Both the position numbers and the translations under genes were made by a program. A stretch of 64,000 nt of DNA. Source: Pseudarthrobacter enclensis. GTDB taxonomy: Bacteria; Actinomycetota; Actinomycetes; Actinomycetales; Micrococcaceae. Below, one piece after another: positions 1-64,000 of this stretch. The notes under the pieces were generated by a model. It ran no database searches, was not told where the DNA came from, and saw nothing but the letters and a program-made list of their open reading frames with translations. Position 1 is the first letter of the stretch, and every line of letters begins with the position of its first letter. The stretch is taken from contig NZ_JAUSRE010000004.1 of NCBI RefSeq assembly GCF_030811655.1, forward strand, positions 62,001 through 126,000. The letters run 5' to 3'.

Positions 1-2
1 GT

Positions 3-2561
3 TCCTACCTGGACTACGCCATGGCCGTCATCGTGGGCCGCGCCCTCCCCGACGTCCGGGACGGGCTCAAGCCCGTGCACCGGCGCGTCCTGTACGCGAT
101 GTTCGACGGCGGCTACCGTCCCGACCGTTCCTTCAACAAGTGCGCCCGCGTGGTGGGCGAGGTCATGGGTCAGTACCACCCCCACGGTGACACTGCCATC
201 TACGACGCCCTGGTGCGCCTGATCCAGGACTGGACCATGCGCTACCCGCTGGCGCTGGGACAGGGCAACTTCGGTTCCCCAGGCAACGACGGTGCCGCCG
301 CACCACGGTACACCGAAACCAAGATGGCTCCGCTGGCCATGGAGATGGTCCGCGACATCGACGAGGAAACGGTCGACTTCCAGGACAACTACGACGGCAA
401 GAACCAGGAACCCACCATCCTGCCGGCCAGGTTCCCCAACTTGCTCGTCAACGGTTCCTCCGGCATCGCCGTGGGCATGGCCACGAACATCCCGCCGCAC
501 AACCTCAGGGAAGTCGCCGACGGCGTGCAGTGGTACCTGGCCAACCCCGGTGCCACCCGCGAGGAACTCCTCGAGGAACTGCTGGTTCGGGTCAAGGGCC
601 CGGACTTCCCAACCGGTGCCACCATCCTGGGACACAAGGGCATCGAGGATGCCTACCGCACCGGCCGCGGTTCGGTGACCATGCGCGCCGTGGTTGCGGT
701 GGAGGAACTGCAGGGCCGCACCTGCCTGGTGGTCACGGAACTTCCGTACCAGGCCAACCCCGACAACCTGGCCATCAAGATCGCTGAACTGGTCAAGGAC
801 GGCAAGATCCAGGGCATCGCCGACCTCCGCGACGAAACGTCGGGCCGCACCGGCCAGCGCCTGGTGATCGTGCTGAAGCGTGACGCCGTGCCCAAGGTGG
901 TGCTGAACAACCTCTACAAGCACACCGAACTGCAGAGCAACTTCTCCGCCAACATGCTGGCCATCGTAGACGGCGTGCCGCGCACCCTGAGCCTTGACGC
1001 CTTCATCCGCCACTGGGTGACGCACCAGATGGACGTCATTGCGCGCCGCACCCGGTACCGGCTGCGCAAGGCCGAAGAAGAAGCCCACATCCTGCGGGCG
1101 CTCCTGAAGGCGCTGGACATGCTGGATGAGGTCATCGCCCTGATCCGTGCATCCAGCACCACCGAAGCCGCGCGGGACGGGCTCATGGAGTTGCTGGACA
1201 TCGACGAGCTCCAGGCCCGGGCCATCCTGGACATGCAGCTGCGCCGACTGGCCGCCCTGGAACGCCAGCGAATCCAGGAAAAGCATGCCGAACTCGAAGC
1301 GCTGATCACCGAATACAAGGAGATCCTGGGCTCCGAGCAGCGCCAGCGCGAAATCATCAGCACCGAGCTGGGCGAAATCGTGGACAAGCACGGCGACGAC
1401 CGGCGCACCAGGATCCTGATGGGCTACGACGGCGACATGTCCATGGAGGACCTGATCCCCGAAGAGGAGATGGTGGTCACCATCACCCGCGGCGGATACG
1501 TCAAGCGCACCCGCAGTGACAACTACCGGTCACAGCAGCGCGGCGGCAAGGGCATCAAGGGCGCCCAGCTGCGCGGCGACGACGTCGTGGAGCATTTCTT
1601 CGTCACCACCACCCACCACTGGCTCTTGTTTTTCACCAACCTGGGCCGCGTATACCGCGCCAAGGCATACGAATTGATGGAAGCCGGAAGGGACGCCAAG
1701 GGCCAGCACGTGGCCAACCTGCTGGCCTTCCAACCCGATGAACACATCGCCCAGGTGCTGGACCTGAAGGATTACCAGCAGGCGCCGTACCTGGTGCTGG
1801 CCACCAAGAGGGGGCTGGTGAAGAAGACCAGGCTTGAGGACTACGACACCAACCGTTCCGCCGGCGTGATCGCCATTAACCTGCGTGACGGCGATGAACT
1901 GGTCTCCGCCCAGCTCGTTTCGGAAACCGACGACCTCTTCCTGGTCTCCCGCAAGGGCCAGTCAATCCGGTTCACGGCTACGGACGACGCGCTGCGCCCC
2001 ATGGGACGGGCAACATCCGGCGTCACCGGCATGAAGTTCCGCGAAGACGACGAACTGCTGGCCGCAGACGTCGTCACGGACGGTTCGTTCGTGTTCATCG
2101 TCACCGAGGGCGGATATGCCAAGCGCACGGCGGTGGAGGAATACCGGCTCCAGGGCCGTGGCGGCCTGGGCATCAAGGTGGGCAAGTACCAGGAGGAACG
2201 CGGCCATTTGGTGGGCGCGCTCATCGTCCAGGAAGAAGATGAAGTCCTGGTGGTCATGGAGGGCGGCAAGGTTGTCCGGTCCTCCGTTGCCGGTGTTCCT
2301 GCAAAGGGACGTGACACCATGGGCGTCATCTTTGCCAAGCCGGACAAGAATGACCGCATCATCGAGGTGGCACGCAACAGCGAACGCGGCCTCGAGGACG
2401 AGGAATCCGCCGGGGATGACGTAACGTTGGCTGAAGATGGCGGGACCGCTGGGGAATCCGCCGCGCCAGCAATGGCAGAAGAAACACCGGCCGTTGAGTC
2501 AGAGGACGCCTCGGGCGACGCTGAGCCGAACGAAGACAACACGGAGGTAACGAGTGAGTAA
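3..2561 (+). CDS. gyrA: DNA gyrase subunit A (5' end outside window)
   Basis: Breaks and reseals DNA to introduce negative supercoils as the A2B2 complex with GyrB. The open frame is read from base 3 and starts inside the N-terminal region ([17 protein letters not shown]), so roughly the first 30-40 residues lie upstream of the window. The quinolone-resistance region is visible as [10 protein letters not shown], with Thr at the position equivalent to E. coli Ser83 and Asp at 87. The active-site tyrosine is in PRYTETKM. The C-terminal beta-pinwheel carries the GyrA box (QRGGKG), and the tail is acidic and repetitive, as in other actinobacteria. It is translationally coupled to the next gene by an 8-base overlap. 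Identity is certain; 852 residues are visible. Confidence 0.99.
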
Positions 2562-3195
2562 TTCCGACTCATTTCCCAAGCCGAACAGCACTGTTCCCGA
2601 GGGGAACCGGCCTTCAGCGGCGCCCCGCGTGAACGCACCTGTCCGTCCGCAGCAGCGCCCCTCAACCCCCGCCGCGGCGCCGGGCCAGCGGCCTGCTGTC
2701 CCTTCCCAGCGGCCACAGCAGGGCGATCGTCCCGTGCAGCCGGGCCAGCGGCCCTTCCAGGGCCAGCGGCCTGCGCCCGGATCTTCCAGCCAGGGCACCC
2801 CCGGCCTGGTCAAGCCGGCACCCAAGGCAAAGGTTCGCCGGGCGCGGTTGCTGATCAGCAAGGTGGACCCCTGGTCCGTCCTGAAGATGGCATTCCTGCT
2901 TTCCGTGGCACTGGGCATCGTCACCGTGGTGGCAGCCATCGTCCTGTGGACCGTGCTTGACCTGACCGGCATCTTTGACCAGGTGGACAGCCTGCTCGGC
3001 ACGCTCGCCGGTTCTGAAAGCGGAGGTTTCGAGCTGAAGAAGGTTGCCTCGCTGGGACAGGTGGCGTCATTCGCCACCATCATCGCCGTGGTCAACGTGG
3101 TCCTGCTGACCGCGCTGTCCATGCTTTCCGCCGTGCTCTACAACATCTCTGCCACCCTCGTGGGCGGCATCGGCGTGACCCTCACTGACGATTAG
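2554..3195 (+). CDS. DUF3566 membrane protein downstream of gyrA
   Basis: Two-part protein of 213 residues. The first ~95 residues are disordered and rich in Pro, Gln and Arg with repeated GQRP units. The second part has two hydrophobic helices (around residues 108-135 and 170-200) typical of the DUF3566 family found next to gyrA throughout Actinomycetota. The GTG start at 2554 has GGAGG six bases upstream inside the end of gyrA, so the two genes overlap by 8 bases and are probably co-transcribed. The function is not established; family members are thought to be cell-envelope or division-associated membrane proteins, which is inference here. Two hairpins follow the stop codon. Confidence 0.93.
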
Positions 3196-3202
3196 GAAGC
3201 CA

Positions 3203-3250
3203 TTTCCGCCGGCTCCACGCCGGCGGAAAGGCCCGATTTGAGATCGGGCC
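3203..3250 (+). terminator. Tandem hairpins after the gyrA-DUF3566 operon
   Basis: The first stem is 11 bp (3203-3213 with 3219-3229, loop TCCAC). The second is 8 bp (GGCCCGAT at 3230-3237 with ATCGGGCC at 3243-3250). Neither has a U-tract, which is common for actinobacterial terminators. They separate the gyrA operon from the tRNA-Ile gene. Confidence 0.7.
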
Positions 3251-3292
3251 GGGGTGTGCTGTAAAGTCATGTCTCGGCCCGATGAGGGATCG

Positions 3293-3366
3293 GGGCGTAT
3301 AGCTCAGGCGGTTAGAGCGCTTCGCTGATAACGAAGAGGTCCCAGGTTCAAGTCCTGGTACGCCCA
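3293..3366 (+). tRNA. ileT: tRNA-Ile (GAT)
   Basis: A 74-base cloverleaf. The acceptor stem GGGCGTA pairs with TACGCCC and the discriminator is A. The D-arm contains AGCTCAGGCGGTTAGAGC, the anticodon loop CTGATAA gives GAT, and the T-arm is CCAGG TTCAAGT CCTGG. CCA is not encoded. The position downstream of gyrA is conserved in actinobacteria. Confidence 0.98.
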
Positions 3367-3436
3367 CGGAACCTGTGCAGGTTTCAAACGGAGGTTGGGT
3401 TCGGATTCGTCCGTACGCGGCCGGAACGGGGAGCAC

Positions 3437-3553
3437 GTGAAAAAGTTGCTTGTATTGGCAGCGGCAATCGCGGGTATCTTGGTCTATCGCAAAGCACAGG
3501 AATCCGAAGCCCGGAAGACGGTCTGGAGCAAGTCAACCGATACGGTGGACTAG
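3437..3553 (+). CDS. DLW-39-like small membrane-anchored protein (38 aa)
   Basis: A small gene between the two tRNA genes. The GTG start at 3437 is preceded by GGGGAG at 3428-3433. The product begins VKKLLVLAAAIAGILVYRKA: one short hydrophobic helix after a Lys pair, followed by a charged tail ending TVWSKSTDTVD. Length, the KKLL start, the YRK segment and the location after gyrA match the actinobacterial DLW-39 family. The family's DLW motif reads TVW here. The function is unknown. It was found by direct translation of the intergenic region. Confidence 0.8.
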   Translation: MKKLLVLAAAIAGILVYRKAQESEARKTVWSKSTDTVD

Positions 3554-3600
3554 GCTGGACACCCGCGCCGGGGGCGGTCAGAAGCCCTCAGGTTCTAGGG

Positions 3601-3606
3601 TATGAT
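3601..3606 (+). promoter_or_regulatory. Probable -10 box of the tRNA-Ala gene
   Basis: TATGAT lies 19 bases upstream of the tRNA start, a good match to the housekeeping -10 consensus. No convincing -35 hexamer is seen 17 bases further upstream. Confidence 0.45.
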
Positions 3607-3624
3607 GGACGGGTTGCTTCTTAT

Positions 3625-3700
3625 GGGGGCATGGCGCAATTGGTAGCGCACCTGCTTTGCAAGCAGGGGGTTCGGGGTTCGAGTCCCCGTGCCTCCACCA
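3625..3700 (+). tRNA. alaT: tRNA-Ala (TGC), with encoded CCA
   Basis: The acceptor stem GGGGGCA pairs with TGCCTCC (one G-U pair), followed by discriminator A and an encoded CCA at 3698-3700. The anticodon stem-loop is CTGCT TTGCA AGCAG with anticodon TGC. The T-arm is CGGGG TTCGAGT CCCCG. It is the only one of the three tRNA genes in the window that encodes CCA. Confidence 0.98.
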
Positions 3701-3783
3701 TAAGAAAGTCCCGGTCAGCGGAAACGCAGACCGGGACTTTTCGCTTTCCATCGCCACGCGTAACCAGCATCAAGGGGGCTGCA

Positions 3784-4722
3784 GTGAACTTCTTCTTCGC
3801 GGCCCTGGGCGTCCTGGGCGTGGCCTCCTCAGGGCCCCTCATCGCAGCCACCCTGGGCGCAACCAGCGTCAGCGCCCTTGCCATCGCCTTCTGGCGCAAC
3901 GCCATCGGTGCCGCTGTCATGGCCACACCCACCCTGGTCCGCGAGCCGCGGCAGTTCGGCAGGGTAACCGGCAGGGAATTCCGCTGGTCGTCCCTGGCAG
4001 CAGTCGCCCTTGCCCTGCACTTTGCCTGCTTCATCACCTCACTCCAGCTCACCTCGGTAGCCGCCGCCACCGCCCTGGTGTGCTTGCAGTCAGCGTGGAT
4101 CGCCGTGTTCCAGCTGTTCCGCGGCACCCGCCACCGGTGGCAGGTACTGGCCGGGCTGGGAATTGCCTTCGGCGGAGTGGTGGCGATTACGGGCTTTGAT
4201 CTGGGGACCTCCCCCCGGGCCGTCACGGGCGATCTGCTGGCGATGGCCGGAGGGGCGCTTGCAGGCCTGTACACCCTGGCCGGAGGCAAAGCCCGGCAGA
4301 GCATGACCACCGGAACCTACACGACGCTTTGCTATGGGATGTGCGCCGCCCTTGTGGCTGTGCTGGCCCTCTGCGCGGGCCAGCCCTTATCCGGGTTCGA
4401 GCCGGCAGGGTGGCTTGGCATCGCAGCCATCACCGTCTGCGCCCAATTGGTGGGCCATACCGCCTTCAACCACCTGCTTGCCACCATGAGCCCGCTGATC
4501 GTTTCCATGATCATCCTCCTTGAGATCCCGGGGGCAGCGCTGCTGGCGGCGCTCTTCCTGCACGAGACCCTGCCGGCAGGCACTTATGCGGGACTCGGCC
4601 TCATTTTGGCGGGGCTGGCCGTCGTCGTCCTGGGCCAAAGAACCGGCAGGAACGGAAGGCGCGCAAGTGCGCCCCAGGAGGAACCGCCGTCGGAACGCCT
4701 CGCGGAACTGGGAACCGACTGA
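3784..4722 (+). CDS. EamA/DMT-family membrane transporter
   Basis: Drug/metabolite transporter superfamily permease of 312 residues with about ten hydrophobic helices arranged as two EamA repeats. Glycine- and alanine-rich membrane segments run throughout, for example GVLGVASSGPLIAATLGA at the start and LLEIPGAALLAALFL near the end. The substrate cannot be told from sequence. The GTG start at 3784 has AAGGGGG seven bases upstream. A longer frame opens at 3631 but lies inside tRNA-Ala and is not credible. The last ~25 residues are polar and cytosolic. It is convergent with the following glycosyltransferase, only 22 bases away. Confidence 0.85.
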   Translation: MNFFFAALGVLGVASSGPLIAATLGATSVSALAIAFWRNAIGAAVMATPTLVREPRQFGRVTGREFRWSSLAAVALALHFACFITSLQLTSVAAATALVCLQSAWIAVFQLFRGTRHRWQVLAGLGIAFGGVVAITGFDLGTSPRAVTGDLLAMAGGALAGLYTLAGGKARQSMTTGTYTTLCYGMCAALVAVLALCAGQPLSGFEPAGWLGIAAITVCAQLVGHTAFNHLLATMSPLIVSMIILLEIPGAALLAALFLHETLPAGTYAGLGLILAGLAVVVLGQRTGRNGRRASAPQEEPPSERLAELGTD

Positions 4723-4744
4723 GGCCTACTGATCGACCTGAGGG

Positions 4745-5590
4745 CTACTGACCGCCGCGGCGCACTGGCTGGGCGGTGTTGACGGTGTGAATGGCCCTGA
4801 GGAGCTTGGCGGGGAAGTACACCGAGAAGAAGACCACCATGGGGGCCTTGAGCGCCATCTTCTTGACGTTGTGCGCCTTGTAGGTCCGGTCGAAGCGGGT
4901 GACGTAGTAGCGGTAGTCCCGCGGTGAATCCTCCAGGCGGCGCGCGGACATGCCGGACACCATCTGCGGCCAGTAGCGTACGGGAAGCTCATGGTCAGCC
5001 AGGTGCAGGGACAAATCGATATCCTCGTGCATTTCGTCCTTTTCGTCCCGGCAGGTCTCCGGGCGGATGGTCTCCCAGGCGGTGGCACGCAGGGCCATGT
5101 TTGAGCCGAACAGGAAATGGTACTGGTGCTTGGCAAGCTTCAGCATGAGCTGGCGCATTTTGTCATCCGCCTTGAGCCCGAAGCGGCGCATGGGCATGTC
5201 GTAGTAAACCACGGGGCCGGTGGCAGCCTGGACGGACGGGTCCGCGAAAGCCTTTTGCACCTGCTCCACCCAGTCGGGTTCGACAATGGAGTCCGCGTCA
5301 ATGCGCCCCAGGATGTCCCCGGTGGCGCTGTCCAGGCCAAAGTTCCGGGTGGGAATCAGCCCCTGCTCACGGTCCTGGCTCAGCAGGATAATGGGACTCT
5401 CCGGATACTCAAGCTGCATCTGGCGGACAATCTCAGCGGTCCGGTCTTTGGAAAGGTTGTCCACCACGATGATCTCGTGCGCAGGAACACTCTGGTAAAT
5501 GGCGGCAATCAGGCACTGCCTGATGACGCTCTCCTCGTTGTACGCCGGGATGACGATGGACACGCGGAGCTGTACGGCTGCGTCATTCAC
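4745..5590 (-). CDS. Family 2 glycosyltransferase
   Basis: A GT-A fold glycosyltransferase of 281 residues. The N-terminus VSIVIPAYNEESVIRQCL is the nucleotide-binding start of GT2 enzymes. VVDNLSKDRT and GRIDADSIVEPDW carry the acidic and metal-binding (DAD) residues. RDEKDEMHEDIDLSLHL is the acceptor-side ED motif, where the usual W is replaced. No long membrane helices are seen, although FSVYFPAKLLRAI near the C-terminus is amphipathic. The sugar donor and acceptor are unknown; a role in cell-wall or exopolysaccharide synthesis is likely by family. It is transcribed alone, convergent with the EamA gene. Confidence 0.9.
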   Translation of the reverse strand: MNDAAVQLRVSIVIPAYNEESVIRQCLIAAIYQSVPAHEIIVVDNLSKDRTAEIVRQMQLEYPESPIILLSQDREQGLIPTRNFGLDSATGDILGRIDADSIVEPDWVEQVQKAFADPSVQAATGPVVYYDMPMRRFGLKADDKMRQLMLKLAKHQYHFLFGSNMALRATAWETIRPETCRDEKDEMHEDIDLSLHLADHELPVRYWPQMVSGMSARRLEDSPRDYRYYVTRFDRTYKAHNVKKMALKAPMVVFFSVYFPAKLLRAIHTVNTAQPVRRGGQ

Positions 5591-5671
5591 GAAAATCCCC
5601 AGAGGATCGGTTGGCTGGCATCACTTCAAATCTAGCATCCGGGAGTTTCCTGCCCGCGGCCCGAACACAGG

Positions 5672-5715
5672 CACAGGAAAGGGGCCCCGCTGTCAAGCGG
5701 AGCCCCTTTCCTGTG
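5672..5715 (-). terminator. Strong hairpin after the alanine-rich protein gene
   Basis: A 14-bp perfect stem (5672-5685 with 5702-5715) continues into a 5-bp inner stem (CCGCT/AGCGG) with loop GTCA. It lies just downstream of the stop of the minus-strand gene at 5727 and before the glycosyltransferase start at 5590. No U-tract is present. Confidence 0.75.
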
Positions 5716-5726
5716 TGGCGGGAAGA

Positions 5727-6656
5727 CTAGGCCTGGCTGCCGCCGTTGTCCTCCTTGGTAGCGGCCTTGGCGTCCTCGGCCACGTGCTTGGCCTTCTCAG
5801 CGGCGTCCGCGGACTTGTCCTTTGCGCTCTCCGCAGCGTCACCGGCTTTGTCTGCTGCGGCACCCGCAGCAGAACCCGTTGCAGCTGCAGCTTTGTCGGC
5901 GGCCTCTGCGGCGGTGTCTTTGACATCGCTCACCGTGGTGGCAGGAACGGGGGCCGGAGTCGGCGTCACGGGGGAAGGAGTCTTCCAGGGGTCCTCCACC
6001 GGCTTGGATGCCTTCCATGCTGCAACACCCGCGGCAACGGCAGCTGCCACGACGCCGAACACCAGCCAGCCGCGCTTCTTTTTGGGCTCCGGCTGCGCCA
6101 GCTGTACGTCCACCGCGCGGCTTGCTCCGGCGGCGGCAGCCTTCAGCTGCGTTCCCGTTGCCTGCGCCTGTTCCTGGATGGCTTGGATGATGCCCGCATC
6201 GCCCAGCTTCTGCGCCATCGCGTCCACCCGGGACGGCGTGTTTTCCAGCGTGCGGTGAACTGCCTCTGAAGCCACTCCGATCTGGTCCGAGAGGCGGGGA
6301 AGGTACTCCACCACTACGCGGTCGCGGGCATTCAGGACAACAGGCGTTGCCTTGTCCAGGGCTTCGTGCAGCTTGGGCGAGGCGCCTTCGACGACGTCGT
6401 TGATCTTGGGTGCCAAGTGTGCCAGCCCGTCCTGGATCCGCGGAGTTACCGTGGCAACACCGTCAGCCAGGTTATGCGCTGCCGACTTCAGGCCTTCCTG
6501 GATCTTGGGAGATGCAGTATCCAGGCTCTGCTGGAGGCGGGGAACAGCCCAGTCCACAGCGGCTTCCACCCGCGGCGCCGCCCAATCCTTCGCGTTTACC
6601 ACGGCACTGGTCACCGACTGCTCAAGGTCCCGGGCAATACGATCCGATTTCTTCAC
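5727..6656 (-). CDS. Alanine-rich amphipathic-helix protein with one membrane segment
   Basis: A protein of 309 residues with three parts. Residues 1-150 consist of tandem amphipathic repeats of about 11-22 residues (AAPRVEAAVDWAVPRLQQSL, SPKIQEGLKSAAHNLADGV and similar). A single membrane helix follows (KKRGWLVFGVVAAAVAAGVAAW, about 200-222). The tail is low-complexity, rich in A, D and K (EAADKAAAATGSAAGAAADKAGD). The GTG start at 6656 has GGGAGG upstream. Such proteins are common and unnamed in Arthrobacter. The repeat pattern resembles apolipoprotein or LEA-like helices that lie on membranes; this is inference. Function unknown. Confidence 0.75.
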   Translation of the reverse strand: MKKSDRIARDLEQSVTSAVVNAKDWAAPRVEAAVDWAVPRLQQSLDTASPKIQEGLKSAAHNLADGVATVTPRIQDGLAHLAPKINDVVEGASPKLHEALDKATPVVLNARDRVVVEYLPRLSDQIGVASEAVHRTLENTPSRVDAMAQKLGDAGIIQAIQEQAQATGTQLKAAAAGASRAVDVQLAQPEPKKKRGWLVFGVVAAAVAAGVAAWKASKPVEDPWKTPSPVTPTPAPVPATTVSDVKDTAAEAADKAAAATGSAAGAAADKAGDAAESAKDKSADAAEKAKHVAEDAKAATKEDNGGSQA

Positions 6657-6811
6657 AACTACCTCCCGATTAATGTGACGGTTCTGTCGCTAGCCTACGT
6701 GCCCAGATCTTCGCGGGCTATTCACTCTGCGGATTTTAGGGGGATTTCACCCAACGCGGAACTGCCTCCGCAGCCGTGGCCGGCCCGGACCGGCATGGGA
6801 GAATGGGGCCT

Positions 6812-7357
6812 ATGACTGCCATCGCAACCGCAAAAGCAACCATCCACACCAGCCTCGGCGACATCAAGGTCAACCTCTTCGGCAACCACGCGCCCAAGAC
6901 GGTCAAGAACTTCATCGGGCTCGCCACCGGCGAGCAGGCGTGGACCCACCCGGAAACCGGCGAGGACAAAGCCGGCACACCGCTCTACAACGGAACCATC
7001 TTCCACCGCATCATCAAGGACTTCATGATCCAGGCCGGCGATCCCCTGGGCCGTGGAACCGGCGGCCCCGGCTACCGCTTCGACGATGAGATCCACCCGG
7101 AACTGAGCTTCAACCAGCCCTACAAGCTGGCCATGGCCAACGCCGGCATCCAGATGGGCAAGGGCACCAACGGTTCACAGTTCTTCATCACCACCATTCC
7201 CACGGACTGGCTCCAGGGCAAGCACACCATCTTCGGTGAAGTGGCTGACGAGGAATCCAAGAAGGTAGTCGACGCCATCGAAGGCGTCCGCACCGGCATG
7301 GGCGACCGCCCCGTTGAGGACGTCATCATCAACAGCATCGACATCGAACAGCTGTAA
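6812..7357 (+). CDS. ppiA: Cyclophilin-type peptidyl-prolyl cis-trans isomerase
   Basis: Catalyses proline isomerisation during protein folding, probably in the cytoplasm because no signal peptide is present. At 181 residues it is a complete single-domain cyclophilin. Active-site motifs are FHRIIKDFMIQAGDPLGRGTGGPGY (catalytic Arg in FHR, Phe and Gln in FMIQ) and NGSQFFIT, and the C-terminal HTIFGEV segment is present. The ATG at 6812 is chosen because the N-terminus then matches the family and GGAGAA lies upstream; in-frame codons back to 6776 are unlikely. It is followed 9 bases later by the rhomboid gene, so the two are probably co-transcribed, as in mycobacteria and other actinobacteria near gyrA. 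Confidence 0.96.
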   Translation: MTAIATAKATIHTSLGDIKVNLFGNHAPKTVKNFIGLATGEQAWTHPETGEDKAGTPLYNGTIFHRIIKDFMIQAGDPLGRGTGGPGYRFDDEIHPELSFNQPYKLAMANAGIQMGKGTNGSQFFITTIPTDWLQGKHTIFGEVADEESKKVVDAIEGVRTGMGDRPVEDVIINSIDIEQL

Positions 7358-7366
7358 CGCTCCACC

Positions 7367-8245
7367 ATGAGTTACGGAATTCCGTCGGCCGAGCCGTCCG
7401 CCCAGGTCCCGGTTTGCCCGCGGCACCCGGACCGGCCGTCCTACGTGCGTTGCCAGCGCTGCGGGCGCCCGGCATGCCCCGACTGCCAGCGGGCGGCCGC
7501 CGTCGGATTCCAATGCGTTGACTGCGTCAACGAAACAAAACGTACGACGCCGGAGGTGCGGACCGTCTACGGCGGTGCCGTTGCCAGCGGGAAACCTTTG
7601 GTGACGTTCGCAATCATTGCGGTCTGCGCGGTACTCCAGGTCCTGCAGTTCATCATTCCCAATGAGGGTGTCTACCAGACCCTGGCCTTCGCCAACATCT
7701 ACGCAGAACCCAAGTACGGCGAGTTCGAACCGTGGCGGATGCTCACCTCGGCATTCCTGCACTCCCCGGACAACCTGCTCCATATTCTGCTCAACATGTA
7801 CACGCTGTGGATCTTCGGCCAGGCCCTGGAACCGATCCTGGGCCGCGTGCGGTTCCTGGCGCTGTTCCTTATCTCCGCCCTGGGGGGGTCCGTGGGGTAT
7901 CTCCTGCTGACCCCGCTCTATGTCCCCGGCCAGCAACTCTTCGGGGTGGTGGGGGCGTCCGGGGCGATCTTCGGCCTCTTCGGCGCCATGCTGCTGGTGC
8001 AGCGGCAGCGCGGTGGCGACACCCGCCAGTTGTGGGTGCTGATCGCCATCAACGGGGTCATCGGCTTCCTGGTCCCACAGATCGCCTGGCAGGCGCACCT
8101 TGGTGGACTGGTCACCGGCGGCCTGTGTGCAGCCGTCATCGCCTACACGCCGCGTGGCCCCCGGCAGCCGCTCATCCAGGCGCTCGGCCTGGCCGCCGTC
8201 CTTGCACTGCTCATTGCCGCGAGCTGGCTCAGGGTGACGCTTTAG
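7367..8245 (+). CDS. Rhomboid-family intramembrane serine protease with N-terminal zinc-binding motif
   Basis: A 292-residue protein. Residues 10-50 form a B-box-like Cys/His cluster (CPRHPDRPSYVRCQRCGRPA followed by CPDCQ and CVDC) expected to bind zinc. Six or seven membrane helices of the rhomboid fold follow. The catalytic serine is in GASGAIFGLFG and the partner histidine in QAHLGGLVTGG. HNLLH-type residues appear as DNLLHILLNMYTLWIFG. Rhomboids cleave transmembrane segments of other membrane proteins; the substrate is unknown. Co-transcribed with the cyclophilin gene. Downstream lies the DnaA-box region. Confidence 0.93.
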   Translation: MSYGIPSAEPSAQVPVCPRHPDRPSYVRCQRCGRPACPDCQRAAAVGFQCVDCVNETKRTTPEVRTVYGGAVASGKPLVTFAIIAVCAVLQVLQFIIPNEGVYQTLAFANIYAEPKYGEFEPWRMLTSAFLHSPDNLLHILLNMYTLWIFGQALEPILGRVRFLALFLISALGGSVGYLLLTPLYVPGQQLFGVVGASGAIFGLFGAMLLVQRQRGGDTRQLWVLIAINGVIGFLVPQIAWQAHLGGLVTGGLCAAVIAYTPRGPRQPLIQALGLAAVLALLIAASWLRVTL

Positions 8246-8305
8246 CCCTCTCCCGTTCTCCGAACGTCAGCTGCCCCTTCACCTTCGGGTGTGGGGGCAG
8301 CCTGC

Positions 8306-8711
8306 TTTTCCACACCCCTTATCCACAGTGTGCGTAACTTACACAGCTGTAGTTCCGGTGATAATGCCCGGTACGCTGGCGTTGTCGATGGTCCCGTTCC
8401 GGTGTCAGGGGCATTTCTCCACACCTGTGGATATCTATTGGGGATATCACTGTGTGTAAGTGGATAAGCGGCACGTCCAAGCCAGCGTTGTGGACAAGCA
8501 GGCCCGCGCCGGCCCGCTGCAACAGGAAACCACGGCTCGCCGTAGGGTTATCGACAGAGTTTTGCACATTGTTAATAAGTGACAGGGGTGTAGTTCAAGG
8601 GCACGTTTATCCCACCGCAGTAGGGATGGGGCGGTTTTCCGGAAGGATTTCCACGCGGTTTCCCACAGCTGTGGATAACTTGTGGGTATTGCCATGTTGG
8701 TAAGTGGATAA
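8306..8711. promoter_or_regulatory. DnaA-box cluster, left block (in the 541-base gap before the AhpD-like gene)
   Basis: The gap 8246-8787 holds no credible gene. It contains perfect DnaA boxes at 8319-8327 (TTATCCACA), 8489-8497 (TTGTCCACA, reverse strand) and 8670-8678 (TTATCCACA, reverse). One-mismatch boxes lie at 8306-8314, 8415-8423, 8426-8434, 8459-8467, 8548-8556 and 8703-8711. A 13-base direct repeat GTAAGTGGATAAG occurs at 8456-8468 and 8700-8712, each copy holding one of the boxes. The density is far above chance in high-GC DNA. It could bind DnaA as a titration or reactivation site, or be part of an extended origin; this is inference. Confidence 0.7.
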
Positions 8712-8787
8712 GACCCGCGTCCGGGCCGGGTCCATCCTGCCTATGATGGTTGCGTGCCAGAGCCGTTCTAACCGACAAAGGACACCC

Positions 8788-9255
8788 GTGGGCGTGACCG
8801 AACACCTGTACCTGGACAAACAGCATCCGGCCCTGTGGAAGTCGATCAGCGGGTTGGGACTCAAAGTGCAGGAAGCTGCCGAAGAAGCCGGGTTGGGGCG
8901 GGGGCTGCTGGAACTGCTCAACGTGCGGATCTCGCAAATCAACGGCTGCGCTTACTGCCTGGACCTCCACGTGCGGCGGGCCGGGGAGGCGGGGGAAAGT
9001 GCCCAGCGGTTGGCGGTACTGCCCGCGTGGCGCGAGACCACGCTGTTCACCGACAAAGAGCGCGCTGCCCTGGCGCTGGCGGAGAGCATCACCGAATTGC
9101 CGGACCAGCGCGTGCGTGAGCATGCAGAAGCCTTCGCTCGGGAGTGCCTTTCGGCCGAAGAGTTCTCGGCCGTGAGCTGGGTGGCCGTGACTATGAATGC
9201 GTTCAACCGGGTATCCATCACCAGCCACCACCCCGTCAGGCGGGACCGGCCATAG
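8788..9255 (+). CDS. AhpD-like carboxymuconolactone decarboxylase family protein
   Basis: Small helical protein of 155 residues of the CMD/AhpD superfamily. The diagnostic motif NGCAYCLDLHVRRA holds the redox CxxC pair and a conserved His three residues later, as in AhpD-type disulfide or peroxide-detoxifying proteins. It continues WRETTLFTDKERAALALAE, the usual second helix pair. The GTG at 8788 is chosen because AAAGGA lies five bases upstream; GTG at 8794 is an alternative, while ATG at 8743 would add an atypical leader. The gene sits alone between two blocks of DnaA boxes, which is its most unusual feature. Confidence 0.9.
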   Translation: MGVTEHLYLDKQHPALWKSISGLGLKVQEAAEEAGLGRGLLELLNVRISQINGCAYCLDLHVRRAGEAGESAQRLAVLPAWRETTLFTDKERAALALAESITELPDQRVREHAEAFARECLSAEEFSAVSWVAVTMNAFNRVSITSHHPVRRDRP

Positions 9256-9293
9256 CCTGCGCGACCTGCCGCCCTTCCGCAGGCGTGCAGCCG

Positions 9294-9421
9294 TTATCCA
9301 CAGGTGTTCCACAGTGTTAATAACGGCATGTGTGGGGTGGGTTTAGCCTCAGGAAGCTGCAATATGGGGATGGGCAGGGCTTCGCGTAGCAGAACCTTAT
9401 GGTTTTCCACATTGTGGATAA
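9294..9421. promoter_or_regulatory. DnaA-box cluster, right block
   Basis: In the gap 9256-9473 there are perfect boxes at 9294-9302 (TTATCCACA) and 9413-9421 (same, reverse strand), plus TTTTCCACA at 9403-9411 directly abutting the last one. TGTTAATAA at 9315-9323 repeats a motif from the left block (8570-8578). No gene is seen in this gap. Confidence 0.65.
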
Positions 9422-9473
9422 CCTTCCCAACAGCTGGGGATAACTGTAAGGTCGCAGGCTGGCGGCCGGTGGG

Positions 9474-10058
9474 CTAGCCGGGCCAAATCCCCGATGAGCC
9501 CCGGCGGTGGCTGCCCAGGAGGTGGGTGTCCACCATGCCCACAGCCTCCATCAGGGCGAACATGGTGGTGGGTCCAACAAAGGAGAAACCGCGCTTCCGC
9601 AGCGCCTTGGAGAGGGCAACGGACTCCGCCGACTGCGTGGGGATATCCGTGACCTCCGTCGGCCTGGGGGTGCTGGAGGGGCGGAAACTCCATACGAAGT
9701 CGACCAGGCCGCCGTCCTTGCGGAGCTCAACGGTGGCCTGCGCATTCTTTACCGTTGCAAGAATTTTCAAACGGTTCCTGATAATGCCGGGGTCCTGCAT
9801 CAACCGTTCCACGTCTGCGGTGCCGAACAAGGCGACAACGTCCGGATCGAAGCCGGCAAAGGCTGCACGGAACGCAGGACGCTTGCGCAGGATGGTGGCC
9901 CAGGAGAGGCCCGCCTGGAAGCCTTCCAGGCAAATCCGTTCGTAGAGGCCCTGCTCATCCGTGACGGGCAGCCCCCATTCCCGGTCGTAATACGTGCGCA
10001 TGAGGGGATCCGCGGCGGCCCAGGCAGGCCGGGCAAGCCCGTCCTCGCCGATGATCAC
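9474..10058 (-). CDS. tag: DNA-3-methyladenine glycosylase I family protein lacking most zinc ligands
   Basis: Base-excision repair glycosylase that removes 3-methyladenine. The helix-hairpin-helix enzyme core is intact: YERICLEGFQAGLSWATILRKR holds the catalytic Glu (E38 of E. coli Tag) and the base-stacking Trp, and KALRKRGFSFVGPTTMFALMEAVG follows. The zinc-snap residues differ: E. coli Cys4 and His17 are Pro11 and Tyr24 here, and Cys179 is Ser in THLLGSH, leaving one His. The start is uncertain. GTG at 10058 is the nearest standard start (194 residues), but a perfect AGGAGG sits six bases before an in-frame CTG at 10079. Confidence 0.88.
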   Translation of the reverse strand: MIIGEDGLARPAWAAADPLMRTYYDREWGLPVTDEQGLYERICLEGFQAGLSWATILRKRPAFRAAFAGFDPDVVALFGTADVERLMQDPGIIRNRLKILATVKNAQATVELRKDGGLVDFVWSFRPSSTPRPTEVTDIPTQSAESVALSKALRKRGFSFVGPTTMFALMEAVGMVDTHLLGSHRRGSSGIWPG

Positions 10059-10111
10059 GCCGGTTGCATCGGGAGCCAGTGCAGTCCTCCTCGGTAGGGT
10101 CCCGGGGCGTG

Positions 10112-10363
10112 CTAGGAACGCCAGCGGGTGGTCATCAGGAACCCAACGATGGCAATGCCGAAGCCTGCCACGATGTTCCACGACTGCCAGGCCTGGACGG
10201 GAAAGCGGCCCTCGCTGATGTAAAACGTAATGATCCAAAACAGGCCGATAATCATGAGGCCGAACATCACCGGCTTGAACCACACTGGATTGGGCTTGTA
10301 GGCCTGCTGGGAAGCCGGCTGGGCGCTGGGGGCAGTCTTCTTGCGAGGCCTTGACTCGGGCAC
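10112..10363 (-). CDS. crgA: Cell division protein CrgA
   Basis: Small membrane protein of 83 residues that helps assemble the divisome and links FtsZ to peptidoglycan synthesis in actinobacteria. It has a basic N-terminal cytosolic segment (PESRPRKK), then two membrane helices (about 30-52 and 60-80). NPVWFKPVMFGLMIIGLFWI and SWNIVAGFGIAIVGFLM are the signature of the family. The GTG start at 10363 has AAGGAG six bases upstream. The position beside the trpG-pknB region is the conserved one (as Rv0011c in Mycobacterium tuberculosis). Confidence 0.96.
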   Translation of the reverse strand: MPESRPRKKTAPSAQPASQQAYKPNPVWFKPVMFGLMIIGLFWIITFYISEGRFPVQAWQSWNIVAGFGIAIVGFLMTTRWRS

Positions 10364-10536
10364 TGGCTCTCCTTGGCGGGCTGGGCAAGCTCGGCGTCCG
10401 CGGCTTGGTATCCTGCAAGAAGGAAATTGCCAGCGGTCTGCGCGATCTTGGTCAAATCTGGATTCTTACTAGCAGCCAATTCTAGCCGCAGTTGATGGGC
10501 AACCAGTGCCCAGGGTGAACGCCCGGAGGAGAACGC

Positions 10537-11328
10537 GTGGTATTGCAGGAGAAGGCGGGGGCCGCCACCGGGCCCGCCCCTCGTCGTGCCCTGCTGCGCG
10601 GCACGGTGCAGGTGCTGGGCGAGCTGTTGATTACCGCAGGCATCATCCTCCTGCTCTTCGTAGCCTGGCAGTTGTGGTGGACCAATGTGGAATCAGATGC
10701 CAAGCAGAGCCAGGTCATCAAGCAATTTGCCCAGGACCTGGGGACCCCGGCCCCGGCTCCTACCGCAACAGCCCATCCCGGTTCGCCTGCCCCTGAAGAT
10801 TTCGGCAAGCCCGTCGTGGGAACCGCTCCCGGCCACGCGGGAACCATCGGCATCATGTATATTCCCCGGTTCGGTGCCACCTACACCCGCCCCATCGTGC
10901 AGGGAACCAGCCAGGACGTCCTGGACACCCTGGGAATCGGCCACTACAGCAATACGGCAATGCCGGGGGCCATTGGCAACTTTGCCGTTGCGGGACACCG
11001 CCAAACCCACGGCGCGGTGCTGGACAATATCCACACCCTGGTGCCCGGTGACAAGATCTACGTCCAGACGAAGGACGGTTACTACATCTACGTCTTCCGG
11101 AACAACCAGATCGTCATGCCCTCCCGCACCGACGTCCTGGATCCGGTACCCACCCAGCCCGGCGTCGCGCCCACCGAAAGCTACCTGACCATGACCAGCT
11201 GCAACCCCCGTTTCGGCGCGGAAGAACGCATCATCGCCTACGCCCTGCTGGACAGCTGGCGCCCTGCAGCGGCGGGACCGCCGGCTGAGATCGCCGCGCA
11301 GGTTGCGGCCGCCACCGGAAGGAGCTGA
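10537..11328 (+). CDS. srtE: Class E sortase
   Basis: Membrane-anchored transpeptidase that attaches secreted proteins with an LPxTG-like (usually LAxTG) signal to the cell wall. At 263 residues it has a short cytosolic start, one membrane helix (GELLITAGIILLLFVAWQLW, about 28-48), a Pro/Ala linker, then the sortase barrel. Catalytic His is in AGHRQTHGAVLDNI, Cys in YLTMTSCNP, and Arg in NPRFGAEERI. The GTG start at 10537 is preceded by GGAGGAG. It is followed by a small membrane protein gene two bases later and then trpG/pabA, so this looks like a three-gene operon. Substrate genes are not in the window. Confidence 0.94.
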   Translation: MVLQEKAGAATGPAPRRALLRGTVQVLGELLITAGIILLLFVAWQLWWTNVESDAKQSQVIKQFAQDLGTPAPAPTATAHPGSPAPEDFGKPVVGTAPGHAGTIGIMYIPRFGATYTRPIVQGTSQDVLDTLGIGHYSNTAMPGAIGNFAVAGHRQTHGAVLDNIHTLVPGDKIYVQTKDGYYIYVFRNNQIVMPSRTDVLDPVPTQPGVAPTESYLTMTSCNPRFGAEERIIAYALLDSWRPAAAGPPAEIAAQVAAATGRS

Positions 11329-11330
11329 CA

Positions 11331-11501
11331 GTGTACGCCTGGATATTCCGCCACCTCCCCGGACCGCTCTGGGTCAGGATCTCCATCTCGCTGGTACTGG
11401 TGTTCATTGCCCTGGTACTGATGGTCCAGTTCCTTTTCCCCTGGATGTCCCACTTCACCCAATTCACCGACTCGACGATTGGTTCTACAGACCAGCCATG
11501 A
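11331..11501 (+). CDS. Small single-helix membrane protein (56 aa)
   Basis: A short gene between the sortase and trpG/pabA. The GTG start at 11331 follows GGAAGGAG at the end of the sortase gene. The product VYAWIFRHLPGPLWVRISIS runs into LVLVFIALVLMVQFLFPWM, one membrane helix, then a 20-residue polar tail. Its stop overlaps the trpG/pabA start as ATGA, which argues for real translation and coupling. Similar short proteins are found in this spot in related genomes by my recollection; no function is known. Confidence 0.75.
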   Translation: MYAWIFRHLPGPLWVRISISLVLVFIALVLMVQFLFPWMSHFTQFTDSTIGSTDQP

Positions 11502-12139
11502 CCGCAACCAAGATCCTTGTAGTGGATAACTACGACAGCTTTGTCTACACCCTGGTGGGCTATCTCCAGGAACTCGGCGCCGAGACCACCGTGGTCCGCA
11601 ATGACGACGTGACGCTGGCAGAGGCAATTGAGCTTGCCAGCACCCGGGACGGCGTCCTGATCTCTCCCGGCCCGGGCAATCCTGCTGAGGCGGGGGTCTG
11701 CATCGAGCTGATCAAGTGGTGCGGTGAGAACAGCGTTCCCATGTTCGGCGTGTGCCTGGGCCACCAGGCTCTGGCGGAGGCCTTCGGCGGGAAGGTAACC
11801 CACGCCCCTGAGCTCATGCACGGCAAGACATCCCAGGTGGAGCACGTCGGCACCAGTGTTTTCGCCGGGCTCCCCTCCCCCGTCACAGCTACCCGCTACC
11901 ACTCGCTCGCGGCCGTCCGGGAATCCATCCCTGATGTCCTGGAGATCACTGCGCAAACGGCTTCTGGCGTCGTCATGGGTCTGCAGCACAGGACTGCCCC
12001 GCTGTGCGGAGTGCAGTTCCATCCCGAATCGGTCCTCACCGAAGGGGGGTACCAGATGCTCGGGAACTGGCTGGAGTCGCTGGGAATGAAGGGCGCGGCC
12101 GCCAGGGCAGCGAAGCTCAGCCCGCTGATCCAGCACTAG
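11498..12139 (+). CDS. pabA: Glutamine amidotransferase subunit of anthranilate or aminodeoxychorismate synthase
   Basis: Class I glutamine amidotransferase (213 residues) that releases ammonia from glutamine for the chorismate-using partner (TrpE or PabB). N-terminal ILVVDNYDSFVYTLVGYL is characteristic. The nucleophile is in FGVCLGHQALAEAFGG, and His and Glu are in VQFHPESV. The partner gene is not nearby, so trpG and pabA functions cannot be separated; a single copy may serve both pathways. The ATG at 11498 overlaps the previous stop by four bases. The location just before the pknB operon is conserved in actinobacteria, where it is usually annotated trpG or pabA. Confidence 0.93.
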   Translation: MTATKILVVDNYDSFVYTLVGYLQELGAETTVVRNDDVTLAEAIELASTRDGVLISPGPGNPAEAGVCIELIKWCGENSVPMFGVCLGHQALAEAFGGKVTHAPELMHGKTSQVEHVGTSVFAGLPSPVTATRYHSLAAVRESIPDVLEITAQTASGVVMGLQHRTAPLCGVQFHPESVLTEGGYQMLGNWLESLGMKGAAARAAKLSPLIQH

Positions 12140-12164
12140 CCGGGACCAGCCCGGGCACAGGCTG

Positions 12165-14117
12165 TCAGCCCTTCCTGGTGGGCTTCGGCGTCGGGCTGGA
12201 TGACGGCGTCGGGGTGTCCGTGGGGGAGGGTGTGGGCGCCGGTGCCTTCGCCACCACGATCGTGATCGTCTTTCCCTGGTCAACCGCCGCATTGGCGGGG
12301 TCGCTCTGGTCCGTGACTTTCCCCGGCTCCACCTGCGAGTTCTCCGCCTCAACCACCGAAGGGACCAGGCCCAGCTGCTTCAAGGCAGCCTCGGCCTCGT
12401 CACGGCCAAGGCCCCGCAGTTCCGGGACCACGACTTTGCCGGTGGAAACGATGAGCTCCACGCTGCTGCCAACGCCAACGCTTTGACCCGGGGCCGGGTT
12501 GGAGGTGATCACTATTCCGGCCGGTACCGTGGCACTGTTGGCGGTGGTGGTGGACGGTGATCCCACCAGGCCCACCTGGCGCAGGATGTCCCGGGCAGCC
12601 GCCTCCGTCTTGCCGGGGAGGACATCCGGAACCTTCACTGAGCTGGGCCCCTGGGAGACGTTGAGGACAACTTCAGCACCCGGATCCAGGGACGCCCCGG
12701 CTGCGGGGTCCGTCCCGATGGCGGTTCCCTTAGGCACGGTGTCGTTTGACGACCGAGCGATTTTGGGGCGGAGGCCCGCGTTATACAGTTCCTGCAGCGC
12801 CGCGGTTTCGGTCATGGCAGCCACCGACGGGATCTGGATCTTGGGCGCAGCCGGAACGGGACGGTTGACCGTCTGGTAGAGCCACAAGCCACCGCCGGCG
12901 AGGATCAGCAGGGTGAAGATCACCAAGGTGGCAATCCAGGCACGACGCCGTGACTTCTGATGGGTGGTCCGCTCGCGTTCCTGGGGGAAGCCGAGCGGGA
13001 GTTCATCGTCAGCTCCGTGCCCGTCTGCCAGCTCCAGCGGAGCCGCCGGGACGCCGTCGTCATGGAAAAGGCTGGTGGCAGCGAGGCGACCTGTGGGCGC
13101 CTCATCGGCGAAACCTGCCCCCGCCGCCCCGAAAGCCTCGGTGGGCGGCGCAGCCTCGGGGACATGGTCGTTGGGATCTGTGGGCGCCTCGGAAGCCGGG
13201 ACGGGCGGTAGGGCCACGCCGGCCTTGGCGGCGCGGAGGGCCCGGCGGAAAGCTGCGGCATCCTGGAACCTGTCGTCCCGGTTTTTCTGCAGGGCCTTGG
13301 CCAGCACGGTGTCCAGCGCAGGTGTCACCTGTGGATTGAGGCTGCTGGCCGGCTCTGGAATTTCCCGGACGTGCTGGTAGGCCACGGATACCGGGCTGTC
13401 CCCGACGAACGGTGGCCGCGAAGTCAGCATTTCGTAGAGCAGGCATGCAGCAGAATACAGGTCGCTGCGGGCGTCCACGGTTTCGCCCCGGGCCTGTTCC
13501 GGTGAAAGGTACTGCGCCGTTCCCACCACTGCCTGCGTCTGGGTCATGGTGGCGGAGGAATCGGCGATGGCGCGGGCGATGCCGAAGTCCATGACCTTCA
13601 CCGAATTGGCGCCCTGGCAGTACATCACGTTGGCAGGTTTGATGTCCCGGTGCACAATCCCTGCCTTGTGGCTGTACTCAAGGGCTCCGAGTACGCCCAG
13701 GCAGTAGTCAATGGCCTGGTCGATGGTGACATCATTGGCACGAATCAGATCGCGCAGCGTCTTGCCTTCAACGTATTCCATCACGATGTAGGGCACCCGC
13801 ACGTCCTCGCCGCTGCCCTCATGGACCAGATGCTCGCCGGTGTCGAAGATGGCCACGATGGACGGGTGGTTCAGGGCTGCCACCGCCTGGGCTTCACGCT
13901 TGAACCGGGCCTGGAACTGTGGGTCCCGGGCCATGTCCGGCCGCAGCAGCTTGATGGCAACGGTCCTGCCAAGGCGGGTATCGGTGCCCTTGTAGACGTC
14001 CGCCATGCCGCCGCGGCCAATGAGGTTGCCCAGCTCGTAGCGGCCGCTCAGGACACGCCGGTTGTCCACCGGAAGGCTGTCCTCCCGGTGCAACGGAGTG
14101 CGTGGTGACTCATTCAC
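12165..14117 (-). CDS. pknB: Serine/threonine protein kinase PknB with three PASTA domains
   Basis: Receptor kinase that senses peptidoglycan fragments and controls cell-wall growth. At 650 residues, the kinase domain is ~24-290 with Gly-rich loop IGRGGMADVY, Lys in VAIKLL, catalytic HRDIKPAN, DFGIAR and an activation loop with TMTQTQ before GTAQYLSPEQ. A juxtamembrane linker and one membrane helix (~391-413, AWIATLVIFTLLILAGGGLW) follow. Three extracellular PASTA repeats begin at IPSVAAM, VPDVLPG and VPELRGL. The tail is Ser/Pro/Thr-rich. It is the last gene of the operon fhaA-fhaB-pstP-rodA-pbpA-pknA-pknB, 15 bases after pknA. M. tuberculosis PknB has four PASTA repeats. Confidence 0.97.
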   Translation of the reverse strand: MNESPRTPLHREDSLPVDNRRVLSGRYELGNLIGRGGMADVYKGTDTRLGRTVAIKLLRPDMARDPQFQARFKREAQAVAALNHPSIVAIFDTGEHLVHEGSGEDVRVPYIVMEYVEGKTLRDLIRANDVTIDQAIDYCLGVLGALEYSHKAGIVHRDIKPANVMYCQGANSVKVMDFGIARAIADSSATMTQTQAVVGTAQYLSPEQARGETVDARSDLYSAACLLYEMLTSRPPFVGDSPVSVAYQHVREIPEPASSLNPQVTPALDTVLAKALQKNRDDRFQDAAAFRRALRAAKAGVALPPVPASEAPTDPNDHVPEAAPPTEAFGAAGAGFADEAPTGRLAATSLFHDDGVPAAPLELADGHGADDELPLGFPQERERTTHQKSRRRAWIATLVIFTLLILAGGGLWLYQTVNRPVPAAPKIQIPSVAAMTETAALQELYNAGLRPKIARSSNDTVPKGTAIGTDPAAGASLDPGAEVVLNVSQGPSSVKVPDVLPGKTEAAARDILRQVGLVGSPSTTTANSATVPAGIVITSNPAPGQSVGVGSSVELIVSTGKVVVPELRGLGRDEAEAALKQLGLVPSVVEAENSQVEPGKVTDQSDPANAAVDQGKTITIVVAKAPAPTPSPTDTPTPSSSPTPKPTRKG

Positions 14118-14132
14118 TGGTGATCCCGATGT

Positions 14133-15860
14133 TTACGGTGCGCAGGTCGGAGGCGTCCCAGGCGTCTGGCCGGCCGCGCAGGTTGGCAGGGGCGAGATGG
14201 GCGTGGGCCCCGCTACCGGGGACGAGGAGGTTGGGGCAGCCGTCGGTGCCGCCGTGGTGGGGGCAGGAGCCGGGGCGGTGGCGTAGACAACAGTGATCAA
14301 GGATCCCTTGGGCACCGTTCCGGTCGGGTTCAACTCAAGCACGGTTCCCGGGGCGGCGGAGGTGCTCTCCTGTGGGAGGACCGTTACCTGAAGCCCCATG
14401 CCCGCCAGGGTCGACTGCACCTGGCGGTAGTCCTTGCCCAGGTACGCGGCTGGAATCACGTTCACCGTGGCCTGTGTGGGCGTCGGCGTGGGCGTGGGAG
14501 TAGGGGTGTTCCGCGTTTGGGTAGGCGTAGCGGACGGAGTGGTCGGGGTGGGGGTGGCCGACGCCGTGGGCGTGCTGCTGGCCGTGGCGCTTGTCGTGGG
14601 GTTGCCGGCAGGCGAAAAGAGGCCTGCCTGGTTCAGGAGGAAACCCACGAGCGCAAACAGGAGCAGCAGGATCAGGGCGATCAGGGGCCATGTCCAGGGG
14701 CTGCGGCCCTTGCGGCGGGGCTCATCGGAGGGCTCGTCGTCGTACGTCTCCTCCTCTTGGTCCCAGTTCCGCTCGGCAGCCAATGCGTTGGCCCGGGCAA
14801 GTGGTCCCGGCGCACGCTCCGCACCATCGGCAGTCGCACCATGGGCACCGGCAGCCATTGCGGCGGCAGCGCCGGCCGCACCTGCCCCGAGCACCGGCAG
14901 GGCGGAGGTGGCGGTGGATGAATCCCGGTGGGTGCCAATGACACCGGTGGGGGCGGTGGCGGTGTCAACAGGGGCAGTGATGGGACCGGTGTCGGCGTCG
15001 AAAAGAAGCATGCCGGGCACAGCGGCACGTGCTGCGCTGATATCGCCGTTGCGGATGGCTTCAGCAGCTTCGGCCAACTTGATGGCATTGGCAGGACGGT
15101 CCTTGGGGTCCTTGGCCAGCATCGACATCAGGAGCGCGCGCACAGGAGCAGGCAGGGTTTCTGAAAGCGGAGGCGGTGCGTCGTTCACCTGGGCCAGTGC
15201 GATGGCAATCTGCGACTCACCGGAGAACGGCCGGTGGCCGCTGAGGCATTCGTATCCGATGACGCCCAGTGAGTAGATGTCCGAAGAGCCGGTGGCCGTC
15301 TGGCCGGTCGCCTGCTCAGGAGCCAGGTACTGCGCTGTACCCATGACCTGTCCGGTCTGCGTGAGCGGCACCTGGTCGGCCAGGCGGGCGATGCCGAAGT
15401 CTGTGACTTTGACACGGCCGTCGGGGGTGATGAGGAGGTTGCCCGGCTTGACGTCGCGGTGGACAAGGCCCTGGGCGTGGGCGACTGCCAGCGCGCGCGC
15501 GGTCTGGGCGATGATCGAGAGTGTCCGGTCCGGCGACAGGACCTGTTCGTGCTCGATGATGCTGCTCAGCGGCTGGCCCGGGACCAGTTCCATGACCAGG
15601 TACGCCGAGCCCTCTTCTTCGCCGTAATCGAAGACGTTGGCGATCCCCACATGGTTCAGGAGGGCGGTGTGGCGGGCTTCGGCACGGAAACGCTGGAGGA
15701 AGCCGGGGTCACCCGTGTATTCCTCCTTCAGCACCTTGATGGCGACGATGCGGCCCAGGACGAGGTCTTTGGCCTTCCAGACTTCCCCCATGCCGCCGAT
15801 CGCGATCCGCGTAGTCAGCTGGAATCTGCCGCCGAGGGTGATTCCCGTTGTAGGCCTCAC
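14133..15860 (-). CDS. pknA: Serine/threonine protein kinase PknA with one PASTA domain
   Basis: Second kinase of the operon, 575 residues. The kinase domain is ~12-270, with [34 protein letters not shown] and an activation loop with [18 protein letters not shown] membrane helix lies at ~388-412 ([19 protein letters not shown]). A Thr/Pro-rich spacer precedes a single PASTA-like repeat (~463-528, [20 protein letters not shown] onward), and a second Pro/Ala/Thr-rich tail ends the protein. M. tuberculosis PknA lacks PASTA, so this is a lineage difference. The start overlaps the pbpA stop by four bases (ATGA). Order in the operon is the basis for calling it PknA. Confidence 0.95.
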
Positions 15861-17317
15861 TTATTCAACACCGCCTCAAAAATCTTCTTCGCGTTAGGAC
15901 TGGTTAGCTTTGCGCCCGCGTAGATGTCTACGCCTTCCATGACGATCGTGACACTGACCTTGGGGTTGTCCGCGGGGGCGAACCCGGTGAACCACGAGTT
16001 GTTCAGGCCATTGCCCAGTTCGGCGGTGCCGGTCTTGCCAGCCACCTGGACGCCGGGGACTGCTGCGGACTTGGCGATGCCATCGGTGACCACGCTGGTC
16101 ATCCATTCAGTGATCTGCTTGGCGATGTCGGGAGTGGTGGACGTCCTCAGCTGCGCCGGCTTGGGCTCGTCGATCACCCGCAGGTCCGGGGACCTCAGTG
16201 TCTTGACCAGGGTGGGCGCCATCTGTGCCCCGCCATTGGCGATGGCCGACGTCATCATGTTGACCTGCAGGGGCGTGACGCGGACGTCCTTCTGGCCGAT
16301 TGCCGACTGGGCAAGGCCTGGTTTGTCCAGGTTGTCCGGGAAGCCGTTGCCCAGCGCATGGCCGAGCTTCAGCTGGTCCCCGACATCCTCGCCGAAGCCA
16401 AACTTCTTGGCCTGGTCCGCAATGGCGTTGCGGCCAAGGTCCAGCGCGATGCTGGCGAACGGGGTGTTGCAGGACTGCTGCAGGGCGAAGGCGAAGCTGG
16501 CAGTGTCGCGGGTGTAGCAGTTGCCGCCGGCATAGTTAGGCAGCTTGTACTGGATGCCGTCGAAGGGCATTTCGGCGGGGTTGGGCAGGACGCTGTCCTT
16601 GTTGTACTTCCCGGAGGCCAGGGCGGCTGCGGTGTCCACAAGCTTGAAGACAGATCCGGGAGCGAGGAGCTCGCCCGTGGGACCGCTGACGTTCTGGTTC
16701 AGGTTGATGCCCGGAACCTTGACCAGCTCGTTCATGTTGGCACCCTCGGCCGCAGGGTCCTGTGTGGCCACAAGGTTGGGGTTATAGGACGGCTTGGAGG
16801 CCATGGCCAGGATGGCACCGGTCTTGGGATTGCTCACCACGATCGATCCACGCTGTCCGTCCGGAATCAGGCTGTAGGCGAGTTGCTGGATCTGCGGGTC
16901 AATGGTGAGTTCCACCGATGCGCCCTTGGGCTGGTTGCCCAGGAAGAGCTGGCCCACCCGGTCAAGGAAGAGCTGGTCGGAGTTGCCCGCCAGTTCGGCG
17001 CCCATGGCCTGTTCCAGGCCGGTGGCTCCGTAGTTCTTCGAAAAGTATCCGGTGATCCCCGCGTACAGTTCAGGCTGGGCGTAGGTGCGCTGGAACTTAC
17101 AGGTCTCGGATCCGGTGTCCACCGACTCGGCCACAGGGGTGCCGCCCACAATAATGGCACCACGGTCATTGCAGTAGTTCTGCAGGATGGCACGCTGGTT
17201 CAGCGGGTTGGTCTTGAGATCGTCAGCACCCACCACCTGTACGTAGCTGATGGCGCCGAAGATCAGCGCAAACATCGCAACGGCGGCGACCCAAGAATGA
17301 CGTATCGCCTGGTTCAT
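15857..17317 (-). CDS. pbpA: Penicillin-binding protein PbpA (class B transpeptidase)
   Basis: Cross-links peptidoglycan as the partner of the RodA glycosyltransferase. At 486 residues it has one N-terminal membrane anchor ([22 protein letters not shown]), a dimerisation or pedestal region, then the transpeptidase domain. Active-site motifs are SVFK (in [15 protein letters not shown]), SCN (QQSCNTPFA) and KTGT ([11 protein letters not shown]). [19 protein letters not shown] is the usual signature before the active site. Start ATG overlaps the rodA stop by four bases and stop overlaps pknA by four, so the operon is tightly coupled. Confidence 0.97.
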
Positions 17318-18702
17318 GCCTGCTTCACCGCCTCAGTTGGAGTATCAATTCCTGTTGCCGCAGCTGTTCCTGCCGGCGGAAGTGGTGTGGTGTCCACCGG
17401 GCCGCGCGCGGCATGGGAAATCATCAGCAGCAGACCCACGATGATCCAGTTGGCCAGCAGTGATGATCCGCCGGCTGCAAGGAAAGGTGTTGTCAGACCG
17501 GTTAGCGGAATGAGCCGGGTCACGCCACCGATCACGACGAAGCATTGAAGGGCAACCGCGAAGGACAGGCCGCAGGCGAGCAGCTTGCCGAACGAGTCGC
17601 GCGTGCCCAGCGCTGCGCGGAAGCCCCGGGTGAAGAACATCAGGTACAGCAGGACGATGGCGAACAGGCCGATCAGGCCCAGTTCCTCGCCAAGGGAGGC
17701 GATGATCATGTCACTGTTGGCGAAGGGAACCAGGTCGGGCCGACCCTGGGCAAGGCCGGTCCCCACCAGTCCACCGTTGGCCATGCCGAACAGCCCCTCA
17801 ATCACCTGCCGGCTGCCGTTCTCGTAGACGTCGGGTGAGAAGGCGTTGAGCCATCCGTAGATGCGCTGCTGCACGTGGGAGAACACCTGTGCCGCCACGA
17901 AGCCGCCCCCAATGATCAGGGCCACGCCGATCACCACCCAACTGATCCGGCTCGTGGCCACATAGATCATGACGATGAATAGCCCGAAGAACAGCAGCGA
18001 CGACCCGAGGTCCCGCTGGAAGACCAGCACGCCAATGCTGACCAGCCATGCGGTGATCATCGGGCCCATGTCCTTGAACCGTGGAAACTGCATGGGTCCG
18101 ATCTTGCGTCCCGCGAGCAGGATGAGGTCCCGGTTCGATGAAAGATAACCGGCAAAGAATATAGCCAGGGTAATTTTTGCCACTTCACCCGGCTGGAACG
18201 TCATGGACCCAACCTTGATCCACACTTGCGCACCGAGGATTTCGCCGGCTCCGATCCCCGGCACGAGCGGCATGATCAGCAACAGAGCGGAGGCTGCAAG
18301 GGAGATGAAGGTGAACCGCCGCAGGATGCGGTGGTCTTTAAGGAAGAACACGACTGCGATGGAGACCGCCATCGCGAGAAGGGTCCAGCGCAGTTGGTTG
18401 TTCCCCGTGTCGCCGCCGGGAGGGTCCAGGCGGTGGATCATCGCCAGGCCCAGCCCGTTCAAGGCGACTGCGATTGGAAGTATTACCGGATCTGCATATT
18501 TAGCACGGAAGCGCAGTACGGCGTGGAACGCCAAGGCGGCGATGGCCAAGAGGCTGGACTGGAACCAGAAGTCGGAGTCGAACGCCTTTTCCTGGTCCAC
18601 GCCCACCAGCATGTTGGCGCCGATGCCCACCACCAGGGCCAGCAACAGCAGCGCCAGCTCGACGTTGCGGCGAGGCTTGGGCATAGTGCTTACCTGGCTC
18701 AT
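17314..18702 (-). CDS. rodA: FtsW/RodA/SpoVE peptidoglycan glycosyltransferase
   Basis: SEDS-family enzyme that polymerises lipid II. It has 462 residues from the ATG at 18702, with about ten to twelve membrane helices. The family signatures are FQPGEVAKITLAIFFAGYL, FQRDLGSSLLFFGLF (catalytic Asp region) and LASLGEELGLIG, and the end is LAAGGSSLLANWIIVGLLLMI. The upstream in-frame extension (to 18852) lies within pstP and is rejected because the ATG at 18702 overlaps the pstP stop by four bases. It works with PbpA, encoded directly downstream. Confidence 0.97.
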   Translation of the reverse strand: MSQVSTMPKPRRNVELALLLLALVVGIGANMLVGVDQEKAFDSDFWFQSSLLAIAALAFHAVLRFRAKYADPVILPIAVALNGLGLAMIHRLDPPGGDTGNNQLRWTLLAMAVSIAVVFFLKDHRILRRFTFISLAASALLLIMPLVPGIGAGEILGAQVWIKVGSMTFQPGEVAKITLAIFFAGYLSSNRDLILLAGRKIGPMQFPRFKDMGPMITAWLVSIGVLVFQRDLGSSLLFFGLFIVMIYVATSRISWVVIGVALIIGGGFVAAQVFSHVQQRIYGWLNAFSPDVYENGSRQVIEGLFGMANGGLVGTGLAQGRPDLVPFANSDMIIASLGEELGLIGLFAIVLLYLMFFTRGFRAALGTRDSFGKLLACGLSFAVALQCFVVIGGVTRLIPLTGLTTPFLAAGGSSLLANWIIVGLLLMISHAARGPVDTTPLPPAGTAAATGIDTPTEAVKQA

Positions 18703-20402
18703 TTGGCCGCCTCGCAGGTGATGGTGGGGGTGGGAGAGGGCGAAGGTGCCGGAGGTGCGGAGGCATTCGGGGCCGGCGGAGGAGCGGCGCTGGCAGGAGG
18801 TGCGCTGGGGGTTGGTGCGGAGGGAGTGGCTGAACCCGATGGCTTGGGGCACTCCTCCTCCGGTGACGTGGTTCCCGTGAGTTCGAGGTTCTTCACGATC
18901 CGCTGGGCGTCGTAGAGGTCATTGGCCGGAACCGTCTGGCGGACCCGCTGCTGCGAGAAGGGCGGCAGGGAGTCCATGCGGATATCAGTCACGGCTTCCA
19001 GGGAGGACAGCTGGATGGGCCCAAGCCTTTGGGATACGCCGTTGAAAATGGCCACGCGGGAATCGAACTCGCCCACGTAGTAGCGGGTCTGTGTCCAGGC
19101 GTAGCCGAGCCAGAGACCAACCGCCACCACAACCACCACGGCCGCCGCAACGGACCACGCAACCCAGCGGCGGGGCCGCAGCGGCACGAGGTTGTCCTCA
19201 CCGTCGCCGGCAGGTTCAGCCTTATGGGTCAGAAGGGTAGCGGCGCGCCGGGCCACGGTACGGCCGGCCACGGTGGGGATTGATCCGGATTCGGCGGCGG
19301 CCGCAGCCGCCCCGACCAGTTCATGCGGACGGGAGGCGAGTTCTTCCCGAAGTACCTCAGCAGAAAGATGTTCCCCCAGATTGGGGTCCGTGCTGCCGGA
19401 TTCCGTTGCTTGGCCGTCGCTGGTGTCCGCTTCAGCGTCCTGGTCGTTCCCGGTGGTACCGGCCTTCGCCGCGGCGCCGCTGCCATCCGCCGCAGTGCCG
19501 GCGGTCTCTTTATCCCCGGTGGGACTGGCGGGAGTGGTGGCGGAGGCCGCCGCGGCCGCACTTGACGCGGCAGCGGGTTTGCCGCCCTGGAGCGGGCGGA
19601 CGACGTCGACGGCGGCAGTGCTGACGTCGTCGGGCGTTTCTTCCACGATGTCCACCACGACCACGGTGACGTTGTCCGGTGACCCCGCCTCCAGCGTCAG
19701 TTCAACCAGGGTTTCCGCGCATTCGTGCAGGTTATGCGTCTCCCGGACCGTCCGCTCCACGGCATGCCCGGCCACGTAGTTGAGCCCGTCGGAGCACAGC
19801 AGCCAGCGGTCCCCGGGCCGGGCGTCAAGGGTGTCCAGGTCGAGCTCAGGGCTGGCGTCCACATCGCCGAGGACCCGCATGAGGACGTTCTTGTGCGGGT
19901 GGGTTTCGGCTTCCTCGGGGCGCAGCCTGCCTTCGTCGATCAGGCGTTGGACGAAGGTATGGTCCACGCTGATCTGCTTGAATTCGCCGTCACGGAGGCG
20001 GTAGGCACGAGAGTCGCCAATATGTGCGAAGTGCAGTTTGCCGCCTGCAAGCAGGAGCGCGGTAACGGTGGTCCCCATGCCCGCCAGTTTGGGGTTGATG
20101 TGCACCAGTTCGGACAGCAGCGAGTTTGCCGTCTGGATTTCGTCGGCGAGGACTGTCCCGGCCTCGTCCCCGTGGTCGGGACTGTCCAGGTGGATCATGT
20201 CCAGGACGGTTGCGGCCGAGGCAACGTCACCGCCGGCATGCCCGCCCATGCCGTCCGCCACAACAGCGAGATGGCGGCCCGCGTAGGCGGAATCGTCATT
20301 TTTCGAACGGATCCGGCCGACGTCGGAGCGCGCCGCGAAGCGCATGATAAGGGGCCGCTCAGCCGGACTGGAGCCGGTTGCGGGGTTTTCAGGCACGGCC
20401 AC
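18699..20402 (-). CDS. pstP: PP2C-family phosphoprotein phosphatase PstP
   Basis: Reverses phosphorylation by PknA and PknB. At 567 residues, the PP2C catalytic domain is ~20-255 with metal-binding motifs VADGMGGHAGGDVAS, AHIGDSRAYRLRDG, LLCSDGLN and AGSPDNVTVVVVDI. A long disordered Ala/Thr/Gly-rich linker (~255-400) follows, then one membrane helix (~411-433, WSVAAAVVVVVAVGLWLG). The extracellular domain starts YYVGEFDSRVAIFNGVSQ, and the tail is Ser/Pro/Ala-rich. The start is two bases after the fhaB stop. The linker is longer than in mycobacterial PstP. Confidence 0.96.
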   Translation of the reverse strand: MAVPENPATGSSPAERPLIMRFAARSDVGRIRSKNDDSAYAGRHLAVVADGMGGHAGGDVASAATVLDMIHLDSPDHGDEAGTVLADEIQTANSLLSELVHINPKLAGMGTTVTALLLAGGKLHFAHIGDSRAYRLRDGEFKQISVDHTFVQRLIDEGRLRPEEAETHPHKNVLMRVLGDVDASPELDLDTLDARPGDRWLLCSDGLNYVAGHAVERTVRETHNLHECAETLVELTLEAGSPDNVTVVVVDIVEETPDDVSTAAVDVVRPLQGGKPAAASSAAAAASATTPASPTGDKETAGTAADGSGAAAKAGTTGNDQDAEADTSDGQATESGSTDPNLGEHLSAEVLREELASRPHELVGAAAAAAESGSIPTVAGRTVARRAATLLTHKAEPAGDGEDNLVPLRPRRWVAWSVAAAVVVVVAVGLWLGYAWTQTRYYVGEFDSRVAIFNGVSQRLGPIQLSSLEAVTDIRMDSLPPFSQQRVRQTVPANDLYDAQRIVKNLELTGTTSPEEECPKPSGSATPSAPTPSAPPASAAPPPAPNASAPPAPSPSPTPTITCEAAK

Positions 20403-20404
20403 GG

Positions 20405-20887
20405 TTACGGCCTCAATTCAATGACCGTCTTGCCGATTCTCACGGGTACCCCTGGCTCGACCGGCAGGGCACGGGTAAGTTGCTGGTCACCGAGGTAGGT
20501 CCCGTTGGTGGAGCCAAGGTCTTCGATAAACCAGCGGCTGCCCTGCGGGAAAAGCCTGGCGTGGCGGCCGGACGCGTAGTCATCCTCCAGGACCAGTGTG
20601 GCTTCCTGGGCGCGGCCCAGCAGGATGGGACTGGCTGCCAGCGGCACGGTCCTGCCTTTGAGCGGACCTTCAACTACCACCAGTTGCCGCGCCTGCTGCT
20701 TCACCGGCTGCGGCGGTGCCTCGGCAAGTTCCGGGTTCCGCCGGATCTGCCGGGCCGTGGGTGCGCCGGCCGCGGCCTTCCGGCCCAGCATCAGGTCCCG
20801 GCGCATGGCGGAGACGATGCTGAAAATGAGCACCCAGAGGAGCAGCAGGAAGCCGAACCGCAGCGCGGTGATGGTCAGGTCGCTCAT
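20405..20887 (-). CDS. fhaB: FHA-domain membrane protein FhaB (FipA-type)
   Basis: Phosphothreonine-binding adaptor of the kinase operon, 160 residues. An N-terminal membrane helix (TALRFGFLLLLWVLIFSIVS) is followed by a basic linker and an FHA domain at ~75-158. FHA signature residues are the Arg in ILLGRAQ, the SGRH motif and DLGSTNGTYLG. In M. tuberculosis FhaB (FipA) bridges FtsZ, FtsQ and phosphorylated partners; transfer of that role is inference. The ATG overlaps the fhaA stop by four bases. Confidence 0.95.
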   Translation of the reverse strand: MSDLTITALRFGFLLLLWVLIFSIVSAMRRDLMLGRKAAAGAPTARQIRRNPELAEAPPQPVKQQARQLVVVEGPLKGRTVPLAASPILLGRAQEATLVLEDDYASGRHARLFPQGSRWFIEDLGSTNGTYLGDQQLTRALPVEPGVPVRIGKTVIELRP

Positions 20888-21624
20888 GCGTGGCCACCCG
20901 GGCTGGCAGGAAGCAGGCGGAAAATGATCTTTGTCCGTCCCATCGTGATGGTGGAGCCGTCGGTGAGTTCCGTGCTTCCGGAGACTTTCTGGCCGTTGAC
21001 GTAGCTGCCGTTGGTGGAGCCGAGGTCCACTGCGCTGGTAAGGCCGTTCGCCGTACGGATCTCAAGGTGGCGCCGGGATACGCCAGTGTCCTCGATGTGG
21101 ATGTCTGCGTCGGATGACCGGCCCAGGATGATGGAGGGGGCGTTCAACGAATAGCGCTGGCCATCGATGTCCAGCACGGGCTGGAGCCTGACAGGCTGCC
21201 TGCTGGGAGCTGCGGGGACGTTCGGCCTGGGCTGCGGGGCGGCCCCTCCCTGGGACTTCTCGGTGGTGGAGGCAATCTCAAAATCCCCGGCGCGAAGCCC
21301 AGCATCCCGGCGGAAGGAGATCCGCACCGGGCCCTGGAGGATGTAGCCCTGGCTGCGCACATGGTTGATCACCACATCGCAGAGTTCCTCGGCCAGGGGA
21401 GTGCCCCATTCCTGGGCCCGGCCGAAGTCGTCATCACTGAGTTGGACATCGAAGACGTTGGGTACCAGGGTGCGCCCGGCCGCTACTGTGAGGGCCTTGT
21501 GGTCCACCTCCCGGCGGAGCCGGCTGGCGATTTCCACAGGTTCAACCTGGGCTTTGGAACCGGTGGAGAAGACGCCGCGGACGGCCTTTTCAATGCCACG
21601 TTCAACCTTGTCCAGCAGACCCAT
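20884..21624 (-). CDS. fhaA: FHA-domain protein FhaA with DUF3662
   Basis: First gene of the operon, 246 residues. The N-terminal DUF3662 domain (GLLDKVERGIEKAVRGVFS to about residue 125) is joined by a Pro/Gln-rich linker to a C-terminal FHA domain. FHA motifs are IILGRSSDADIHIED, VSRRHLEI and DLGSTNGSYVNG. In mycobacteria FhaA binds phosphorylated MviN/MurJ to restrain peptidoglycan synthesis. ATG at 21624 is chosen over the longer frame because AAAGGAG lies eight bases upstream and the N-terminus matches the family. Confidence 0.96.
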   Translation of the reverse strand: MGLLDKVERGIEKAVRGVFSTGSKAQVEPVEIASRLRREVDHKALTVAAGRTLVPNVFDVQLSDDDFGRAQEWGTPLAEELCDVVINHVRSQGYILQGPVRISFRRDAGLRAGDFEIASTTEKSQGGAAPQPRPNVPAAPSRQPVRLQPVLDIDGQRYSLNAPSIILGRSSDADIHIEDTGVSRRHLEIRTANGLTSAVDLGSTNGSYVNGQKVSGSTELTDGSTITMGRTKIIFRLLPASPGGHA

Positions 21625-22019
21625 GGTGCTTCTCCTTTCCCCCCGGCTCCGGGGCAGTAGTTTGTTGCTGACCAGCACCTGCAGGGCAGTCCACCGCTGC
21701 GCGGTTGACCCGCCGGCAGTGCCCACTCCTACATCCGATACTACTTGCCACCTCTGTGAATGACCTTAATCCGCAACGGCCGGCCGCCCGCAAAAGCCCG
21801 ATTCCGGCAGTGGCGTGGGCCGCCGGCACGCCATCCTGCTGCTGCCAATGGTCCTGCCCGGCCCCCGCTTCCTTACGGTTTCTGCGCACTCTGCACACTG
21901 TCACAGAGGGCTGGTGGAGGCCGATTGGTAATTTCCCGCTCATGTCCGTTATGCTTGATCTCGCTGCTTTTACGAGGCACGGATGCAGGAAAACGGTCCG
22001 GCTGAGTGGAAGAAGTTGC
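21625..22019. other. Intergenic region upstream of fhaA
   Basis: This 395-base gap between fhaA (minus) and tRNA-Leu (plus) has no supported gene. On the minus strand, TAGTAT (complement of 21738-21743) is a possible -10 element for the fhaA operon, with no clear -35. I see no other convincing signal in it. Confidence 0.4.
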
Positions 22020-22102
22020 GCGCGAGTGGCGGAACGGCAGACGCGCTGGCTTCAGGTGCCAGTGTCCGAAAGGGCGTGGGGGTTCAAATCCCCCCTCGCG
22101 CA
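22020..22102 (+). tRNA. leuT: tRNA-Leu (CAG)
   Basis: An 83-base class II tRNA. The acceptor stem GCGCGAG pairs with CTCGCGC and the discriminator is A. The anticodon stem-loop CTGGC TTCAGGT GCCAG gives anticodon CAG. The long variable arm is TGTCCGAAAGGGCG, and the T-arm is GGGGG TTCAAAT CCCCC. CCA is not encoded. This location is conserved in actinobacteria near fhaA. Confidence 0.98.
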
Positions 22103-22111
22103 CGCAGATGA

Positions 22112-22143
22112 AGGAGCCCCGGTCTTAGGACCGGGGCTCCTTT
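22112..22143 (+). terminator. Terminator of tRNA-Leu
   Basis: A perfect 13-bp stem (AGGAGCCCCGGTC at 22112-22124 with its complement at 22129-22141), loop TTAG, followed by TTT. It lies ten bases after the tRNA 3' end. Confidence 0.9.
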
Positions 22144-22311
22144 GCGTTTCCGGCATCTGACAAATTGCACCGCGGGCCGGACGTCGCACCCACGCGTTCC
22201 CTGGTGGTTTGTCCGCTGGCGGGTGCTTTGGCGCCTCGCCATTTGTACGACGGCGGGGGCGTCGCCCGGCAGGATGGGCGGCGGTTTGACCGCCATGGGA
22301 TGATAGAGGGG

Positions 22312-23544
22312 ATGACTTCCCCCACTTCTCCTTCTGGAAATCCTGTTCGCGCGCCCCGGGAAGCCGCCGGTGCCCGCCCCCAGGTCCTGCCCACCGCCGA
22401 GGGCTGGGAGCAGGCCCGTACCGTCGAAGGCCGTCCGCTCCTCCAGTTCGCGTCCCCCCGGGTAAAGCAACCGCCGGTTCACCTGGCCGACATGACCCTG
22501 GCGGAGCGCGGTGAAAAGTTGAAGGAGCTTGGCCTCCCGGCTTTCCGTGCCAAGCAGCTCTCCACGCACTACTTCCAGCACTGGACCGTGGATCCGGAGC
22601 GCATGAGCGACCTGCCCAAGGCAGGCCGTGAGGAGCTGGTCTCCCAGATGTTCCCGCCGCTGCTCACCGAGGTGCGGCGAAACCGTACCGATAAAGGGGA
22701 CACCATCAAGTTCCTCTGGCGGCTCTTCGACGGGGCCCTGGTGGAGTCCGTCCTGATGCGCTACCCGGGCCGCATCACCCTTTGTGTCTCATCGCAGGCC
22801 GGCTGCGGCATGAACTGTCCCTTCTGCGCCACCGGCCAGGCCGGATTGACCCGCAACATGTCCACAGCGGAGATCGTTGACCAAGTGGTGGCTGCGAACC
22901 GCGTCATCGCGGCAGGCGAGCTGGGCCCGAAGGAGCACGACGACGAGCGGGTCACCAACATCGTGTTCATGGGCATGGGGGAGCCGCTGGCCAACTACAA
23001 GCGCGTGATGGCCGCCCTGCACCGCTTCGTGGACCCCTCGCCTGAAGGCCTGGGAATGTCGGCCCGGAACATCACCGTTTCTACCGTCGGCCTTGTCCCT
23101 GCCATCCGCAAGCTCGCGGACGAGGACCTGCCGGTCACATTTGCGCTGTCCCTGCATGCCCCCGACGATGAGCTCCGGGATGAGCTGATTCCGGTCAACA
23201 ACCGCTGGAAAGTGGATGAAGCGCTCGACGCCGCCTACGACTACTACCGAAAGACAGGCCGCCGGGTCAGCATCGAGTATGCCTTGATCAAGGACATGAA
23301 CGACCACCCCTGGCGTGCAGACCTCCTGGGCAAGAAGCTGAACCAGCGCGGACGCGGCTGGGTGCACGTTAACCCCATCCCGCTCAACCCCACCCCGGGG
23401 TCCATCTGGACTGCGTCGGACAAGGAAGTGGAACAGGAGTTCATTGCGCGGCTCCGTGCCACCGGGGTGCCCTGCACCCTCCGTGACACCCGCGGCAAGG
23501 AAATCGACGGCGCCTGCGGCCAGCTCGCGGCGGCCGAGAGCTAG
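22312..23544 (+). CDS. rlmN: 23S rRNA (adenine-2503-C2) methyltransferase RlmN
   Basis: Radical-SAM enzyme that methylates A2503 of 23S rRNA and A37 of some tRNAs. It has 410 residues from ATG 22312. The 4Fe-4S cluster motif is [15 protein letters not shown] (CxxxCxxC). Other family signatures are [29 protein letters not shown] text ([17 protein letters not shown]), and the C-terminal [20 protein letters not shown] with the methyl-carrying Cys. The N-terminal ~50 residues are a disordered extension usual in actinobacteria. The start is uncertain: ATG at 22300 is also possible, and neither has an ideally spaced ribosome binding site. Confidence 0.96.
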
Positions 23545-23548
23545 GCGA

Positions 23549-24280
23549 CTACCGGCCCCGCAGCGCCCCCAGCCCGGAGATCAAGGCCTCCAGTCCCATC
23601 CTGAAGGCCGTGTCCGCCGGGCGGCCCAGCTCCTGCGCGTTGGCTTCAGCGCGCCCACCGGAAGGATCCGCGTCCCGGGCCGAACTCCGCACCGCTGCGG
23701 TGAAATAGGGCGTGGCGTCGGCCATTGAACCCGACTCGAAGATGTCCTCCGGCGCCGTGACATCGTACGCAGACCCGAAGATGAACGACTCCAGCGCCAC
23801 GATCGCGGGAACGATGCGCTCCTGCGGGAAGCCGGCGTCGGAAAAGCCTTTGCTGACGGTCTCATACATGGCCAGCGTCTGGGGCGCGTCCGTGACCGGC
23901 AGGACTGCAATGACGGGGATCAGCGGAGTGTGCTCCGCGAAGACGTTCCGGTAGCTCCAGGCCCAGGTGCGGACCGCGTCCTCCCAATTTCCGGCCGCGA
24001 AGGCTGAAACGTCCACGAGCGACATCAGATGGTCTTCCACCAGCAGCAGGACGTCCTGCTTTGAGGCCACATGGTTGTAAAGGGCGGACGGCGCCACGTC
24101 GAGGACCTTGGCCAGGGCCGCCATGGTCAGCCCTTCATAGCCTTTGCGGCTGGCCAGTTCCAGCGCTGCCGCCGTGATTCCCGACTTGTCCAGCACCGCC
24201 GCCGACGGGCGTCCGGCCCGCCTTTTTTGCCCTGCCCCGTTGCTGGTGGGGCGTCCCCGTGCGGCTGATACTGCCGGCAT
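23549..24280 (-). CDS. TetR-family regulator of putrescine oxidase (putative)
   Basis: Repressor of 243 residues from ATG 24280 (GAAAGGG five bases upstream). After a basic, disordered ~30-residue start comes the TetR helix-turn-helix: KSGITAAALELASRKGYEGL, then MAALAKVLDVAPSALYNHVASKQDVLLL. The rest is an all-helical ligand-binding region, with WEDAVRTWAWSYRNVFAEH typical of the TetR C-terminal class. It is divergent from the putrescine oxidase gene, and the 136-base gap contains a perfect 21-base palindrome at 24359-24379, the likely operator for both genes. The ligand may be a polyamine; that is inference. Confidence 0.9.
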   Translation of the reverse strand: MPAVSAARGRPTSNGAGQKRRAGRPSAAVLDKSGITAAALELASRKGYEGLTMAALAKVLDVAPSALYNHVASKQDVLLLVEDHLMSLVDVSAFAAGNWEDAVRTWAWSYRNVFAEHTPLIPVIAVLPVTDAPQTLAMYETVSKGFSDAGFPQERIVPAIVALESFIFGSAYDVTAPEDIFESGSMADATPYFTAAVRSSARDADPSGGRAEANAQELGRPADTAFRMGLEALISGLGALRGR

Positions 24281-24358
24281 TGCTGCCCTTTCGTTGACGT
24301 CCCCTGCATTATTCCACCCGGTACTTCCGCTCCTGCCAGGCACCGGTTATAGTTCTAA

Positions 24359-24379
24359 TAAATGAATGACATTCATTTA
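24359..24379. promoter_or_regulatory. TetR operator, copy 1
   Basis: Perfect inverted repeat with arms TAAATGAATG and CATTCATTTA around one central A. It lies between tetR and puo. The same arms recur at 39226-39246. Confidence 0.85.
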
Positions 24380-24415
24380 GTGGTTCCTGTCACGAAGGGC
24401 CGCAGAGAGGACATC

Positions 24416-25807
24416 ATGCTGAACCTGAACCGCGACGTCGTAGTCGTTGGAGCCGGGCCGTCCGGACTCACGGCCGCCCGTGAATTGAAGAAGGCCGGCC
24501 TCACCGTAGCCGTGCTCGAGGCCCGCGACCGCGTGGGTGGCCGCACCTGGACGGACACGGTGGACGGCGCCATGCTCGAAATCGGGGGCCAGTGGGTTTC
24601 CCCGGACCAGACCGCCCTCCTGGAGCTGCTGGAGGAACTGAACCTGGAGACCTACCCGCGCTACCGCGACGGGGAGTCCATCTACATTGGCACCGACGGC
24701 TCACCCATTCGCTACACGGGCGACACCTTCCCCGTGGACGCCCCGACCGCCGTCGAAATGGACCGTCTTGTGGCCCTCCTGGACGGTCTCGCCGCCGAGA
24801 TCGGACCAACAGAGCCGTGGGCGCACCCCAAGGCCCGCGAGCTGGACACCATTTCCTTCCATCACTGGCTGCGGCAGAACTCAACCAACGAGGAAGCCTG
24901 CAAGAACATCGGCCTGTTCATCGCCGGCGGCATGCTCACAAAGCCGGCGCACTCCTTCTCCGCCCTTCAGGCAATCCTGATGGCCGCCTCCGCGGGCTCG
25001 TTCACCCACTTGACGGACGAGGATTTCATCCTGGACCGGCGCGTGGTGGGCGGGATGCAGCAGGTCTCCCTGCTGCAGGCGCAGGAGTTGGGTGGCGACG
25101 TCGTCCTCAACTCGCCGGTGCGCACCATCAACTGGGAGCCGGACGGCGACGGCGGCCACCGCACCACTGTCGAATCGGACCGGGCCACGGTCAACGCCCG
25201 CTTCGTGATCATGGCCGTGCCGCCCAACCTCTACTCGCGTGTCTCCTATAACCCGCCGCTGCCCCGCCGGCAGCACCAGATGCACCAGCACCAGTCCCTG
25301 GGCCTGGTCATCAAGGTGCACGCCGTCTACAGCACCCCGTTCTGGCGCGATAAGGGCTTGTCCGGGACAGGCTTCGGCGCCGACGCCCTGGTCCAGGAGG
25401 TCTACGACAACACCAACCACGGCGACCCGCGCGGCACTCTGGTGGGTTTCATCTCGGACGAGAAGGCCGACGCCATGTTCGAGCTGTCCGCCGAAGACCG
25501 CAAAAAAGCCATCCTGGAATCCATCGCCGGCTACCTCGGTGAGGAGGCGCTGACGCCGGAGGTCTACTACGAGTCCGACTGGGGCTCGGAGGAATGGACC
25601 CGCGGCGCGTACGCTGCCAGCTACGACCTGGGCGGCCTCCACCGCTACGGCAAGGACCAGCACGCACCGGTTGGTCCCATCTACTGGTCTTCCTCCGACC
25701 TTGCGGCCGAGGGGTACCAGCACGTGGACGGGGCAATCCGCATGGGCCGCATCACGGCCGCCCGGATCGCCGAGGTGGCAAAGATTCCGATGACCGCCGG
25801 CTGGTAA
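24416..25807 (+). CDS. puo: Putrescine oxidase (FAD amine oxidase)
   Basis: Oxidises putrescine to 4-aminobutanal with release of ammonia and hydrogen peroxide. At 463 residues it has the dinucleotide-binding start DVVVVGAGPSGLTAARELKK, EARDRVGGRTWTD, and IGGQWVSPDQ. The C-terminal FAD-binding segment is YWSSSDLAAEGYQHVDGAIR, near the substrate site. The whole sequence closely resembles, from memory, the Kocuria rosea and Rhodococcus putrescine oxidases, including the YDNTNHGDPRGTLVGFISDE stretch. ATG 24416 has AGAGAGGAC upstream; the longer start at 24362 would fall inside the operator palindrome. Likely repressed by the adjacent TetR and induced by polyamines. Confidence 0.92.
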   Translation: MLNLNRDVVVVGAGPSGLTAARELKKAGLTVAVLEARDRVGGRTWTDTVDGAMLEIGGQWVSPDQTALLELLEELNLETYPRYRDGESIYIGTDGSPIRYTGDTFPVDAPTAVEMDRLVALLDGLAAEIGPTEPWAHPKARELDTISFHHWLRQNSTNEEACKNIGLFIAGGMLTKPAHSFSALQAILMAASAGSFTHLTDEDFILDRRVVGGMQQVSLLQAQELGGDVVLNSPVRTINWEPDGDGGHRTTVESDRATVNARFVIMAVPPNLYSRVSYNPPLPRRQHQMHQHQSLGLVIKVHAVYSTPFWRDKGLSGTGFGADALVQEVYDNTNHGDPRGTLVGFISDEKADAMFELSAEDRKKAILESIAGYLGEEALTPEVYYESDWGSEEWTRGAYAASYDLGGLHRYGKDQHAPVGPIYWSSSDLAAEGYQHVDGAIRMGRITAARIAEVAKIPMTAGW

Positions 25808-25824
25808 ATAAGCATGCTTACTAA
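25805..25824. promoter_or_regulatory. MarR-type operator A upstream of the FMN stress protein
   Basis: TAAATAA-GCATGC-TTACTAA, overlapping the stop codon of puo. The 14 bases AATAAGCATGCTTA are shared with site B (32308-32327, opposite orientation). Confidence 0.7.
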
Positions 25825-25873
25825 TAGGCTGGCGGCGGGGAGCGTCCCCGACTTCAGACGAACGAGGTGAGGC

Positions 25874-26356
25874 ATGACTGACGCCCAGAGCATAAGCAAG
25901 GTTACGGAGATCATCAACGATTCCAGGATCGGGATGGTCACCACCATCAACGAAGAAGGCGCCCTCGTCAGCCGGCCCCTGGCCGTCCAGGAGGTAAAGG
26001 ACGACGGCGACATGTGGTTCTTCACGGGCCTTGGCACCTCCCAGGTTGCGCATGTCCGGGCTGATTCGCGCGTCAACGTCTCCTTTGGCAAGAACACCGA
26101 GTGGGTGTCCGTGGCCGGGACCGCACAGGTAGTCACGGACCGGACCAAAATCCGCGAGCTGTGGAACCAGGCCGTTGAAGCCTGGTTCCCGGACGGCCCG
26201 GACACCCCCGAGGTGTGCCTGCTGCACATCGACTCGGACTCCGCTGAGTACTGGACCAGCCCGGGCGGCACAGCAGCCACCGTCCTGCAATGGGTCAAGT
26301 CCAAGGTCACCCATGACCGGATGAGTGTCGGCGAAAGCGGCACCGTGGAACTGTAG
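25874..26356 (+). CDS. Pyridoxamine 5'-phosphate oxidase-fold (general stress protein 26-like) protein
   Basis: Split-barrel FMN- or F420-binding protein of 160 residues. The opening TEIINDSRIGMVTTINEEGALVSRPLAVQE and MWFFTGLGTSQVAHVRADSRVNVSF are typical of the general-stress PPOX group (Bacillus YdaG/GSP26-like). SAEYWTSPGGTAATVLQWVKSK is the conserved C-terminal end of that group. The substrate is unknown; a redox role under stress is likely. ATG 25874 has GAGGTGAGGC just upstream. The promoter region contains a site matching those around the marR gene at 32 kb, so it may belong to that regulon rather than to the polyamine genes. Confidence 0.88.
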   Translation: MTDAQSISKVTEIINDSRIGMVTTINEEGALVSRPLAVQEVKDDGDMWFFTGLGTSQVAHVRADSRVNVSFGKNTEWVSVAGTAQVVTDRTKIRELWNQAVEAWFPDGPDTPEVCLLHIDSDSAEYWTSPGGTAATVLQWVKSKVTHDRMSVGESGTVEL

Positions 26357-26383
26357 TTCCGGACGGTGGGCGGGGCGGGGCGG

Positions 26384-26992
26384 CTAAGGCTGCTCCGCCC
26401 CTTTCAATGCCTGCAGGACCGCCGGAAACAGCACCCCGCTCCGTCCCCACACCGGATCCAGGATTTCCACATACCAGGAATCCGCGAGCAGCAGGGCGAG
26501 GGCATCGTTGGTCTCCTCCGCCCAGTCCCGGATCTGTGCCTCCTCCACGGGACTCTCGCTGGAGCCAAGCACGGTAGTGATTTCAGCTCCTGCCAGCGTC
26601 ACGGGGATGGCGGCGCTGCTGGCTTCGCCCGGCGCATGGCCAACGGAAACCAGCTCGGTGCGGGTGGACAGCGCCAGCAACTGGCCAGCAACCCCTGCAC
26701 TGCAGAAACCGGTGACGTATTCACGCTGCGCCGCCCCCTCGGCGAGGATTCCCGGCTGCGATTCCTTGGTGAACAGTCCGTTGCGGTTCAGCCCGGCCAG
26801 CGCCGGGGCGATCGGCCTGGTCTCGTCGTCGAACGCGGCGGCCAAATGCCCCGGCTGATAGGAACTGCCGCCCTCCAGCCAGCGGGCGGTCAATTCACCG
26901 GCAGCCTCCAGGGTGGTGGCCTGCCGCCAGACCCCGCGGTCCTCCAGCAGCCGGCCGTACTCGTCATGGACCGGCAATTCCTCAGGCTTCAT
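26384..26992 (-). CDS. Hypothetical protein, possibly DUF6919-like
   Basis: A 202-residue soluble protein. The middle part ETRPIAPALAGLNRNGLFTK followed by ESQPG resembles the DUF6919 family of actinobacteria, in which a conserved ESQPG-type motif follows Leu/Asn-rich helices; this is from memory and not certain. No membrane segment or catalytic motif is obvious. It is convergent with the FMN protein gene and followed (in transcription) by no close partner. Codon use is normal for the region. Confidence 0.65.
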   Translation of the reverse strand: MKPEELPVHDEYGRLLEDRGVWRQATTLEAAGELTARWLEGGSSYQPGHLAAAFDDETRPIAPALAGLNRNGLFTKESQPGILAEGAAQREYVTGFCSAGVAGQLLALSTRTELVSVGHAPGEASSAAIPVTLAGAEITTVLGSSESPVEEAQIRDWAEETNDALALLLADSWYVEILDPVWGRSGVLFPAVLQALKGAEQP

Positions 26993-27052
26993 CCTGGGAT
27001 GCTACCGCCGGCCTGCGGGGCGGCCGCAACCCGGCCGACACGGCACTTAACC

Positions 27053-27667
27053 TCAGGCACCCTGCTCCAAAGGCAGCGCGGACGGAATTCCCGCCGCCCG
27101 TTCGGCTGCCGCCAGGGACGCGGCCAGGCTTCCGACGGCCTCCGGGTAGCCCTGGTGTGCCGCCTCCCGCAGCCGGTCCGCCGTCCGCATGGCCTTGATC
27201 AGCGCAGACGTTTCAGGCAGCCGGACGTCGGTCAGCGCCGGATAATCGATGCTGTAGGCGGGATCAAGTTCGTAACGCCGCCACCGGACCATGAGTTCAT
27301 CATGCTGCGCCCTGGCAGCCTGGTGGACTGAACGCTGCTGCCGCTGTTCACGCCGGGCGGCACGCCGGGCAAGGAACCTGGGGGTTGTTCGGTGGGCGGC
27401 AATTCCCGCAGCAGTGCCGGCCCCCGCCAGGACCAGTCCGGCCCACGGCGATACCAGTGCTGGGATCAACAAAGCGGGGATGGCCACGCAGGCGCCCAGG
27501 AAAAGGTCCCAGAACACCTGGTCCGGAGCTTCATCCGGTGAACTGCCCGCGGGAGCCAGCATCCGGCGTCGGACAACGAACATCGTGCCGGCCACGCTTG
27601 CCACCAACACCGGGCCGCACAGGAGCACCACCCAAGCGCCGTGGAACAGGGACTCAGCCATTGCCAT
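27053..27667 (-). CDS. Hypothetical membrane protein
   Basis: A 204-residue protein with an N-terminal membrane helix (AWVVLLCGPVLVASVAGTMFVV), a second hydrophobic hairpin (FLGACVAIPALLIPALVSPWAGLVLAGAGTA split by Pro), and a basic, coiled-coil-like cytosolic half (RRAARREQRQQRSVHQAARAQ and AADRLREAAHQGYPEAVGSL). ATG 27667 has GGAGG upstream. The family is not recognised. Confidence 0.65.
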   Translation of the reverse strand: MAMAESLFHGAWVVLLCGPVLVASVAGTMFVVRRRMLAPAGSSPDEAPDQVFWDLFLGACVAIPALLIPALVSPWAGLVLAGAGTAAGIAAHRTTPRFLARRAARREQRQQRSVHQAARAQHDELMVRWRRYELDPAYSIDYPALTDVRLPETSALIKAMRTADRLREAAHQGYPEAVGSLAASLAAAERAAGIPSALPLEQGA

Positions 27668-27748
27668 CGCACACCTCCGGGCGCCATAGCCCCGGCCGGA
27701 AAGCCCGGGCTGGTCCTTCCATTGGACCCCCTTCCAACAGGGGGGTCA

Positions 27749-27789
27749 ATGCCCGGGCGCGCCGGAATAAAAGCCCGCAGCCCGGGCAT
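27749..27789 (+). terminator. Possible hairpin before the FMN reductase gene
   Basis: ATGCCCGGG (27749-27757) pairs with CCCGGGCAT (27781-27789) around a 23-base loop and is followed by TTTGCTTT. A second inverted repeat, GACCCCC/GGGGGTC, sits just upstream (about 27725-27747). They may end transcripts entering from upstream or be regulatory. Confidence 0.35.
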
Positions 27790-27850
27790 TTTGCTTTATA
27801 TGGGCCTTCCACCCACAGGTCCATGGTCCTGTCCGGAAAGGAGGACGGTC

Positions 27851-28408
27851 ATGGTAAAGATCGCAGTAGTGGCGGGCAGCACCCGACCCGGGCGGCACAG
27901 CAGGCAGGTGGCGGACTGGGTACTCAGGCGCGCGAGGGAACGCGGCGGTGCCACCTTTGACCTGCTCGACGTGGCGGATTTCAATCTTCCCCTCCTGGAC
28001 GAGCCAATGCCGCCGTCCCGGGGCAACTACCAGCACGAACACACAAAACGGTGGGCCGCGGCCGTCAACGGGTATGATGGGTACCTCTTTGTCACTGCCG
28101 AATACAACCACTCTGTGCCCGGCGCCCTGAAGAACGCGCTGGACTTCCTGTACGCGGAATGGAACAACAAGGCTGCCGGCTTTGTGAGCTACGGGAGCGC
28201 CGGCGGCATCCGGGCCGTGGAACACCTCAGGCTTATTGTGGCCGAACTCCAGATGGCCGACGTCCGGGCCCAGGTATCCCTGCCGTTCGCCACGGAGTTC
28301 CAGGGTTACGCAGCCTTCACCCCCTCCGAGACCGCGGAGCAGGCTTTGCAGGCATTGTTCGACCAGCTGATTTCGTGGTCGGCAGCCCTGCAGGCCGTCA
28401 GGGCCTGA
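27851..28408 (+). CDS. NADPH-dependent FMN reductase
   Basis: Flavodoxin-like NAD(P)H:quinone or FMN reductase of 185 residues. The FMN phosphate loop is VVAGSTRPGRHSRQVADWVL, and the second flavin contact is VTAEYNHSVPGALKNALDFL followed by YAEW, diagnostic of the family. KAAGFVSYGSAGGIRAVEHL is the third conserved region. ATG 27851 has a perfect AAGGAGG eight bases upstream. It probably supplies reduced flavin or detoxifies quinones. It lies 16 bases ahead of the VOC-family gene, so the two may form an operon. Confidence 0.93.
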   Translation: MVKIAVVAGSTRPGRHSRQVADWVLRRARERGGATFDLLDVADFNLPLLDEPMPPSRGNYQHEHTKRWAAAVNGYDGYLFVTAEYNHSVPGALKNALDFLYAEWNNKAAGFVSYGSAGGIRAVEHLRLIVAELQMADVRAQVSLPFATEFQGYAAFTPSETAEQALQALFDQLISWSAALQAVRA

Positions 28409-28424
28409 CGGGTACCGTGGAAGC

Positions 28425-28805
28425 ATGCGAATCAAAATGTGCAGCATCCACGTCAAGGACCCCGCGGCCGCCCATGCCTTTTACACCGGGACCCTGGGTT
28501 TCGACACGCTCATGGCGATGCCTGAACACAACCTGTACATCATCAAGGATCCGGGAGCGGACGACAGTTCAGTTGGGCTGCTCCTGGAACCCAGCGACAA
28601 CCCGATCGGCGCGGACTATATGAACGCCGTGCGCGAGGCCGGTCTGCCCGCCATCGTTTTTGGGGTTCCGGACCTGCAGGCGGAGTATGACCGGCTTGTG
28701 GCTGCCGGCGTCAGCTTCAAGATCCCGCCCACCTCGGATCCGTTCGGTACCAGCGCCGTGTTTGACGACGGCTGCGGCAATTACGTGCAGATCCACCAGG
28801 ACTAA
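28425..28805 (+). CDS. VOC-family (glyoxalase/bleomycin-resistance-like) protein
   Basis: Small metal-binding-fold protein of 126 residues made of two beta-alpha-beta-beta-beta repeats. CSIHVKDPAAAHAFYTGTLG opens the fold, with the first metal His in SIHV. PTSDPFGTSAVFDDGCGNYV closes it, with the usual Asp-Gly-x-Gly-Asn turn. These residues are typical of glyoxalase-like extradiol or resistance proteins, but the substrate is unknown. It may be co-transcribed with the FMN reductase. Confidence 0.88.
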   Translation: MRIKMCSIHVKDPAAAHAFYTGTLGFDTLMAMPEHNLYIIKDPGADDSSVGLLLEPSDNPIGADYMNAVREAGLPAIVFGVPDLQAEYDRLVAAGVSFKIPPTSDPFGTSAVFDDGCGNYVQIHQD

Positions 28806-28896
28806 CGGTCCGCGATGCAATAGAAGCGTTGTTCGCGCATCCGGACCTTCAAGGCCCTGAGGGGCGGACAAGCTTCTGCAATGCGGCTGCCGGCTA

Positions 28897-29298
28897 TCAG
28901 GCCTGGGCGCGGTCCTTCTTGGCCTGCTTCTTTGCGGCTTCCTCCTTGACCCGCTGGGCTTCGGCGCGGACGGCCGCGTGCGTGGCCCGCTCGGTGACCA
29001 GCCACTGTGGGGGAGCCTGGAGCAGCGCGGTGATCTCCGCCGTCGTCAACGCTTCCTCAACCCCGCCGCGGGCAAGGCCGCTGATGGAAACATTCAGCTT
29101 CTGGGCGACAACCGGGCGGGGGTGGGGGCCGTTGCGGCGCAGTTCCGCCAGCCATTCCGGCGGGTTGGCCTGGAGCTCGGCGAATTCCTCGCGGGTAATG
29201 GTTGAATCCTGGAACTCCTGCGGAGCTGCCGGCAGGTAGATGCCAAGTTTCTTGGCTACGGTGGCCGGCTTCATGGACTGGGAGTTTGCAGAGGTCAT
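28897..29298 (-). CDS. DUF5997-family protein
   Basis: A 133-residue soluble protein. MKPATVAKKLGIYLPAAPQE followed by FQDS, then ELQANPPEWLAELRRNGPHP, RPVVAQKLNVSISGLARGG and LLQAPPQWL, match the actinobacterial DUF5997 family as I recall it. The C-terminus is Lys/Ala-rich. It is divergent, with a 37-base gap, from the LysR-substrate-domain gene; this pairing is widespread in related genomes and suggests a shared regulatory role, which is inference. Confidence 0.8.
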   Translation of the reverse strand: MTSANSQSMKPATVAKKLGIYLPAAPQEFQDSTITREEFAELQANPPEWLAELRRNGPHPRPVVAQKLNVSISGLARGGVEEALTTAEITALLQAPPQWLVTERATHAAVRAEAQRVKEEAAKKQAKKDRAQA

Positions 29299-29335
29299 GC
29301 TTCAAGGGTATCCGGGCGGCGGGTACTGTGAAGAC

Positions 29336-30082
29336 GTGCCCGCTGACGATTCCCCCACGACTGATGCCCAAACCGCCCCTGAGGAGGCTGCGCCGCGGGT
29401 GCTCCGCATTACCTATGTGCCGGGGGTAACGCCGGGCAAGTGGATCCGCCGGTGGGAGGAACGGATGCCCAATATTCCCCTCCAGGCATTTATGGTCGAC
29501 GACGGCGCCCAACTTGGCGGCCTCCGCGACGGCAGCGCCGAGATGGGATTTGTCCGCCTTCCCGTGGAGCGGGAGGGTCTCAGCCTCATACCCCTTTATG
29601 AGGAGCAACCGGTGGTGGTGGCTCCGAAGGGCCACGAGATCTCGGTGTTCGAGGAAGTGGCCCTTGCCGACCTTGACCAGGAATCCTTCCTTGACGTCGC
29701 GGCCCTGGGGGGCCCGGAGGCTTCTCTGCAGGTGGTTGCTGCGGGCGCCGGGCTGGTGATCCTTCCCATGTCCGTGGCCCGCCACTTCAATGTCAAGGAC
29801 ACCGTGGTACGCAGGCTCACAGGCGCGGGCGGCACCGGGATTGCGCTGGCGTGGCCCACGGACGCCACCGACGAGGTGCTCGAGGAGTTCATCGGCATCG
29901 TTCGCGGGCGCACCGCGCAGAGCTCCCGCCAGCCCTCCGCCCAGCCAACAACGGTGAAGAAGGAGCCCAAGCCCGACCGCAGGGGGACCGGCACCAAAAA
30001 AGGCCCCAAGGTGGCGCAGCGGTACGCGCCCAACCCGGACAAGGGCCGCGGACGGGGTTCACGGAAAAAGGGGAAACGCTAG
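29336..30082 (+). CDS. LysR substrate-binding-domain protein without helix-turn-helix
   Basis: A 248-residue protein whose core (LRITYVPGVTPGKWIRRWEE through ITPAPA-like ALAWPTDATDEVLEEFIGIV) is the periplasmic-binding-protein-like effector domain of LysR regulators. The DNA-binding helix-turn-helix is absent. The C-terminal ~55 residues are very basic (KKEPKPDRRGTGTKKGPKVA and beyond) and could contact nucleic acid. The GTG start at 29336 is preferred; the upstream ATG at 29240 would run through the divergent DUF5997 gene. A promoter shared with DUF5997 lies in the 37-base gap. Confidence 0.85.
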   Translation: MPADDSPTTDAQTAPEEAAPRVLRITYVPGVTPGKWIRRWEERMPNIPLQAFMVDDGAQLGGLRDGSAEMGFVRLPVEREGLSLIPLYEEQPVVVAPKGHEISVFEEVALADLDQESFLDVAALGGPEASLQVVAAGAGLVILPMSVARHFNVKDTVVRRLTGAGGTGIALAWPTDATDEVLEEFIGIVRGRTAQSSRQPSAQPTTVKKEPKPDRRGTGTKKGPKVAQRYAPNPDKGRGRGSRKKGKR

Positions 30083-30102
30083 CCCCGTCTTCGGGCAGCA
30101 GT

Positions 30103-30134
30103 GAAGCCGGCCCGCAGGGTGCGGAACCGGCTTC
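30103..30134. terminator. Bidirectional hairpin between convergent genes
   Basis: GAAGCCGG (30103-30110) pairs with CCGGCTTC (30127-30134) with a 16-base loop. It lies between the LysR-domain gene (plus) and the DUF3618 gene (minus). Confidence 0.6.
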
Positions 30135-30161
30135 GCTGGTGTTACTGGCTAGCCACGCAGG

Positions 30162-30803
30162 CTAGGTGTTTTGGATGTTGTCTTTGGCGTCTGTGGCGTG
30201 GTCTTTGACGTCGGTGGCGGCTTGTTGGCCTTCGGTTTTGACGTTTTGGGCGGCGTCGGTGGCGGTTGCTTTGACGTTTTCCATGGCGTCCTGGGCGACG
30301 GTTTTGGCGGCGTCGGTGACCTGGGTTGCCAGGGGTTGGGCTGCGGTTTTGAGTTGGTCCGCGGCTTCGCGTTCTTTCTCGCTGGCCGGGATCAGGGAGG
30401 AGATCAGCATGCCGGCGCCGAAGGCGATGAGTCCGGCGGCGAGGGGGTTGCCGGCGGTTTTGGCTTTGACCTGGTCCGGGGCGTTGGAGACGGCCTGGCC
30501 GGCGTCGGAGAGTTTGGCCGAGACGGTGTCCTGTGCCTGGTGGAGGCTGTCGCCGGCGGAGTGCATGGCGTTGGTGGTGTGGCCTGCTCCGGTGCTGGTG
30601 GTGTTGTGGACTGTGGTGGTGGCGGTGTCTGCGGCGCCCATGATTTTCTCCTTGACCCCGGTCATGGCGTCCCGGACTTTGTCGGTTTGGCGGTGGACGA
30701 TGTTGGACGGGGTGACTTTGTCGGCCACGGCGTCGACGTTGGTGCCCAGCCGTGCGCGGGTGGCTTCGATGTCTGCGCGGATGACGTCGGGGTTTTCGCT
30801 CAT
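30162..30803 (-). CDS. DUF3618 protein, third gene of the envelope-stress operon
   Basis: A 213-residue protein. The N-terminal NPDVIRADIEATRARLGTNV followed by DAVADKVTP is the DUF3618 signature. The middle has amphipathic repeats, then a short membrane helix (AAGLIAFGAGMLISSLIP), and the tail is a series of 11-residue LEA-like repeats (AKTVAQDAMENVKATATDA, AQNVKTEGQQAATDVKDHAT). GT-rich codon use gives an unusual base run on the plus strand. Start overlaps the holin-like gene by four bases. Such proteins are linked with membrane stress in Arthrobacter and Streptomyces; exact function unknown. Confidence 0.88.
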   Translation of the reverse strand: MSENPDVIRADIEATRARLGTNVDAVADKVTPSNIVHRQTDKVRDAMTGVKEKIMGAADTATTTVHNTTSTGAGHTTNAMHSAGDSLHQAQDTVSAKLSDAGQAVSNAPDQVKAKTAGNPLAAGLIAFGAGMLISSLIPASEKEREAADQLKTAAQPLATQVTDAAKTVAQDAMENVKATATDAAQNVKTEGQQAATDVKDHATDAKDNIQNT

Positions 30804-31234
30804 CGGTTTACCTCACCTGGTTTTAGGGTTGGGGGTATTTCTGAGAGGGTTTCCCCGGTTTGGGGCAGGCCCTTGATCTGCTTGAGTTCCTTGCGGCCGG
30901 TGGAGGCCAGGATGGCGGCGATGATGGCCCAGATGACGGCGACGATCAGCGCGGCCCAGCCCAGGGCCATGACGGCGCCGAGGGCCCACATCAGGGCCAG
31001 GGAGAGGAAGAGCAGGACGAAGTGTCCGCCGATCCCGGCGCCGGCGAGCATGCCGGCGCCTTTGCCTGCGCGGGTGGCTGTTTGTTTGGCTTCGGCCTTG
31101 GCCAGTTCCACTTCCTGGCGCATCAGGGTGGACAGGTCCCGGGTTACGTCCCCGAGCAGCTCGCCCAGGGAGGCGTTGTCCGCTTTCACATGCGCCGCGC
31201 TGGGCGGCGGCTCCGGAATCTGGCTACTCATCAC
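30800..31234 (-). CDS. Phage-holin-like (Actinobacterial Holin-X) membrane protein, second gene of the operon
   Basis: A 144-residue protein with a cytosolic coiled start (SLGELLGDVTRDLSTLMRQE, then VELAKAEAKQTATRAGKGAG) and two membrane helices (GMLAGAGIGGHFVLLFLSLA and WAALIVAVIWAIIAAILAS). The LMRQEVELAKAE sequence is diagnostic of the holin-X/DUF1469 group. Despite the name these are chromosomal membrane proteins, not phage genes. It overlaps both neighbours by four bases (ATGA), so the three genes are one translationally coupled operon. Confidence 0.9.
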   Translation of the reverse strand: MMSSQIPEPPPSAAHVKADNASLGELLGDVTRDLSTLMRQEVELAKAEAKQTATRAGKGAGMLAGAGIGGHFVLLFLSLALMWALGAVMALGWAALIVAVIWAIIAAILASTGRKELKQIKGLPQTGETLSEIPPTLKPGEVNR

Positions 31235-32112
31235 AAACCACCCGTGCCGTGGCGGCCGGTACCGGCCGTGCCGTCAGTACCAAAGTGCTCTTCAGCGCTG
31301 TAGACGCCGTTTTCAGCCCGGTAAGGGTCGTCCTCGAAGCGAAGGGGAGTTTCCTCGGCGGTACCGGAGGGCAAGGTGCTGGTGGAGACCGGAGCGGCGC
31401 TGCCCACAACGGGTTCGTTGAAGAGGTCGTCGGTGCCGGCTGCGTACACCGTCTCCTGGTGCAGCGGCGCTACCGGTGCCGGCTGCACATCCCGGTGCTG
31501 GGCTGAAGCCTGCACCTGCCCCTGCGGCTCGGGGGCGCCTGCGGTGAGGCCGCGGGTGAGGCGTCCTGCCAGGACGCCGGCGCCGGCGGCGAGGAGCAGG
31601 AATGTTCCGGGGCGGTTGCGGGCGAAGCGCTGGACTTCATTGAGAAGGTCGCCGGGTTCGCGGTTTTCCAGCCAGGTGGCCATGGAAGAGGTACGTTCGG
31701 CTGCCTGGCGGACCAGGTCGCTGGCTACGCCCTGCTGGTCCGGGGCGGTGGCCATGCTGTGCAGCTGGCTGGAGATGTTGCGGATGCCTTCGGCGGCCTT
31801 CTGCTGCTGGGTGCCGGCCTGGGTGGTGAGTCCCGATTTGGCTTGGTGCAGCAGGTCCTGAGCGTTGGCCTTGGCTTCATAGGCTACGTTCGCGGCCTCA
31901 CTCTTGGCCGTTTCGGCGACGCCCTGGGCTGCCGAGGCAGCGTGACCGGCCACGTTCGAAGCCTCATCCTTGGCTGCCTGCGTCTTGGAAGCATCACCCG
32001 AATCCGCGGAGTAGGCGTTGTGCTGGGAATCCAACTCTGTTGCACCGTACGGATCGGCGAGGGCCGGGTCGGTGACGGTGTGTGGGGTCTGGGGCCATTG
32101 GTTCTCTGTCAT
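31231..32112 (-). CDS. LEA/apolipoprotein-like protein, first gene of the operon
   Basis: A 293-residue protein of unnamed family. Residues 40-105 are amphipathic 11-mer repeats (AKDEASNVAGHAASAAQGVA, ETAKSEAANVAYEAKANAQD). Residues 105-180 are helical (EGIRNISSQLHSMATAPDQQ, then VASDLVRQAAERTSSMATWL), followed by one membrane segment (GTFLLLAAGAGVLAGRLTRG, about 175-195) and a polar tail. Operator D lies 59 bases upstream of the start. Probably a membrane-stabilising stress protein; inference only. Confidence 0.75.
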   Translation of the reverse strand: MTENQWPQTPHTVTDPALADPYGATELDSQHNAYSADSGDASKTQAAKDEASNVAGHAASAAQGVAETAKSEAANVAYEAKANAQDLLHQAKSGLTTQAGTQQQKAAEGIRNISSQLHSMATAPDQQGVASDLVRQAAERTSSMATWLENREPGDLLNEVQRFARNRPGTFLLLAAGAGVLAGRLTRGLTAGAPEPQGQVQASAQHRDVQPAPVAPLHQETVYAAGTDDLFNEPVVGSAAPVSTSTLPSGTAEETPLRFEDDPYRAENGVYSAEEHFGTDGTAGTGRHGTGGL

Positions 32113-32170
32113 CTTCGCTCTCTTTCAGAAAGGGCTAGCTGGGCGATCAAGAACCAGCAGTGCTGGCGAC

Positions 32171-32190
32171 TTAGTAAGCAAGGTTACTAA
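32171..32190. promoter_or_regulatory. MarR-type operator D in front of the envelope operon
   Basis: Perfect arms TTAGTAA (32171-32177) and TTACTAA (32184-32190) separated by GCAAGG. A further half-site TACTAAGCA follows at about 32197. Confidence 0.8.
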
Positions 32191-32283
32191 TTAGATACTA
32201 AGCACACTTTCCATTTCGATTGCAAGGGGTGCCGCTCCCGGGACCTGGTCTTTCCGGGCGGATGCGGAGGTTCTGGGGCTCGG

Positions 32284-32303
32284 ATAGTAAGCCTACTTGC
32301 GAA
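32284..32303. promoter_or_regulatory. Degenerate MarR-type site C
   Basis: ATAGTAA-GCCTAC-TTGCGAA, with the same 7-6-7 spacing as sites A, B and D but weaker arms. Confidence 0.45.
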
Positions 32304-32307
32304 TATG

Positions 32308-32327
32308 TTGCTAAGCATGCTTATTGT
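32308..32327. promoter_or_regulatory. MarR-type operator B upstream of marR
   Basis: TTGCTAA-GCATGC-TTATTGT, 59 bases before the marR start. Its 12-base core TAAGCATGCTTA is identical to site A. Confidence 0.75.
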
Positions 32328-32385
32328 AGGGGTGTAGCGACGCAGGGTGACCAGCACTTCGCCACCTACAGGAAGGCCGCGGCCG

Positions 32386-32925
32386 ATGACCAGCAATCTC
32401 GATCCGGACGCCCGGAGCAGCTACCGCCTGATTACCTTGGCGGCGCGGCTGATCCAGCGGCGCCAGGACGATGCACTGGCCCCCCTTGGCCTCACCCGTG
32501 CCGCCGTTATCGCACTGGAAGGCCTGACGGGGGGACCACTGAACCAGGAACAACTTGCCGAGGCGATCAGGGTCCAAAGCCAAACCCTCGGCCGTGTCCT
32601 GACCCGCCTTGAAGCCACGGGACATATCACCAGGACGCGCCATGCCTCGGACCGCCGGCAGCTGAAGGTTGAGCTTACGGATGCCGGCGTTGCTGCCGTG
32701 GAGGCAGCACGCCAAGCGGAAGTCAATGCCTACCCGGACGATCCGGACATTGCCTGGAAGGCGCTTCGGGAGGAACTGACAAAATTTGTCCGCGCCGTTC
32801 CGCTGGACCGCGACACCGGTGTTGTCCCGTTCGCCCCGCCTGAACACCGGACCGGGCACGCCCACCGGCCCCAGGCTGGACGGGCAGGCGGTCTCCGGGG
32901 CTGGGAGCAGCCGGGCCAGAATTGA
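32386..32925 (+). CDS. MarR-family transcriptional regulator
   Basis: Winged-helix repressor of 179 residues. Core: ITLAARLIQRRQDDALAPLG, then LNQEQLAEAIRVQSQTLGRV (recognition helix) and wing TRTRHASDRRQLKVELTDAG. ATG 32386 is chosen because AGGAAGG lies nine bases upstream; the in-frame codon at 32347 has no ribosome binding site. The ~35-residue C-terminal tail is disordered. It is divergent from the three-gene envelope operon, and the 273-base gap carries three copies of a 7-6-7 inverted repeat. It therefore likely represses itself and the operon, and a fourth copy at 25.8 kb suggests a distant target. Confidence 0.92.
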   Translation: MTSNLDPDARSSYRLITLAARLIQRRQDDALAPLGLTRAAVIALEGLTGGPLNQEQLAEAIRVQSQTLGRVLTRLEATGHITRTRHASDRRQLKVELTDAGVAAVEAARQAEVNAYPDDPDIAWKALREELTKFVRAVPLDRDTGVVPFAPPEHRTGHAHRPQAGRAGGLRGWEQPGQN

Positions 32926-33004
32926 GGCTGGCCTGGGGCCGGGCAAAGGTAAACCGACAACAGGAAGAAGCGGTGGCCGCCTTCCGGGTGATCAACGCTT
33001 CTTC

Positions 33005-33292
33005 CTAGCCTTTGTCTTCCGGTTCTTCCTCCAGCAAGCCCCGTTGAGCCAGGTCTGCGGCGTCGGCCGCTTCCGGCGGCAACGGGTCGGTGGCCGGCGG
33101 AACGTCGGCGGGAGCGTAGTCGGCGAGGCCCGCTGCCACCCGTTCCTGCTCCACTGCCCTTTGGTAATCGTCGTCGTCAACGTCCTCGGGCATCTTGCTG
33201 TGCCCCGTGCGGGTGGGGTTCGGAAGCGCATCCTCCTCCGGGACCATCACGCTGTCCAGGACGTCATCCGGGTTCTCATCTGCAGTGCTCAT
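33005..33292 (-). CDS. Small acidic hypothetical protein
   Basis: A 95-residue, strongly acidic protein (PDDVLDSVMVPEEDALPNPT, MPEDVDDDDYQRAVEQERVA) with no hydrophobic segment, probably disordered. ATG 33292 has GGAAGGGG upstream; the longer frame to 33532 would run into the baeRF gene in another frame and is rejected. It lies 44 bases downstream of the baeRF gene on the same strand and may be co-transcribed. Confidence 0.65.
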   Translation of the reverse strand: MSTADENPDDVLDSVMVPEEDALPNPTRTGHSKMPEDVDDDDYQRAVEQERVAAGLADYAPADVPPATDPLPPEAADAADLAQRGLLEEEPEDKG

Positions 33293-33336
33293 CGGTGCCC
33301 CTTCCAATCTTTGGGTTCCTGCAACGGCCGTAGGGC

Positions 33337-34473
33337 CTACGACGACGGGACGCCAGGCCCGGAGGACCAGCGCAGCAGTGCCGCGATATGGACGCCGGCG
33401 GGCAGGACAGGGCCCGGAACCAGGAGAATCCGGGCGTCGGTAAGCGCGGCCGCCCGAAGCAGCGCCGCGGGTGCGGGCACCTCTCCCAGGATTCCGGCAG
33501 GCAGGGCTTCCTCCTTGGCGGTGGCGATCCACGGCTCCGCGTCAAGGGCCAGCATGGTCCGGCCGGACAAGGCGGCATCATCGAAGATCAGGAGTTCCAC
33601 CTGGGCTTGCTGGAGCGCGTGCACCACAGCTCCGACGCCATGGGCCGCCTCCGGATTGGCCTGGCCCTCCCGGACCGCCAGCCTGTCCAGGACGGTTTGT
33701 TGCTCCTCTGCCCACACCTCGGCGACGTGCTGTTTGACCTGGTCCTCAAGGTTGGCACTGTCCGCCCCGGCTGTATGCGTGTGGGAATCCACTTCGGACA
33801 GGAGTGCCCTGCCTGCCTCGGAGAGATTTTCCTTGACCAGGCCTCGGGCTCGGATGTCACCGGCGAGGACGATGAGCCGGGCGCCGCTGGAACTGGCTAC
33901 CCTGTCGATTTCAACTGCCACCTCATCAGCGTTCCGGCGCCAAACGTCCTCGGTGTGGTGTTGGAACCGCAGCTCGGACCAGCCTCCGCCATGGAACTTG
34001 TGAAGGTGCTCGGACTCGCCTTCAACTTCCTGCACGCTGCGGGGAGCGCCGGCCCCGGCCCGGTACAGCCGGATTTCACCATGGTCGCGGCTTACTTCCG
34101 CCACAACGTACGGCAGGTCCTCCGGCCGGTGCTTGACCAGGGGGAGCAAATCCGGGACCGGCTCCAGTACCATCCGCTCCGGCAGGACCAGTTCGCCGGG
34201 GAGCACTTCGTTGACTTCCGTTTTTCCACCGTGGACCAGGACGAACCTGGACACAGGGGAAGGCATTCCTGTGGCCGGCTGAAGTGCCTGTTCCATCGCA
34301 TCGATGTCCGCCGCAGCTGCTCCCTGTGCTTCGAGCTGGGCGCGGGTGTTTCCGGCCCGGACGTCGCCGGCTTCCAGGGTGTCGACTGTTCCGGTGCCGG
34401 CATCCACGTACGCGGTGCACCAAGGGCCGGGGAGGCGGTACAGGTCCGCGAACTTCTGCAGGCTGCTGGTCAT
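33337..34473 (-). CDS. baeRF2/Vms1-like release-factor-domain protein (Rv2629 family)
   Basis: A 378-residue protein related to bacterial archaeo-eukaryotic release factor domain family 2 and the mycobacterial hypoxia protein Rv2629. It begins LQKFADLYRLPGPWCTAYVD and carries EGESEHLHKFHGGGWSELRF followed by QHHTEDVWRRNADEV, the eRF1-like catalytic-loop region. RLIVLAGDIRARGLVKENLS is the middle domain and VELLIFDDAAL opens the C-terminal domain. These proteins may act on ribosomes or peptidyl-tRNA; this is inference from Vms1. AGGAGGGG precedes the ATG at 34473. Confidence 0.85.
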   Translation of the reverse strand: MTSSLQKFADLYRLPGPWCTAYVDAGTGTVDTLEAGDVRAGNTRAQLEAQGAAAADIDAMEQALQPATGMPSPVSRFVLVHGGKTEVNEVLPGELVLPERMVLEPVPDLLPLVKHRPEDLPYVVAEVSRDHGEIRLYRAGAGAPRSVQEVEGESEHLHKFHGGGWSELRFQHHTEDVWRRNADEVAVEIDRVASSSGARLIVLAGDIRARGLVKENLSEAGRALLSEVDSHTHTAGADSANLEDQVKQHVAEVWAEEQQTVLDRLAVREGQANPEAAHGVGAVVHALQQAQVELLIFDDAALSGRTMLALDAEPWIATAKEEALPAGILGEVPAPAALLRAAALTDARILLVPGPVLPAGVHIAALLRWSSGPGVPSS

Positions 34474-34630
34474 TGTTTCCCCTCCTCTTTGCTGAAAAGG
34501 ATGAAGGGGGCCCTGCCGCGTTCTGCCATGACGATCTCCTTCGCCGCGTGACTTAGGATCACGAGCTGGTTCGTCACTTCACGCTAGCACCGGCGACCCG
34601 CGCGCTGAAGGGTCTTCCGGCCCTTGGTGA

Positions 34631-34972
34631 TCAGCGCTGGCAGGCGTCCTTGAGGGCCCTGACGGAGTCCGCCGGCACCTGGTCCCCGGACTCCGCAATC
34701 TGGCCCAACGGCGTCGTGATGTCCGCGGGGACGCCTGCCGCCTTTGCTGCCGAGACCAGGCCGGCCAGAGCCTTCTTGTCCTCAGAGCTGACCAAGCCGT
34801 TCTGGACGACAGCGCAGATTTGCCGGGTGACTTCCTGTGCTGCGGAGGAGGCGGCCTTGGAAGCGGCGTCGCTGGCGGCGTTGCCCGCGGCCTCCCCCAC
34901 GGCACCGCATCCCGTCAGCAGCAGGGCGGCGGCAAGGGCGGTGGCGGGAACGACGGCGGGCCGAAAAGTCAT
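34631..34972 (-). CDS. Small putative lipoprotein
   Basis: A 113-residue secreted protein. The signal peptide has hydrophobic core ATALAAALLLTGC with the lipobox Cys at residue 22. The mature part contains an Ala/Ser-rich helix (GEAAGNAASDAASKAASSAA) and a helical C-terminal domain with two Cys (ICAVVQNGL and KDACQR) that could form a disulfide. Family not recognised. Confidence 0.72.
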   Translation of the reverse strand: MTFRPAVVPATALAAALLLTGCGAVGEAAGNAASDAASKAASSAAQEVTRQICAVVQNGLVSSEDKKALAGLVSAAKAAGVPADITTPLGQIAESGDQVPADSVRALKDACQR

Positions 34973-34995
34973 GCATCCAGCGTACCGTCGGCTTC

Positions 34996-36246
34996 CTACC
35001 TGCGGGCGGGGACCCCCAGGATGGTGTCCAGCAGCCCGTTCCGGAACTTGCCCTCCGGATCGAGGCCGTGGGCGAAGGAGCGGAAGTCCGTGAACCGCGG
35101 GTACAGCGCCTCCCAGTCATGGCCCTCCGGAGTGAAGAGCTTGCCCCAGTGCGGACGTGCCCCAAAAGGCCGTAAAACATCCTCCAGGACCGGAAGAAAG
35201 GCTTCCACCTCGGGCTGCATCGGTTTCCAGGTGAAGTGCAGCGCCACACTCTGCCGGCGATAGAAGGGGCTGAGCCAGAACTCGTCCGCGGCGCCGGTCC
35301 TGATCTCCGAGACGAAGAGCAGGGGTGCCAGCTGTGGAGCCAGGCTGCGGACGGCCTGGAGGGCGGCGGGGGCGTGCTCCAGGGGAAGGATGAACTCGCT
35401 TTGGAGTTCGTCCCCGTTGCTCGGAGTGAACTCGTGCCGGAAGTGCGGCAACCGGTCCAGCCACTGCCCGGGTTCATCCAGCTGCGCGGTGCAGTTCTCC
35501 GCGGACATGTCCGGCAGAGGGTGCCGCGGCCGCAGAGCCGCCCTTGCCCCGAACAGGCCGGGGAGCGCCGGCTCCTCATCAAGAGCCTTGAGCCAGACCT
35601 GGTTGATCGTTTCCCCGGCGTAATCGGTGAACAGGCTCACGCTGTAGGCGGCGGACATGACGGCGCTGAACTCCTCGAGCGCGTTGTCCCAGGGCAGGTC
35701 CTCAAGGACCCGCTGGCGCATCCGGAAGCTGGGGCGGACCGCCAGTTCCAGGCCGGTGACAATTCCCAGGGCCCCCATGCCCACCACGCTGGCCAGGAAC
35801 TCGTCTCCATCCGCACGGGTGAGCGTCACCTGTTCTCCGGAGGCCCTGACCAGGTCGACGGATTCCACGGCGCCGGCCAGCGACGGGTTGTTCACCCCCG
35901 AGCCGTGCGTGCCCGTCTGGACCGCGCCGGCGACCGAGATGTGCGGCAGCGAGGCGAGGTTGTGGATGGCCACCCCGGAGTCCTCCAGGGTCCGGCACAG
36001 CGCCCCGTAGCTCACGCCGCCGCTGACGCGTACTGTTCCGCGCCCCGAATCCAGTTCCACCTGCTGCGGCAGGGCATCGAGGAGGACATGGACACCTTCC
36101 GTGTCCCCTACCCGGTTGAAGGAGTGCCGGGATCCCAGGGCCTTGACCCGCGGCGAGTTTGCGACGATCTCTGCCAACTCCGCTACGGATTCCGGCCGCC
36201 GCACATCCGCGGAGGAGTATTCGAGGTTTCCTGCCCAGTTTTTCAA
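34996..36246 (-). CDS. Alditol/xylitol oxidase-like FAD oxidoreductase
   Basis: VAO-family flavoprotein (416 residues) related to alditol oxidase AldO and D-arabinono-lactone oxidase; probably oxidises sugar alcohols with release of hydrogen peroxide. The start KNWAGNLEYSSADVRRPESV matches AldO. RVKALGSRHSFNRVGDTEGV holds the His that carries covalent 8-alpha-FAD. ISVAGAVQTGTHGSGVNNPS is the FAD pyrophosphate-binding stretch, and the C-terminal RPHWGKLFTPEGHDWEALYP is the ALO-type end. The start codon appears to be TTG at 36246. An imperfect LacI-type operator (36284-36297) lies in the promoter. Confidence 0.88.
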   Translation of the reverse strand: MKNWAGNLEYSSADVRRPESVAELAEIVANSPRVKALGSRHSFNRVGDTEGVHVLLDALPQQVELDSGRGTVRVSGGVSYGALCRTLEDSGVAIHNLASLPHISVAGAVQTGTHGSGVNNPSLAGAVESVDLVRASGEQVTLTRADGDEFLASVVGMGALGIVTGLELAVRPSFRMRQRVLEDLPWDNALEEFSAVMSAAYSVSLFTDYAGETINQVWLKALDEEPALPGLFGARAALRPRHPLPDMSAENCTAQLDEPGQWLDRLPHFRHEFTPSNGDELQSEFILPLEHAPAALQAVRSLAPQLAPLLFVSEIRTGAADEFWLSPFYRRQSVALHFTWKPMQPEVEAFLPVLEDVLRPFGARPHWGKLFTPEGHDWEALYPRFTDFRSFAHGLDPEGKFRNGLLDTILGVPARR

Positions 36247-36283
36247 TGGCGTGGCTTTCGCTTGGCAATCGGTTTCCCTTTAC

Positions 36284-36297
36284 TGTCAGCGCTAACA
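36284..36297. promoter_or_regulatory. LacI/GalR-type operator upstream of the alditol oxidase
   Basis: TGTCAGCGCTAACA, a 14-base near-palindrome with one mismatched pair, close to the classical LacI/GalR consensus TGTTAGCGCTAACA. It is 38 bases before the start codon. Confidence 0.55.
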
Positions 36298-36302
36298 ATT
36301 GC

Positions 36303-36350
36303 GGCTGTCAAGGCACTTCCGCGGGCTGGTCGCGGAAGCCCCTGACAGCC
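36303..36350 (-). terminator. Terminator of the agmatine deiminase-amidase operon
   Basis: Outer stem GGCTGTCA (36303-36310) with TGACAGCC (36343-36350), and inner stem CTTCCGCG (36316-36323) with CGCGGAAG (36331-36338). It lies 14 bases past the amidase stop on the minus strand. Confidence 0.75.
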
Positions 36351-36363
36351 CCGTGCCGCTGGC

Positions 36364-38139
36364 TTAGCCAACCCCTGGCTGCACGTCCCCGGCCATGGTG
36401 CGCGGAGGCGGAACCCGCCGGCTGCCGGTGGCTTCGAAGGCTGCCGCCAACCGGAGCAGGTCCGTGTCGCTGTAGGCCTTCCCGGCGATGGTGAGGCCCA
36501 CGGGCATGCCGATGTCCGCGGCGATGCCCATGGGAACGGTCACCGTGGGGATGCCCAAATGGCGGGGCACCAGGTTCCCGTTCGACACCCACACGCCGTT
36601 GCGCCACGCAATGTCCGCCGAAGCCGGGTTGGTGTCCGCATCCGCCGGTGCCACATCAGCGGCTGCCGGAAAGACGACGGCGTCCAGTCCCAGCCGGTCC
36701 ATCCACTCCTCGAGGTCCAGCCGGCGGGTTTCCTCCAGTCCTGCCAGGCCCTCGGGGAGATGGGGAATCTCGGTTAGTCGCGGGACACCGTGGCTCCTAA
36801 TCCAGGCGGGGTAGTCCGCGATGTCGTCGTCGAAACCGTCATAGCGGTCCGGCAGGGCGCCTTTCGGGGCGGGGAAGATGGCGGAGCCGTCCACATCGGC
36901 AAGCCGGTTCAGCTGCGGGTCACCGTTGGCGTCCAGGAAGTCATTCCATGCCCAGGCCGACAGGTCCACGATTTCGCGCCGCAGGTACTCCGGGGAAACC
37001 AGGCCGCGGGTGGAGATGGTGGGGGCGCCGGGCCGGTCGCCTTCGTAGTTGGTCACCACCGGGAAGTCCACCTCCACCACCTCCGCTCCGGCGGCCTCAA
37101 GGTCGCGGCGGGCGGCCTTCCACAGATCCAGGATTGATACCCGCGTTTCGATCCGCCGGCCGGTGGGGCCGCCGATGCCGGGCGCCTCCGCTGTTCCGGC
37201 TTCGGGATCGGCGTTGATGTACATCCGGGGGATGCCCAGGCGTTTGCCCGCGAGTACCCGCGCGCCCGCGCCCGCGTCTGCAACGGCGAGGTCAAGGTAC
37301 GACGCCGGGCGGACAGCAGATGCCTTGGGCAACGGAATCCACGGCTGGGTCCGCCAAAAGTCCCCGCGGGCCTCGGCGTCGTCCGCTACCACCGCGTCCA
37401 GGACTTCCAGCATGTCTGCCATGGTGCGGGTATGCGGAACCACCACATCCATAGTGGGAACCAGTGGCCAGTTGCCGCGCACGGAAATGACGCCGCGGGA
37501 GGGGGTGTAGGCGCACAGGGCGTTGTTGGACGCGGGCGCCCGTCCGGAGGACCACGTTTCTTCTGCCAACCCGAATGCTGCGAAGCTGGCCGCCGTGGCC
37601 GTACCGGAGCCGTTGGACGAACCGGACGCGAATGCTGCGGTCAGGAACTCGGCGCTGTACGGGCTTTCGGCGCGGCCGTATACCCCGCCCTGCATACCTC
37701 CATTGGCCATGGGCGGCATGTTGGTCAGCCCGATCAGGATGGCGCCGCCGGCCCGGAGCCGGGCGACAGTGAAGGCGTCGTGCCGCGCCACCAGGTCTTT
37801 GAACGCCGGAGACCCCGCTGCGACAGTCAGGCCCTTCACCTGGTAGCTGTCCTTGGCGGTATAAGGGATCCCATCGAGCGGGCCCAGCGTAAAGCCGGCA
37901 GCCCGCCGGCGGTCGGACGTCCGCGCCTCGGCAAGGGCTTCCGGATTCATGACGACAAGCGCATTCAGGTGTATGCCTGAAGAGTCATATTTCTCAATGC
38001 GCTCCAGGTACAGGCGGACCAATTCCACACTGGTGACTTCCCCGGACTCGAGGGCTGCCCGGAGTTGGGCGATGCCCGCCTCCACCACATCGAAATTTTT
38101 CACCCTGTCCGCACTGTGGGTCTGCCCGGCCGTTTTCAT
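36364..38139 (-). CDS. Amidase-signature family hydrolase; candidate N-carbamoylputrescine amidase
   Basis: A 591-residue enzyme of the Ser-cisSer-Lys amidase superfamily. The catalytic Lys is in GIPYTAKDSYQVKG and the cis-Ser in the Gly/Ser-rich ASGSSNGSGTATAASFAAFG. The nucleophile region reads EETWSSGRAPASNNALCAYT, where typical amidases read GTETDGSIRxPA. No signal peptide. It overlaps the agmatine deiminase stop by four bases (ATGA), so the two are translationally coupled. In an agmatine pathway the missing step is hydrolysis of N-carbamoylputrescine; usual AguB is a nitrilase-family enzyme and none is present here, so this amidase is proposed for the step. That is inference. Confidence 0.85.
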   Translation of the reverse strand: MKTAGQTHSADRVKNFDVVEAGIAQLRAALESGEVTSVELVRLYLERIEKYDSSGIHLNALVVMNPEALAEARTSDRRRAAGFTLGPLDGIPYTAKDSYQVKGLTVAAGSPAFKDLVARHDAFTVARLRAGGAILIGLTNMPPMANGGMQGGVYGRAESPYSAEFLTAAFASGSSNGSGTATAASFAAFGLAEETWSSGRAPASNNALCAYTPSRGVISVRGNWPLVPTMDVVVPHTRTMADMLEVLDAVVADDAEARGDFWRTQPWIPLPKASAVRPASYLDLAVADAGAGARVLAGKRLGIPRMYINADPEAGTAEAPGIGGPTGRRIETRVSILDLWKAARRDLEAAGAEVVEVDFPVVTNYEGDRPGAPTISTRGLVSPEYLRREIVDLSAWAWNDFLDANGDPQLNRLADVDGSAIFPAPKGALPDRYDGFDDDIADYPAWIRSHGVPRLTEIPHLPEGLAGLEETRRLDLEEWMDRLGLDAVVFPAAADVAPADADTNPASADIAWRNGVWVSNGNLVPRHLGIPTVTVPMGIAADIGMPVGLTIAGKAYSDTDLLRLAAAFEATGSRRVPPPRTMAGDVQPGVG

Positions 38140-39164
38140 GCGGCGCCACCTGTCCGCCCGGCCGGCTGCTGCTGCGTGATGCAGTGGATCCCGCCGCCAA
38201 ACGCGAAGATGTCCCTGGCGTCAACCAGTTCCACGGTGCGGCCGGGGTAGGCCCGTTCCAGGATGCCTGCTGCGATGGCATCGTTGGGGTCGTCGAAGCT
38301 GCAGAGCACCACTACGCCGTTGGCGACGTAATGGTTGATGTAGGACCAGTCCACCCATCCCTCGTCGTCTTTGAGCGTGGTGGGAGCGGGAACGTCGATG
38401 ATGCGGAGCGGCCGGCCCTGTGCGTCCAGCTGCCCGCCAAGGACTGCCTTCAGCTGCAGGTAGACGGCGTGGTCGGGGTGGGAGGGGTCGTCCTGGCGGT
38501 GCAAAAGGATGGTGCCGGGTCCGGCAAACGCGGCCACGATGTCCACGTGTCCGCGGGTGCCGAATTCGTCATAGTCCCTGGTGAGTCCGCGCGGAAGCCA
38601 GATGGCTTTCGTAGTGCCCAGGGCCCTGTGGATCTCCAATTCCACGGACTCCCTGGTGGCACCCGGGTTGCGGCCGGGATCCAGTTGGACGGTCTCCGTG
38701 AGCAGTACAGTCCCTTGGCCGTCCACGTGGAAGCCGCCGCCCTCGTTCACCAGGGACGTCTGCAGGAGAGGTGCCCCAATGCCTGCGGCCACGGTCTGCG
38801 CCACGGCTTGGTCTTTCTCCCATGCGGCCCATTCCTGCGCACCCCAGCCGTTGAAAGTCCAGTCCACGGCGGCGATTGAACCGTCCGGCACGTGGACGAA
38901 CGTGGGGCCGCTGTCCCGCAGCCAGGCGTCGTCGAGCGGTACTTCCACGACGTCGACGCGGTCCCCGAGCCATTCCCGTGCAGCGGTGGCGTCCCTGGGG
39001 TCGGCCACGACTGTGACGGGTTCGTACCTGGCGATGGTGTGCGCAACGCTGGTCCAGGCCGCGCGGGCGCGGTCCAGGGTGGGGCTTCCGGTGGGGCCAA
39101 AGGTGTCGTTGGGGGGCGGGAAGGCCATCCATGTGCGTTGGTGGTCGTCCCACTCTGCGGGCAT
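38136..39164 (-). CDS. aguA: Agmatine deiminase
   Basis: Converts agmatine to N-carbamoylputrescine and ammonia. At 342 residues it is a complete PPAD-family deiminase: MPAEWDDHQRTWMAFPPPND is the conserved start, TTKAIWLPRGLTRDYDEFGT and ILLHRQDDPSHPDHAVYLQL follow, and FAFGGGIHCITQQQPAG at the end holds the nucleophile Cys in the family GGGIHCITQQ motif. ATG 39164 is chosen because it gives this start; the longer frame begins inside the upstream operator. The gene leads an operon with the amidase. A 21-base palindrome 62 bases upstream (39226-39246) matches the TetR operator at putrescine oxidase. Confidence 0.93.
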   Translation of the reverse strand: MPAEWDDHQRTWMAFPPPNDTFGPTGSPTLDRARAAWTSVAHTIARYEPVTVVADPRDATAAREWLGDRVDVVEVPLDDAWLRDSGPTFVHVPDGSIAAVDWTFNGWGAQEWAAWEKDQAVAQTVAAGIGAPLLQTSLVNEGGGFHVDGQGTVLLTETVQLDPGRNPGATRESVELEIHRALGTTKAIWLPRGLTRDYDEFGTRGHVDIVAAFAGPGTILLHRQDDPSHPDHAVYLQLKAVLGGQLDAQGRPLRIIDVPAPTTLKDDEGWVDWSYINHYVANGVVVLCSFDDPNDAIAAGILERAYPGRTVELVDARDIFAFGGGIHCITQQQPAGRTGGAA

Positions 39165-39225
39165 GTGCACGGAGCTGCCGGTGGAAATGTGGCCAGGGGC
39201 GGCGCTGTCCCCGACCACGGTCGAA

Positions 39226-39246
39226 TAAATGAATGCCATTCATTTA
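39226..39246. promoter_or_regulatory. TetR operator, copy 2
   Basis: Arms TAAATGAATG and CATTCATTTA around a central C. The arms are identical to copy 1 (24359-24379), which has central A. It lies between aguA and the alpha/beta-hydrolase gene, upstream of aguA. Confidence 0.85.
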
Positions 39247-39286
39247 TTATGGGGACCGAGATGCGAAGGCGCAAGAGTGTGTCGTC

Positions 39287-39997
39287 CTAGTTAGTGCGGG
39301 GGCCATCAACCGCTGACAGGATGGCCTGTGCCAGTTCAGCGGGCTTGGTGAACTGCGGCCAATGGCCGGTGGGCAGGTCGAGGAACTCCGTGTCCCGGAT
39401 CCGTGCCAGCTCTGCCACCAATGGCTGGCCCGCCGCCATCCACTCGCGGAGCATGGCGGAGGGGAACTCACAGGAGATGACTGTGGCGGGAACATCGTAG
39501 CGGCGCTCGTCATGCAGATGCTGCCTGCCGTACGCCACACCCCGGGGTTCCGGGATGGCACGTGCCCGGAAGTCCTGTCGCAGCCGGTCGTCAAGGTCCA
39601 CCAGGTCGGCGTCGTCAAAGCTCTCCCAGGGCGGGAGGGGGACGTCGTCCCCCTTGGCGGGCAGTTCATCGTTGATGACGCCGCCGTCGCCCAGAGGACC
39701 ACTGTCCACGTAGATGGCCCGCTCCACCTTTCCCGGCCGCGCATCCACCGCACCATGGATGATGGCCCCGCCGCCGGAATGGCCCACCAGCACCACCTTT
39801 CCCGGGAGGCCATCAAGGACCTGCACGACGGCGTCGATATGGTCCTGCAGGTTGATGCCTGCGCGGCTTGCGTCCATGGACTCCTTGCCGGGAAGCGTAA
39901 GGGGATGAACGTGATGCCCTGCTGCTTCCAAAACCGGGGCCACCTTCTCCCAGGAGGAGGCGTCCAACCAGAAACCGGGAACCAGGATGATGTCCAT
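39287..39997 (-). CDS. Alpha/beta-hydrolase
   Basis: A 236-residue esterase-like protein. VPGFWLDASSWEKVAPVLEA gives the oxyanion region. The nucleophile elbow is LVGHSGGGAIIHGA (GHSGG, Ser), the acid is likely in RIRDTEFLDLPTGHWPQFTK, and the catalytic His is in TGHWP. The family resembles small salicylate-esterase or EstC-like hydrolases. Substrate unknown. It lies upstream of the agmatine operon on the same strand, but the operator for that operon comes after it, so it is probably separately transcribed. Confidence 0.88.
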   Translation of the reverse strand: MDIILVPGFWLDASSWEKVAPVLEAAGHHVHPLTLPGKESMDASRAGINLQDHIDAVVQVLDGLPGKVVLVGHSGGGAIIHGAVDARPGKVERAIYVDSGPLGDGGVINDELPAKGDDVPLPPWESFDDADLVDLDDRLRQDFRARAIPEPRGVAYGRQHLHDERRYDVPATVISCEFPSAMLREWMAAGQPLVAELARIRDTEFLDLPTGHWPQFTKPAELAQAILSAVDGPRTN

Positions 39998-40072
39998 GGC
40001 GACACCCTACTCCCCACCCCCGTTGCCGAACGCGTGTTCCTGCCGTCGGAAAAGGCGGGGATGCCGAACCCT

Positions 40073-40309
40073 TTACCGGCCCGTTTCCAGCGCCCGCTTC
40101 TGGCGTCCACTGATGGACGAGACATAGCCGCAGCTGGTGCAGGTGATGCTGAACTTCCGCGACACGGTGAGCACCGGGATGAAGAACAGCGTGAACTTCG
40201 TAGCCTGCTCCTCGAGGAGGTGGTAGATGAATGCGCCGCAGTGCGGGCAGGTCGCTGCGCGGCCCGGCAGGGCCCTGCGGGCAGTCTTGAAACCGAAAAG
40301 AAGGAGCAT
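40073..40309 (-). CDS. Zinc-ribbon domain protein
   Basis: A 78-residue protein with two CxxC pairs: TCPHCGAFIYHL and SITCTSCGYVSSI, separated by a hydrophobic stretch (KFTLFFIPVLTVSRKF), as in the zinc_ribbon_15 family. The ATG at 40309 has GAAAGG six bases upstream. The longer open frame to 40675 is rejected because it lacks family similarity and a ribosome binding site. Function unknown. Confidence 0.8.
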   Translation of the reverse strand: MLLLFGFKTARRALPGRAATCPHCGAFIYHLLEEQATKFTLFFIPVLTVSRKFSITCTSCGYVSSISGRQKRALETGR

Positions 40310-40453
40310 TGCCGGCCTTTCGTCGTCCGGGTAGTACCCACCAGCGTAGGCGGGTTTGGGCCTTTGCGATCGGGGTAAGGATGCCCATGCACCGTGGGTG
40401 GATGCGATACTTGCGTGGGCAGCACTCGGGCTTTCTGGGGGGACTTCTGGCAA

Positions 40454-41605
40454 ATGGTTCTGGATACGGCAACCCTTCGCGCTGCATTTGGCCTGATGGC
40501 CCTGGTGCTGGTGGTCCTCTTCTACTTTTCCGCCTACAGGGTGACGCGTTCGCCGTACAGTGCCTGGTGGTGCGTCGCACTGCTGTTCTTCCTGGCCGGA
40601 TCGGGCTGTTTCCTCCTGGACGGAACGCCGCACCAGGTGTGGGCCAACCCGGTGGGAAACACGCTGCTGGTCCATGGCGGGGTTGCTGTCTGGGCGGGCG
40701 CCCGCTCACTGCGGACTGTCCGGCCGCCAAAGTGGGCCTTCACCGCCATCCCGGTGTTGACCCTCGTGGCATCGGCGCTGGACCACCCGGCAACCAATGT
40801 CTGGTCCGGCGGACCCGTGTTCCTTTCGGCGATGAGCCTCACGATTGGTCTGGCCTCCCGGGAGCTGTGGCGGCTGGAGCCCGGCTATTCACGGGTCCGC
40901 ATCCCCATGGCGGTTGCGGCCGGAGGGTTGTCGGTTTTTTACTTCCTCCGGTGCGTGGCCTTACTCGTGGAGGGCCAGGACGGTGCCCTTTTCACCACTG
41001 TCTTCGGTTCTGCCGTGACCACGCTGGTCACCATGGTGTTGCTGGTAGTGGTGTCTTTCAGCATGGCCGCGCTCAGCACCGAACAACAGACCCGTGCTTT
41101 GCGCGTGGTGGCGAGCCGGGATGACCTGACGGGGCTGCTGAACCGCAAGGCGTTCATTGAACTGGCAGCCGAGCAACTCGCTGACCGGACCATTACCGGC
41201 GGTTCCGGGGCCCTGATCCTGGCCGACCTGGACCACTTCAAAACGGTCAATGACACCTACGGCCACGCAGCGGGTGACCTTGCGTTGCAGGCTTTCGCTG
41301 AGGCGTGCCTGGCCACGGTGCGCTCCACGGACCTGACCGGCCGGTACGGCGGGGAGGAGTTCGTCATCCTTGTTCCGGGCGCCAGCGCCGAACGCGCCGA
41401 GATCATCGCCGAGGAGATCAGCAGGCGCCTGGCCGGGACTGAAACAGCGCACGGCATGGACATGCCCACCGCGAGTTATGGCATTTCCACTTACGACGGC
41501 GGGACCTCCGACGTGGACGATCTCATCGCTGCTGCGGACGCGGCCCTGTACAGGGCCAAGTCGCTGGGCAGGAACCGCGCCGCCCGCAGCGACCGGCTGT
41601 ACTAG
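40454..41605 (+). CDS. Membrane-bound diguanylate cyclase (GGDEF domain)
   Basis: Makes cyclic di-GMP. At 383 residues, about six to seven membrane helices (~10-205) form a sensor, followed by a GGDEF domain at ~220-380. DDLTGLLNRKAFIELAAEQL opens the domain. The substrate and metal residues are LILADLDHFKTVNDTYGHAA and the catalytic RYGGEEFVILVPGASAERAE (GGEEF). ATG 40454 is preferred over 40394: GGGGGGAC lies twelve bases upstream of it and the membrane start fits. No EAL domain. The signal sensed by the membrane part is unknown. Confidence 0.94.
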   Translation: MVLDTATLRAAFGLMALVLVVLFYFSAYRVTRSPYSAWWCVALLFFLAGSGCFLLDGTPHQVWANPVGNTLLVHGGVAVWAGARSLRTVRPPKWAFTAIPVLTLVASALDHPATNVWSGGPVFLSAMSLTIGLASRELWRLEPGYSRVRIPMAVAAGGLSVFYFLRCVALLVEGQDGALFTTVFGSAVTTLVTMVLLVVVSFSMAALSTEQQTRALRVVASRDDLTGLLNRKAFIELAAEQLADRTITGGSGALILADLDHFKTVNDTYGHAAGDLALQAFAEACLATVRSTDLTGRYGGEEFVILVPGASAERAEIIAEEISRRLAGTETAHGMDMPTASYGISTYDGGTSDVDDLIAAADAALYRAKSLGRNRAARSDRLY

Positions 41606-41651
41606 CCCGACTGCAAACAGCGGCGCGGTTTCCCTAATCCCGGTACTCGCC

Positions 41652-42767
41652 CTAGCGCCTCTGGATGGCTTCTGCCTGTTCAGCCAGGGCGGTCAGCGGC
41701 ACGCCCTCCGGCCGCTCCACCGTGCTCTGGATGGAGACCGTCATGCCGCTGTGCGCGGCTTTGAGGACCGATTCCATGACCTCCAGGACGTGATAGGCCA
41801 GGGTCCCTCCCGCGCGCGGTTCCTTGCCCCGCGGGGTGGAAGCCAAGTCAGCGATGCCGAACCCGCGTCCCGAGTCGATGTAGCCTGCGGAGGCGGGAAG
41901 TGTTTCCCAGTCCTGGGCGCCCAGGGAGAACAGCTGGACGTCGCCGTCGAAGTGGTTGGGATCCGGCACCACCAGGGATCCGCGCTCGCCGTGGATTTCG
42001 ATGTTCGGGGACTTGGACTTCACGGCATCGAAGCTCATGAACAGGGTGGACAGGGCTCCGGAAGCGTGGACCAGGATGCCGGTGACGTGGGAATCGATGG
42101 TGACCGGTACCGTTTCGCCCTGGCGGGGGCCGGATCCGATGGTGCGTTCGTTGCGGGTGTGGCTTGCTGCGCCGATGACCGACACCACCGGGCCCAGCAG
42201 CGTCACCAGGGCAGTGACGTAGTAGGGGCCCATGTCCAGAAGAGGGCCCCCGCCGGGCTGGTAGTAGAAGTCGGGGTTGGGGTGCCAGCGTTCGTGGCCT
42301 GGGGTGACCATGGTGGCGGACGCCGAAATGGCGGCGCCGATCAGGCCGTCGTCGATCGCTTTGCGGGCGGTCTGGATGCCGGTGCCCAGCACGGTGTCAG
42401 GGGCGCAGCCGACGACCACGCCTGCCTGGCGTGCTGCGTCCAGCACCTGGCGTGCCTCTTCGGTGGTGGCCGCCAGCGGCTTTTCTCCGTACACGCTCTT
42501 GCCGGCCGCGATTGCCTTCAGCGCGACATCAGCATGCGCCGCGGGGATGGTCAGGTTCAGGACCAGGTCGATATCGTCAGCGGCGAGCAGTTCCTCCACG
42601 GAGACGGCGCGGACGCCGTCGTAGTCATCTGCCACAGCCTGGGCGCGCGCCGGATCCAGGTCCGCCACCGCCACGAGCTGGATCTGGTCCAGACGCCGGA
42701 AGTTGGTGAGGTACTGGGCGATGATGGCTCCGCAGCCAATGATTCCGACTTTCAACGGCTTGCCCAC
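41652..42767 (-). CDS. Gfo/Idh/MocA-family sugar dehydrogenase (last gene of the glycoside cluster)
   Basis: A 371-residue NAD(P)-dependent dehydrogenase. Rossmann start LKVGIIGCGAIIAQYLTNF, VADLDPARAQAVADDYDG, and the catalytic Lys in VYGEKPLAATTEEARQVLDA are standard. Family substrate motif: PDFYYQPGGGPLLDMGPYYV with the His-less GPYY variant. GTG start at 42767 overlaps the ThuA-like gene by 16 bases, with AAAGGGG upstream. It is the distal gene of a minus-strand cluster with ThuA-like, barrel isomerase, another Gfo/Idh and a sugar ABC transporter, so it likely reduces or oxidises a sugar intermediate. Confidence 0.93.
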   Translation of the reverse strand: MGKPLKVGIIGCGAIIAQYLTNFRRLDQIQLVAVADLDPARAQAVADDYDGVRAVSVEELLAADDIDLVLNLTIPAAHADVALKAIAAGKSVYGEKPLAATTEEARQVLDAARQAGVVVGCAPDTVLGTGIQTARKAIDDGLIGAAISASATMVTPGHERWHPNPDFYYQPGGGPLLDMGPYYVTALVTLLGPVVSVIGAASHTRNERTIGSGPRQGETVPVTIDSHVTGILVHASGALSTLFMSFDAVKSKSPNIEIHGERGSLVVPDPNHFDGDVQLFSLGAQDWETLPASAGYIDSGRGFGIADLASTPRGKEPRAGGTLAYHVLEVMESVLKAAHSGMTVSIQSTVERPEGVPLTALAEQAEAIQRR

Positions 42768-43450
42768 AGCAGGCCCCTTTCGATGATGGTGCGTACGTTC
42801 TGGTCCTGGAGGATTTCCACCCGGTGCCCGGGCGTGCAGACGAAGATCCGGCCCTTGCCCCACTGGCGGGTCCAGATGGCGGGGGAGGTCACCTCGCGGT
42901 GCCAAGGATCCCACTCGCGGACTTTTTGGGTGGTGGTGGCCAGGACGTCGACGTAGTCGTCAGAGAGGACCCAGTACTGTTCGGTGACCAGGTCGAAGTC
43001 CTTGATGCCCTTGGTGATGGGGTGCTCGGCGGCGGCGGGCAGCATGTTCACGGTGTAGGGCACGTAGTTGTCCGACTGCTCGCCCACGCACTCGTCGGGG
43101 TGCTTGCCGGGGTGGCAGGCAAACTGGCCGCCGATCAGGTGCAGGTAGTCGGAGGTGTTCCGGTAGGAATCGGCGATGCCGCCGTGCCATCCTGCGAGGC
43201 CGGTGCCGTTCTCCACGGCTGCCCGCAGTCCGGCGAACTCGTCCTTTTCGATGGTGCTCATGGTCATGCACTGCACGATCAGGTCCACGCCCGCCATGTA
43301 TGCCGCGTCGGCGTAGACCTTGGGGGACTCCTCCACCCGGACGTCGTATCCGTTGTCCTTGAGGTAGGGAATGAAGAGCTCCGTGGCCTCGTAGGGCTGG
43401 TGGCCGTCCCAGCCGCCGCGGACGACCAGCGCATTCTTGCGATCTGTCAT
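42752..43450 (-). CDS. ThuA-like protein
   Basis: A 232-residue class-I-amidotransferase-like fold protein of the ThuA family, which is linked with trehalose and disaccharide use through 3-keto intermediates in rhizobia. ALVVRGGWDGHQPYEATELF opens it, GTGLAGWHGGIADSYRNTSD carries the conserved Trp-His-Gly, and GKGRIFVCTPGHRVEILQDQ closes it, with the conserved GH. ATG 43450 has AAAGGAAA upstream. The gene is flanked by the Gfo/Idh dehydrogenase (16-base overlap) and the barrel enzyme gene 49 bases upstream, the expected company for keto-glycoside processing. Confidence 0.9.
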   Translation of the reverse strand: MTDRKNALVVRGGWDGHQPYEATELFIPYLKDNGYDVRVEESPKVYADAAYMAGVDLIVQCMTMSTIEKDEFAGLRAAVENGTGLAGWHGGIADSYRNTSDYLHLIGGQFACHPGKHPDECVGEQSDNYVPYTVNMLPAAAEHPITKGIKDFDLVTEQYWVLSDDYVDVLATTTQKVREWDPWHREVTSPAIWTRQWGKGRIFVCTPGHRVEILQDQNVRTIIERGLLWASR

Positions 43451-43498
43451 TGAAGTTTCCTTTGTCTGGCTGCCGGCGTGTGCCGGCAAGGCTTGGGG

Positions 43499-44503
43499 TC
43501 AGTGGCTGGAGAAGGCGGCGTCGAAGGCGGCGGCGGGCGGCGCAATCCGCGCCAGTTCCTTGACCATGGCCAGCGCCTGGGGGGCGCCGATGAGCCGATC
43601 CATGCCGGCATCCTCCCATTCGATGCTGGTAGGACCTTCGTACCCGATGGCGTTCAGCGTCCGGAAGATCCTGTTCCACTGGACATCCCCGTGCCCTGCG
43701 GTGACGAAGTCCCAGCCGCGCCGGGGGTCCGCCCAGGCCAAGTGGGAGCCGAGGCGGCCGTTGCGTCCGTCCAGCTGGCGCACGGATTCCTTGACGTGGA
43801 CGTGGAAGATCTTGTCCGCGAAGTCCTGCAGGAACATCACCGGGTCCAGGTCCTGCCAGATGAAGTGCGAGGGGTCGAAGTTCAAGCCGAAGCATTCCCT
43901 GTGGCCGATCGCCTCAAGGGTTCGCTTAGCCGTCCAGTAGTCGTAGGCGATTTCGGACGGGTGGACTTCAAGGGCGAACCGGACGCCCTCCTCCTCGAAG
44001 ACGTCGAGGATGGGGTTCCAACGGTCGGCGAAGTCCTGGTAGCCGGCGTCGATCATCGACTGCGGGGCCGGCGGGAACATGGCCACCGCCTTCCAAATGG
44101 AGGAGCCGGTGAATCCTGTCACGGTCTTCACGCCAAGGCGGGCGGCCGCGCGGGCGGTGTCCTTCATGGCCTCAGCCGCCCGGCGGCGTACCCCTTCGGG
44201 CTCGCCGTCACCCCAGGTCTCAGCTGACAGGATGCCCTGGTGGCGCTCGTCGATGGGGTCGTCACACACAGCCTGCCCGGTCAGGTGGTTGGCGATCGCA
44301 AACACCTTGAGATTGTTCTTCTCAAGAATGTCCAGGCGGCCCTTGAGATAGTTGTCGTCCTCCGCTGCCCGGCGCGGGTCCAGGTGGTCGCCCCAGCAGG
44401 CGATCTCCAGCCCGTCAAAGCCCCACTCGCCGGCAAGCCGGGCAACCTCCTCGAACGGCAGGTCGGCCCATTGGCCGGTAAAGAGCGTGATTGGTCGTGT
44501 CAT
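43499..44503 (-). CDS. Sugar phosphate isomerase/epimerase-family TIM barrel
   Basis: Xylose-isomerase-like barrel of 334 residues. [20 protein letters not shown] starts it, and metal-binding residues are seen in [14 protein letters not shown] (Glu), [11 protein letters not shown] (Asp/His), FHVHVKES (His) and SIEWEDAG (Glu). Barrels of this type act as epimerases or, in some keto-glycoside pathways, as beta-eliminating or deglycosylating enzymes. ATG 44503 has AGGAAC upstream. It is placed between a Gfo/Idh dehydrogenase and ThuA, which makes a step after sugar C3 oxidation plausible; that is inference. Confidence 0.92.
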
Positions 44504-44573
44504 GTGAGTTCCTAGGTTCCTTGAAGCGGTTGCTGTTCTGTGCCGGGCCGGTGCCCAGGCTTCTTCTCGCTGC

Positions 44574-45752
44574 TCAGACTTTTTGCCACTGGCTGGAATT
44601 CGCGGCGCTTGATTCCACGGCGGCGAGGACCCGCTGCACCTGAAGGGCGTCGCCGAAGGACGGTTCCGGTTGGCGCCCCTCACCGATGGCGGTGACGAGG
44701 TCCACCACCTGGTGGGTGAAGCCGTGTTCGTATCCCAGGCCGTGGCCGGTGGGCCACCAGTTCCCCACGTAGGGGTGCTCGGGTTCGGTGACAAAGATCC
44801 GGCGGAAGCCCGCATCGGGGGACTCCGCCGCGTCATAGAAGGACAGGACGTTCATCTCCTCGAAATCGAAGGCGAGTGAGCCCTTGGTGCCGTTGACCTC
44901 CAAACGCATGGCGTTCTTCCTGCCCAGCGCATAACGCGTCGCTTCGAACACACCGATGGGGCCGCCGTCGAACTTTGCGCTGAAGATGGCCGCATCATCC
45001 ACCGTGACTGTCCCGCGGGGAGCGTCGCTGCTGAGGTCGCCGTGGCCGCCAAGGCCCACGAGGTCCCCGGCCAGTGGCCGTTCGCGGACAAAGGTTTCCA
45101 GTATTGCCGATACACCGCTGATGTTCCGCCCTGTGACCCACTGGGCGGCGTCGATGCTGTGCGCCCCGATGTCGCCCAGGGAGCCGGAGCCGGACTTGCT
45201 CTTGTCCAGCCGCCACGTCATGGGGGCGTTGGCGTCGGAGAGCCAGTCCTGAAGGTACTGGGCGCGGACATGGCGGATCTCGCCGAGCCTGCCCTGTTCC
45301 ACGAACCGCTTGGCCAGCGCCAAAGCGGGCGTTCGGCGGTAGCTGAAGCCGCACATCGAGAAGACGCCGTGCTTCGCGGCGGTCTCTGCGGCAAGGGTCA
45401 TCCGTTCGGCTTCCTCCACGGAGTTGGCCAGCGGCTTTTCGCACAGCACGTGCTTGCCGGCTTCAAGGGCGGCGATGGCGATCTCGGCGTGGGTGTTGCC
45501 GGGTGTGCAGATGTCGATGAGGTCGATGTCGTCACGCTCGATCAGGCGGCGCCAGTCAGTCTCAACCGACTCCCAGCCCAGCTTGTCCGCGGCTCCGCGG
45601 ACGCCGTCGGCATTCCTTCCGGCCACCGCGGTGAGCTGTGGCTGCAGCGGCAGGTCGAAGAACCGTGGTGCGGTGCGCCAGGCGTGGGAGTGGGCTGCAC
45701 CCATGAAGGCGTAGCCCACCATTCCGACCCGCAGGGGCTTTGCGGTGGTCAT
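44574..45752 (-). CDS. Gfo/Idh/MocA dehydrogenase, resembling levoglucosan/glycoside 3-dehydrogenases
   Basis: A 392-residue NAD(P)-dependent sugar dehydrogenase. Rossmann motif [20 protein letters not shown], catalytic Lys in [20 protein letters not shown], and the sequence [40 protein letters not shown], then [20 protein letters not shown] (Asp/His of the active site). These stretches resemble, from memory, Pseudarthrobacter levoglucosan dehydrogenase, which oxidises C3. It lies directly downstream of the sugar ABC permease genes (30-base gap) and is probably the entry enzyme of the pathway. Confidence 0.92.
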
Positions 45753-45782
45753 GTTGAAAGTCCTTTCTGGAAATCCCGGATG

Positions 45783-46688
45783 TTACTTGCTGAAGCCGGC
45801 GGTCAGGCCTGCCAGCAGCTGGCGGCGGCCGATAACGTAAAGCACCAGGATGGGGAGGGTGCTGAGCACCACGGAGGCGAGCACAGCAGGGATGTTGACG
45901 CTGAACTCACCCTGAAAGGTCCACAGGCCCAGGGGAAGGACCCTCAGGCTGGGGCTCTGGGTGAGGACCAGCGGAAGCAGGAACCCGTTCCAGACATGCA
46001 GGCCGTTATAGATGGCAACGGTCACGATGGCCGGGCGCGTCAGGGGCAGGGCCAGCCGCCACATCGTCTGCCACTCGCTGCAGCCGTCCAGCCGCATGGA
46101 CTCGAACAGTTCGTTCGGGACGTCACGGATGAAGTTGGACAGGATCAGGACCGTCAGCGGGATGGCGAAGGCTATGGACGGCAGCATTAGCGCCAGCAGG
46201 CTGTCGTACAGGTTGAGCCGGATGATCATCAGGTAGATGGGGATGATCGTGGCCTGCAGCGGGATGGCAAGCCCCATCAGGAACATGCCGTTGACCAGCC
46301 TGAGGAACCTGCCGGCGCCGCGGACGATGGCAAACGAGGCCATGAAGGAGATCAGCACCGTGGGAATCACGGAACCGAGCGTGACGATGGCGCTGTTCAT
46401 GAAGTACTGCGCGAAGTCCGCCTCGAGGACCATCTGGTAGTTCTCCAGCGTGGGCGAGGTGGGAAGGGCCAGTGGATTCTGGCCGAAGTATCCCGCCTGG
46501 GTCTTAAGGCTGGTGATCACCACGTAGTAGACCGGCAGGATAATTATGGCCAGCCAAAGCCAGCCGCCCAGGCCGCCGGGAATGTTGAGCCGCCGCAGCT
46601 TTGGGCCGAGCCCCCGCTTGGCGGCTGCGGAGCCGCCAAGCGTTCCGGTGTGGGCCCCCTGCGTATTGCTTTTCAGGACGGTACTCAC
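45783..46688 (-). CDS. Sugar ABC transporter permease (MalG-type)
   Basis: Carbohydrate importer inner-membrane subunit, 301 residues with six membrane helices. The coupling-helix motif is present as ESMRLDGCSEWQTMWRLALP (EAA loop, with the conserved Gly) and the C-terminus ends GRRQLLAGLTAGFSK, usual for MalG/AraQ types. GTG 46688 starts one base after the stop of the MalF-type gene. The ATPase is absent from the cluster; actinobacterial sugar importers commonly share an MsiK-type ATPase encoded elsewhere. Confidence 0.95.
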   Translation of the reverse strand: MSTVLKSNTQGAHTGTLGGSAAAKRGLGPKLRRLNIPGGLGGWLWLAIIILPVYYVVITSLKTQAGYFGQNPLALPTSPTLENYQMVLEADFAQYFMNSAIVTLGSVIPTVLISFMASFAIVRGAGRFLRLVNGMFLMGLAIPLQATIIPIYLMIIRLNLYDSLLALMLPSIAFAIPLTVLILSNFIRDVPNELFESMRLDGCSEWQTMWRLALPLTRPAIVTVAIYNGLHVWNGFLLPLVLTQSPSLRVLPLGLWTFQGEFSVNIPAVLASVVLSTLPILVLYVIGRRQLLAGLTAGFSK

Positions 46689-46689
46689 C

Positions 46690-47625
46690 CTACAAACCTT
46701 CCAGTTGGCTGCCCTGCTTGTCCTTGCCCCCAAGGCGCTGGAGGAACAAGGCAAGTGCAAGGCCGATGATGACGAGGATGACGGCAATGACGCTGGCCGG
46801 CCCCATGAGGTTGGCCCGGAAGCCGCGGAGGTACATGTCCAGCGCCAGGATCCGGGTGGAGTTGCCCGGGCCGCCGCCGGTGAGGACGAAGATCAGGTCG
46901 AAATAGGTCAGCGAACCCACCACCATGAGGGTTGACGAAGTGATGATGGTGTACTTCAACTGCGGCAGGGTGATGTGGAAGAACTGCTTGATGGTCCCGG
47001 CGCCGTCGATCTGCGCTGCCTCATACAGCGACTTCGGGATCTGCCGCACGCCGCCCTGGTAGATGAGCGTGTGGAAGGGGACGAACTGCCATGCGATGAC
47101 GAAGATGACCAGGCCCAGCGCAAGCTGGGGAACCCCCAGCCAGTCCTGCGCCAGGAACGGCAGCCCCAGGCCAGTTGCCAGGCCGAAGTTAGGGTCCAGC
47201 AGCGCCTTGAAGGCAATGGCGACGGCGGCGGAGGACAAGAGCAGCGGCAGGAAGTACAGCACGGCAAGGGCGGCGCGGTAGCGCTGGCTGCCGGCCGTGA
47301 AGACACCCAGGAGCAGGCTGATGGGTGTCTGGACCAGCCACGAAACGGCCATGATCAGGAAGGTCAGGCCCAGGGCGTTATACAGCCCGGGATCCGCCAG
47401 GACGGAGAACCAGTTATCCAGGCCCGCCGCCCCAATGGCACCGATGCCGTCCCAGCTGGTGAAGCTGAGGATGAGCACCCCTGCCAGCGGGACGACGGCG
47501 AACACCAGGAAGAAGAACAGCGCCGGCAGCGTCAACCATGCCAGGGCCGTCTTGCGCTGTTCCGTTGGTTTGGAACTGGCCGGCCGGACGGCAGCCCGGG
47601 GGGCAGTGGAGACGGCGTTACTCAT
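46690..47625 (-). CDS. Sugar ABC transporter permease (MalF-type)
   Basis: A 311-residue partner permease with six membrane helices (PALFFFLVFAVVPLAGVLIL and onward). The EAA loop is SLYEAAQIDGAGTIKQFFHI followed by TLPQL. ATG 47625 overlaps the substrate-binding protein stop by four bases, and the longer frame to 47745 is rejected. Works with the MalG-type permease and the binding protein of the same operon. Confidence 0.96.
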   Translation of the reverse strand: MSNAVSTAPRAAVRPASSKPTEQRKTALAWLTLPALFFFLVFAVVPLAGVLILSFTSWDGIGAIGAAGLDNWFSVLADPGLYNALGLTFLIMAVSWLVQTPISLLLGVFTAGSQRYRAALAVLYFLPLLLSSAAVAIAFKALLDPNFGLATGLGLPFLAQDWLGVPQLALGLVIFVIAWQFVPFHTLIYQGGVRQIPKSLYEAAQIDGAGTIKQFFHITLPQLKYTIITSSTLMVVGSLTYFDLIFVLTGGGPGNSTRILALDMYLRGFRANLMGPASVIAVILVIIGLALALFLQRLGGKDKQGSQLEGL

Positions 47626-48950
47626 TTGCCCAGGGTGGCGTTCATGTTCTCGGCGAACTGCTGCGGCGTAATTGACTTCAGGAACAGCTGGTCGATGTTG
47701 TTCAGCAGCGCCTCGGCGGCGGTGGGGCTGAGCGCCTGGTCCCATGACTGCTGGAAGTTCGGTGCGTTCTTGGCCATGCCGTAGACGAAGTTGAGGAACT
47801 CCTTGTCCTCGGAGGTGTTCAGTTTGTTTTCGATGCCGTTAACAATGGGCACGGAGCCGGAGTTGATGTAGGCGTCAATGACCGTGTCGGTGAGGATACC
47901 GTCCTTGAAGAACTTCTTGGCGGACTCCTTTTCCTTGTCCGAGGCCTTGGAGGAGATGGACATGTAGGCAGCCGGATTCCCCACGCCGTTCTTCGGGTCT
48001 CCCTTGCCGCCGGCAACCGTGGGGAACGGAACAAAGCCCAGTTTGCCGTTCTGTACGAAGTTCTGGCCCGCTTTCTTCATGGAGCCGTAGGTCCAGGAAC
48101 CGTGCAGCATCATGGCTGCCTTGCCGGAAAACAGAAGTGCCTGGTCAGCCTGCGAATCCGCGGTGATGGAGGAGAACCCCTTGATGAAGCCGTCGGCGGA
48201 GACGAGCTCCTGGATCTTCGTGCCCGTCTGGATGACCGCCGGATCCATCCAGGCATTGGGCTTGCCCGCAAAGATGGCATTGAACACTTCGGGGCCGCCG
48301 ATACGGTCCAGGAGGTATTCCAGCCACATCATGGAGGTCCAGCGTGACTGGCCACCCAGCGAGAAGGGCGCCACGCCCATGTCATTGAAGGTTTTGACCA
48401 GGGACATGATGTCGTCCCAGGTCTGGGGCGGCTGTACGCCCGCCTTCTGGAAGAGATCCTTGTTGTAGAACAGGACAATCGGGGCGATGTACTGGTTGGG
48501 CAGGGCATAGATTTTGCCGTTGACGGTGGCGGCCCCGAATACCGACGGGAAGAACTTCTTCTTCAGGTCCGGGTTCTGGTCAAACCAGCCGGTCAGGTCT
48601 TCCACCTGGTTGGCCTCGGCGTAGGTCTTGAGGCCGCCACCGCCCCAGCCGTAGATGATGGTGGGTGCCTGGTTGGCGCCGATGGCGGTCTTGATCTTGG
48701 TCTTATAGGCGTCGTTCTGGAAGTACGTAACGGTGATCTTGTCCGCTGAGTTGGCCGAATTGAAGGCATCCACGGCCTTCTGCATGGTGGTCTGGTTCGG
48801 TTCGCCGGACAAGTACCACATGCTGGCGCCGCCTCCTCCGCTGGAAGCACCCGGACCCGACGTGCCGCAGGCACTGGTGGCGGCAACGGCAAAGGGAGTA
48901 AGGGCAGCGAGGGCGAGGAAAGAGCGCCGGGAGGTCTGGGGTTGCTTCAT
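47622..48950 (-). CDS. Sugar ABC transporter substrate-binding lipoprotein
   Basis: A 442-residue extracellular solute-binding protein (family 1). The N-terminus has a twin-arginine-like SRRSFLALAALTPFAVAA followed by lipobox TSAC, so it is probably exported by Tat and lipid-anchored at Cys28. The mature part has the two-lobed domain: MWYLSGEPNQTTMQKAVDAF, GVAPFSLGGQSRWTSMMWLE, AAMMLHGSWTYGSMKKAGQN. It is the first gene of the minus-strand cluster; ATG 48950 has GGAGAA upstream. A perfect 18-base palindrome lies 55 bases before the start. The ligand is unknown. Confidence 0.95.
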   Translation of the reverse strand: MKQPQTSRRSFLALAALTPFAVAATSACGTSGPGASSGGGGASMWYLSGEPNQTTMQKAVDAFNSANSADKITVTYFQNDAYKTKIKTAIGANQAPTIIYGWGGGGLKTYAEANQVEDLTGWFDQNPDLKKKFFPSVFGAATVNGKIYALPNQYIAPIVLFYNKDLFQKAGVQPPQTWDDIMSLVKTFNDMGVAPFSLGGQSRWTSMMWLEYLLDRIGGPEVFNAIFAGKPNAWMDPAVIQTGTKIQELVSADGFIKGFSSITADSQADQALLFSGKAAMMLHGSWTYGSMKKAGQNFVQNGKLGFVPFPTVAGGKGDPKNGVGNPAAYMSISSKASDKEKESAKKFFKDGILTDTVIDAYINSGSVPIVNGIENKLNTSEDKEFLNFVYGMAKNAPNFQQSWDQALSPTAAEALLNNIDQLFLKSITPQQFAENMNATLGK

Positions 48951-49004
48951 TGCTTCTCCATTGTGAAATTTGCAGTCGGGTACGGGGCGTCAGCTCCGAC
49001 GTTT

Positions 49005-49022
49005 GTTCGAAATATTTCGAAC
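49005..49022. promoter_or_regulatory. Perfect 18-base operator between sugar ABC operon and lacI
   Basis: GTTCGAAATATTTCGAAC, identical to its own reverse complement, within the 237-base divergent promoter region. The size and symmetry suit a LacI-family dimer, presumably the product of the gene at 49188. Confidence 0.8.
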
Positions 49023-49187
49023 GGTGATATAAGTCACGGTCTAAACTAAAACCCTAAAGATCGGCGCAGTCAAGGTATCGTAGAGGATATTTTCCGGCTG
49101 CTCCCGCTTAATGAGGGGCCCTTGACGCAAGAGAGGCGGGGTCTACAGAATGAATGCACTTCACATCCTTCGAAAGATTGCGAACCC

Positions 49188-50231
49188 ATGACGACCAAAA
49201 CGCCGGAGCGGGCCAAACCCACGCTCGCCACCGTGGCACGGCAGGCAGGGGTTTCGGCGCCCACTGTTTCCAAGGTGGTCAACGGCCGCGATGATGTGGC
49301 GCCCGAAACAAGGGCCCGGATTCTCGCCGCCCTGGAGCAGGCCGGCTACCGGTCGCCGGTGCAGCGCCGGGCGGCGGCGGAAGGCGGGACAGTGGTCGAG
49401 GTAGTCATCGATGTGCTCGATTCCGCTTACACCATTCAGGTGCTGAACGGCATTCTGCAGTTTGCCGCCGGAGCGGACGTGGAAATCCTGGTGAGCGTGA
49501 CGGGACAGTCCACGCCGGGCAGGCAAACGCCGGAACGCCGCGCCCAGCGCATGCTCGAGGAGGGCAGGGCGGGAATGATCGTGGTTACTTCAGCCTTCAG
49601 CGAGGCGCAACTGCACGCATTCCGCCGGCGCCAGATTCCGGTTGTGGTGATTGACCCACTCAATCCGCCGTCTGCCGACGTCGTCAGCGTTGGTGCCACC
49701 AACTGGGCCGGCGGCAAGGCCGCCACCGAACATCTGATGGGACTTGGACACCGGCGCATCGCCTACATCGGCGGAATCGAGGGCGCCGAATGCAACCAGG
49801 CGAGGCTGCACGGCTACATGGCCGCCCTGATGGCTGCCGGAGTAGCCGTGGACCCCGAATACATTGTTTCCGGCGGCCGGTTCCGGACCGAGAGTGGCGT
49901 CCACGGCTTCAAGGAGCTGCTGAAGCTTGACCCCCTCCCCACCGCCATTTTCGCCGGCAGCGACGCCATCGCCCTGGGTGTCCTCAGCGAAGCGCGGCGC
50001 CACGGCATCAGGGTTCCGGAAGACATCAGCCTCATCGGCTTCGACGGCACCAACCAGGGTGAGCAGTCGGTGCCGTCACTGAGCTCCGTGGCACAGCCGC
50101 TCGAGGAAATGGGGCGGGCAGCCCTGAGGTCACTCCTGCGACAGGCGCGGGGGGAAGTCCTGGATTCACACCGCGTGGAGCTGGCCACCCATGTCATTGT
50201 CCGGGAGTCCACTGCCCCTCCCGCCAGCTGA
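49188..50231 (+). CDS. LacI-family regulator of the glycoside cluster
   Basis: A 347-residue repressor. Helix-turn-helix: TLATVARQAGVSAPTVSKVV followed by NGRDDVAPETRARILAALEQ (hinge region). Sugar-binding domain: VVSVGATNWAGGKAATEHLM, GLGHRRIAYIGGIEGAECNQ, then TAIFAGSDAIALGVLSEARR. ATG 49188 is chosen from the family start; the frame opens further upstream at 49122. It is divergent from the sugar ABC operon with a palindromic operator between, and 49 bases ahead of the enolase-superfamily gene, which may be co-transcribed. Confidence 0.94.
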   Translation: MTTKTPERAKPTLATVARQAGVSAPTVSKVVNGRDDVAPETRARILAALEQAGYRSPVQRRAAAEGGTVVEVVIDVLDSAYTIQVLNGILQFAAGADVEILVSVTGQSTPGRQTPERRAQRMLEEGRAGMIVVTSAFSEAQLHAFRRRQIPVVVIDPLNPPSADVVSVGATNWAGGKAATEHLMGLGHRRIAYIGGIEGAECNQARLHGYMAALMAAGVAVDPEYIVSGGRFRTESGVHGFKELLKLDPLPTAIFAGSDAIALGVLSEARRHGIRVPEDISLIGFDGTNQGEQSVPSLSSVAQPLEEMGRAALRSLLRQARGEVLDSHRVELATHVIVRESTAPPAS

Positions 50232-50280
50232 CCGCCTGCCTGCGCGGCAGAAGCCGGCACCCACAACGGAAAGACATGGC

Positions 50281-51483
50281 ATGAGAATCACCAACCTCGA
50301 CACCGTGGTCGTGGACTTCTACCGGACGAACGTCATCTTCGTCAGGCTGAGCACCGACGAGGGCTTTACCGGCATCGCCGAGGCGACACTTGAGGGCCAG
50401 GAGCAGGCGGTCGTCGGCGCCGTTGCCGTTCTTGCCACTGCGGTAGTGGGGAAGGACCCTACGCGGATCAGCCAAACCATCTACGAACTCAACCGCGATG
50501 CCTACTGGCGCGGCGGTCCGGTCTCGATGACCGCCCTCAGTGCCCTTGAGATGACGATGTGGGATGTTTCGGCGCGTGCACTCGGAGTTCCCGTGCACAG
50601 GATGCTGGGCGGCCAAGTCCGCGACCGGGTCCGAGCCTATGCCAACGGCTGGTTCTCGGGGGCCGCGACCCCGGATGACTTTGCGGAGGCCGCGGTCCAA
50701 ACGGTTGCCCAGGGCTTCCGCGGGCTCAAATGGGATCCGTTCGAAGCCGCGGACCTTTTCCTGGAGCCGCGGGACCTCCGCCGCATGCTTGAGCCAGTGG
50801 CTGCTGTGCGCGAGGCGGTAGGTGATGACGTTGAGCTCTTCATTGAGGGGCACGGCCGCTTTGATGTCCCCACCGCCATCCGGGTGGCCAGGGAACTGGA
50901 ACAGTTCCAGCCGGTCTTCTTCGAGGAACCGTGCCCGCCGGACGGAATCGACGCGCTCGTCGAAGTCCGCTCAAAGTCCCCGGTTGCGATCGCGGCAGGG
51001 GAGCGGTGGATGGGACGGAATATGTTCATCCCGGCCCTGGCGCGCAACGCGGTGGATTACATCCAGCCCGATGTCACCCATGCCGGCGGCCTGCTGGAAT
51101 TGTCCTTCCTTTCCACGCTGGCGGCGGCGCACTATGTTCCGTTCGCACCGCACAACCCCAGCGGACCCCTTAGCACGGCGGCGACCCTGCAGCTGGGCGC
51201 CACCCTGCCAAACTTCAGGTACCTGGAGATCATGGCAACAGACGTGCCGTGGCGCCGCGATATCTCCGATGAGCGGCTCCAGCTGACGGCGGAGGGCGAC
51301 GTTCTGATCCCCGACGGGGTGGGCTTGGGAATTGAACTGGACTATGACGCCATCGCCGAGCACCCCTTTGCGCCGCATCCCATGCGGATCTTTAACGACG
51401 CCGTGGCTGATATCCGGCCGCCGGACGCCCGTTCATACTTCAACTTCGAACGGGCCGGGGCCGCCACCGGCCATACCAATTGA
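50281..51483 (+). CDS. Enolase-superfamily (mandelate racemase/galactonate dehydratase-like) enzyme
   Basis: A 400-residue acid-sugar dehydratase or racemase. The capping domain starts ITNLDTVVVDFYRTNVIFVR, and the MR_MLE barrel has GFRGLKWDPF (Lys), FIEGHGRFDVP and FFEEPCPPDG and AIAAGERWMG (metal ligands, with Glu instead of the usual Asp at the first), DYIQPDVTHAGGLLE and APHNPSGPLS (general-base His). The ATG at 50281 is the best family start. It sits directly after lacI. Its job may be to dehydrate a sugar acid produced by the dehydrogenases of the cluster; inference. Confidence 0.9.
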   Translation: MRITNLDTVVVDFYRTNVIFVRLSTDEGFTGIAEATLEGQEQAVVGAVAVLATAVVGKDPTRISQTIYELNRDAYWRGGPVSMTALSALEMTMWDVSARALGVPVHRMLGGQVRDRVRAYANGWFSGAATPDDFAEAAVQTVAQGFRGLKWDPFEAADLFLEPRDLRRMLEPVAAVREAVGDDVELFIEGHGRFDVPTAIRVARELEQFQPVFFEEPCPPDGIDALVEVRSKSPVAIAAGERWMGRNMFIPALARNAVDYIQPDVTHAGGLLELSFLSTLAAAHYVPFAPHNPSGPLSTAATLQLGATLPNFRYLEIMATDVPWRRDISDERLQLTAEGDVLIPDGVGLGIELDYDAIAEHPFAPHPMRIFNDAVADIRPPDARSYFNFERAGAATGHTN

Positions 51484-51546
51484 AGGACCAGGGGCGCTGT
51501 CACGGCGGCTGCCGGCTGGCTGGGACGCCGGGGTCGGGGCCTGGGG

Positions 51547-51951
51547 CTAATGCGGAGCTGACTTCTTCAGCTCCTGCAGAATTTCCAGCTGGATGCGGTT
51601 GATGGATATCAGGAGTTCAACCTCTTCTTTGGCCTCGGTGTTGGTGTCGTAGTCGTGTTGGGCCATGGCCGCGGCGATTGCGTCCTGTCGCTTTGCGGCG
51701 ATGAGCAAAATTGCGCCCTGGAGACCTGCCAGCATGGAAAGCAGGAGGTTCAGGAGGATATAGGGGTATGGGTCCCAGGCGTTCGACGCAAGCGCCCAGG
51801 TATTCACGGCGGCCCAGACGAGCATGAAGCCGATGAAACCCGATACAAAGGGCCAGCTTCCCATTCCGTTGCGCATGACGTCAGCAGCGCGTTGTCCCCT
51901 GCTGAGGGTGGCTTTGTGTTTGTCGTGCCAGGTTTTCTGTTGGTGGCTCAT
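51547..51951 (-). CDS. DUF1003 membrane protein
   Basis: A 134-residue protein with two membrane helices (WPFVSGFIGFMLVWAAVNTW and YPYILLNLLLSMLAGLQGAI followed by LLIAA), the DUF1003 hallmark WDPYPYILLN, and a cytosolic coiled tail (EVELLISINRIQLEILQELK). DUF1003 proteins are often annotated as cyclic-nucleotide-linked or stress-membrane proteins; function unproven. It is convergent with the dehydratase gene. Confidence 0.92.
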   Translation of the reverse strand: MSHQQKTWHDKHKATLSRGQRAADVMRNGMGSWPFVSGFIGFMLVWAAVNTWALASNAWDPYPYILLNLLLSMLAGLQGAILLIAAKRQDAIAAAMAQHDYDTNTEAKEEVELLISINRIQLEILQELKKSAPH

Positions 51952-52150
51952 GGCTCAGCGTAGACCCGCGCGGGGAGTGCTGCAGCCCCGGATCTGATCT
52001 TAAGAGGTAGCTCCCAGGACGGCGTTCATGCGCCGGCGGTGGTGGCGGAACAAGAGTTCAGTGGCAACGCAGCCGGCGAACGCGAAGGATCGTATCTGCA
52101 CCGTACATTGCGCCGACTATTCTTTACTTCTGCGGACGTCTTCCTCAGCC

Positions 52151-53257
52151 TCAGTTGAGCCGGGCCGCCAGCTCTTCCCTGTCCGGGTCACCTTCCGTCC
52201 GGCAGGGCCCCACCGACCCCCGCCGCACCAGGGTGGCCGTGAACTGCGCAGGGGCGGCGGGCGGCAATCCCTCCATCTGCCGGATCAGTGCCTTGGCCGC
52301 TGCAACGCCCATGTTGTACACGGGCTGGGCGATGACGGTCAGGGGAGGGGTTGTCAGCCTGGTCCAGGGGAAATCGTCGTACATCAGGAATGAAACATCC
52401 GCCGGGATGGACAGGCCCAGTTCCTGGATGGCCTCCATGACACTCAGCGCGATAAGGCCGTCCGAAGCCACTACGGCGGTGGCACGGTCAGGACCCCGCA
52501 GCACTTCCCGGGTGATGCTGCGGATGGAATCTTCGTCGCCCGCGTTCAGCCGGACCAGATCCTCTGGAAATGGCAGCCCGGACTCCAGGAAGGCCCCCCG
52601 CATGCCGTCGATACGATCGGCGATCTGGGAGGATTCCAGCGTCATCCCGGGCGTATACGGGGTCTCCGTCCGCAGCGTGGAGATGAAGGCGATGCGGCGG
52701 TGTCCGGCGTCGAGCAGGTACTGCGTGGCCTCCCGCGAGATCCTTGCCATGTCCACGGCCATGGTCTCCACCGGCATCCCGCCGGCGGTGCGGTCGATGA
52801 AGACCAATGGGCGTCCGGATTTGTGCACCTCCTGAAGGTGCCCGGTGTCCACCGACGACGCGGGAGCGACGATCAGCCCGTCCACCCGCTTGTCCAACAG
52901 GACCCGTACCGCGTCAACTTCCGCAGCGCGGTCCTCGTCTGTATTGACCAGAATGACGTTGTAGCCGGCCTTCTTGGCGGTGTCGGTGATACCCCTCGTG
53001 GCAAGGCCGAAGTGGGGGTTTTCAATGTCGCCCACCACCACGCCGATGGTGTGCGATTTGCCCGTGTTCATGCTGCGCGCAAGCTCGTTCGGCCGGTAGG
53101 AAAGGGCCTCCGCGGCAGCCAGGACGCGCTCGCGGACCTCATCGCTGACGGCGCCGTAATTGCCCAGTGCGCGTGCGGCCTGGGCTTTGGACACCTGCGC
53201 GGCCTTTGCGACGTCGGCGACGGTGACGTCCCGCCGTCGCGCTCCTTCAGCGCTCAT
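52151..53257 (-). CDS. LacI-family regulator of the amino-acid/Amadori operon
   Basis: A 368-residue repressor. Helix-turn-helix VTVADVAKAAQVSKAQAARA, then ALGNYGAVSDEVRERVLAAA and SYRPNELARSM. The effector domain includes HTIGVVVGDIENPHFGLATR, PLVFIDRTAGGMPVETMAVD and ATAVVASDGLIALSVMEAIQ. The ATG at 53257 has AAAGGTGAAG upstream. It is divergent from an amino-acid-type ABC operon, with two symmetric operator sequences in the 173-base gap. A sugar-sensing repressor over an amino-acid importer is unusual and hints at a sugar-amino acid conjugate as inducer. Confidence 0.93.
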   Translation of the reverse strand: MSAEGARRRDVTVADVAKAAQVSKAQAARALGNYGAVSDEVRERVLAAAEALSYRPNELARSMNTGKSHTIGVVVGDIENPHFGLATRGITDTAKKAGYNVILVNTDEDRAAEVDAVRVLLDKRVDGLIVAPASSVDTGHLQEVHKSGRPLVFIDRTAGGMPVETMAVDMARISREATQYLLDAGHRRIAFISTLRTETPYTPGMTLESSQIADRIDGMRGAFLESGLPFPEDLVRLNAGDEDSIRSITREVLRGPDRATAVVASDGLIALSVMEAIQELGLSIPADVSFLMYDDFPWTRLTTPPLTVIAQPVYNMGVAAAKALIRQMEGLPPAAPAQFTATLVRRGSVGPCRTEGDPDREELAARLN

Positions 53258-53321
53258 CTTCACCTTTCGCACGGGCTGTTGACGCCCCCTGTGACTTCCG
53301 CTACATTTCTATCCATCGATG

Positions 53322-53360
53322 TGAGTCCGGTCTCAATCCTAGGGTGTGAGACCGGACTCA
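53322..53360. promoter_or_regulatory. Paired LacI operators
   Basis: TGAGTCCGGTCTCA (53322-53335) and its exact reverse complement TGAGACCGGACTCA (53347-53360), 11 bases apart. Each is itself a near-palindrome with central CCGG, so each could be one LacI-dimer site. Confidence 0.8.
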
Positions 53361-53430
53361 ACAAGAGCATCGGCGACTTTCTTCGGCGGCCCTGACAGCA
53401 CCGCCTCCCTCCCAACGATTGGACAACGCT

Positions 53431-54288
53431 GTGAAGAAAAAGAATCTCCGCCCGGCAGGGATCGCCGCCGCAGCACTCGCTGCGGTCCTGGCCCTTTCCG
53501 GCTGCAGCTCCACCTCCGCCGCTTCCACGACGGAAAACAACCCCTACGGGCTGATCCAGCCCGGCACCATCCGCGTGGCTAGCCTCGGCGACTCCAAGCC
53601 GTACACATTCGCGGACGCCTCCGGCAACTTCACCGGCTTCGACGTGGAACTCTTCAAGGACGTGGCCCACCGGGCCGGTGTGGACAATGTGGTCTTCACC
53701 GGCCAGGACTTCTCCGGCCTCCTTGCCGCCGTCGCCAACGGGCAGTTCGACGCCGGCGTTGCCGCGATCGGCATCACTGACAAGCGCAAGGAAACCGTGG
53801 ACTTCTCGGACGGCTACCTGGCCGGCTACCTGACCGTGATTACCACCAAGACGTCGGGCATCACGAACGTGGACAGCCTGGCCGGCAAGCGCCTCGGCGT
53901 AGTCCAGGGAACCCTGCAGGAGGCCTATGCGGTGAAGAACTTCACCTCCGCCAGCCTGGTGCGCTTCCCGGACAACAACACCGCCATCGCGGCGCTGAAC
54001 AGCGGAACCGTTGACGCGCACTTCCTCGACTACGAGGCCGCCAAGGCCTACGAAGCGCAGCACGGACTGGTCAGCGCCGCTGACATCCCGTCCTTCGACG
54101 CCCCGGCGGGATTCGCCGTGGCCAAGGGCAAGACGGCGTTCAAGGAAGCCCTGAACAAGGGCCTGGCCGCGGCCATGGAGGACGGCACCTGGAAGAGGCT
54201 CTACCAGAAGTGGTTCCCGGGTTCGCCGATGCCTGAGCAGTACCTGCCCAAGGCCGAACAGACCGCCTCGCCGTCCCCGAGCAAGTAA
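53431..54288 (+). CDS. Polar-amino-acid-type ABC substrate-binding lipoprotein
   Basis: A 285-residue family-3 solute-binding protein. Signal peptide [20 protein letters not shown] with lipobox LSGC. Binding domain: [60 protein letters not shown], ending [20 protein letters not shown]. The GTG at 53431 is chosen because it starts the Lys-rich signal peptide; TTG at 53419 is an alternative. First gene of an operon with permease, ATPase, a dehydrogenase and (downstream) a FAD oxidase. Confidence 0.94.
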
Positions 54289-54315
54289 TCCGGCAAGTAA
54301 GCCTTCGGGCGCAAA

Positions 54316-54348
54316 GCCGGGCGGGCTGCACCAAGCGGCCCGCCCGGC
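54316..54348 (+). terminator. Intra-operon hairpin after the binding-protein gene
   Basis: GCCGGGCGGGCTGC (54316-54329) pairs with GCGGCCCGCCCGGC (54335-54348) with a single mismatch; loop ACCAA. No U-tract. It may protect the binding-protein mRNA or partly terminate, giving more binding protein than permease. Confidence 0.7.
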
Positions 54349-54379
54349 ACCTCCAAACAATCAACGTCTGAGAGCGACC

Positions 54380-55168
54380 ATGGACTGGCTCAACACCATC
54401 ATCCGAACTTTCTTCGACTTCGGCGCTATGGCCGAGGTCCTGCCCCAACTCCTGGCGGTCGGCCTGCTGAACACGCTGATCATCTCCATCGCCGCCACCG
54501 TCCTTGGCACGGTGCTGGGAATGGCGGTGGCAGTCATGGGCATCTCGCCGTCGAAGTGGCTGCGGGTTCCGGCCAGGATCTACACGGATCTCTTCCGCGG
54601 CCTGCCCGCCATCCTCACCATCCTGTTGATCGGCCAGGGCTTCGCCCGGCTCAGCCAATCGGTCTTCGGCCCGTCACCGTACCCGCTGGGCATCATCGCC
54701 CTGAGCCTGATCGCCAGCGCCTACATCGGGGAGATCTTCCGCGCCGGGATCCTGAGCGTGGACAAGGGCCAGGGCGAAGCATGCCGTGCGCTGGGCATGA
54801 GCTACGCCAAGTCCATGGCCCTTGTGGTGGTGCCGCAGGGCGTCCGACGGGTCCTGCCGGCGCTGGTGAACCAGTTCATCGCCATCGTGAAGGACTCCTC
54901 CCTGGTCTATTTCCTTGGCCTGCTGGTCAGCGAACGCGAATTGTTCCGCGTGGGCCAGGACGCCGCCGTGCTTTCGGGCAACCTCTCCCCGCTGGTGGCC
55001 GCCGGTCTCTTCTACCTGGTGATCACGGTGCCGCTGACGCACCTGGTGAACCACTTCGACAACAAGTTCCGCACGGGGCGCCGCCGTGCCGCACCGCCCA
55101 CCAGCGGCCTGCAGGAAGTCAAGGAACTCGACGCGGCCTCGCCGCTCACTGCCGGGAGCAACACATGA
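54380..55168 (+). CDS. Amino-acid-type ABC transporter permease
   Basis: A 262-residue HisM/GlnP-type permease with about five membrane helices. EAA-loop motif: GEACRALGMSYAKSMALVVV followed by PQGVRRVLPALVNQFIAIVK, and DSSLVYFLGLLV. The stop overlaps the ATPase start (ATGA). It is encoded between binding protein and ATPase, so the importer is complete in one operon. Confidence 0.95.
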   Translation: MDWLNTIIRTFFDFGAMAEVLPQLLAVGLLNTLIISIAATVLGTVLGMAVAVMGISPSKWLRVPARIYTDLFRGLPAILTILLIGQGFARLSQSVFGPSPYPLGIIALSLIASAYIGEIFRAGILSVDKGQGEACRALGMSYAKSMALVVVPQGVRRVLPALVNQFIAIVKDSSLVYFLGLLVSERELFRVGQDAAVLSGNLSPLVAAGLFYLVITVPLTHLVNHFDNKFRTGRRRAAPPTSGLQEVKELDAASPLTAGSNT

Positions 55169-55944
55169 ACACACCCATTTCCACCAAGAGCACCGCGGTC
55201 CAAGAGGTCCCGGCGTTCCACGGTTCAAGCCTGGAACTGCGCAACCTGACCATGGCCTATGGCGACATCGAGGTCCTGCGGAACGTCAGCCTCACCGTCG
55301 CTCCGGGCACCACCACCTGCATCATCGGCCCTTCGGGTTCGGGCAAATCAACCCTGCTGCGCGGCATCAACCGGCTGCATGAACCCAAAAGCGGGGACGT
55401 GCTCCTGGCCGGGGACACCATCCTCGGTACCAACCCGGACACACTGCGCACCCGCATCGGCATGGTCTTCCAGCACTTCAACCTCTTCCCGGACCACACC
55501 GCCGAGGAAAACGTCGCCCTGGCACTCTGGGCCGTGAAGGGCATGCCCAAGGCCCAGGCCATGGCCAAAGCGCGCCAACGCCTGGCGGAAGTGGGACTCG
55601 CCGAACGCGCCGACCACCGCCCCCGCGACCTCTCCGGCGGCCAGCAGCAACGCGTCGCCATCGCCCGCGCCCTGGCCATGGAACCCGAAGTCATGCTCTT
55701 CGATGAAGCCACCAGCGCCCTGGACCCCGAACTGGTCAAAGGCGTCCTGAATCTCATGGCCGGCCTGGGCCGCCGCGGCATGACCATGCTGGTGGTCACC
55801 CACGAAATGGGCTTCGCCCGCAAAGTCGCAGACCAGGTGGTCTTCATGGACGAAGGCGAAGTCGTCGAAGCAGGCACTCCCACCCAACTCTTCGACAACC
55901 CCCGCAGCGAACGCCTCCAGCGCTTCCTCTCCGAGGTGCTCTGA
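55165..55944 (+). CDS. Amino-acid-type ABC transporter ATP-binding protein
   Basis: A 259-residue ATPase. Walker A GPSGSGKSTL, Q-loop VFQHFNLFPDHTAEENVALA, signature DLSGGQQQRVAIARALAMEP, Walker B VMLFDEATSALDPE, and H-loop VVTHEMGFARKVA. The ATG at 55165 overlaps the permease stop; a longer open frame in the same phase upstream is a shadow of the permease. The stop overlaps the next gene's ATG. Confidence 0.96.
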   Translation: MNTPISTKSTAVQEVPAFHGSSLELRNLTMAYGDIEVLRNVSLTVAPGTTTCIIGPSGSGKSTLLRGINRLHEPKSGDVLLAGDTILGTNPDTLRTRIGMVFQHFNLFPDHTAEENVALALWAVKGMPKAQAMAKARQRLAEVGLAERADHRPRDLSGGQQQRVAIARALAMEPEVMLFDEATSALDPELVKGVLNLMAGLGRRGMTMLVVTHEMGFARKVADQVVFMDEGEVVEAGTPTQLFDNPRSERLQRFLSEVL

Positions 55945-56987
55945 TGGGTACCGTTGCAGAGGCGCCAATCCGGACCGCCGTCGTCGGCTTTGGCATCTCC
56001 GGCAAGGTCTTCCATACCCCGCTGATCGCGGCGAACCCGGACTTTTCGCTCGACGTGATCGTCACGGCCCAGCCCGCCCGGGCCGCCGAAGCGGCACGGT
56101 TCTACCCACAGGCCCGGATCGTTGGAACTCCGGAGGAACTCTTCGCCGTGTCCGCAGATCTGGACCTGGTTATCCTGGGCACCCCGCCGCACACCCACTT
56201 TGGCCTTGCGGCCACCGCCATCGCCCACGGCCTTCACGTGGTGGTGGACAAGCCCTTCGTGCCCACGTCCGGCCTGGGTGAGGAACTGATCAGCAGGGCG
56301 GACGACGCCGGGGTGCAGCTTACGGTCTTCCAGAACCGCCGGTGGGACGCAGACTTCCTGACCCTCCGGAAGGTCCTGGCTTCCGGAGCGCTGGGGCAGG
56401 TCACCAACTTCGAGTCACGGTTCGAATGGTGGCGGCCCGAGGGGTTCGGGAACTGGCGGGACACGGTGTCCCTCGCCGAGGGTGGGGGGATCCTGCACGA
56501 TCTGGGGGCCCACCTGATCGACCAGGCCATCCAGCTGTTCGGCCCGGTGGAGCGGAGCTACGGCGAGACGGCGAACCGCGGCCCGCATCCGGACGCGGCG
56601 GACACCGAAGCCTTCGTGTCACTGCTGCACGCCTCGGGTGTCCGTTCGCGGCTGTGGATGAACGGCCTGGCTGCCCAGGCCGGCGCCCGCTTCCACGTCC
56701 TCGGCTCTAAGGCGGGTTACACGAAGTGGGGACTTGACGGCCAGGAACCCTCACTCGCGGCCGGGATGCCGCCGTCGGACCCGGCCTACGGTGTGGAACC
56801 CCAGGAGCGTTGGGGGCTCCTGGGAATCGATGGGGCAGTCCGGCCGGTTCCGGCTGAACGCGGTTCCTACCCGCAGTTCTACGTCCAGCTTGCCGCCGCC
56901 CTGCGCGGCCAGGGGCCGCTGCCCGTGGATCCAGCCGGCCCGCTGGACGTCCTGAAGGTCATCGAAAGTATCCACGCCCTGGCCTGA
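55944..56987 (+). CDS. Gfo/Idh/MocA oxidoreductase (IolX/YvaA-like)
   Basis: A 347-residue NAD(P)-dependent oxidoreductase. Rossmann motif VVGFGISGKVFHTPLIAANP, LVILGTPPHTHFGLA, catalytic Lys in VVVDKPFVPT, then LTVFQNRRWDADFLTLRKVL, and GGGILHDLGAHLIDQAIQLF (Asp/His). The NRRWD segment is typical of the scyllo-inosose reductase and YvaA group. ATG overlaps the ATPase stop (TGATG), so it belongs to the import operon; it probably reduces a dicarbonyl or keto-sugar, which would suit the proposed glucosone intermediate. Confidence 0.92.
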   Translation: MGTVAEAPIRTAVVGFGISGKVFHTPLIAANPDFSLDVIVTAQPARAAEAARFYPQARIVGTPEELFAVSADLDLVILGTPPHTHFGLAATAIAHGLHVVVDKPFVPTSGLGEELISRADDAGVQLTVFQNRRWDADFLTLRKVLASGALGQVTNFESRFEWWRPEGFGNWRDTVSLAEGGGILHDLGAHLIDQAIQLFGPVERSYGETANRGPHPDAADTEAFVSLLHASGVRSRLWMNGLAAQAGARFHVLGSKAGYTKWGLDGQEPSLAAGMPPSDPAYGVEPQERWGLLGIDGAVRPVPAERGSYPQFYVQLAAALRGQGPLPVDPAGPLDVLKVIESIHALA

Positions 56988-57065
56988 CACCGCATCCAAC
57001 TTCCTTTCCAACGGCGCAACGACTGCGTCCATCACAACCACGAACTTCACAGAAAGGGACCAACC

Positions 57066-58187
57066 ATGTCCTCTGCAGCATCCACCAAGCGCGTCGCCAT
57101 CATCGGCGGCGGAATCCTGGGCGTTTCCACCGCCGTGCACCTGCTGCGCGAAGGCGCCTCCGTGATCCTGCTGACCGAGCGCGGCCTGGCCAGCGAAGCC
57201 AGTGGCCGTTCCCTGTCCTGGCTCAACTCCGCCGGTGAACGGGCCACCCCGTACCACCGGCTGCGGGTTGCCGGCGTGGACCGCTACCGCACGCTCTTCG
57301 CCTCGGACCCCAAGCGAGAGTGGCTCCAGTTTGGCGGCGGGCTGATGTGGAACGCGGCCGGCCAGGCTGGGGTCACCGAGGCCCGGCACGCCTACGAGAA
57401 GTCCATTGGCTACGATTCCAAGCTGCTTGCTCCGGAGGAGATTGCCGCCGCCACCTCCGGCATCGATTCCAGTGCCGTGCCGGACAACGCCATCTTCAAT
57501 CCGGGCGAAGGCTGGGTCAGCCTGCCGGACCTGATCGACTTCCTCATGGAGGAGTTCCACGCCCGCGGCGGTGAACTGGTCCTCAACGCCGGCAAGGCCT
57601 CGGTCATGGTGGAGGGCGGCCGCACTACCGGCGTGGAGACCGCATCCGGCGGGACCTACCCGGCCGACGCCGTCCTGGTGGCCTGCGGCGCAGCGACGCC
57701 CACCGTCGTCGAACCCCTGGGGGTGCACATCCCCAATGGTTCGCCGGTGTCCATGCTGGTGGTGACCAAGCAGGTGCAGCATGAGGTGACCGCGGTGATG
57801 AACACCCCGCGCGCCGCACTCCGGCCCAATCCGGGCGGCACGTTCGCACTGGACCACGACTGGTATGAGGAGCACATCACCGAGCACGCGGACGGCTCCT
57901 TCACCATTCCGGACGAGGTGGTGCAGGAACTGGCGGATGAGGCGTCCAGGCTGATTGCCGGGAACCCGGAGCTGAAGCCCGCTTCCTGGAAGATGGGCTA
58001 CAAGCCGATTCCGGGTGACGGGGAACCGGTGCTTGGCGAACTGGGCCAGGTGCCCGGCTGCTTCGTGGCGTTCACCCACTCCGGAGCCACGCTGGGCCTC
58101 ATCGCCGGCGAGCTCCTGGCCGGGGAAATCCTTACCGGGAAGAAGCACCCCATGCTGGCCACTTTCCGGCCCGCGCGATTCTCCTAA
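57066..58187 (+). CDS. FAD-dependent oxidoreductase resembling bacterial fructosyl-amino-acid oxidase
   Basis: A 373-residue DAO-family flavoenzyme. FAD-binding start VAIIGGGILGVSTAVHLLRE, GLASEASGRSLSWLNSAGER, GVDRYRTLFASDPKREWLQF, and FNPGEGWVSLPDLIDFLMEE. The C-terminal KPIPGDGEPVLGELGQVPGC followed by FVAFTHSGATLGLIAGELL is the FAD/substrate-binding end. The GRSLSWLNSAG and GEGWVSLP stretches resemble, from memory, Corynebacterium and Arthrobacter fructosyl-amino-acid oxidases. AGAAAGGG lies upstream of the ATG. It is 78 bases after the Gfo/Idh gene, in the same direction; probably the same operon. Confidence 0.85.
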   Translation: MSSAASTKRVAIIGGGILGVSTAVHLLREGASVILLTERGLASEASGRSLSWLNSAGERATPYHRLRVAGVDRYRTLFASDPKREWLQFGGGLMWNAAGQAGVTEARHAYEKSIGYDSKLLAPEEIAAATSGIDSSAVPDNAIFNPGEGWVSLPDLIDFLMEEFHARGGELVLNAGKASVMVEGGRTTGVETASGGTYPADAVLVACGAATPTVVEPLGVHIPNGSPVSMLVVTKQVQHEVTAVMNTPRAALRPNPGGTFALDHDWYEEHITEHADGSFTIPDEVVQELADEASRLIAGNPELKPASWKMGYKPIPGDGEPVLGELGQVPGCFVAFTHSGATLGLIAGELLAGEILTGKKHPMLATFRPARFS

Positions 58188-58200
58188 TTGTCATGCATGG

Positions 58201-58233
58201 AAGGGGCGGACTCGGCTGACGGCCCCGCCCCTT
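58201..58233. terminator. Bidirectional hairpin between the oxidase and SulP genes
   Basis: AAGGGGCGG (58201-58209) pairs with CCGCCCCTT (58225-58233), loop of 15 bases. It ends the convergent genes at 58187 and 58253. Confidence 0.7.
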
Positions 58234-58252
58234 TCCGCATGCGCTCTGCCGA

Positions 58253-59893
58253 TCAGGCGCCCAAATGCCCGCTGAGGCGGCGGTGGAAGCCGGTGCTGCG
58301 CTCATCGAGACCTTCGATTGCCACCGTTGCACCGTGATCCGCGTATTTTGTTTCGATAGAGTCCAGGGCCGCCACCGTTGATGCATCCCAGATCTGCGCA
58401 CGGCTGAGGTCGATGGTCACTTCGGCCGGATCCTCGGCGTATGCGAACTGCTCCACCAGGTCATTGCTGCTGCCGAAGAACAGCGGCCCCACCACCTCAT
58501 AGCGGACGCTTTCGCCGTCCTCCGCAAGGTGCCGTTCAACGGTGATGACGTGGGCCACCCGGCGCGCGAACAGCACCATCGCCAGGACGACGCCCACCAA
58601 CACGCCGTAGGCAAGGTTCCCCGTGAGGACCACGACGGCGACGGTGACTGCCATGACGAGCGTTTCCGGTACGGGCATCCGCTTCAGCGTGGACGGTTTG
58701 AGGCTGTGCCAGTCCACGGTGGTCACGGCCACCACCATCATCACTGCGGCAAGGGCCACCATGGGAATCTGCCCCATGATCGAACTGAGCCCGGTCACCA
58801 GGGCCAGCAGGAACAGTCCGGCCACGAACGTGGATATCCGGGTACGGGCCTGCCCGGTCTTCACGTTGAGGACCGTCTGGCCAATCATGGCGCAGCCGGC
58901 GATGCCGCCGTAGAAGCCGGCGAGGATGTTCGAAACGCCCAGGGCCCAGGATTCGCGGCCCTTGTGCGAAGGGGTCTCCGTGATGTCATCCACCAGTTTC
59001 GCCGTGAGGAGGGTTTCCATGAGGCCCACGAATGCAACGCTCAGCGCCGTGGGCAGGACCAGTTGGAAGGTCTCCAGGGTCACGGGGAACAAGAAAGGCG
59101 TAATGCCGGGAAGCTTGCCCGTCAGGGGTCCTTCGTCGGCGACGTTGGGCACGGTGAGGCCGGCGATGATGACGATCGCCGTGACCACGACGATGGCCAC
59201 CAGCGGCGACGGCACCACCTTGGTGAACCGGGGAAGGATGAAAATGATCGCGAAGGTCAGGGCGAACAGGACGTAGGCGAGCCAGGGGGCATTGAGGACA
59301 TGGGGCACCTGCGCCATGAAGATCAGCACACCCAGTGCGTTGACGAATCCAATCATCACGGAGCGCGGGATGAACCGCATCAGCCGGGCGAGGCCTGCCA
59401 GGCCAAAGACCACCTGGATCACCCCGGCCAGGATCACCGCGGGCAGGACGTACTCGACGCCATGCTGGTGCACCAGCGGGGCGATCACCAGGGCGACGGA
59501 GCCGGCAGCGGCCGTCACGACGCCGGGGCGTCCGCCAAGGATGGACATCGCCAAGGAAAGCACGATGGAGGCGACAAGGCTCACCATGGGATCCACCCCG
59601 GCCACGATCGAAAACGAGATGACTTCCGGGACCAGGGCAAGGGTGGTGACCATGCCGGCAAGGACCTCGCGGGACAGCTGCCGGGGAGAGCGCAGGGCCG
59701 TGAGGACGGTGACGGGTTGCCGGATTGGGCGGGTGCGGTCGGCGACGGCCAAGGGGCGGCTCCAGGGGGAGTTGGCTCTGCGGAAAGAGCGGTGTGCAAC
59801 GTTTCTGCGCGCCACGATGCGCACGGGTCCAGCCCTGCCGTGGAAGACAATGGGGTGGAGGAAAGAATGCGCCGGTGACTTTCGGCTGCGCAT
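58253..59893 (-). CDS. SulP-family anion transporter with STAS domain
   Basis: Inner-membrane anion permease (sulfate, bicarbonate or dicarboxylate), up to 546 residues. About eleven membrane helices, with LAGMVTTLALVPEVISFSIV followed by AGVDPMV at the first helix and GGIAGCAMIGQTVLNVKTGQ as the SulP signature. A C-terminal STAS domain includes VTIDLSRAQIWDASTVAALD. The start is uncertain: family members usually begin near the LRSPRQLSREVLAG text, so the first ~70 residues from 59893 may not be translated; GTG at 59824 is one alternative. Divergent from the merR gene, with a palindromic site between. Confidence 0.9.
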   Translation of the reverse strand: MRSRKSPAHSFLHPIVFHGRAGPVRIVARRNVAHRSFRRANSPWSRPLAVADRTRPIRQPVTVLTALRSPRQLSREVLAGMVTTLALVPEVISFSIVAGVDPMVSLVASIVLSLAMSILGGRPGVVTAAAGSVALVIAPLVHQHGVEYVLPAVILAGVIQVVFGLAGLARLMRFIPRSVMIGFVNALGVLIFMAQVPHVLNAPWLAYVLFALTFAIIFILPRFTKVVPSPLVAIVVVTAIVIIAGLTVPNVADEGPLTGKLPGITPFLFPVTLETFQLVLPTALSVAFVGLMETLLTAKLVDDITETPSHKGRESWALGVSNILAGFYGGIAGCAMIGQTVLNVKTGQARTRISTFVAGLFLLALVTGLSSIMGQIPMVALAAVMMVVAVTTVDWHSLKPSTLKRMPVPETLVMAVTVAVVVLTGNLAYGVLVGVVLAMVLFARRVAHVITVERHLAEDGESVRYEVVGPLFFGSSNDLVEQFAYAEDPAEVTIDLSRAQIWDASTVAALDSIETKYADHGATVAIEGLDERSTGFHRRLSGHLGA

Positions 59894-59901
59894 GCAACAC
59901 T

Positions 59902-59917
59902 ACCCTAACGTGAGGGT
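59902..59917. promoter_or_regulatory. MerR-type operator between sulP and merR
   Basis: ACCCTAACGTGAGGGT is near-palindromic (ACCCT N ACGT N AGGGT). It lies in the short divergent gap and is the expected binding site of the MerR-family product. Confidence 0.65.
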
Positions 59918-59937
59918 TGAGCCGGATTGGTGACGTG

Positions 59938-60339
59938 ATGGTGAAAGAGATGACCGCCGAAGAAGTGGTGGCGACAATGCACATCGGCGAGCTGGCGGAC
60001 CGTTCGCAGATGTCCCTGCGGACCATCCGGCACTATGACGAGGTGGGATTGCTGAAGCCCTCCGGCCGCACCGAGGGCGGCTTCCGCCTGTACACGGAAC
60101 GCGATTTCACCCGGCTGTTGCTGATTCGAAGGATGAAGCCGCTGGGGTTCACGCTCGAAGCCATGGGCGGCCTGCTTCGCGTCATTGACGCTTTGGAGGC
60201 GGCCGCCCCTGGCCAGGACGTGACGGACACCAGGGCGGAGTTGAACGGATTTATCGAAGAGGCAGCCAGGCGACGGGCCAAGCTGGAAGAACAACTGGGC
60301 ATGGCCGACGAGTTCCTGGCGCTTTTGCGGGCCCGGTAG
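59938..60339 (+). CDS. MerR-family transcriptional regulator
   Basis: A 133-residue regulator from ATG 59938. The winged helix-turn-helix is MHIGELADRSQMSLRTIRHY followed by DEVGLLKPSGRTEGGFRLYT, and RDFTRLLLIRRMKPLGFTLE is the end of the domain. The C-terminal coiled coil is short (EEAARRRAKLEEQLGMADEF), with no Cys cluster for metals. An in-frame TTG at 59917 exists but overlaps the operator. It is divergent from sulP and probably controls it. Confidence 0.9.
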   Translation: MVKEMTAEEVVATMHIGELADRSQMSLRTIRHYDEVGLLKPSGRTEGGFRLYTERDFTRLLLIRRMKPLGFTLEAMGGLLRVIDALEAAAPGQDVTDTRAELNGFIEEAARRRAKLEEQLGMADEFLALLRAR

Positions 60340-60514
60340 GGGACTGCGCGCAACAGGACCGGGTATCGCACCGAATGCCGTTGCCAAACTGTGCCGTATG
60401 GATGCACCGCGTCCCGGGGCAGCAGTAAGCACGGCTGATAAAATGGCGGGGTTGCAGGGCGGCCTTCAGTGCCGGCGCAACCAGTGCCGTATCGAAGTAG
60501 GGGACCACACAATC

Positions 60515-62146
60515 ATGACGGCAGGCGGGTCACACCTCAGGACGTCGGACAGCCGGCCGGGCACACCGGCCGACGCCTCCGCGCCCGCCAGGGGACGTGC
60601 CTACCTGGCAACCGTCGAAGGTTTCGTCGGGGCCCTCATGATGTTTGTTGGCTCCATCGGAACGGGATGGATCGCCAACGGTTCCCCCATGATCCGCCAG
60701 CCGGTGGTGATCGCGCTCCGCACCGAAGGCTGGGGCGTGGCCGTGTCTACGGTGCTGCTGACAGCCGGCGCCATGCTGCTGATGCGCTCCTGGCTCCGGC
60801 TGGGCCAACGGCTGGGCGCCTACGGGGGCTCCTCGCTGCGGTCCGTAGTGGTGGCCATTTCCGCGTGGTCCCTGCCGCTGATGTTCTGTGTGCCCGTCTT
60901 TTCCCGCGATGTCTATGCCTATACAGGCCAGGGCAGGCTGGTGATGGAAGGCCAGAACCCCTATGAAGTGGGTATCTCCACCCTTAACAACTGGTTCTCG
61001 CTGGGCGCAGACCCCGCCTGGGCGGAAAACCGGACACCGTACGGCCCGTACTTCCTGTGGCTGGCGCGTGCCGTGGTGGGACTGACCGGAGCCCAGCCTG
61101 ATGCGTCCGTCCTTCTCTTCCGCGTCCTGGCCGGCGCCGGGGTCCTGCTCTGCGTCATTTTCGTGCCCAAGCTCGCGGAACTGCATGGCATCAACGGTGC
61201 GCGGGCGCTTTGGATCTCCGTGGCCAACCCGTTGTTCCTCATCAGCTTCATCGCCAGCGCCCACAACGACGCACTCATGGTGGGCCTCGCCGTCGCCGGC
61301 GTTTACCTGGCCGCTACCCGGCGGTACTTGCCTGGCATCCTCCTGGTGACGGCCTCCATCGGCATCAAGCCAATCACCGTGCTGCTGCTGCCATTCATCG
61401 GGCTCATGTGGGCGGGTCCTTCAGCCTCCTGGCCGCGGAAGTTCCTGATGTGGGCCGCGACGGCCGGCATCAGCTTCGGGGTGCTGGCACTCAGCGGGAT
61501 TCCCTACAACCTGGGGATCGGCTGGACCTGGGCCATTATGGACCCCACCCCCGGCTACACAGGCTATTCGCCGTCCGGCTTCCTGGGCCAGCAGGTGGAG
61601 ATGCTGGCCAACGCGCTGGGGCTGCCGGGCGGAACGCTGGCCACCTGGCTCCGGACGGCCATGAAATGGGCAGCCATCGGGCTGGTCCTGCTGCTGATGT
61701 TCCGCGGCGACTACTCCCGCGCCGTGCGCCGCATGGCCCTGGCGTTTACCGCCGTCGTGATGCTCTCGCCCATCATCCAGCCCTGGTACATCCTCTGGTT
61801 CCTGCCGTTCCTCGCCGTTACCGGCATCCGGGACGACTGGCAGATCCGGTCGCTCTATGTAGGCGTGACGTTCTTCGTGGTGTTCGGTGCGCAGGACCAG
61901 CTCTCCGTCTGGTCCTTCGTGGAACTGCCCATCGATGCCTCGTCCCTGGCGTTCTTCACGGCCCTCGCGTTCACGTTCTACCTGCTGGTCCTGGACGTGC
62001 ACACCCGCAAGCTGCTCATCGAAGGCAAGCCGCTGGACCTGGCCCGTCGGGGCTGGGAGTGGGCGATGGAACGCCGGGCCCAGCGCCAGCCCGGGGCAGC
62101 CCGCCAACGTGAAGCCGCCGCCGTCGAACGCCGCGAAACCCCCTAA
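60515..62146 (+). CDS. mptB: Polyprenol-phosphate-mannose-dependent alpha-1,6-mannosyltransferase MptB-like
   Basis: GT-C type glycosyltransferase of 543 residues with about 13 membrane helices. The acidic loop FSRDVYAYTGQGRLVMEGQN followed by PYEVG holds the catalytic Asp, as in MptA/MptB. Other family stretches are NRTPYGPYFLWLARAVVGLT, GWTWAIMDPTPGYTGYSPSG and MLSPIIQPWYILWFLPFLAV. It starts mannan backbone synthesis of lipomannan-type glycolipids on the outer face of the membrane. ATG 60515 has AGGGGA upstream; the stop overlaps the convergent GT87-like gene by four bases. Confidence 0.92.
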   Translation: MTAGGSHLRTSDSRPGTPADASAPARGRAYLATVEGFVGALMMFVGSIGTGWIANGSPMIRQPVVIALRTEGWGVAVSTVLLTAGAMLLMRSWLRLGQRLGAYGGSSLRSVVVAISAWSLPLMFCVPVFSRDVYAYTGQGRLVMEGQNPYEVGISTLNNWFSLGADPAWAENRTPYGPYFLWLARAVVGLTGAQPDASVLLFRVLAGAGVLLCVIFVPKLAELHGINGARALWISVANPLFLISFIASAHNDALMVGLAVAGVYLAATRRYLPGILLVTASIGIKPITVLLLPFIGLMWAGPSASWPRKFLMWAATAGISFGVLALSGIPYNLGIGWTWAIMDPTPGYTGYSPSGFLGQQVEMLANALGLPGGTLATWLRTAMKWAAIGLVLLLMFRGDYSRAVRRMALAFTAVVMLSPIIQPWYILWFLPFLAVTGIRDDWQIRSLYVGVTFFVVFGAQDQLSVWSFVELPIDASSLAFFTALAFTFYLLVLDVHTRKLLIEGKPLDLARRGWEWAMERRAQRQPGAARQREAAAVERRETP

Positions 62147-63399
62147 GCTTCTGCGGGCACCTGCGCCGCGGTCTTCCGGCCCAGCTCGGCCGTGCGCTTC
62201 ACCGACCACCAGAGCAGCACCACCAGGAGCACGTTGCGCGTGGTGAGGATGGCCGCCATGACGGGGTGGGCGTGGATCAGCGGTGTGTAGAACAGCGGGT
62301 AAATCACGAACGTGGTCATGGCGATGCCCATCAGCAGCGCCGCGGGTACCTTCCAGCGCTCCCAGTCGTGCGTCAGGCCAGCGATGATCACCGGCGCGAG
62401 CCAGATGATGAACTGCGGGGAGCCGACCTTGTTAAACACGATGAATGCGGTGACCATCATGAGCGAACCCTCGAGGAACAGCTCCTCCCGCTCCGCGCCG
62501 CGGCGCATGGCGCGCACCAGCAGGACGGCGGCCGTGACCGCTGCCAGCACCAGTAGCGGCTGCATCAGGAACGCAGCGGTACTGGCGCCCGGGCCGTACA
62601 CCTCCGTGGAATTGATGGCTGTGTTGTCCGCCATTTTCGCGCCGGCGACGTGGAACACGCTCAGCCAGACCCAGGGGGTGGAGAAGGTGGCCTCAAGCTG
62701 CATGCCGCGTTCGCCCTGGTTGAGGAGGAAGTCCATGATGTGCGGCAGGCCGCCGGTCAGCCAGGTTCCCAAACCGACGACGGCGGTGACGCCGGCGCCG
62801 GCAAGGACTACTTGCATGCGCTTGTGGCTGGCGATGACGATGGGAACCAGGACGGCCGCGGGCCACACCTTGATCCAGGTGGCGATGCTGAGCAGGACCC
62901 CCGCCACCACGGGCCGTTCGGCCGCGTAGAGCAGCGCGATCAGCACGATTGGCGCCGTGATGCCCTCCACCCGGGCGAAGCTCAGATAGCCCATGAAGAC
63001 GGTGAAGAACAGCCACCACCAGGCCGGTGCAATGCTCGTCACTTTCCGGGGGCCGCGGGTGAGGTAGAGGAGACCGACGGCGTTGAGCGCCGTGATGATC
63101 AGGAACCAGACCAGCAGATAGAGGCGTGGTCCCGCGATATTCGCAAGGAAGATGGGGATCTGCGCCAGCACCGGGTAGACCCAGGGGCTGATCTTTCCTG
63201 CCAGGTCAGCCGGGTTGTACCCGGCAGTGGCCCACTGCCGGTACTGCTCGGTGTCGCTGAACGTATCGCCGTTCAGGAAGAAGGACGCCATCCAGCCCAG
63301 GAAGTACAGGTGGACGACGGCGAAGCCCCACCAGACGCTGGAGGGGCGGGCGAACCAGTCCACCACCTTTGCCGGCAGGACCCTGCTGCGGACCGTCAC
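62143..63399 (-). CDS. GT87-like (DUF2029) membrane glycosyltransferase
   Basis: A 418-residue protein with about ten membrane helices and the GT-C acidic loop in FLNGDTFSDTEQYRQWATAG followed by YNPADLAG. FARVEGITAPIVLIALLYAA, FSTPWVWLSVFHVAGAKMAD and FIVFNKVGSPQFIIWLAPVI are typical of the mannosyltransferase GT87 group, which uses polyprenol-phosphate mannose. It is the second member of a tandem pair with the next gene and may be paired in function with MptB (convergent). Confidence 0.88.
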   Translation of the reverse strand: MTVRSRVLPAKVVDWFARPSSVWWGFAVVHLYFLGWMASFFLNGDTFSDTEQYRQWATAGYNPADLAGKISPWVYPVLAQIPIFLANIAGPRLYLLVWFLIITALNAVGLLYLTRGPRKVTSIAPAWWWLFFTVFMGYLSFARVEGITAPIVLIALLYAAERPVVAGVLLSIATWIKVWPAAVLVPIVIASHKRMQVVLAGAGVTAVVGLGTWLTGGLPHIMDFLLNQGERGMQLEATFSTPWVWLSVFHVAGAKMADNTAINSTEVYGPGASTAAFLMQPLLVLAAVTAAVLLVRAMRRGAEREELFLEGSLMMVTAFIVFNKVGSPQFIIWLAPVIIAGLTHDWERWKVPAALLMGIAMTTFVIYPLFYTPLIHAHPVMAAILTTRNVLLVVLLWWSVKRTAELGRKTAAQVPAEA

Positions 63400-63427
63400 C
63401 AGACGGTCAAAGAACCTCGTTGAAATC

Positions 63428-64000
63428 TCAGGTCTCCTTGAGCGCAGGGGCAGGTACAGCCGTCTTCTTGCCCAGCGAGTACAGGCGCCGGACGCTCCAC
63501 AGGAACAGCACCACCAGCAGGACGTTCCGGATTGTCAGCACCAGCGCCATCCAGGGGTTGTTGTGGCTGAGGGCGTCGTAGAAGAGGGGGTAGATGAAGT
63601 AGGTGGCCACGGCGATGGCGATCAGCATCAGGGCCGGGATCCGCCATTCGCGCCAGCTGTGCGCCAGGCCGACGGCGACGGCGGGCCCGAGCCACACCAT
63701 GAACTGGGGCGAGCCCACCTTGTTGAACACCACGAACGCGGTGGCGAGGGTCAGGGCGCCGGCCAGGAGCAGTTCGGTGCGGTCCACGCCACCGGCCACC
63801 TTGTGCTGCTTGCCGTTGTGCAGTGCCCAGAAGGTCAGCCCGGCCACCAGCAGGGCGGCGAGGACCAGGAGCGGCTGCATCAGCACGGACATCATGGCGG
63901 TGCCGGGGCCGTCCACCTGCATGGAGTTGATGTCCGTGTTCATGTACATCCGGGAGCCGCCCACGTTCAGGACGGAAAGCCAGAGCCAGGGTGTGGTGAA
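63428..64000 (-). CDS. GT87-like membrane glycosyltransferase, N-terminal part outside window
   Basis: The reading frame is open to the window edge and begins FTTPWLWLSVLNVGGSRMYM, then NTDINSMQVDGPGTAMMSVL. The visible 190 residues are the C-terminal half of a paralogue of the gene at 62143-63399: FTTPWLWLSV aligns to FSTPWVWLSV, FVVFNKVGSPQFMVWLGPAV to FIVFNKVGSPQFIIWLAPVI, and YFIYPLFYDALSHNNPWMAL to FVIYPLFYTPLIHAHPVMAA. Partial, so exact length is unknown. Confidence 0.88.
   Translation of the reverse strand, partial: FTTPWLWLSVLNVGGSRMYMNTDINSMQVDGPGTAMMSVLMQPLLVLAALLVAGLTFWALHNGKQHKVAGGVDRTELLLAGALTLATAFVVFNKVGSPQFMVWLGPAVAVGLAHSWREWRIPALMLIAIAVATYFIYPLFYDALSHNNPWMALVLTIRNVLLVVLFLWSVRRLYSLGKKTAVPAPALKET

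Follow-up and report, generated by a model that had tools for sequence, protein, structure and literature searches.

A candidate TetR regulon with a shared operator at putrescine oxidase and agmatine deiminase genes in Pseudarthrobacter enclensis

Genes and palindromes of the locus

The window analyzed here, a 64,000-nt stretch of the Pseudarthrobacter enclensis genome, carries putative agmatine and putrescine genes at two loci. At the first, a TetR-family regulator gene (tetR, 23549..24280, minus strand; ATG at 24280, with a longer GTG-start frame to 24343 likewise open) lies divergent to puo (24416..25807, plus strand, ATG at 24416). The puo product scores 887.7 bits against PDB entry 3rha and 731.9 bits against 2yg3, both named putrescine oxidase, while the next other amine oxidase scores 255.5 bits; PuO is closer to characterized putrescine oxidases than to other amine oxidases. 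At the second locus are aguA (38136..39239, minus strand, starting at ATG 39239 or at Met 39164) and the adjacent aguY (36364..38139, minus strand), whose ATG overlaps the aguA stop (ATGA). AguA matches PF04371 with 351.1 bits, and its best solved relative is an agmatine iminohydrolase (1vkp, E 2.2e-68), but it falls below the cut-off of the NCBIfam agmatine deiminase model TIGR03380 (291 vs 381.8 bits), so that it owes its name to homology and to the neighboring aguY.

The second gene of this pair encodes an amidase-signature protein that matches NF005127 (1050.9 bits) and, across residues 16-581, Tse8 (PDB 6te4, 872.5 bits). It is AguY-like, and hydrolysis of N-carbamoylputrescine is its predicted activity. 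The AguY family of non-canonical N-carbamoylputrescine amidohydrolases was described in 2025, along with its adjacency to aguA; proteins from Shewanella oneidensis and Microterricola gilva were shown to hydrolyze N-carbamoylputrescine, and Tse8 is reported to have evolved from AguY (PMC12283126). Placing the amidase in this family makes the agmatine to putrescine route complete on paper and strengthens the route originally proposed, from agmatine through N-carbamoylputrescine and putrescine to 4-aminobutanal. Because the genome holds no AguB relative at E 1e-60, AguB can be rejected as the missing enzyme here, and the N-carbamoylputrescine step rests on AguY. A biosynthetic reading was likewise set aside, with no SpeA-type arginine decarboxylase over cut-off in the same genome. 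The genome does encode two ureohydrolases, so a direct agmatinase route is possible.

Two 21-bp palindromes mark these loci, TAAATGAATGACATTCATTTA at 24359-24379 (operator 1, between tetR and puo) and TAAATGAATGCCATTCATTTA at 39226-39246 (operator 2, ahead of aguA-aguY). They differ only in the centre base and lie 14,867 bp apart, so that the pair with identical 10-base arms, the spacing of about 15 kb and the gene context (tetR minus, puo plus, aguA-amidase minus) are all as first described. Operator 1 is 36 bp from puo vs 78 bp from tetR. As read from the sequence, a probable puo -10 box, TATAGT (24348..24353, plus strand), ends 5 bases before operator 1, and a TATAGT-like box, with variants, recurs across 27 aligned puo promoters. 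For aguA, operator 2 begins with the last base of a probable -10 box, CATAAT (39246..39251, minus strand), and a probable -35 box, TTGCGC (39269..39274, minus strand), lies 17 bp from the -10 box; ten aligned aguA promoters have CATAAT or CATACT, and TTGC at the -35 position. The putative operator overlaps these predicted promoters, in line with repression. The ATG at 39239, inside operator 2, is in the aguA frame, and the frame from the operator's ATG is open in 10 of 10 loci; it may be the real aguA start, possibly a leaderless one. The palindrome had been placed 62 bases ahead of the aguA operon; the gap is 61 bp, and it is measured to what may be an internal Met (39164).

Distribution of the site

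With up to 3 mismatches allowed, the window contains no further copy of the palindrome, and the whole 4.74-Mb genome contains 3, against none for the reversed pattern used as control. None appears in 100 dinucleotide-preserving shuffles of the window, and from base composition alone one would expect about 4e-8 perfect matches in each genome, in keeping with the initial view that chance would not produce such a match. The third site (contig C42, 7151-7171, 2 mismatches) is 38 bp ahead of an amino-acid/polyamine-type permease gene, and thus all three sites precede either a gene for a route enzyme or a permease gene. The two-locus set of the initial annotation keeps both of its loci and loses its count, since there are at least three. 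The 4-aminobutanal and GABA steps have no site in this genome at 3 or fewer mismatches. A scan with a shortened 15-base core at the same tolerance found a weak second copy ahead of the permease gene; with 41 places in the genome vs 14 for its reversed control it was too loose to rely on, and only the three full sites and this weak copy were retained.

The genus, represented by 37 genomes, has 85 sites, spread over 36 of them, and none for the reversed control. The tetR/puo intergenic region accounts for 36, in the same place as operator 1 and in every site-bearing genome. Ten precede aguA-aguY at the position of operator 2, three an aguA-aguY operon led by an MFS gene, 13 (in 9 genomes) aguB-aguA-permease, two aguA-permease, and 17 a permease alone; two precede other amino-acid permeases, one lies at a contig end, and one (G002:C11) has nothing recognizable downstream. 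Thus 81 of the 85 are ahead of tetR/puo, agmatine deiminase operons or the permease, and 83 are at route or amino-acid permease genes. These contexts, with the three sites of the P. enclensis genome, reject a general motif scattered over unrelated promoters, which the initial annotation had named as a refuting outcome. A test for second operators drew on all 17 permease-first, all 10 aguA-first and all 3 MFS-led sites, on 27 of 36 puo-first sites, and on 9 of 13 aguB-first sites, the remaining four being second copies themselves. Upstream of the permease operator, at 53-54 bp, lies a second site that might take part in joint repression.

Outside the genus, we scanned 31 genomes from other genera of the family, hand-picked from a family search (in which at most 14 first-look candidates per genome were scored) and mostly one per genus. 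Sixteen of them contain the exact core, AATGAANNNNNTTCATT, at 20 places in all, vs one for the control. Fifteen of these core sites adjoin a TetR homolog, and the remaining five precede puo, aguA, aguB, permease or aldehyde-dehydrogenase-led operons of the route. The core is absent from all 6 genomes lacking a TetR hit, and also from 9 of the 25 that have a TetR homolog.

The regulator and the proposed regulon

The tetR product, likely the repressor of the set, matches PF00440 (40.3 bits) and PF02909 (41.5 bits), both above cut-off. Its AlphaFold model has a mean pLDDT of 81.7, and the best 50 Foldseek matches to it are all TetR-family proteins, none of them a polyamine-binding relative by name; the nearest is 2g7g, whose ligand is unknown. 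An ortholog is present in 37 of 37 genomes of the genus (adjoining the site in 36) and in 0 of 22 other genomes of the order. The recognition-helix stretch SALYNH is invariant across 8 aligned TetR proteins and conserved at 90% or more in 43, and the alignment shows conserved acidic and aromatic residues. The predicted site has the placement that is a hallmark of TetR-type regulators, beside the regulator's own gene and over the likely puo promoter.

The palindrome is very probably the operator of the TetR repressor at 23549-24280. This protein would keep puo, aguA-aguY and the permease gene silent as long as no amine of the route is present. We infer the neighboring TetR as the binder and agmatine or putrescine as the inducer. 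Without inducer, a repressor dimer on the site, over the -10 box or the transcription start, would block RNA polymerase; agmatine, N-carbamoylputrescine or putrescine would release it. The permease, once induced, would bring the amine in, AguA would convert agmatine to N-carbamoylputrescine, AguY would convert this to putrescine, and PuO would yield 4-aminobutanal, ammonia and hydrogen peroxide. For a reading built from sequence, this one is unusually well supported.

The aguA-aguY operon might instead be, now or until recently, under a second TetR, perhaps with a related TGAAAG-N-CTTTCA operator, its match to the puo operator being convergence. Relatives do encode a second TetR, between an alpha/beta-hydrolase and the MFS gene, and it may own the three MFS-led sites. 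In those genomes (G009, G020 and G024) the site ahead of the MFS gene has beside it a TetR 28-30% identical to P0001 and, 53-54 bp upstream, a TGAAAGGCTTTCA palindrome; the site itself, TAAATGAAGGCCATTCATTTT, differs at two positions from the puo type. The window, however, has neither the second TetR nor the MFS gene between its alpha/beta-hydrolase (39287-39997) and aguA, and both arms of its aguA site, like those of the aguA-aguY sites of several relatives, are identical to the puo operator, which makes this explanation improbable. Slightly less probable again is binding of the sites by a regulator encoded elsewhere, with the TetR beside puo acting locally or on something else. The divergent tetR could be a bystander, and the site is nearer to puo, but TetR homolog and site co-occur across genera, with 15 of 20 core sites beside the homolog and none in the 6 genomes without it, and in two genomes (G031 and G064) TetR adjoins the aguB-aguA-permease operon (the best site of G031 has 4 mismatches). 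Although the two window sites share identical arms, chance or the recent duplication of one DNA stretch has next to no likelihood, given the different flanks around the 21 kept bases, the empty shuffles, the genome scan, the genus scan with its reversed control, and the recurrence at the same few genes in 36 genomes.

Known systems and the spread of the operator

The kind of system is already known, and the proposed TetR regulon would be a new example; a search of open-access titles and abstracts found no description of this operator or regulator. AguR of Pseudomonas aeruginosa is released by agmatine and binds between -35 and -10 (PMC4287709). As described there it serves one local aguBA operon with a nitrilase AguB, whereas the operator proposed here is common to at least three loci and would cover putrescine oxidase, AguY and a permease; the likeness drawn to AguR is one of mode of working. 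AmvR of Acinetobacter baumannii, also of the TetR family, uses acidic residues and a tunnel lined with Trp to bind polyamines and has one operator over -10 boxes and one upstream of a -35 box, but it is reported to govern an efflux pump rather than catabolism (PMC12077194). The AguA-AguY pathway as described in PMC12283126 has aguA beside the same amidase family, as here; its searched passages make no mention of a TetR, an operator or putrescine oxidase, while the reading proposed here links AguY with the oxidation of putrescine. If the regulon is real, the newly named AguY would be linked in these bacteria to amine breakdown, not synthesis, and the TetR with its 21-bp operator would offer a ready sensor for agmatine or putrescine.

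In Arthrobacter sp. Rue61a, agmatine and putrescine support growth as carbon and nitrogen sources, and a route through AguA and putrescine oxidase was proposed, with the agmatine route called incomplete (PMC3534580). That account, as far as it is cited here, is without the operator and shared regulator proposed in this work, which would give a soil genus with a supposedly incomplete route a full and jointly regulated one.

Among named loci (the best 80 of 595 amidase relatives), five, from Kocuria, Nocardiopsis and Arthrobacter cheniae, hold tetR, puo, permease, aguA and amidase in one cluster with the site. The same operator heads this joint cluster and the aguB-aguA-permease, aguA-permease and MFS-led aguA-aguY operons, and therefore the gene sets were apparently split up, lost or exchanged, while the operator stayed or was regained. 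Each of the 30 genomes of the genus with AguA has either AguY or the unrelated AguB (both in only one); since either operon can bear the site, it would appear that the enzyme was swapped and the operator kept or regained. The broader proposal, about which we are evenly divided, is that one TetR might be the master switch of agmatine-putrescine breakdown from Micrococcaceae to Nocardiopsis. Its operator would be a portable tag, kept or regained by each piece as the cluster broke up into as many as three loci and AguB and AguY replaced one another, and at aguA the tag would supply a leaderless start codon. The regulon would in itself be a clean comparative case of survival through cluster break-up and enzyme replacement, its operator kept or regained. 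A site-free aguA-aguY pair, found in 7 of the 20 AguY-bearing genomes of the genus, represents a second aguA-aguY lineage that was used as a control; in the two named loci of this lineage that were read (L105 and L112, with a profile for L105), a different TetR-type gene lies divergent to aguA.

Three predicted operators and the genes they mark

The two copies of a 21-bp palindrome from which the initial annotation proposed a TetR regulon lie where it placed them: operator 1 (24359-24379) between tetR (23549-24280, minus strand) and the putrescine oxidase gene puo (24416-25807, plus strand), and operator 2 (39226-39246), 14,867 bp away, ahead of the minus-strand genes for agmatine deiminase (aguA, 38136-39239) and an amidase (aguY, 36364-38139). 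All 20 arm bases are identical and only the centre base differs (A vs C); the rest of the window has no further match at up to 3 mismatches, and 100 shuffles of it gave none. Operator 1 stands 36 bp from the puo ATG (24416) and 78 bp from the tetR ATG (24280). A whole-genome search (up to 3 mismatches) returned three sites, vs zero for the reversed control pattern. The third (contig C42, 7151-7171; 2 mismatches) lies 38 bp before the gene for a 518-aa amino-acid permease (PF13520, PF00324), with a weaker copy (5 mismatches) beginning 53 bp upstream. The set therefore comprises three loci, tetR/puo, aguA-aguY and the permease, not the two first proposed; the sequence tests support a shared regulon, predicted now to be larger. 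We infer that the permease carries an amine of the agmatine-putrescine route. The predicted regulon is biochemically coherent, and a search of the open-access literature found no description of it.

PuO best matches two PDB entries listed as putrescine oxidase, 3rha and 2yg3, with other amine oxidases far lower. AguA carries PF04371 and its closest solved relative is an agmatine iminohydrolase; its score is under the NCBIfam equivalog cut-off (291 vs 381.8 bits). The amidase scores above the NF005127 cut-off and matches PDB 6te4 (Tse8) at 872.5 bits. According to PMC12283126, Tse8 derives evolutionarily from AguY, a non-canonical N-carbamoylputrescine amidohydrolase whose gene adjoins aguA, and the AguY proteins of Shewanella oneidensis and Microterricola gilva had measured activity on N-carbamoylputrescine. 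By this likeness the window amidase would supply the step from N-carbamoylputrescine to putrescine, at which the initial annotation had guessed. The TetR protein matches PF00440 and PF02909, and an AlphaFold model built from 8 sequences (mean pLDDT 81.7) matches TetR-family structures, 2g7g best. Acidic and aromatic residues of its ligand domain are invariant in 8 aligned sequences; the known TetR protein AmvR makes acidic and Trp contacts to polyamines (PMC12077194) and AguR of P. aeruginosa responds to agmatine (PMC4287709).

Two neighboring genes may be mentioned. An FAD-linked ALO-type oxidase gene (34996-36246, minus strand) lies 117 bp behind aguY and also near aguY in several relatives, with inconstant adjacency, and is only a candidate member of the aguY operon. 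A pyridoxamine-phosphate-oxidase-like gene (25874-26356, plus strand) follows puo.

Distribution of the site within and beyond the genus

Among 59 genomes including the source (37 of the genus, 22 from elsewhere in the order), 36 have a site match, all within the genus; the other genera have none (0/22; controls 0). TetR orthologs (E 1e-30) follow the genus, at 37/37 and 0/22. All 85 genus sites were placed on fetched DNA, leftovers being inspected by eye. Of these, 36 precede tetR/puo, a single such site per genome in 36 genomes, with the puo start 36-61 bp off. Others precede aguA-aguY (10), an MFS-led operon with aguA-aguY at its end (3), aguB-aguA-permease (13, in 9 genomes; AguB is an N-carbamoylputrescine enzyme unrelated to AguY), aguA-permease (2) and the permease alone (17), so that named genes of the set account for 81/85. 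Two more sites, both in genome G033 (L095, L096), precede further amino-acid permeases, for 83/85, and indicate that the transporter set of the predicted regulon can grow. One site is at a contig end (G018, whose aguB is on a different contig), and one, L081 (G002:C11:707079-707099, 3 mismatches), has no recognizable amine gene. In the MFS-led operons the site is ahead of the leading gene and roughly 3 kb away from aguA; assignment was by profiling the MFS and amidohydrolase genes (G020), reading the MFS frame (G024), or the same start sequence (G009). G031 is the sole genus genome without a match; there, tetR adjoins aguB-aguA-permease with a 4-mismatch site in between.

In the family, a TetR homolog (E 1e-25) is found in 141/197 genomes and 26/32 genera, own genus counted. 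Within 31 hand-picked genomes of other genera (25 with a TetR match, 6 without), there are 20 copies of the exact core AATGAANNNNNTTCATT, spread over 16 genomes, vs one for the control; the core is absent from all 6 genomes without a TetR match and from 9 of the 25 with one. Fifteen of the 20 cores are beside the TetR homolog, with puo on the opposite side in 14 and an aldehyde dehydrogenase gene in one (G077, L264). The other five are ahead of a permease then aguY; a second puo then aguA-aguY; aguA-permease; aguB-aguA-permease; and an aldehyde dehydrogenase gene then aguB-aguA-permease. At L264 and at L275 (G102) the aldehyde dehydrogenase gene is immediately behind the site, and the enzyme likely catalyzes the reaction that follows 4-aminobutanal or one further along the route. 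Among named aguY-relative loci (best 80 of 595 relatives), 19/80 have a site match (up to 4 mismatches), and in 5/80 of these best relatives tetR, puo, permease, aguA and aguY lie together in a region no longer than about 10 kb: Kocuria L114 and L123, Arthrobacter cheniae L116, and Nocardiopsis L149 and L152, with the site before puo (sequences obtained for 4 of 5). The three loci of the source genome are thus one cluster elsewhere.

AguY and AguB appear to replace one another. Of the 37 genomes of the genus, 30 have AguA (E 1e-60), 20 have AguY (E 1e-120) and 11 have AguB (E 1e-60); only G009 has both of the latter, and the 7 genomes without AguA have neither (Fisher exact p = 3.7e-7 for AguY vs AguB among the 30 AguA genomes, uncorrected for relatedness). 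A site precedes the aguY-bearing operon in 13/20 AguY genomes. The other seven (G004, G011, G021, G022, G026, G032, G033), with no site at aguA-aguY, carry a second aguA-aguY lineage, in which AguA shares 55-57% identity with the window AguA. Two named loci of this kind, L105 and L112, have no site, and a different TetR-type gene, BetI-like in L105, is divergent to aguA. The presence of AguA-AguY function does not by itself bring the site.

Promoter layout and the aguA start

In an alignment of 66 promoters, those of aguA, the permease and aguB have in common TTGC followed, after about 17 bp of spacer, by CATAAT or CATACT (GATACT in one aguB promoter), the final base of which is the operator's first base. 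At the window puo, TATAGT stands 5 bases ahead of the operator. Both layouts would place the site over the transcription start, as for repression. A second, weaker copy (3-6 mismatches) lies 53-54 bp upstream, or five helical turns, at 14/17 permease and 9/9 aguB promoters; 1 of 2000 shuffled stretches reached 6 mismatches, and at 10 aguA and 27 puo promoters the best second copy has 10 mismatches or worse. Repression may therefore be tighter at the permease and aguB promoters.

Operator 2 is 61 bp from an internal aguA Met (39164), ahead of which no Shine-Dalgarno sequence was seen. The operator's second ATG (39239), six bases past the -10-like CATAAT, is in the aguA frame in 10/10 loci, with whole-codon indels only, and in the two MFS-led loci read the aguA start is also upstream of the position of the internal Met. 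The aguA message is likely leaderless, starting inside the operator; if so, the repressor site itself would contain the aguA start codon. Substitutions in the 25-codon extension (269, 311, 305 by codon position) have no third-position excess, so protein-level constraint is unsupported by this count.

Several relatives (L086, L098, L101, L102, L113, L114, L143 and G009) encode a second TetR, 28-32% identical to the window TetR, with an MFS gene on one side and an alpha/beta-hydrolase gene or genes close to it on the other. It is absent from the window between 39287 and aguA, lost or never present. In several of these loci a palindrome resembling TGAAAG-N-CTTTCA stands on the upstream side of the operator.
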